24,707 nt of DNA from Ectocarpus siliculosus. Its lineage: Eukaryota > Sar > Phaeophyceae > Ectocarpales > Ectocarpaceae. Within the stretch, counting starts at the first letter, position 1. The number at the start of each line of letters is the position of its first letter. Shown in pieces: positions 1 through 24,707 of this stretch. A model generated the notes under the pieces. The model saw nothing but the letters and a program-made list of their open reading frames with translations, ran no database searches and was not told where the DNA came from. Made by a program: the position numbers and the translations under genes. The stretch is taken from the NCBI GenBank assembly GCA_000310025.1, contig FN648856.1:4990-29696 (forward strand), written 5' to 3'.

Positions 1-177
1 ACCTCAACCCCCTGTCGACTCCCCAAACAACCTCAGAGCCAGCAAGAGAGCAAGACCGCGGAGCTCGGACTGGTACCACCCTCTGCGTACCCACGGACTC
101 CACCCCCCGCGTACTACCCACAGTCGCCACCCCCCGCGTACTACCCAAAATCGCCACCCCCGGCATACCGACAATAA
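1..177 (+). CDS. Gene 0: last exon (C-terminal Pro-rich PPxY tail) of a four-helix membrane protein, 5' partial
   Basis: Frame 1 is open from the first base to a TAA at 175-177 and encodes a hydrophilic tail of 58 residues. It begins Gln/Ser/Lys-rich and ends in a 9-residue repeat: PPSAYPRT, PPPAYYPQS, PPPAYYPKS, PPPAYRQ. Three PPAY motifs fit the PPxY consensus known to bind WW domains. The DNA is clearly homologous to the last exon of gene A (11326-11487), and the match continues past the stop, so this is the end of a tandem paralogue whose other exons lie left of the window. It has one more repeat unit than gene A. Relative to gene A, one base is missing between about positions 10 and 26, so with the gene A splice site the PPxY frame would be lost. 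It may be a pseudogene or may use another acceptor. Homology is firm; functionality is open. Confidence 0.7.
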   Translation, partial: TSTPCRLPKQPQSQQESKTAELGLVPPSAYPRTPPPAYYPQSPPPAYYPKSPPPAYRQ

Positions 178-585
178 CGTGTCGTCGGCAAACGTGGTGG
201 CCAGTACTTGCGACGACGACAAGGTCGTGACAGACACCAACCAACCTTGATAGCAAGGTCACAGGCGAAGAGGCGCCCATCACATCGTCCTGTGGCAACG
301 GGACCTCCTGCCCAGAATGCTATAGACATGTATCGGGGATGGCATTGATGGATGTATATGGATCACTCGTTGTGAATTCTTCAAGATGATTAATTCTTGC
401 CTTCGTGCCTTCGATTCAGTAGCGTTTCGTGGTGGGTACGTGTATGATGGATTTGCTGTAGTTCTCGTGGTAGTCGCTGTTCGACCAGCCTCTGTACTTG
501 TACATGCAATTTTACACTACTGTACTAGCATTTATCATGTAAAGTAATTCAAGCAATGAAGAAAGGAAGACGAGGCATCTTGACA
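178..585 (+). repeat. 3' flank of gene 0, duplicated behind gene A
   Basis: The 3' sequence after the gene 0 stop matches 11488-12165 in order. Shared landmarks are 'gacaccaaccaac', 'gatagcaaggtcac', 'tgtatcgggg', 'gtggtagtcgctgttcgacc' and 'aaagtaattca'. It probably includes the 3' UTR and marks a segmental duplication that carried gene end plus flank. The match stops near 585, just before the decayed retroelement. Compared with the copy behind gene A, about 258 bp are missing near position 463. Confidence 0.7.
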
Positions 586-844
586 ACAGCGGTTCACGGC
601 AAAATTGATCCCTGGGTTGCGGTTGTCTAAGTTGGGGGTGGTCACGTCGCCTAAGAACACTCGCATTGCATCATACGTGACTGGACTTTCGAATACTTAC
701 CCCGAGGCCAGTAGCTGTTGACCCCGATACCAGTTCTGCGTCGGTGCCGGGGGTCGAGTCATGCAAATTGTTCGATTCCGAGGGCAATACGGCCCGTCGT
801 TGCGGATTGTGTTGAGTAGAACCGATGGTTCCGACGGCAGGTAG

Positions 845-1555
845 CCATTAGATGACCAGACGCATCCGTTTTTGTGTTCTCGTTTCGGGGGGTTTGTCGT
901 GTTAGACGGGCGCTTGGTGTTCGGGTGGTGGAATTCGCCCGGAATTTTCTGCTACATGACTGACGTGTTAAAGCATTCCGACGACCACACGTCTTTGGCC
1001 GATGGGGTCGTAACCGAGCAGGGGTGTACAGCTACGGAAATCGTCGAGCTCCAACTACCGATATAGAGAGCAGGAGACGCCTCCCTTACTGCTCCCGGAT
1101 GCCGCATTCCCTCAGGCTCAGGAGGGGGACGTTCAGGCTCGTTTTGCGCCAAGTGTTGTGTAGACGACGGTGTTGTTACTATTTCGAAGCGATGTGGACG
1201 CCAAACGGTGCACAGTGCAAAGTAACGTCGGCATCGTGTGCTCCGGATGATTTTCGCGTGTTCGGTCGTCTCTCCCTCCCGCCCTGATGTCCCTGCACAA
1301 GCTGTTTTCGTGGCAGACGAGGTTGTTTGTGTTGGTGCGGGAAGTCGATATGGTAGGTGTGACCATTTCAGTTTCCACACCGACGAGCTAGAACGCCTAC
1401 GTGCCACAATTCAAGCGTGCCCCAAACACACGCCAGTTTGAGCATCTAAGTCCGACTGGAGAGGCGTGATCGGAAAGCTTTTCCTGTATGTGAAGTACCT
1501 GGTAGTGCGGTCTGGTGGATAGTTTGTTCGCCGCATGCTCGATCAGTTAGGTTGG
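845..1555 (+). pseudogene. Reverse transcriptase domain remnant of the retroelement
   Basis: Frame 2 carries GGFVVLDGRLVFGWWNSP, the FG..NSP box of reverse transcriptases, up to a stop at 1064-1066. After that stop the same frame goes on with PGCRIPSGSGG (1094-1126) and CVDDGVV (1157-1177), where CVDD stands at the catalytic YxDD position. From 1299 the match moves to frame 0 (KLFSWQTRLFVLVREVDM), then back to frame 2 at about 1380 (DELERLRATI) and on through GKLFLYVKYLVV and FVRRMLDQLG up to about 1555, interrupted by more stops. This alternation is typical of a coding region that has decayed by small indels. The upstream fingers region (600-844) is too eroded to read. Confidence 0.65.
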
Positions 1556-1599
1556 CGCCGGTGTGCCTCAAGAACCCAGAGCCGCGTGTGTTCCGAACG

Positions 1600-2330
1600 A
1601 CGCCGATACGGATAGATCCGGAGTTTCATGCAGACATGTGGTTTTGGAGCCTGGCCGTCGAAGGGGTGCCGGCTTCGCCTCTAGTTCGTTCTTCGCACAG
1701 CCATACCCGTTCCTCTTGTGGTCAGGCCCGTCCCAAGACGCAATGCGGGGGTAGTTTTTTCGGCCTGGGTACTGCTCGGAGTTTGGTAGCGATATTGTGG
1801 ACGGGCGAAGGGGCGCGATGATTTGAGCACCATTACAGTCGAATTGCTTCTTCAATGGTGGCATGCGCCTGGGTGCTCATTGTCCAACCCGACATGTGGT
1901 GGGGCTACGCGCGGAATGATGGTGTTCATATGGTGGGAGACAACTCCCATAGTGTTTCGCGGGAAAACAAGTGCCGGGGGGGGAGCCCCGTTCGGGGGCG
2001 CTTATGTGTATCCCGCTTAGAGATGGGCAGCGGGTGGTGATTTCCGGCGTAACATGTTAGTTGGAAGTGTCAAAAACATGAGTGATTGCGGAGATGGTAC
2101 TTTCCCATGGGAGTCGGAGTTCATTCAACGAACGAACGTCTTCGTTTGTCCCGGCCCAATGCCGCATGGCGTGAACTGAACAGGTCTTGGACCCCGAGAA
2201 GCCGTCGATCTCTATACCGGAGTCGTTCTTGGCGGCGAGAGCGTCCGCGAGATGCAGTTTTGGGCAGTCGTCTTGAACAACTTGCCCGTCGGGTTGGAGG
2301 ACTTGGTGTGCTTTTTTGTAGATTGAGCGG
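1600..2330 (+). pseudogene. RNase H region remnant of the retroelement
   Basis: Frame 1 holds RIDPEFHADMWFWSLAVEG (about 1609-1662). Frame 0 then gives FFAQPYPFLLWSGPSQDAM (1689-1745), which looks like the 'LWSDAS..A.GG' segment with its Asp changed. Frame 1 resumes at 1855-2040 with VACAWVLIVQPDMW, VGDNSHSV and NKCRGG; the Asp of GDN falls at a probable catalytic position. A weaker stretch in frame 0 (about 2187-2327, with EMQFWAVVLNNL) may be the linker to the recombinase. Each frame change implies at least one indel. The region cannot encode an active enzyme. Confidence 0.55.
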
Positions 2331-2429
2331 AGAAGCGATGTCCTCCCAGCAGAGGAGCATGAGGCCGTGCTATTTTCAAGCCGTCGTGGTCTTTGTGGCG
2401 TGTGTTGTGGTTGTGCGGACAAGGGCAAC

Positions 2430-3235
2430 GTTGCGATGACTGTCTCCGGGCTGATTGCCGCCGTGCAGAAGAACTGTCACCAGGTTGACAGACAGGTAGA
2501 CTTGCCGACCGATGCGTTTATTCTCAAGCGTGGTTTGTTGGGAGTCACACGCGCTCTTGCGCAGGCCGGTATCTACGAAAGGTCGGATTCGCGTGGCGGT
2601 TTTCCTGGGAGATACTGTTGGGGGGGGGGCGACAGTTGGTACACTCGTGCGGACCTATCGGTCGAGCATGGTGGCTACGATTGGACTCTAGCGTAGTTTC
2701 TAGCGGCACGATCAGCTATCTATGCCTCATCGCCGGGCCGAGGTCACCCGGTGCATTGCCTGCGGCGGGAAGACGTCCGAATTTTCGAAAGAGAGCGAGC
2801 TTTGTCTGCGTTGCATCGACACAGGACCACGGGTGTTCGGATTCGGTTTCTTCGCGGTCACGAGGAGATCAATTGGAGCAGGGATCATACGTGACGACAA
2901 AGCACGAGACGACCGTTCTCAGATCGGCGCCGGTGGCGGTGCTGGTGGAAATGATGGCGTGTCATCTCCCTTTCTTTGCCTGAGAACGCCCCTCGGTGTT
3001 CGTGTCCCTGCAGTAATGTATCGTGATTATGGTTTATGGGGTTTCCAAGGCCCAGAATATCCTTCACCAGATCATAGAGAGGATGGTGGTGACGAGACGG
3101 GTCGGCCTGCATTTATTTACTGAGATCGGAGCAACAACGCGCCGACAGCCGGGGGAAAGGTACCGGATACACAGACAGGGAGAGGTATACTGTAGATGGA
3201 AGGGAGTTTCAGAGAACAATGGAGGACGGACGTAG
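2430..3235 (+). pseudogene. Tyrosine recombinase-like remnant of the retroelement
   Basis: An N-terminal part in frame 0 (about 2434-2600) contains GLIAAVQKNCHQVD and FILKRGLLGVTRAL, similar in pattern to the start of tyrosine recombinases of these elements. Frame 2 then gives SVSSRSRGDQLEQGSYVT (from 2843) running into VAVLVEMMAC (to about 2968). After a break the same frame 2 continues at 3056 with NILHQIIERMVV, GLHLFTEIGATT, YRIHRQGEV and CRW. The latter resembles the eroded C-terminal 'H..R.GGAT ... GRW' block. The catalytic tyrosine cannot be placed. The family call is inferred from motif order and from the RT-RNase H upstream. Confidence 0.5.
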
Positions 3236-3240
3236 ACATG

Positions 3241-3739
3241 GTGTCTCGTAAACTACTCCAAGAGAGGGCAAGAAGTTTGTGCAGAGAAAAAGTCAAGCAA
3301 TCACGAAGTTGAGCTTCCAGAAATCGTCGAACAACATAATAAGAAAAAAAATGACACAAATATATACTTGTGCAATAATAGGTGAGTTTCAGACCGGCTC
3401 ACACAGGGGAGCAGGGGAAGGGGAGCGGACATTGTTTATTGCAGGACAGTCCAAGTCTCCAAGTGGAGTAGTATTTTACCACGTCGGCGCATCAGTGCCA
3501 GGCGGAGCACAGGGAAGCTAGACGTACAAACGAAGGACAACAACAGTGCCAGTTGTTGCTCCATTTGACCACATTCTTCTCCCCGAGCAATGCAGCTATT
3601 TATTGTTGTCGTCTCTCCCACCCGCTCCACCCTTCCTTGAGTTTCCCCCCCGAAAACGGGGGAGGGGGGGGCGCACGGCACAGCATACTTGCACAGGAGT
3701 AATATCCAGAGGTTCCCAGTACTCTTTAGAGATTTGCAG
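3241..3739. other. Gene-free spacer after the retroelement
   Basis: No exon, RNA gene or clear repeat could be supported here. The stretch includes an A-rich patch (3340-3370) and a C-run followed by a G-run (about 3646-3670). Short ORFs on both strands show no recognisable motif. Confidence 0.4.
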
Positions 3740-3741
3740 TA

Positions 3742-3945
3742 CAGATGGCGCCCGCACTTCAGAACCTACCTGTTAAGAACATGAGGCTCAAAAAATCCAA
3801 AACTCATGAACATGAGCGTATTTTAGTGGTCCCCGTTAAGAACCTCACACTAAAACCTATATAATGGCCATTCGCAGCCTCAACAGGCAACTAAGAACCC
3901 CAGCCTCACACAAATTAAGATGTTCTTAAGTGCGGGCGCCATCTG
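3742..3945. mobile_element. 204-bp miniature inverted-repeat element (MITE) with TA target duplication
   Basis: The ends are 24-bp terminal inverted repeats (3742-3765 and 3922-3945) that match at 23 of 24 positions and begin CAGATGGCGCCCGCACTT. Both are flanked by TA (3740-3741 and 3946-3947), as expected for a Tc1/mariner-type TA target. Inside are further related words (TTAAGAAC, GAGGCT) and no coding capacity. An eroded copy of one end lies at 19262-19285. The element sits about 0.8 kb upstream of the gene A start codon. Confidence 0.72.
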
Positions 3946-3947
3946 TA

Positions 3948-4769
3948 TGATCGGTATTGGATGGAATTTTCTACGACGAACTGGTGTGCGGGGACGTGCT
4001 GGTTGGATGTCAAGATACATGTCAATAGGCTAGACTTCTACGGTAGAGCACCATTTGGGGTCTCGGTACATGGAGATGGCATGGATTTTGTTCTCAGTAG
4101 GCCTGGTCGTCGTACATGGAAATATAACTTGGATTCCGGATGATGCAAGAGGGGAGCGACTGCTGTGGTCGTGTCGCGCCCTCGTCGTTTCCCGTTGAGT
4201 TCATTGGAGTCTCTCGGAACCAGAGAGCCTGTGTCCACAGGGAAACGCATTCTGTACTGCAAGGTCAGCAGCAGATACATACAGTAGACTTATAGCAGTC
4301 TGGTACAGACGTGGCGAGCCTGATTTTTTCGACCCCTACCACCGCCGCCACTCGCCACGCTACTGTCCTGCCGTACTGTTTCTGCTGCTGTACATGCCTT
4401 ACTTGTACCTCGTAAATACCCCGACCATCGACTCAAATTGCTGCTCTGCGTGCGGCCCGACAAACAGCGCATTTTCAGCCGGGAGGAGCGTTCTGCGCAA
4501 AAAAATACTCCGTGGCTTGATGGCTTGATGACTTGATGACTTGCTGCTGAACTCCGTAAAAACTCGAACAGTTTTCGGCTCCGCTGGGACAGACAGAGAC
4601 AGAGGGTCCACGCTGCTCTACTGGTGTACATCAAACAGCACTCTTACACAGCATGCTGTAAACACACACCGGGAGAGAGAACGACCACCGAATCATGATT
4701 CAGGCATAGCGAGGGAGCAGACAGACACACACGTTGTCAGGGCGATTGCTGAGGATTGCTGGATGCAAG
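3948..4769 (+). promoter_or_regulatory. Upstream region of gene A (presumed promoter and 5' UTR)
   Basis: No other gene is supported here, so this stretch must hold the promoter and leader of gene A. No convincing TATA box is visible. The bases just before the start, TGCAAG-ATG, are the same as those before the gene C start at 22047. This suggests a conserved leader end or initiation context. Confidence 0.35.
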
Positions 4770-4883
4770 ATGCCCTACCACAACCACCCACAACAGGTCA
4801 TCTACAACGTCGGCGGCGGTGCCCCAGGGGGTGATCCAGGGTGTTGTGGGGTGCCTCCAGAGGCCCCACGTCCCGTGAAAGCG
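4770..4883 (+). CDS. Gene A exon 1: start codon and cysteine-containing N terminus
   Basis: The ATG at 4770 opens 38 codons that end in phase 0 at a GTGAGAG donor. The peptide is His/Gln-rich at first (MPYHNHPQQVIYNV), then Gly-rich, then PGCCGVP. Gene C exon 1 has the same order, ending in PGCCGVP a few residues before its own phase-0 GTGAGA donor. An in-frame codon 36 nt upstream (4734) was not used because it is GTG and lies outside the conserved part. Confidence 0.82.
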
Positions 4884-7800
4884 GTGAGAGAAGCACGTAG
4901 ATCATTAACGGTTCCAACCTCTTCATCAGTAGCAGCTACTGCTGTCTCTCTTCTCTGTCTCTGTCTGTCTGTCTGTCTATCTCTCTCTCTCTTATTTTTT
5001 TGATGTGACACAACGAATCCATCTCAATCATAGAGTCTGACACAGATTAGCAATGAATTCATAGCGTCAGAAAGTACCTGTGTTTTCAGTGTGGTACGCG
5101 TATGTGGTATGCATGTGTGCGGACATATTTCGGAGTAAGTGAGGACACACGGGAGTGGTCTCACCATTTCCTTACCGTTTTGTGTAATTTTTTGTCATCC
5201 GATTTTATGCATACATGTACGTACGCATATGCAGCAGTAGCAGTTCTGGAGGCACGAGCTAGGGCCGACAAGAGGAAGGTCACATAGAGAGTCTACTCTA
5301 CAATTCTTCACATTAAAAACCGTTCCGATCTCTCTCTACACTGTACCTTCATATGTCCTGTACTGATCCAACACTTGACGCGGTCGCCGGTGGTCACGTC
5401 GGCACAGGTTAACTTACCCTAAAAAGGTACACTCAAATAAACTGGCCCCGAGGGGTCCGCAAGTCAATAGAAATCAACGACAGATATTCTGGAGTCCTCC
5501 GCTCCCTTTGCGCGCTATGCGAGGTAACAACTGAGACTAGGAGTTAGCATCACGGGCCACAGAGAAAGAGGTACACCCCCTTGGTTCAATCTTGGTACAT
5601 GACAACTCAAGCAGAGACAAGGCCATCTGACACAGAATAAGAGAGAAAAATGAGAGAAAATGAGAAAAAAGAGAAAAAAGAGAAAAAGTAAAAGGAAGAC
5701 GGAAGGCAAGAGAAAATAAAATGAAAAAGAGCGAGGACAGCAAAGGACCAGGCCGAAAAAAACAAGAAATATAAAGAGACAGAAAAAGGCACACGGTGGA
5801 GAGACCACTGACGAACAAGCAAACACGCAAACATGGCCACCAACCAGCGATACCTGTAAATGGTACCCCATCACTAGTGGGGGTTGGTGGAATGGTGAAG
5901 CGTTGGGGGGGGGGGGATTGGCTAAAAGAAATTCAATCCGGCACGTATCACGCCACTCGGTCCGTCTCTTCTCGTTTGCTTTCTTCCCTCGCCGTCTCGT
6001 CCGCCTCCTGCCCCCCTCCCGCCTTATTGGTTGTTGGCTTGTGGTCTCGTTTGAGCGCTCACTGTCGGCTGGCCTCTTCTTCCTTCTTGTGCCAGGAGGT
6101 CATGAACCTCTTAGCTCCCTGCAGCACCGCCGCATGCCAGGGTACTCCCCCCTCCACCTTCGCGGCTTCCGTCACTTTAACTTGGGTGCCGTGTCTTTCG
6201 GTACCGAGATTTCGAGACAACATCGGTCAGTTTCCGTAGATCCGTGGTCGGGCCGAATGCCTTCAGGTCGTCGAGCACACCCTTCGGCCAGTTCTGTTCC
6301 TGTCCCCCCCTACGTCGCTTCTCCCCCCCCCCGCCAGTTCGCCGAGCATCAGCCGTTTCGGGAGTCGCCCGTGAGACGTCTTTAGGCATGCATGTGTAAG
6401 ACAAGAAAATACATTACATGTGTGCATGTACACACACGCATAGTCGAAAGTTGCTGTGAAACGATGATGAGAACGAAGAGTTGAAAGCGAGGAGGATGGT
6501 GGTGAAAGCACTCCAAAACGAACTCGAGTGCAAGGTATCAGCCTTCGTGGACGTGTGCAGTTTTCTTTTATTGCTACCGTTTCTGCCTTTGATCCGGAGA
6601 ATAGATTGGTCTCCCCGGTGCCGCCCCCTCACTGGATCCCAGTTAATGTCATTTAGAAGTGTTTCGTGGTTTCAACCGCACTGAGACTGACTGACGTATT
6701 TTCATTGGTCAGCCGGTTAGCGCGGTTAATGCCAATAATAAAGGCACACGCAAGCGCGACGTATCGTGTTTTTGGCAAACGAAACAAATTCGACGGGTGG
6801 GTGTGCTATGCTGTGGACCTGGTGGTGTCTGCGATAACTCGAGTGTCAAGCTGCATCCGTGGCATGGGTTGTGGCATGGGTTGTGGGGGTCGACAAGCTT
6901 CACATTTCGGTTACAGACAATTGCAGCAGCGGCAGCAGCAGCAGCAGCGACCCAAGGTCGCCTCCTCTGGGAGCGGTCATTTTCTCTTCAGTAGCACGCA
7001 AATCTACGAGCAGGCGGTGGTCTTTATCCGTTAGAGGCATAGTCTAGAGATGGCACCGGGTGCGATCGGATCTGTAACACCTCGTCCTTGCTTTTAATAT
7101 TTGTTGCCCCCCCTGTGCCATCTCTCCCACGCCGGCGCGGAAATTGAATTACAGCAGAATGAGATTCGTTCTATAGCTTTTGCAAGGCACCCCGGTGCGA
7201 TCTCTACGGCCGTTGCGATGCCCAATTAGATACACCCAAACACGGTCCTGTATGCCCACAACCCGGTGCGATACTGAATAGAATTGGGTACCAGTGTATC
7301 AGCAGATTTACGGTACATGAAGAAATAAGGAACGGATCTCTGCACGTGCACATGTCGGCGGACCGGGAACATGCGACGACCAACAAACGATAGACTAGAC
7401 TATGGTTTGTCCACCTGTGGTACATGCCGTATCAGTTTTATGCCGATGTTCTTTTTGGCTGATGTGCTCCCCTCGGTTATGTTGGTCTTGTGCGAATACT
7501 AATGTATGGCAGTACAGGATGAGTCCCTTCTGTCCCTTCTGTAAGGTGATAGGTTGTTGTGTGCTTGGTTGAGTGTACGGTACGGCATGCAATTCCCATA
7601 ACCGGTTGAACGTAAACCATTGATCGTTCCCCCGCGTGAACCGCGACCGTACATGTGTGTGTGTGTTTTCGTCCTATATGTTGTGTGGCGATAGTCCCCC
7701 AATTTTTCATGGTGAGACGTGTACTACACTCTTCAGGATATTTTGTCGTAGAATTACAACCATCCAGGGTCACACAGGAGGGGGTAAAAACCGGGGCTTT

Positions 7801-10800
7801 TTTCTTCTCTTTTATTTAATTTTCGTGCCCCACCTTCCTCTTGCGGTGCGTGCCAAATTTTATTTTTTCCTCGCGAGAAGGGTCCAGCCGCCCCTTTCCC
7901 TCGTCAACGGTGCTAACGTAGGAGTTTGGTACTCACGAGAGCTTTTCAGCTGTTTTTCGGTTTTTCGCTTTCACCGCAAATTGGTGAATTTTCACCCCAT
8001 GGGGATTCGAACTCACGACTTTGCGACAGCGGTTTCGAGGTTACCACCAGACCACCGGGGCGACCGGATCACGTACAGAGAGGATTGGCGCCCCGATGAT
8101 ACCCTCACCACGTGTAAAAGGTGGCCACATGTACCTCTTGACACAAGTTCCAGCATGTAGCCTGGGGCCGCCGGCGGATTCTTCAATCTCGGACTTGGGG
8201 TCGGTGAGATCGCACCCCGGTTCGATCTCTCCGACCGGCGCCATCTCTCTGTCTCTTGCGGCGTTTTTTTTTTTCACTTCTAATGATTCTCGTATGCCCT
8301 TGTGTCAGCTGAGTCACGTTTGGAAACCTGTCGTCATTTTGACGGTGGTATTCAATAAACCTATTCAGCTGTACGCTCAGGCGTTACAGTGCTGTTTTTC
8401 TCCTATCCTGGTGGGGTTAGGGTTAGGGTTAGGGTTAGATTCCCGGCACCCTTCGACGCATGGTTCCTCACGTTGAATCCGACCGGTGGTTCAACAGGGT
8501 AATTAATATGTTCATCGCACCGCCGTGCTATGTGCCTGTGTAAGTTTCTGTGGACCACGAACCGGAACACCAAGTAGACCCTGTGTGCGCGTTCGGCCAG
8601 TCTGCGATGATGGGTAACGATCTCGTTACAATACGGCAAGCTATCGACGAGGGCAACGGTGCCCCTTCACCCCCTCGGCTTTCTCGACTGGGCATTCGGA
8701 CGCAGAACGACGGAGAACCGAACTTCGGTTCTGTTCCAACGGTCTTTCTTTGGACAGCTCTCACGAAGGTTGTTCCAAAAGGTGGCACTTGTCGGCCCTG
8801 GCAGCTGCGTGACCCCTCCTTTCTCGACGTCTCGGGCGGTTTAAGGACGGGCTACAGCCCTCCTACGTATGGTGACACCGACCTACCCTAGAGCTTCCAC
8901 CACTGGCATACTTTTCACTTTTCACCACCCCACGTTGTTGGGCAGTGGGTGCTTATCGTCAGAAGCGAACATGCAAGGTTGGCTCAAGACCTTGACTATA
9001 AACGAGTGAAGAGGGCACGCTGGCCTCGTACAGCAGAAGTGGGACCGCCCTTCTACCAACACTCAGCACGATGACACACGAAATTATCTAGATCTCCACA
9101 GATCCGTCTCTAGTGCCGGGTATATCTGACACACGTAGTAGGTGCGAGGCTTCTACAGTTGTTGGGCATCGGCAAGAGGGGAGGCAGGTTTGCGCAAGAG
9201 AACGAGCACGACGACCGAAATGACACGAACAACAATGACCACCTAACCCCAACTATCGCCATGATCGCACCTGTATGCTGACGCCCCCCCCCCCGCGATT
9301 GCTGCCTTCGGCAGGCAAGGCAATGTGCTATTTTATCGATCGTTATCCACGTGATCAGCTTCTTCTTAGGCGGAGGGCTTTTTGTGTGGCAGCGGAGTGC
9401 TTGTTTTACCGCATTTGTGATGGGCGGACTTCTCCTGTGCGTCTACGAACGGTACATGTACGTCATCGGCAGCGTGGGGTTCGCTCTATGTGCGGTGTTC
9501 GACGTCTTGGCCGTCTTGCGATGGTGAGCCCCTGGAAAGCGCAGGTTCCAAGAGATGCAGAACTTGAGCTTCTGTAGCAACGGTCACGCATATATTGGTG
9601 TCTGCTGTTGTCCAGCAATGCATCTCCCTCAAACCAACGGCGCTCGCTGCTGCGGGTGGATTGGCTGCGTTACGAACACCTCCGCCGTCCTCTTTGCAAG
9701 CACACCATGCACAGCCCAACGGATGGTCTCAGACCGGCAGTGATGTCTCTCACGTAGGCCAGTTCTACTCATCTGCAGATTGAAATATTGGATTTTCAGA
9801 GCTGATTGGCATTGCCCTCAGTTTGGGACGATCTTCATTGCTGTTGATAGACAGATAAGCGTAGGTTGAGGTTGAGGGCTCCAAAGTTACTGGTTCCGCG
9901 TTTGCTGTCCATGAGAGTATCTGAGCCCGGCCATCAGGCTGGAAACGAATCCGCCCTTTTTTCTTGTTCGCGTGCTCGGGAGTTGGGAGATGTGTTCCAC
10001 GAGTTCTCGTAGCGCCGCAGACAGGAGTCAAGCCTTGCAACCCACGGTCGGCAGGGCCTTCCTCATTTCCGTCCAAGCCAACGCTACAACGCACCTTTGC
10101 TATTTCAGGATCACTTTCGACGATGAAATTTTCGATAGCGACGACGACTACTACACCATCTTCCAAGACGACGACACCCAATCGGAAGAATCGAGCGACA
10201 GCACTATTCTCCTCTGGTTGGCCGTGCCCCCTTTCCTCGGAGCCATCGCAATGGGCTTGGGTGCCATTTTCACCTTCACCGCGGTCTTCGTCTGGAAGTA
10301 TGGTGGAGGCACCGCCATTCCCCACGTGAGAGCTCAAGAATAGTTCCGCACCGCCTCGCCGGCGCAATAATTTGTTTCATCGCAATACCACCACCCCGGC
10401 TGGTCCGGTGAGAACCCGGCGTGCTCCGTCCCGGCTTTGTAGGGATGCGAGGTCAATGGTCTAACGACTACGGCATGCACGACCATGAATACGATCCCCC
10501 CCCCCCGGCTTCGTCCGAAATGTCATGACGACAGAGCGTTGGCAAGTGGACACCCCCTCACGAAGTACCGGCATACGTACGTGGATGGAGAGCTTTAGAG
10601 TTGTTCTTGCCATTTTGTCTACTCGGCCCTACCCGGCAATCCTATACTTCGACTTTCCTCTTTCAGAGAGCGAGTGCACGATCCAGCAATGTGCGATCGC
10701 TACGCCGAACCTGGTATCATTTGTCTTGCCTAGCTTATCGTTGTGTATCCGGCGGGAAGTCTTTTTGGGTGAAACTTCCCCCGCCTGCGGTCCATGCACC

Positions 10801-11487
10801 ATTTGCTGTCCAAAGTTCTTCCTCGCACCAAGAAACACTGTTCTCCGGGTAGCGGGGGTGGATGCGAAATTCAAAGATGCCGGCGGGTACCTTGTCCCCA
10901 GGTACATCGCCGCATTCAGAGTTGCTTATATTCCTTGTTTACTTTGCAAAGGGGGTGGCGAAGGTTGTCGATTCCAAAGATACATCTCAACGGGGTTTGA
11001 CACATGATGGAGTTCTCCAGGAAACATAGATTCTATGCCTTCGTAGCCGAAATTGATGAAAGCATGGTCGTACTGTTTCTGTGTCCTTGTACATGCGCTA
11101 TCCAACCGTTCGAAATTGTCGTCTATTAGAGCTTGTCGAACAATTCCTCTCGTCTCAAGATGTTGGTGTTGTTCCGGTGCAAAACGATCGTTCAAGAGGT
11201 GTTCGACACAGTGACTTACTCACTTATTTTGCGAAGGTACTGCTGTTCGACAGGTTCCACAAGGCCTATCCGTCGTTCTTAGGCAAGGCCCCATTTGTGG
11301 TTGTGCTGCATCCTTTCCGCACCAGGTATCGGTCGCACCTCAACCCACCCTCGACTTCACCAAACAGACTCAGAGCCAGCAGGAGAGCAAGACCGCTGAG
11401 CTCGGACTTGCACCGCCCGCGGCGCACCCACGGACGCCACCCCCCGCGTACCACCCACAGTCGCCACCCCCGGCGTACCGACGATAA
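4770..11487 (+). CDS. Gene A: four-helix membrane protein with PPxY tail (join of four exons, 233 aa)
   Basis: Spliced model: 4770-4883, 9315-9523, 10109-10325, 11326-11487; 702 nt, intron phases 0, 2, 0, all donors GTGAG. Residues 1-38 are a soluble N terminus with PGCCGVP; its adjacent cysteines could be lipid-modified. Helices lie near 43-63, 67-82 and 86-105, with F-VMGG-LLC in the second. A strongly acidic loop (about 110-138) precedes helix 4 (about 141-170). The tail (181-233) ends in two PPAY motifs (219-222, 228-231) of the WW-binding PPxY type. Gene B has the same exon layout, and its exon 2 aligns without gaps over 69 codons with about 20 identities, which strongly supports the model. 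The family is not recognised; the topology resembles MS4A/CD20 or MARVEL proteins. A role as a membrane adaptor recruiting WW-domain ubiquitin ligases is inference only. Confidence 0.85.
4943..4994. repeat. (TCTG)n/(TC)n microsatellite in gene A intron 1
   Basis: A run of TCTC and TCTG units begins about 60 bp after the exon 1 donor and grades into (TC)n and then T-rich sequence. It is simple-sequence DNA without coding potential. Confidence 0.8.
5637..5790. repeat. Purine-rich low-complexity tract (about 150 bp)
   Basis: The plus strand is almost all A and G, built of GAGAAAA-like words. The opposite strand reads as artificial Phe/Leu/Ser-rich hydrophobic ORFs, which should not be taken for membrane proteins. 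It lies within gene A intron 1. Confidence 0.8.
6923..6949. repeat. (GCA)n microsatellite in gene A intron 1
   Basis: There are about nine GCA units with one GCG interruption. Just upstream (about 6862-6890) the 14-bp word GGCATGGGTTGTGG occurs twice. Confidence 0.8.
7046..7125. repeat. Short inverted repeat AGAGATGGCAC / GTGCCATCTCT
   Basis: Perfect 11-bp arms at 7046-7056 and 7115-7125 enclose 58 bp. A related right-hand end (GGCGCCATCTCT) occurs near 8238-8249. The neighbouring word CCGGTGCGATC recurs at about 7192 and 7263 and inverted near 8207. These are likely remnants of a small inverted-repeat transposon family. Confidence 0.45.
7994..8061 (-). repeat. tRNA-like fragment (possible tRNA-derived SINE head or tRNA pseudogene)
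   Basis: On the minus strand the segment starts GCCCCGGTGGTCTGGTGGTA, has a box-A-like TGGTCTGGTGG and a box-B-like GAGTTCGAATCCC, and ends CATGGGGT, which could pair with the 5' GCCCCG. The T stem pairs poorly and the anticodon arm is ambiguous (loop TGTCGCA or CTGTCGC), so it is not a working tRNA. It lies within gene A intron 1, antisense to the gene. Confidence 0.42.
8414..8438. repeat. Interstitial telomere-type repeat (GGGTTA)4
   Basis: Four exact tandem units of GGGTTA plus one further G, with non-telomeric sequence on both sides. TTAGGG is a common eukaryotic telomere unit, so this is an internal telomeric tract within gene A intron 1. Confidence 0.85.
8439..9314 (+). other. Distal part of gene A intron 1
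   Basis: No exon, RNA gene or repeat family could be supported. Overlapping ORFs on both strands between 8400 and 8891 have no recognisable motif. Near the 3' end is a C-run (about 9284-9295), followed by the acceptor TTCGGCAG at 9307-9314. Confidence 0.4.
9315..9523 (+). CDS. Gene A exon 2: membrane helices 1-3
   Basis: It follows the acceptor CTTCGGCAG and ends TG|GTGAGC (phase 2). It encodes ARQC..., a helix with IVIHVISFFLGGGLFVW, a second with FVMGGLLLC and a third with YVIGSVGFALCAVFDVL. Its 209-nt length equals that of gene B exon 2, and start and end phases agree. Conserved positions include IV.H.I, MGG.LLC and FD. Confidence 0.88.
9524..10108 (+). other. Gene A intron 2 (585 bp)
   Basis: It begins GTGAGCC and ends GCTATTTCAG. 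Nothing else is recognisable inside. The frame upstream of exon 3 happens to be open from 9972, which reflects chance and not a longer exon, because the homology to gene B begins exactly at the acceptor. Confidence 0.7.
10109..10325 (+). CDS. Gene A exon 3: acidic loop and membrane helix 4
   Basis: The exon starts G|ATC after TATTTCAG, completing the phase-2 Trp codon, as in gene B. It encodes an Asp/Glu-rich loop with FDSDDDYY and QDDDTQSEESSD, then a helix with LLWLAVPPFLGAIAMGLGAI, and ends IPH|GTGAGA in phase 0. If intron 3 is retained, translation adds only VRAQE before a stop at 10341-10343. Confidence 0.88.
10326..11325 (+). other. Gene A intron 3 (1 kb)
   Basis: It begins GTGAGAG and ends CTTTCCGCACCAG. 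It holds a C-run (about 10497-10507). Overlapping ORFs at 10525-11007 (+), 10629-10907 (-) and 10926-11195 (-) have no recognised domain and may be traces of an old insertion. Confidence 0.5.
11326..11487 (+). CDS. Gene A exon 4: Pro-rich PPxY tail and stop
   Basis: It follows the acceptor CCGCACCAG in phase 0, encodes 53 residues and ends with TAA. It starts VSVAPQPT, compared with VMAPN in gene B, and ends PPPAYHPQSPPPAYRR. The frame forced by the upstream splice is exactly the frame that gives the PPxY tail, which confirms the join. Confidence 0.87.
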   Translation, partial: VSVAPQPTLDFTKQTQSQQESKTAELGLAPPAAHPRTPPPAYHPQSPPPAYRR

Positions 11488-12165
11488 TTTGTCGTCTTCC
11501 GCAAACGTGGCGGCCGGTAGTTGCGACCGGAACAAAATCGTGACAGATACCAACCAATCCTGATAGCAAGGTCACCGCCGAAGAGACGCCCATGATGTCG
11601 TCCTTTGGCAACGGGACACTCCTGTCGGGGGTGCTATAAGGCTATGTATCGGGGAGGGTACTGGTGGATGTAGGTGGATCGCCCATTTTGCAGCGTGTCG
11701 CATGGTTTTTGTTCTTGCCTGCAATTCTGTAGCATGTGGTGGTGGGTAGGTGAACGGCAGATGTATATGCTGTAGTCTATTGTAGTGGAGACGGAAGCCA
11801 GTGACGGAAGTCGGGATGTGCAGTTTATCGGCGATTGTCGCGACAGAACACCCACCAGTGGTGCCAACCTATCTTGACAGAGTCGCGGTCGCGGTTGACT
11901 GTGATGGAGAAGCCGCAGCCGGCCACATAACCGTGCGGTCTATTGCGAACGGTAGCCACGCCATGAGTGTGTGATCTGCTCGAGTGCGTCAGAGCGACCA
12001 CGACCGGCGTTGTCAAACTGCCTCAGGCGGGCGTTTCGTGGTAGTCGCTGTTCGACCAACCTCTGCACTGGTACGTACAATGTGTTGCCTTCGCGAGAAC
12101 TTTGCTTTGCATTTATCTTTGAAAGTAATTCACGGAATGAAGAAGAGAAGATGAGCCATCTGGAC
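11488..12165 (+). repeat. 3' flank of gene A, duplicate of the gene 0 flank with a ~258-bp extra block
   Basis: It is collinear with 178-585. The match runs to about 11775, is interrupted, and resumes at about 12034 with GTGGTAGTCGCTGTTCGACC up to about 12165. The extra block (about 11776-12033) is either an insertion here or a deletion behind gene 0. No terminal repeats were recognised at its edges. Confidence 0.68.
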
Positions 12166-12639
12166 AAGTGTGGAGGAAGGATGGGCTGCACGATATAGGA
12201 TGGGACGGGTAGAGTTTACAGTGTTTCGGAATTCTTGCGGGACATGCGTTGTTTGGCGTTGGCAAAGGCGATTTACTGCTTATGAGAGTGAGCATTTGTT
12301 TTTCTGTATTTTTGTGTCGTTTTTGGTGTTGACGCTCCTGATCTACTATCTAGTGCCGATGGTACCGATGATTCACAGGCTTGTTTATTGCTGGTTTGCT
12401 GTCACGTAGCGCAGTGTGTACGTTACGGGCGTACGCTTCGACGAGGTATGGATAGTCGACCTCGCAACATGTCATTCGAAAGAACAGTGCTTATTCCTAC
12501 TTGTCGTCTGGCGTCTTATCGTGTATTGTGAGTTCCTTTGGGGTACACGACGGTATTCTGAACTGCCCCGCGAAGAGGGCAGGGTGACAGCAAGATCAAA
12601 TATCTTGTTTTTACTATTTTCGGTCCTCCCCTTTGAGTC
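12166..12639. other. Gene-free stretch between the gene A flank and the tandem repeats
   Basis: A short plus-strand ORF (12170-12409) would have one hydrophobic segment, but its first ATG is at 12200, it has no homologue in the window and no splice support. Nothing here is called as a gene. Confidence 0.4.
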
Positions 12640-13345
12640 CATCTTGGGCAAAGGAGTACACGCACCGCCCCGGTTTGCTTTCGGTTTGCTTACATGCACA
12701 GTAGTTGGCATCCAGACATATATGAATGCCGCGATCAGCATATATATTTTGGAGTGAAATTTGCTTCGTAGGTTACGACAGACAGTGAAACCGATAAGAA
12801 AGGAGAAATTAGATTATAATGTGTGATTCGGAAGAAAGTGAAAAGGATCAACGGCAACGATGCCCCAGGTGTGTTTAGGCTTCTGATGCGATTCAACGAG
12901 GGGAACATGTGTGTAGAGTGGGACTGGGTTTCACACGAGGTTTGGGACAGTATTCAGACATATGAAAGCACACGATCAGCATATGAAGGAGAGTGACATT
13001 TGGCACATAGGTTACGACAATCAAACCCGAATTTAGTAAAAACTGTATGGTTCGACAAGTGAAACAGATCTATATGTGTCAACGACCTTGCGTGCATGTG
13101 TTTAGATTTCTGGTGCGATTCAACGAGGGAGACATGTGTGTGGAGTGGGAGTCGGCTTCACGCCGGCATATTTTGGACAGAAAAACCCTGGAATCCAGAT
13201 ATATATGAATATCACGATCAGCAAGCATATTATGGAGTGAAATTGGGCACGAAGGTTACGACAGACAGCGACACTGATTTTGGAGGGAGTCGGGACTCGG
13301 CTTCACGCAGGGACACGGGACACGGAAACCCCTGGTTACGAATGT
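12640..13345. repeat. Degenerate tandem repeat, unit about 240 bp, about three copies
   Basis: CGATCAGCA-centred blocks recur at 12731, 12971 and 13213, that is, 240 and 242 bp apart. Each is followed by GGAGTGAAATT- and AGGTTACGACA-like words. The block TGCGATTCAACGAGGG with ACATGTGTGT recurs at 12885 and about 13112. A more eroded relative (CAGTGAAAC, CGGCAACGACGCCC, GAGACATGCGTGT) continues to about 13660. Confidence 0.65.
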
Positions 13346-13849
13346 CATGGTAGTATAGTAGTGAAATTCGCTATCCGTTTTTTTCGTGGAGCCATATTTC
13401 ATCAACGACGCATACCATTTTTCCTTGGGATGTCATATTATTGTTATACCTATTCACATACAATTCTTCAACTGCGCCATGCTACTGAAGCCGCAGAGAT
13501 TCGTGTCAGGTGAATGACGGTGTCCTCGACGAGGAAGCGTCGTCGCCGCTGACAGTGAAACAGGACATTCGGCAACGACGCCCTGCGAGTTGATGTCGCT
13601 GCTGATACAACCCAACCAGAGAGACATGCGTGTCGGAGTCGGGGCTCGTCATCACGTAGTGGGAGGGAGGCGCCGAACAAAATTCTACGTAAACTATAGC
13701 GACACCGCCGAGGAGTGAAAACAACACTATTCCCCCCACCTGCGACGACATCTACGTCACGGCAGAACGGCACACGGCACACCCTCCCAAGGATCCACAC
13801 AAGGGCAACGCGCCGTCTAATTCTCGGGCGGATCTCGCAACCACGTGTG

Positions 13850-14345
13850 TATCGGTTTAGGCCTAATGACTTAAAAAGTGGAACTGCTGGGGGCTGGGAA
13901 AACAGCGCAGCAAGCGCATTGGGGGTGGTTTCGAAGATTTAATTAATAAACCGGTGCCGTAGATATCTAGATACCCGCTATGCCGTATGCACACGTACGT
14001 GCGGTGATGTTGCTGCGGTCACCTTCTTTGGTGCATCTCGGGACTAAAAAAAATGTCGGTTTGGGTCTAACGAAGGTTTGTTGTGGAACAGCTGATGGGG
14101 GACAGGGGAACAAAGCGCAGCAGGTGATTTCGTGCCCATCAGAGGTGGTTTCGAGATTTTCAAACGGTGTGGTAGGATGGATGGACAAGCTTATCCTAAC
14201 CGCCGAGGTGGTGCCGTGACAGCACCTTGGGGGCGTTTCTCGTCAAGCACCGGTCATTTTCGGGCCGAACGAGGGCTTGCGTGTAAGCTGACACCCCATG
14301 GCGAACACCGTGAGGTGGTTTTGAAACCTTTCGAGCGGTGTCGTA
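13850..14345. repeat. Tandem repeat, unit about 204 bp, about 2.5 copies
   Basis: TCGGTTT-GG-CTAA begins at 13852 and 14056, exactly 204 bp apart, and a more diverged copy follows about 199-205 bp later (near 14258). Each is followed by GTGGAAC-GCTG-like and GCGCAGCA-like words, then GAGGTGGTTT-GA-A-TTT (about 14142 and 14311). This is a second satellite-like array with a unit different from the 240-bp one. Confidence 0.6.
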
Positions 14346-15585
14346 GGAAAGAACGAACGACACCGATGTCGAAAATGGCTCTCTACCGTTTACGGTTTGA
14401 TCGATGGGCAGGGCCGTATGTGGCGCGCTCACCCACCCTCACCCACTTGCCCCACGCCCAGGACAGTGAGCACCGTAGTATAGGGTAAACCATTGGAGAG
14501 AATGCCGAAGATCGTTCGGAGCCGAAAACATTAGGACCGCAAGGGTCGCTTGAAATCACCATTCATTATATTTCACAATCAAAACCCGCCGAAAACACAT
14601 CATGATCGTGCTGAAAGCCCATCGCAACAAGCTATAGGTACCTACAGAAAACGATGCAGTAAAACGAATGCTTTGCTGAAAAGACACAAAACAACGTCGA
14701 AGACAACACAAACCGACGACTACGGTGAAACGTCCAGAATTTTCTCTGGCCTTTTTTCTTGGAAACCTGGGGTCACCGGGAGAAACTTGCTAAACCGTCT
14801 CTTGTCATTCCATTGAGGTACAGTTTCCTATCTTCCCAACGCGTACTGATATACATACATCCGAAAAGCGACTCGACGCATCAAAAACAGAAAACTTTTT
14901 CAAACGAAACCCTGGCCTGTATCGGCACTGATATCGATATCAGCGTTCGACACAACTAGATATAATAGTCCTTGTCAAACGTCACGTCAACGAAGTAGTA
15001 ATCTTCCCGCACTCCGGTGCGAAGGAGTACCTTTCATCGCCAAAGAACTGCAGCGGCCCTTCGCAGACACCATTGCACGGGCTACAACCTGACCCGTGTC
15101 CCCTGCGTACCGCGCACAATCTCGCCCTCACCACCATCTTCAATCATGACTCGCACTACTATTGTAATAACATATGATGAGGACACACCATCTGGCCTTG
15201 GTCAGGGTGAAGACTGGAACAAAAGCCGCGTTCGCTTCCTTTCTCTACATATAACGCAAAGTCGACTCTATTCGGTCCACTTACGCCGAAGTTTGGTGTT
15301 TGTGGTACTGTTGCGTTCCGCGTGTGACATAAAATACTTGACGCCGTACTGAACATTCTCGGATACATATTTTCCTGCACACCGGCCGGGCACTAAAACA
15401 CACAGAGTGCGTGACGGCCAAGCCCAGAATTCCGTGTACCCGTAACAGCAATTGTTGTGACTGATTTCAGGTAGCGGTTATCAATCAATCACCGAGCGAT
15501 TCCGACTGCACCCAGTCGCGCATACATCGTGACCGGAGTCGATGTCCTCGGACTCTGGCAGGCCGACGTGTACAAATTTGCCCGA
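14346..15585. other. Gene-free stretch downstream of gene B
   Basis: No exon, RNA gene or repeat could be supported. Part of it is A-rich (14560-14720). It should contain the 3' UTR and polyadenylation region of gene B, read on the minus strand below 15586. Confidence 0.4.
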
Positions 15586-15693
15586 TCACACGTTTCCGCT
15601 GTACGGAGGTGGTGCCTGGGCGTGGCCAACATACTGAGGCTGAGCCTGAGGCGCGTGGTGCTTCATCTGGACGCCGTGGTTTGGTGCCATGAC
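15586..15693 (-). CDS. Gene B exon 4: short Pro/His/Gln tail with PPPY
   Basis: After the acceptor GCAATGCGACAG the exon opens in phase 0 with VMAPN and ends APPPYSGNV and TGA, 35 residues in all. It is shorter than the gene A tail and has a single PPxY motif close to the C terminus. Confidence 0.82.
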   Translation of the reverse strand, partial: VMAPNHGVQMKHHAPQAQPQYVGHAQAPPPYSGNV

Positions 15694-18600
15694 CTGTCGC
15701 ATTGCAGTCCAGAAGCAAGGAACGAAAGACGGCGGTTGGTGTTTGAGGATGGCGCCGTGCGCACGACGCGGAGGAATTGCGAGATAGAGAGTGGGGCCGG
15801 GGGGGCTACAGAGAACGCTCATACAACAACGGGTTTTCGCTGCTCTACTATGTTTCAGTAGACAAGGGTGCAGAGAAGCCATCGAATCGTCAGATAGTCG
15901 AGGGGCATCGAAATAGAGTTGCATAGATGGGAGGCTGCAATCAGGGGTTCTGGGAATACTCAAACGTGTGGAGTCTGACATTGTCTCAGGTTTATCCTGG
16001 TTCCGAGGCCGACAAGCACGTTGCTAACCTCTCCACCCTCCTCTTGAGGGAGGTGACTCCCACGAGCAAGGAGAATGTGGGTTCATACAAACAAGTGCTG
16101 CTCTAAGTGGAGTCGCCGGTTGAGGCTTATTACCCGCTTTCCGAGGGCAGGCGTTCGATCTCGGCACAGAAGGCAAACCACATGCCAGATGGAAGGCTTG
16201 GTATCGTAGGTCGGAATAGTGGTGAAGCTATCAAATTTGCCACGATTCCATTGCGCCGTCGAGGGAACCGCCGACGTAGGTATAGTGGAATCCGCCCGTT
16301 TGCGTGGGTTCGTGAGAGGCCAAGTCTAACCGAGAAATGAAAAAATCTCATGCCAGGAAATCAGCAGCAACGACAGAGAACGCGAACACTGACATCAAGT
16401 ACGAGTTTCGTGGAGGAAAGATACAAACATTTTTCGTGCCCCCCCCCCCCCCGTCGTAGCGGACAAGACACACACCACCTACGATTCCTATTTATTGTCA
16501 TTTCACTCAGTGCTCTTATGCCGAGACTCACTTGGGCACCTCCGGGCATGGGCGGGCCCATCGCGTCTGGGGCGCCGCTCTTCTCCCAGTTGCATATAGC
16601 AAGGAAGATGAACACGATCGCGACGATGAAGGACAAGGCGCCGAGCGCAGCGGGCAGAGCGAACCACCCGACGGCGCTGGAGAGCTCGGAGCCGTTGTAG
16701 TAGTAGTTGTCTGATGTTGCATAGGCGATCCTGGAATGGCGAGAAAGAGGCGAGAGTCGGGAACTCACTGGGCTCACGGGCTGGAGAATCAAGCATCAAC
16801 CCTCTACTCACGCCACGGGTTCGCCGACAGGCCTCTTTACTGTCTGCAAGTTGACCATCTCCCTACCTGGTGCCAAATTGTCCTGTGATATTTCATGGCC
16901 CCCTGGGTTGTGTGCAATATTTGGAAAAAATGTGCGACAGCAGTAGTCTTGCCACCGTTTTTCCACCCCAGCCCCGCGTCGGAAGAAAATCGAGCAACAG
17001 TCTATCGCTACACATTACAAATGGGCGTGCTTCTAATCCACTTTCCCGGGTTGCACTGCACTCAGACGTGCAGTTCAAGATATTATATTAGGGTAAATCA
17101 AAGCGTAGTTATTCCAATTTGGCTACACAATCGAGAAGAAGGTGGACACGTGAGCTAGGATTATGTTTGCACCCCAATATCTCACCAAGCTGCCATCGAG
17201 ACCAGGTCGAAGATGCACCCGAGGATGAACAGGGAGCCAGCGACGATGTATGTGCACTTGTTGAACTGGCACAGGAGGATTCCTCCCATGATGAAGCTGA
17301 TCAGACTCGCCAGCCAAATGCCCCACAAAATCCAGCCGAACGCTAGAAGGGCGATCGCATGAACGACGATGGTGGCGATGGTGGCCCCCCTCGACTGAAG
17401 AGACAGCAAAGGAATGACACGATGTTCGGGGCAACAATCATATTCGAAAGGACTCTTGAAATTTTGAACGATGAATGTAGCTGGAGTACACGATAACACA
17501 CTACACCTGATATGCTAATCGTTACCGAACGTATGCGGATGCATTTACCAACAATTGCCCACGGAGGTCGAAGACGAAAACAACACGTATCAGGTAACAT
17601 ATTTATGAAAGTTTGCAAGTTTAGACACACAATTGGGCGGCCGACTTGGGTTGTGGTATGCTGGGATCACTAAAATACCACCACACGGGGGTAACCAAGG
17701 CGCCATGCATTCTACTGCCAAGAAGAGGCCTGACTCCGCCGTCATCGGGCTTCACATTATTAGTGGATAAATCATCAAGAAAGTCTCGTCAGTCCTTCGG
17801 CCGTGCAAAGTGGAACCGCGACGGACGCTCTTGAAAAGAACGAGTGCGGGTGGGCATGTTGCGTGTTTTGAATCGATTCGTGAGCTTCAAGGTGTTGTAC
17901 CAAATTCAAATTATTGAAGATCGGGTGAAATCTTGTTGAAGATAGGGTGAAATCTTGTACTGTCTAACCGGTTCCGTAGGACAAGCGTGAGGATATGTTG
18001 TACAGGTTGGTCTGTTCCAAAGATGGCTATGTACACCCATTGGGCATCAGACTCTTGAATATTAATATTTCGAATGGTGATGCTTCGTTCAGGTTCTTGA
18101 CTGCTGTGTCGAAGTATATGCCAAGAGAGGCTGTCTCTTATGGTATTCTGTATTGCTCCAAAATCAAGTGTCCAGGGGTCAAGGAAAATGGCTCCAGTCG
18201 TGTACTTCGAAATACTGTGCTGTGGTTTCCTCAAGAGCAACGGAAAACCCCAAAAAAACAATCACATTAAAATGGGACAATGAATGAATCTGGTGCAGAT
18301 CTTGGGCAAGATTGGTCAAGAGTCATGGGCCTTGACAGAAATCTTTGGCCCGAGACCCCTGTCAATCCGAGCATCGCGACAAATCTTGTGGGTGCGGCGA
18401 GAATACGATTTTTCTGACGTACAGTTACCGCCCGCAATTAAGAAACGCTTACCGTATATGACACAAGATAACACACCCCCTGGGCCGATTTTCAAAGCTC
18501 GATTTCTCAACAGCAGGAAGAGTCACAGCGCCGAAAACGGCGGCGTTGGAACCGTCTCGTCGAGAGATTTTCGAAAATGTATTGTTTCGTTTATGCATCC

Positions 18601-21481
18601 TCTTGGTCGTGGAGTAATCGAGCTTTGAAAATCGGTCCAGGGGGTGTGTTATCTTGTGTCATGTACGGTATTTCAGGTCCAGCCTCGAATTCTCATTGTG
18701 GGCTATAAACTCAGCGTATGTCATTCAATTTTTTTGTGCCGCCAAATGCTGTTGAATTTCTTGAATCGGCAATTTCTTATTTTCTCTTCTTGCTTGAATA
18801 CAAAACGTTCAAATTAAACAAACGATTGCCCTCACCAGAGCTGGCGGAGAGCACCATCAACACCGTACAGCAGACAACATATCGCTGTTCGCAGCCTGTC
18901 TGGTGTGCTGTGCCAGAGCTTTAGCGCCAGCAGAGCAGAGCGCAGAGCCCGCAGGGGGCCGGAGGGGGCGCCGCAAAAAAAACACTCCCCCCTCGGTGTA
19001 CAACTAAAAATAATAATGCACTATGGGAGGGGGGGGGTAGGGGGGTAGGGGGAAAGACCGAGAGAGCTGTGGGATTTGTTTTTTATTCGACACACATACT
19101 CCCCGTAAACCCTCGTTTCTTATGTAGTAGGGCAGCGGTCGCTGCTGTGTCTCTTATTGAGACATTTCTTTTTGTGTGACCCAGATTGAGCTATGTTTCT
19201 CAACCCTATTTTCTTATTTTTCGTGAAAAAGTGAGCCTATATTTCTTTCAAAAATATTTATTTCTTAATTGCGGGCGCTAACTGTACAGATGAATTTTAA
19301 TTTGCCCGAAAGTCTCAACCCTTTCATTCTTCCAATTCTCGTGATCTTTTGGCTTTGGATAGATTTCGGGTATTGAACAGCAGTGTACATAGTGCATCTC
19401 TCCTGGAAACTTTAATGTGTACTTGTATCTTGCAATCGCAAGATCCGAGATCTTGTCATTACAAGGGACGGGTGCTCACAACATCAAACTTAAGAATTAT
19501 TTCTTTGGACACGAACAGCAAACAGCAGCGACCACGTCTGAAGTCAGTCTGAGCACCAAAGTATGACGAGCAGTACCACCCCCGATAGGTAACAGACGGT
19601 ACGTCCGTGGGATCATGTAGCACTGCTGTCACCAAGTGTCTGGCAGACACTGAGCTCACACAACATCAGTGTCTGATGCAGCGCAACGGTGTCTGCCGTG
19701 CAGCCACTTAAAATGCAGAGTTACATCGGACACCATCTCGTGCGCAATCTTGAAATGTTTGTGCCGGTCGGGAAGAGAAAAAAGAAACAACCATTGCAAG
19801 CGAGATCTTTATCTCTCCGGCTGATCTCTCTCCCGTGTGATAAAACATTTTTTTACCGCTGCCAACTGCTGCTGTAAATTCATCTCGTTCTTCATTTATG
19901 TTTTCGCGAATGAACGGCAGTACCATATGCTATCATATGTACAATATAAACGACAAACGGAAAATATTTCCGGGGGTACCGGCGACCTCGTTGTTTCTCC
20001 AATAAATCTACTTGTGTATGCATACCACAGACCGTCGTGTACGTCAACCAGTTTGCCGTGAGAGTCAGCGAGAGGATGGCAATAAACTCGCGACCCCCTC
20101 CGCACCACATCAAGATGGGATCCTAGGGAACACGAAGTAGGAGGGGGGAAGAGGTAGTGGCGGTAGGAGCTGACCGGGTATCTCTATCTGGCTGGTCTGA
20201 GTACCGGCACAGCAGTGATCCAAAAAAAGCACGTCGGCGATGAAGTGATTCTGCCAAATAAAATACAAATAAATATGATTGATACCTGTATTCCACCGAT
20301 GCATACCACATTCGAGGCTTGCAGCGGCTTCCGCGCGGCATCACACGAATTCCAAGTTGAAGCGAATGCTGTTGTTGTTGTAGATTGCTCCACGACAACG
20401 AGCGTTCCACAAGTGAGAGGATAAAGATGCGCAAACAACCGTCTGCTCGAAAAAAGTCTCGACGACGCAGTTCCAGCGTCGCCGCTTTCGGCAACGCCAC
20501 CTTCTCTACGATACGACAAGTCTAATCATCGGGCCAAAGGCGTGACAAACCAACCGCGACCTGTGCGTCGGAGTGTACGAGTGACCACAGGCATCTCGGA
20601 ATCATTCGATTGTCGGTTTGAGCGGCGGTACACTATGCATAACAGTACACAGTACGGCGAGCGTTTGATGTGTAGAATGGGCGTGCCTGCAATGCTTGTC
20701 TGTGGTTGCACTGAGATCAATAGAACGGTCGGTGCACGAACAGCCAGCCTGCTAGTTTCGTCGTTGCACGGTGACACGAAGAGCAATATCGAAAATACAT
20801 GTTGTAGAAATAAAAATGCTCGGAAAAAAGAAAAAAATAAAAAAAATTAGCTGGCGCCGAGCGAGAGAGAAGAAAAAAATATAGCTGGCGCCAAGCTGTG
20901 GCTGGCGCCGAGCGATAGAACAATTGTTACTCTTCATGGGAGGATGTACGATGACATCCTCAACAAAAGTGACCCCACGTGACCCGCAGCAGTAGCAAAG
21001 TTCACACAGCTTGGTATGTCGAGGATTTGCGGCTACTATCCGTCAGTGGTGTACAGAATTCTGGTGTCAGTTGATGAAGGGGATTGCAAGCTGCGAGCTT
21101 TTTCGAACGCATGGATGTAGACGGCCGAAGAGCCATCTGCCAAACCTTTCTGCAGCTTTCTGTCCTCTCTAAGCGCGCGACCAACAAGACACAGTCCAAG
21201 CACGACCGACTGACGATGGAACTGAGAGCAGAGCAAGAACAGGCAGTACCCCAACTCTCCGCCTCATCTGCAAAGAAAAACACTTCGTTCGGTCAATTTT
21301 TCGAACCCAAAATCATCATCATACGACACAAAACCGCTACCTAACCACATGATATTAGACTCACCCCGCGCACGTGTCCGCTGACATTTGGGGGGACGGT
21401 GCAGCTGCACCCATTCTGCGCATGGACCACCGTAGTGGTGGGAGGCACGGCGATTACCGTAGCAGGTTGCTGGATCGCCAT
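15586..21481 (-). CDS. Gene B: four-helix membrane protein with PPPY tail (join of four exons, 210 aa)
   Basis: Minus-strand join: 21481-21365, 17394-17186, 16730-16532, 15693-15586; 633 nt including stop, phases 0, 2, 0, all donors GTGAG. Residues 1-39 are a soluble N terminus with NGCSCTVP. Helices lie near 44-63, 68-82 and 87-107, with FIMGGILLC in the second. The loop (110-129) is Tyr-rich (DNYYYNGSE) and carries the sequon N121-G-S. Helix 4 is at about 130-155. The tail has GPPMPGG and ends APPPYSGNV, with a PPPY motif at 203-206. The layout matches gene A exon for exon, while the loop and tail differ greatly. The family is not recognised; a membrane adaptor role through WW domains is inference. 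It is convergent with A and divergent from C. Confidence 0.87.
15694..16531 (-). other. Gene B intron 3 (838 bp)
   Basis: It begins GTGAGTC and ends GCGACAG on the minus strand. It contains a C-run on the plus strand (about 16439-16452) and nothing else recognisable. Confidence 0.65.
16532..16730 (-). CDS. Gene B exon 3: Tyr-rich loop and membrane helix 4
   Basis: The acceptor CGCCATTCCAG is followed by G|ATC, as in gene A. It encodes ATSDNYYYNGSELSS, a helix with GWFALPAALGALSFIVAIVF and a Gly/Pro segment ending GGAQ, then the donor GTGAGT (phase 0). N-G-S is a possible glycosylation site if the loop is lumenal. Confidence 0.88.
16731..17185 (-). other. Gene B intron 2 (455 bp)
   Basis: It runs on the minus strand from GTGAGAT to CGCCATTCCAG. 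No repeat or RNA gene was recognised in it. Confidence 0.65.
17186..17394 (-). CDS. Gene B exon 2: membrane helices 1-3
   Basis: The acceptor GCTGTCTCTTCAG precedes TCG, and the exon ends TG|GTGAGA in phase 2. At 209 nt it has the same length as gene A exon 2. It encodes SRGATIATIVVHAIALLAFG, then FIMGGILLC and YIVAGSLFILGCIFDLV. The frame is also open upstream of the acceptor, but the homology to gene A begins only at SRG. Confidence 0.9.
18451..18669. repeat. Foldback: 58-bp inverted repeat with a 103-nt loop
   Basis: The arms 18451-18508 and 18612-18669 match at 55 of 58 positions. They begin ACCGTA-ATGACACAAGAT and contain AACACACCCCCTGG. An RNA from either strand would form a long hairpin. 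It lies in gene B intron 1. It could be a foldback transposon or a small-RNA precursor. No target duplication was found. Confidence 0.75.
19025..19052 (+). other. G-rich tract with quadruplex potential
   Basis: Runs of 3, 9, 6 and 5 guanines are separated by A, TA and TA, which fits a four-run quadruplex pattern with very short loops. It lies on the non-template strand relative to the plus direction, inside gene B intron 1, so the gene B transcript would carry the C-rich complement. Confidence 0.7.
19262..19285. mobile_element. Eroded single end of the 204-bp MITE family
   Basis: The reverse complement reads TACAGTTAGCGCCCGCAATT and then AAGAA, close to the 3742 element end TACAGATGGCGCCCGCACTT and AAGAA, with about five differences. 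No matching second end was found about 200 bp away, so this is a solo remnant. Confidence 0.4.
19635..19651. repeat. Small perfect palindrome AGTGTCTG-G-CAGACACT
   Basis: It has 8-bp perfect arms with one central base. The core GTGTCTG recurs twice within the next 60 bp (about 19668 and 19690). The role is unknown. Confidence 0.5.
20851..20915 (+). repeat. Triplicated 14-bp word CTGGCGCCGAGCGA
   Basis: Copies lie at 20851, 20885 (variant CTGGCGCCAAGCTG) and 20902, next to an A-rich stretch. It is a short local repeat in gene B intron 1. Confidence 0.55.
21365..21481 (-). CDS. Gene B exon 1: start codon and N terminus
   Basis: On the minus strand the ATG at 21481 opens 39 codons (MAIQQPATVIAV ... 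NGCSCTVP ... GHVRG) that end in phase 0 at a GTGAGTC donor. It matches the exon 1 pattern of genes A and C: an early Gln pair, a VI pair, a Cys doublet before VP about ten residues from the donor, the same phase and the same GTGAG donor. The assignment rests on this pattern and on strand and position, since about 4 kb of intron separates it from exon 2. Confidence 0.72.
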
Positions 21482-22046
21482 AGCGGTTGGGTTGCGGATG
21501 AGGATCTAGGCGCGCGAGTCGCTGTAATGCAGGAGTTATTTGTTGTGGTGGTGTGCGGCAAGCGGTGGGTGGGGTGATCAATGGCAGAGAAGCTCGGAAC
21601 AATAATCAATTGTTGTTCGGCCGCACAGCCAGCTGCCCGCAAATGAAAGAGTCGTTGGTTGTGGGTTTCGCTCTCCGCTCTCACGCTCTCATGACCCTAG
21701 GAAACTTCCTGTAGGAAATTTCGGGATGTCTCGCTCAACAGGCGGCAAAGAGGTTTTGTGGTATGTGTACGTCGAAGAAAGACAAGAGTTCTCTCTTGTG
21801 TAGATAGGCTCGTGCAGATACACGAGAGCTTCTTCTTTTCTGCCTGTAGATGATACTTCATACATAATACGGCGGTGTGCATTGCTTTGGATACCTGGCC
21901 AAACTACAGGCCATACACCTTCACGCAGCAGACAGCCACAACAGGGGAGGGGCGAAAGGCAGAAGAGTTTGACCTCAGTCTAGACGTCTACATAGACCGA
22001 TAGCCAGCCATAAACTTCAGCGGCGCGACTCTCTCGCGAGTGCAAG
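21482..22046. promoter_or_regulatory. Divergent intergenic region between genes B and C
   Basis: The start codons of B (minus) and C (plus) face away from each other across 565 bp, so both leaders and promoters must lie here. No TATA box is obvious. Two small hairpins lie side by side near 21778-21832 (ACAAGAG-TTCT-CTCTTGT and CTCGTG-CAGATA-CACGAG). A shared bidirectional promoter is inferred. Confidence 0.4.
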
Positions 22047-22151
22047 ATGGAGGTCCACCAGCAGCAGCAACAGCAGCACGTGATCCACGTCGTTGAGGGC
22101 GGCCCAGGTTGCTGCGGCGTGCCCAAAGGGGCTCCATGTTCCGTCACGGGG
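22047..22151 (+). CDS. Gene C: exon 1 of a further paralogue, rest beyond the window
   Basis: The ATG at 22047 opens 35 codons (MEVHQQQQQQHVIHVV ... GPGCCGVPKGAP ... SVTG) that end in phase 0 at a GTGAGA donor. PGCCGVP and the VI pair match gene A exon 1 closely, and the bases before the ATG (TGCAAG) are identical. No exon 2-like sequence (MGG.LLC, FD) was found in the remaining 2.5 kb. This is expected if intron 1 is about 4 kb, as in A and B. The protein is presumably another four-helix member. Confidence 0.72.
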
Positions 22152-23803
22152 GTGAGAAAATGTTCCCTTTGCACGCGCTTGCTGCCCATACGTACCGTGT
22201 GGTCCCAAAGTCTGGTCTCAAAACAATTGTAAATATCTACATAAATACCAGATGCCTGCTGTGCTGCTCTGGCTGTCTCTTCCTATTCTACAAGCGGCTC
22301 TCTCACTCTTGCGTGATCTCTTCATATGTGTGCGCGCCTATCCTTTTCCATCATCTCTCTGCCTGTCCCTCACCTTTCACAATGCATCACCACTGACGAG
22401 CAAGAGGATACATGCCCTGGAGCATTTCGCTGCTGAGATCCGCGCGCATGCAGCAGCAGTAGGCCCGCAATCTCTGTCTATACTGCACTTAGATCGAAGA
22501 AGTTCGTTGTTCGCCCGCAGTATCCCGCGGCCATGTTGTCCGTCGTTTGTCCACGCACTAGAATACTCATTTGAACAGAAAACACGGGGGGTTATCTTCG
22601 TGTCAACTACTGCTGTCGGTATGCATGCATGCGAAAACACCCCCTACAGAAACCGAGCAATCCTCCCTCCTTCGTTTCCCCACCCTGCTCGCAGAGACGA
22701 GGATAGACTTGCAGAACGGGCCCGCACAGCAGTTCCCTTCAAGAAGAAACGCAACTTTATCAAACGTCACGAAAAACGAGAATAAAATTGTGGAACAAGC
22801 GCAGCTCCATCTTTGCCCACAACAACCAACAGGTTTCCGAACGAAAACAGGAGTGACCGGCTATCTATTTGCTAGGGGAGAGTGCGAGCATGAAACATGG
22901 TCACTTCTCCACCGGCGCTACCCGCCCCGCCGTGTTTTTGTACAACATTTACTTGCCGACGCCTTGCGGGGTTTGTGTGTGTGGTGAATTCGGGGCTGTG
23001 TCTTTTTCAAAATTTTGATCATTCTTCGGGTTTCGCCCGCGATTCGCTCCCACAGACAGCTTGGAGATGAGTCCTTCTATTCAAGTGCTATGCGTCCTAT
23101 GTGGTTTACAAGTACTCGGTGGGTAGGTGTGTTGCTGTTATAAATACCTATGTCGTTGTATGTTCACATGAACAACCGGTCCCTGCTCAGTAACTCTAAC
23201 TGTAACTGACGCCCGCCGGTCCTTAATTCGGATGCCTTCGGTGGTCATCCCAGCACCCACAAACGGTACACACCTTCTGTAACTTGAACTAAATTCTAAA
23301 TGCTGTTCAAGGGAGATCATCACCTGGTTTCTCCTACACATCACCTCGAGCAAACATGCCCATACACCAAGTCGTCAAAAAACATAATTTTGCCGCCCAT
23401 ATTCAGGATACGATTTGTGTCATTCGGAGTGAATCCATCCGAGATCCGGTTCCTACAGCAGTAGTCATACGTCGACAATGAAAATATCCTCGCTCGGTGT
23501 GGCGGCTGTTCTGCCAGGTCGATGACAAGAACAAACTGTTTTTGTTGTTCGTCATCGTCCTCGTCGATTTGTTGTTGCCGTCAAAGAACAGGCTAAGGAG
23601 GTTCGAAAACACCTCACAAGTTAGTTACAGGATTTACAGGAAGGAGTAGTCATGTGCTCAGTACTCTGCGCTTCATCTCCTTGACTGCTGTGGGATACAG
23701 GAGTTTTGAAACTTTGCACTCCAGCAAGAGAGCCCTGGCTACAGGTTTCAATAGATTTGCGATTGCTGTGCATGAATGCGCAACTTGGACGCCCATCCTT
23801 TAA
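22152..23803 (+). other. Presumed start of gene C intron 1
   Basis: It begins GTGAGAAAA. A 177-codon ORF with a true ATG (22252-22785) has a hydrophobic start but no recognised domain, and is treated as chance. No RNA gene or repeat was identified up to the possible mobile element at 23804. Confidence 0.45.
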
Positions 23804-24446
23804 CCCCCTTACCACGCACAGAAAATTCGGCGGTCTTGCGAAATTTCTGAAATGTAAGATAAAGAGCGAACGACGCCTGCTGATTGGATGGTGCAGACAG
23901 TTCCATCCCTGGGTGCACGTGCAAAGCTGCCTTCCCACTTGAGCCGTCTCTTGTCTATAATCCCTATCAATTGTCCCCTCGATACGAGGGGACAATTGAT
24001 AGGGATTATAGACAGCAACTGGCGGAAGCGTGGTAAACGGGGCACGAAAAGGAGGTTTTCAAGATATTTCCCTAGAGGGAAAGCGAGACCTTCTAACTCA
24101 AGCCCTAGGTTGCTTGGTGCCTCCTATCAACGGTGGTCTAGGTACTTCTTCCGCGCTTGCCCCTGGTAGTGCTTTCCACCCAAGGGTAAACAGACGCGGC
24201 GCAACTTCGCTGTTGAACCGGCGGCGTAATCGCCCCGCGATTCGACCTGTTCATTACTCATTACCCTCATACTCCTCCACTCTACAAAGCATCCATACTA
24301 GACTAGAGTCGTCCCTGTGTACCCTGGCACCCCCCTGGTCGAGTAGTGCAAAGGAGGAGACAATCATGACAATCTTCGCGAGGTAAAGCAGGCGAAGAAG
24401 ATGGGGACAAAAAGTGTCCCCAAAAGGCGCTCCAGCCCTAAAGGGG
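23804..24446. mobile_element. Possible non-autonomous TTAA-flanked (piggyBac-style) element
   Basis: TTAA at 23800-23803 and 24447-24450 flanks 643 bp whose ends read CCCCCTT on the left and, inverted, CCCCTTTAGGGCTGGAGCGC on the right. piggyBac elements insert at TTAA and start with CCC-rich inverted ends, but the shared terminal repeat here is only about six bases. There is no transposase ORF. The right end also holds a hairpin, GGGGACA-AAAAG-TGTCCCC (24402-24420). The call is weak. Confidence 0.25.
23952..24014. repeat. Perfect 30-bp inverted repeat with a 3-nt loop
   Basis: The arm TGTCTATAATCCCTATCAAT continues TTGTCCCCTCG; after ATA comes its exact complement. The 63-bp structure is perfect over 30 pairs, so it is recent or maintained. 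Both strands therefore read the same short peptide, which is not coding evidence. Confidence 0.88.
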
Positions 24447-24631
24447 TTAACGCTGAATCCATTCCGCACTCGAGAAGCTTTGGAGCTGTCCGTGTGTTTT
24501 CGGTCGGAGTTCGACGTTTCCACTTATTATTGTAAACAAACCTGGTTCTTCCGAAACGTCTCACAAATACCCGTCCACAGGTCGCCCTAGTCGGTGCTGG
24601 CACTTATCGGGTTCCTCCTATTTCCCGCGAT

Positions 24632-24656
24632 ATCGTTCGGGGATCCCGTGAACGAT
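24632..24656. repeat. Near-palindrome around GGGATCCC at the right edge
   Basis: ATCGTTC and GAACGAT flank GGGATCCC with spacers of one and two bases. It is a short inverted repeat of unknown role. Confidence 0.4.
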
Positions 24657-24707
24657 CGCCCGGCCCGACCCGAAAAATATCACCCCACAAAGTATGAAAA
24701 TATGTTC

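Follow-up and report, generated by a model that had tools for sequence, protein, structure and literature searches.

A small family of predicted four-helix membrane protein genes in the brown alga Ectocarpus siliculosus, with PPxY tails in a subset of the copies

Complex multicellularity evolved in brown algae apart from animals and plants, which makes home-grown membrane organisers in these organisms of interest. A stretch of 24,707 nucleotides from Ectocarpus siliculosus, hereafter called the window, raises the question of whether short, widely spaced exons join into genes of one such membrane protein family, and what the proline-rich tails of some of these genes would do. The window lies on a contig of 29,696 bases (C301) and shares its end. 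An earlier note on this DNA had claimed a cluster of at least four genes for an unnamed family of four-helix membrane proteins with PPxY tails. The exons on which our analysis is based are as follows.

Gene 0, last exon only: 1-177, plus strand; ...VPPSAYPRTPPPAYYPQSPPPAYYPKSPPPAYRQ, then stop; three PPPAY units
Gene A, exon 1: 4770-4883, plus strand; 114 nt, 38 aa; N-terminus with GCCGVPP; phase 0 end at GTGAGA
Gene A, exon 2: 9315-9523, plus strand; 209 nt; helices 1-3; phase 0 to 2; exon 2 of the C104 copy is also 209 nt
Gene A, exon 3: 10109-10325, plus strand; 217 nt; acidic loop and helix 4; phase 2 to 0
Gene A, exon 4: 11326-11487, plus strand; 162 nt; tail with two PPPAY units, then stop
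Gene B, exon 4: 15693-15586, minus strand; 108 nt; tail ends APPPYSGNV, then stop
Gene B, exon 3: 16730-16532, minus strand; 199 nt; loop and helix 4; phase 2 to 0
Gene B, exon 2: 17394-17186, minus strand; 209 nt; helices 1-3; phase 0 to 2
Gene B, exon 1: 21481-21365, minus strand; 117 nt, 39 aa; MAIQQPATVIAVPP...GCSCTVPPNVSGHVRG; phase 0 end at GTGAGT
Gene C, exon 1 only: 22047-22151, plus strand; 35 aa, MEVHQ...GGPGCCGVPKGAPCSVTG; then GTGAGA

Splicing of the four exons each of genes A and B yields coding sequences of 702 nt (233 codons and stop) and 633 nt (210 codons and stop), respectively. All internal exon boundaries in both genes lie between AG and GT (GT-AG), the phases are 0, 2, 0 in both, and the 209-nt exon 2 and the exon 2-3 junction TG|G ATC are shared. 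Both splice models of the earlier note were thus reproduced. Its count of 20 identical residues out of 69 in exon 2 was likewise obtained on recounting. Reciprocal searches of a local ORF set, consisting of six-frame ORFs from the window and six fetched stretches of the assembly, linked the two genes through exon 2 with E values of 2.4e-8 (B to A) and 9.6e-8 (A to B). In the same set, exon 1 of B resembled the first exon of a copy on another contig (C16a, E 2.9e-5), while the top outside match of its exon 3 in a genome search was C353:6578-6760 (E 1.6e-7). Exon 1 of A has a colinear homologue of 114 nt in the C104 copy with a DNA identity of 75%, and its GCCGVPP-like motif recurs in exon 1 of gene C. 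Judged from these features, A and B are very probably real protein-coding genes that belong to a tandemly duplicating family of small membrane proteins. An extra exon considered for gene B (minus strand, 20122-20033, DPILMWCGGG...) was dropped, as it found only itself and one match at E 0.058 among the copies, and as exon 1 of B joins the 209-nt exon in phase without it.

At the edges of the cluster, gene 0 is represented by a last exon and gene C by a first exon, just as had been described; the claim of at least four genes thus holds for two complete genes, A and B, while the other two are single exons in the window. The remainder of gene C would fall past the end of the contig, which is also the end of the window. 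Intron 1 is long in A (4431 nt), B (3970 nt) and the C104 copy (3527 nt), which would explain why only a single exon of gene C precedes the contig end. On the other side, the DNA preceding the window reads N and the acceptor of the gene 0 exon lies outside the window. This exon has one base fewer than its counterpart in A, early in the exon and upstream of the repeats, and this 1-nt shortfall puts the frame into its PPxY repeats in doubt.

In a simple hydropathy scan of four loci (A, B, C104 and C16b), run greedily over 19 residues, four hydrophobic segments appeared in all four rows. This supports the claimed four-helix topology, which we consider likely. The scan placed no loop between helices 1 and 2 in A and C16b. 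The loop between helices 3 and 4 differs widely in its acidic residues (D and E): A has 13 of them, C104 eight, C16b five and B two. Basic residues show a small excess ahead of helix 1, and the short loops differ little in charge; the excess is compatible with an N-terminus in the cytosol, in which case the tail would be cytosolic as well. A fold predicted for exon 2 of B from an alignment with A alone consisted of two long helices and was poor (pLDDT 73.5, pTM 0.35).

To what extent the family reaches beyond the window was assessed in the whole assembly of 189.5 Mb in 492 contigs. Searches with core sequences at E up to 10 returned 15 matches for B, 8 for A, 18 for a C16-type and 14 for a C353-type query, a total of 55 in which many places recur across searches and the queries' own exons are included. 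All but one of them (54 of 55) lie on four contigs (C301, C104, C353 and C16); the single match elsewhere, on C27, covers 31 residues at E 1.24. This confinement to four contigs argues that the family is not a product of chance. With first and last exons added, 13 loci were obtained, namely 0, A, B and C on C301, one on C104, three on C353 (C353a-c) and five on C16 (C16a-e), ten of which contain at least one core exon; these counts are lower bounds, as the first-look search can miss copies and some of the DNA reads N. The view of a fast-diverging multigene family with an old shared exon layout is supported.

That layout is conserved in part of the family. A, B and the C104 copy, which has the exon order of A and a first exon of 114 nt, keep the 209-nt exon 2 with phases 0 and 2 intact, whereas in C16b and C353a one more intron, of phase 1, separates helix 1 from helix 2, so that the 209-nt exon is replaced by pieces of 61 and 136 nt in C16b and of 64 and 136 nt in C353a. 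The second core exon of the other C16 and C353 copies begins at about the same split point, and measures 136 nt in C16c and C16d and 134 nt in C353b; the first core piece of C16c gave a weak match only (E 0.31). Ahead of helix 1, eight of nine first exons (A, B, C, C16a, C16c, C16d, C16e and C353a) encode Cys-Cys or Cys-x-Cys together with Val-Pro, the ninth (C104) having YFGVPP instead. A tree was built from nine of the 13 loci, those with the exons required (all but gene 0, gene C, C16a and C16e), with C353c as a long, half-filled row; it sets A, C104 and B apart from the copies on C353 and C16 (support 93/91, not starred). Shuffling the PPxY labels on this tree gave no information, all 500 shuffles being equally low.

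Comparison with known families agrees with the description of the family as unnamed, no named relative having been found in Pfam, PHROGs, PDB sequences or viral and prokaryote contigs. Across eight core rows the lowest Pfam E values were 0.034 for YrhK (two of eight rows) and 0.035 for Herpes_UL43 (one of eight), both taken as chance. The best PHROGs match was phrog_23187 in one of eight rows (E 0.0057), a PDB sequence profile gave E 0.6 or worse, and scans of viral and prokaryote contigs, which pick up close relatives only, returned no relative. MARVEL (PF01284), Claudin/PMP22 (PF00822), plant CASP-like and tetraspanin (PF00335) models are all absent from the 13 Pfam families listed for the eight rows at E up to 10, a listing from which the HMMER filters drop most matches above about 0.1.

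In its shape the family resembles the MS4A proteins, whose genes lie in tandem clusters. MARVEL, claudin and plant CASP-like families are four-helix membrane organisers too, and the likeness of our proteins to them consists in being four-helix membrane proteins; they differ in that none of the respective models is listed. Like MS4A/CD20, the proteins of A, B and C104 have four predicted helices with short 1-2 and 2-3 loops and a longer 3-4 loop, the genes form a tandem cluster, and the termini may likewise lie inside. For MS4A/CD20 itself, four helices and an inside N-terminus are given in PMC4815072, which also treats the MARVEL four-helix layout and names a CCG motif and cysteines in outer loop 2 as tetraspanin features. 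Four helices are shared with the tetraspanins as well, but the helix 3-4 loop of A, B and C104 contains no cysteine, and where CCG does occur, in A and C, it is part of the N-terminus.

The helix spacing of A, B and C104, set beside the MS4A spacing as it is generally known, could also mean that these proteins are very distant CD20/MS4A homologues sharing the same domain. A weak CD20 (PF04103) match was obtained, for the core of B alone among the eight rows, at E 0.94 and 10 bits compared with a cut-off of 27.9 bits. No CD20 match was returned for full-length B at E up to 10, none is listed for exons 1-3 of C104 or for C353a, and the PDB sequence profile found no relative, which makes such homology highly improbable. 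The family thus resembles MS4A in shape, and by tested membership it would belong to none of MS4A, MARVEL, claudin and tetraspanin. The part of the literature that we consulted yielded nothing on this membrane gene family. We regard it as an apparent small orphan gene family with good sequence evidence, whose function is a guess.

Any such guess starts from the PPxY tail, and the claim that this tail is a trait of the family did not hold. Only A, with two PPPAY units, and B, with PPPY, have an intact motif, and in both it falls among the final 8 residues. Gene 0 differs from A in frame by 1 nt, and the tail of C104 is broken, with its acceptor AG lost, a shortfall of 2 nt and no PPxY in the tail frame. 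Most C16 and C353 copies stop early: C16b, C16c, C353a and C353c have a stop in exon 3 soon after helix 4 and C16d has one right after it, so that five of the six C16/C353 copies with exon 3 in hand end soon after this helix. The sixth, C353b, has an exon 3 without stop, and a search for its tail found none. Gene C, C16a and C16e stand outside this count, as their ends were not covered. Searched against the genome, the A tail matched A itself, gene 0 in two pieces (second best, 83%, E 4.2e-14) and C104, and beyond these gave two matches only at E 0.99 and 2.3, while the B tail found only itself at E up to 10. From these reading frames, PPxY marks a subset of the copies only.

How strongly the copies are kept by selection can be judged from A and C104, which are parts of a duplicated segment that can still be aligned over its flanks and introns. 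Identity over exons 1-4 is 75, 75, 76 and 81%, compared with 58-72% in sampled introns and 78% in the 3' flank. Exons 1-3 thus surpass the introns in identity but fall short of the broken tail exon and the 3' flank, a pattern that argues against strong constraint. Length differences of exons 1-3 are 0, 0 and 33 nt, the last because exon 3 of C104 is the shorter one, and all are multiples of three; intron 2 has 107 gap columns. These frame-keeping lengths appear to be a better sign of constraint than identity. Between A and C104, exons 1-3 gave a dN/dS of 0.67 (bootstrap pN/pS 0.53-1.01), exons 2-3 one of 0.60 (0.45-0.95) and exon 2 by itself one of 0.64 (0.42-1.26); the gene 0 tail compared with the A tail gave 0.47 (0.29-1.13). 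Ten pairs from five of the eight C16/C353 loci (C16a, C16e and C353c left out, codon pairs with a stop skipped) ranged from 0.36 to 0.80; the bootstrap upper limit stays below 1 in four of them, all involving C353a, and reaches or passes 1 in six. Three pairs of C16 first exons gave 0.18-0.44. Taken together, these ratios indicate that the family evolves fast under weak purifying selection, with some copies apparently decaying: the C104 tail, C16e, where the GT after exon 1 is lost and a stop stands in place of the GTGAGT donor of the others, and perhaps C16d.

These signs of decay are what a birth-and-death family with little present function would leave behind, its copies arising by segmental duplication in a repeat-rich region, drifting as constraint is relaxed and decaying, and PPxY being a chance product of a proline-rich repeat. 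The dN/dS values of up to 0.80, the likeness of A and C104 in exons 1-3, which does not exceed that of the 3' flank, the damage to C104, C16e and C16d and the frame difference of gene 0 all fit such a history. So does the stretch from 116 to 2363, about 2.2 kb of gene 0 tail and downstream flank that is 81% identical to the C104 locus, a likeness from which the duplication units seem to reach well beyond the genes. Against it, A, B, C353a and the core of C104 are open over three or more exons with fitting phases, all four C353a pairs have pN/pS bootstrap limits below 1, and the A/C104 length differences in exons 1-3 keep the frame. On balance we hold drift without much function to be rather unlikely, close behind the reading in which the tails of A and B recruit WW-domain proteins.

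A cytosolic PPxY tail is a classic ligand of WW domains, and the E. siliculosus genome contains 75 WW matches, all above the family cut-off, in about 42 loci (merged within 10 kb). Recruitment by this family would then proceed as follows. Both protein ends would face the cytosol, and the membrane bundle would act as a scaffold or organiser in the manner of MS4A or MARVEL. The PPxY tail of A and B would bind WW-domain proteins and thereby bring them to the membrane, and the tail-less copies would keep the membrane function and drop recruitment. We put this mechanism forward tentatively, as a possibility.

Small multi-pass proteins with PPxY are known elsewhere as Ndfip1/2 and LAPTM5, the PPxY adaptors of NEDD4 ligases, and A and B might be of this kind, with a tail that recruits a NEDD4-type ubiquitin ligase and so sorts membrane cargo for endocytosis. 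PPxY near the extreme C-terminus of both proteins would suit this role, and PMC8509885 describes PPxY (PY) motifs as ligands of Nedd4 WW domains. No Pfam match of the Ndfip or LAPTM5 kind was obtained, however, and the motif is missing from most copies whose end was seen. The genome contains 28 HECT matches in about 14 loci (merged within 10 kb), no WW match lies within 82 kb of any of them, the distance of the nearest pair on one contig, and no WW-HECT gene was seen in an exon-wise search that can miss split domains. Adaptors of NEDD4-type ligases are therefore improbable here, and with no WW-HECT ligase gene among the matches, a WW-domain protein of another kind is the likelier partner.

A tandemly duplicating four-helix family whose PPxY copies recruit WW proteins remains our best explanation overall, though one to be held with caution: an intact PPxY is confined to two genes, such a motif arises readily where a tail is rich in proline, constraint is weak and several copies are broken. 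Should WW proteins indeed bind to the A and B tails, PPxY docking could be studied here in a setting without NEDD4-type ligases. A more far-reaching version, in which the scaffold would be a brown-algal invention unrelated to MS4A, MARVEL and tetraspanins, the PPxY tail part of a WW network without a NEDD4-type ligase, and tailed and tail-less paralogues together a rapidly evolving repertoire at the cell surface, serving for instance recognition or contact between cells, strikes us as a long shot.

Some further features of the assembly were observed alongside. On C16, a contig of 8.06 Mb, the copies are found within the first 41 kb, and TTAGGG repeats are present at the opposite end. An origin of the family at chromosome ends is not claimed, since the end that bears the family has no telomere repeat among those listed and since TTAGGG runs are frequent within contigs. 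Runs of five TTAGGG units occur 146 times in the genome, many of them internal, compared with 2 for the reversed control, and a short run lies inside C301 at window 8417-8434. The EsV-1-7 domain, which is greatly expanded in brown algae, gave at least 150 matches above the cut-off in the assembly (150 scored of 880 candidates) and 0 in 14 control genomes, as expected for a brown alga.

Several repeats lie in the window. At window 7966-8066 on the minus strand we found a tRNA-like repeat with A-box-like and B-box-like stretches, recognised by the consensus of these boxes. It has at least 40 genome copies, all with at least 83% identity (40 scored of 225 first-look candidates, its own copy counted), and may be a tRNA-derived SINE. 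ARAGORN called no tRNA in the window, Rfam gave no tRNA match at 7966-8066, and our literature search found nothing on a tRNA-derived SINE in Ectocarpus; one possible SINE of unclear 5' origin is mentioned in PMC12477816. An inverted repeat at window 18450-18670, with 62-nt arms that are 94% complementary and 97 nt apart, has a 222-nt copy of 95% identity in the C104 locus and resembles a small non-autonomous DNA transposon. Window 12706-13278 contains local direct repeats, one of 90 nt with 81% identity and one of 169 nt with 71%, and a further transposon-like element at window 3740-3947 consists of an inverted repeat with 26-nt arms (TACAGATGGCGCCCGCACTT...) that are 156 nt apart.
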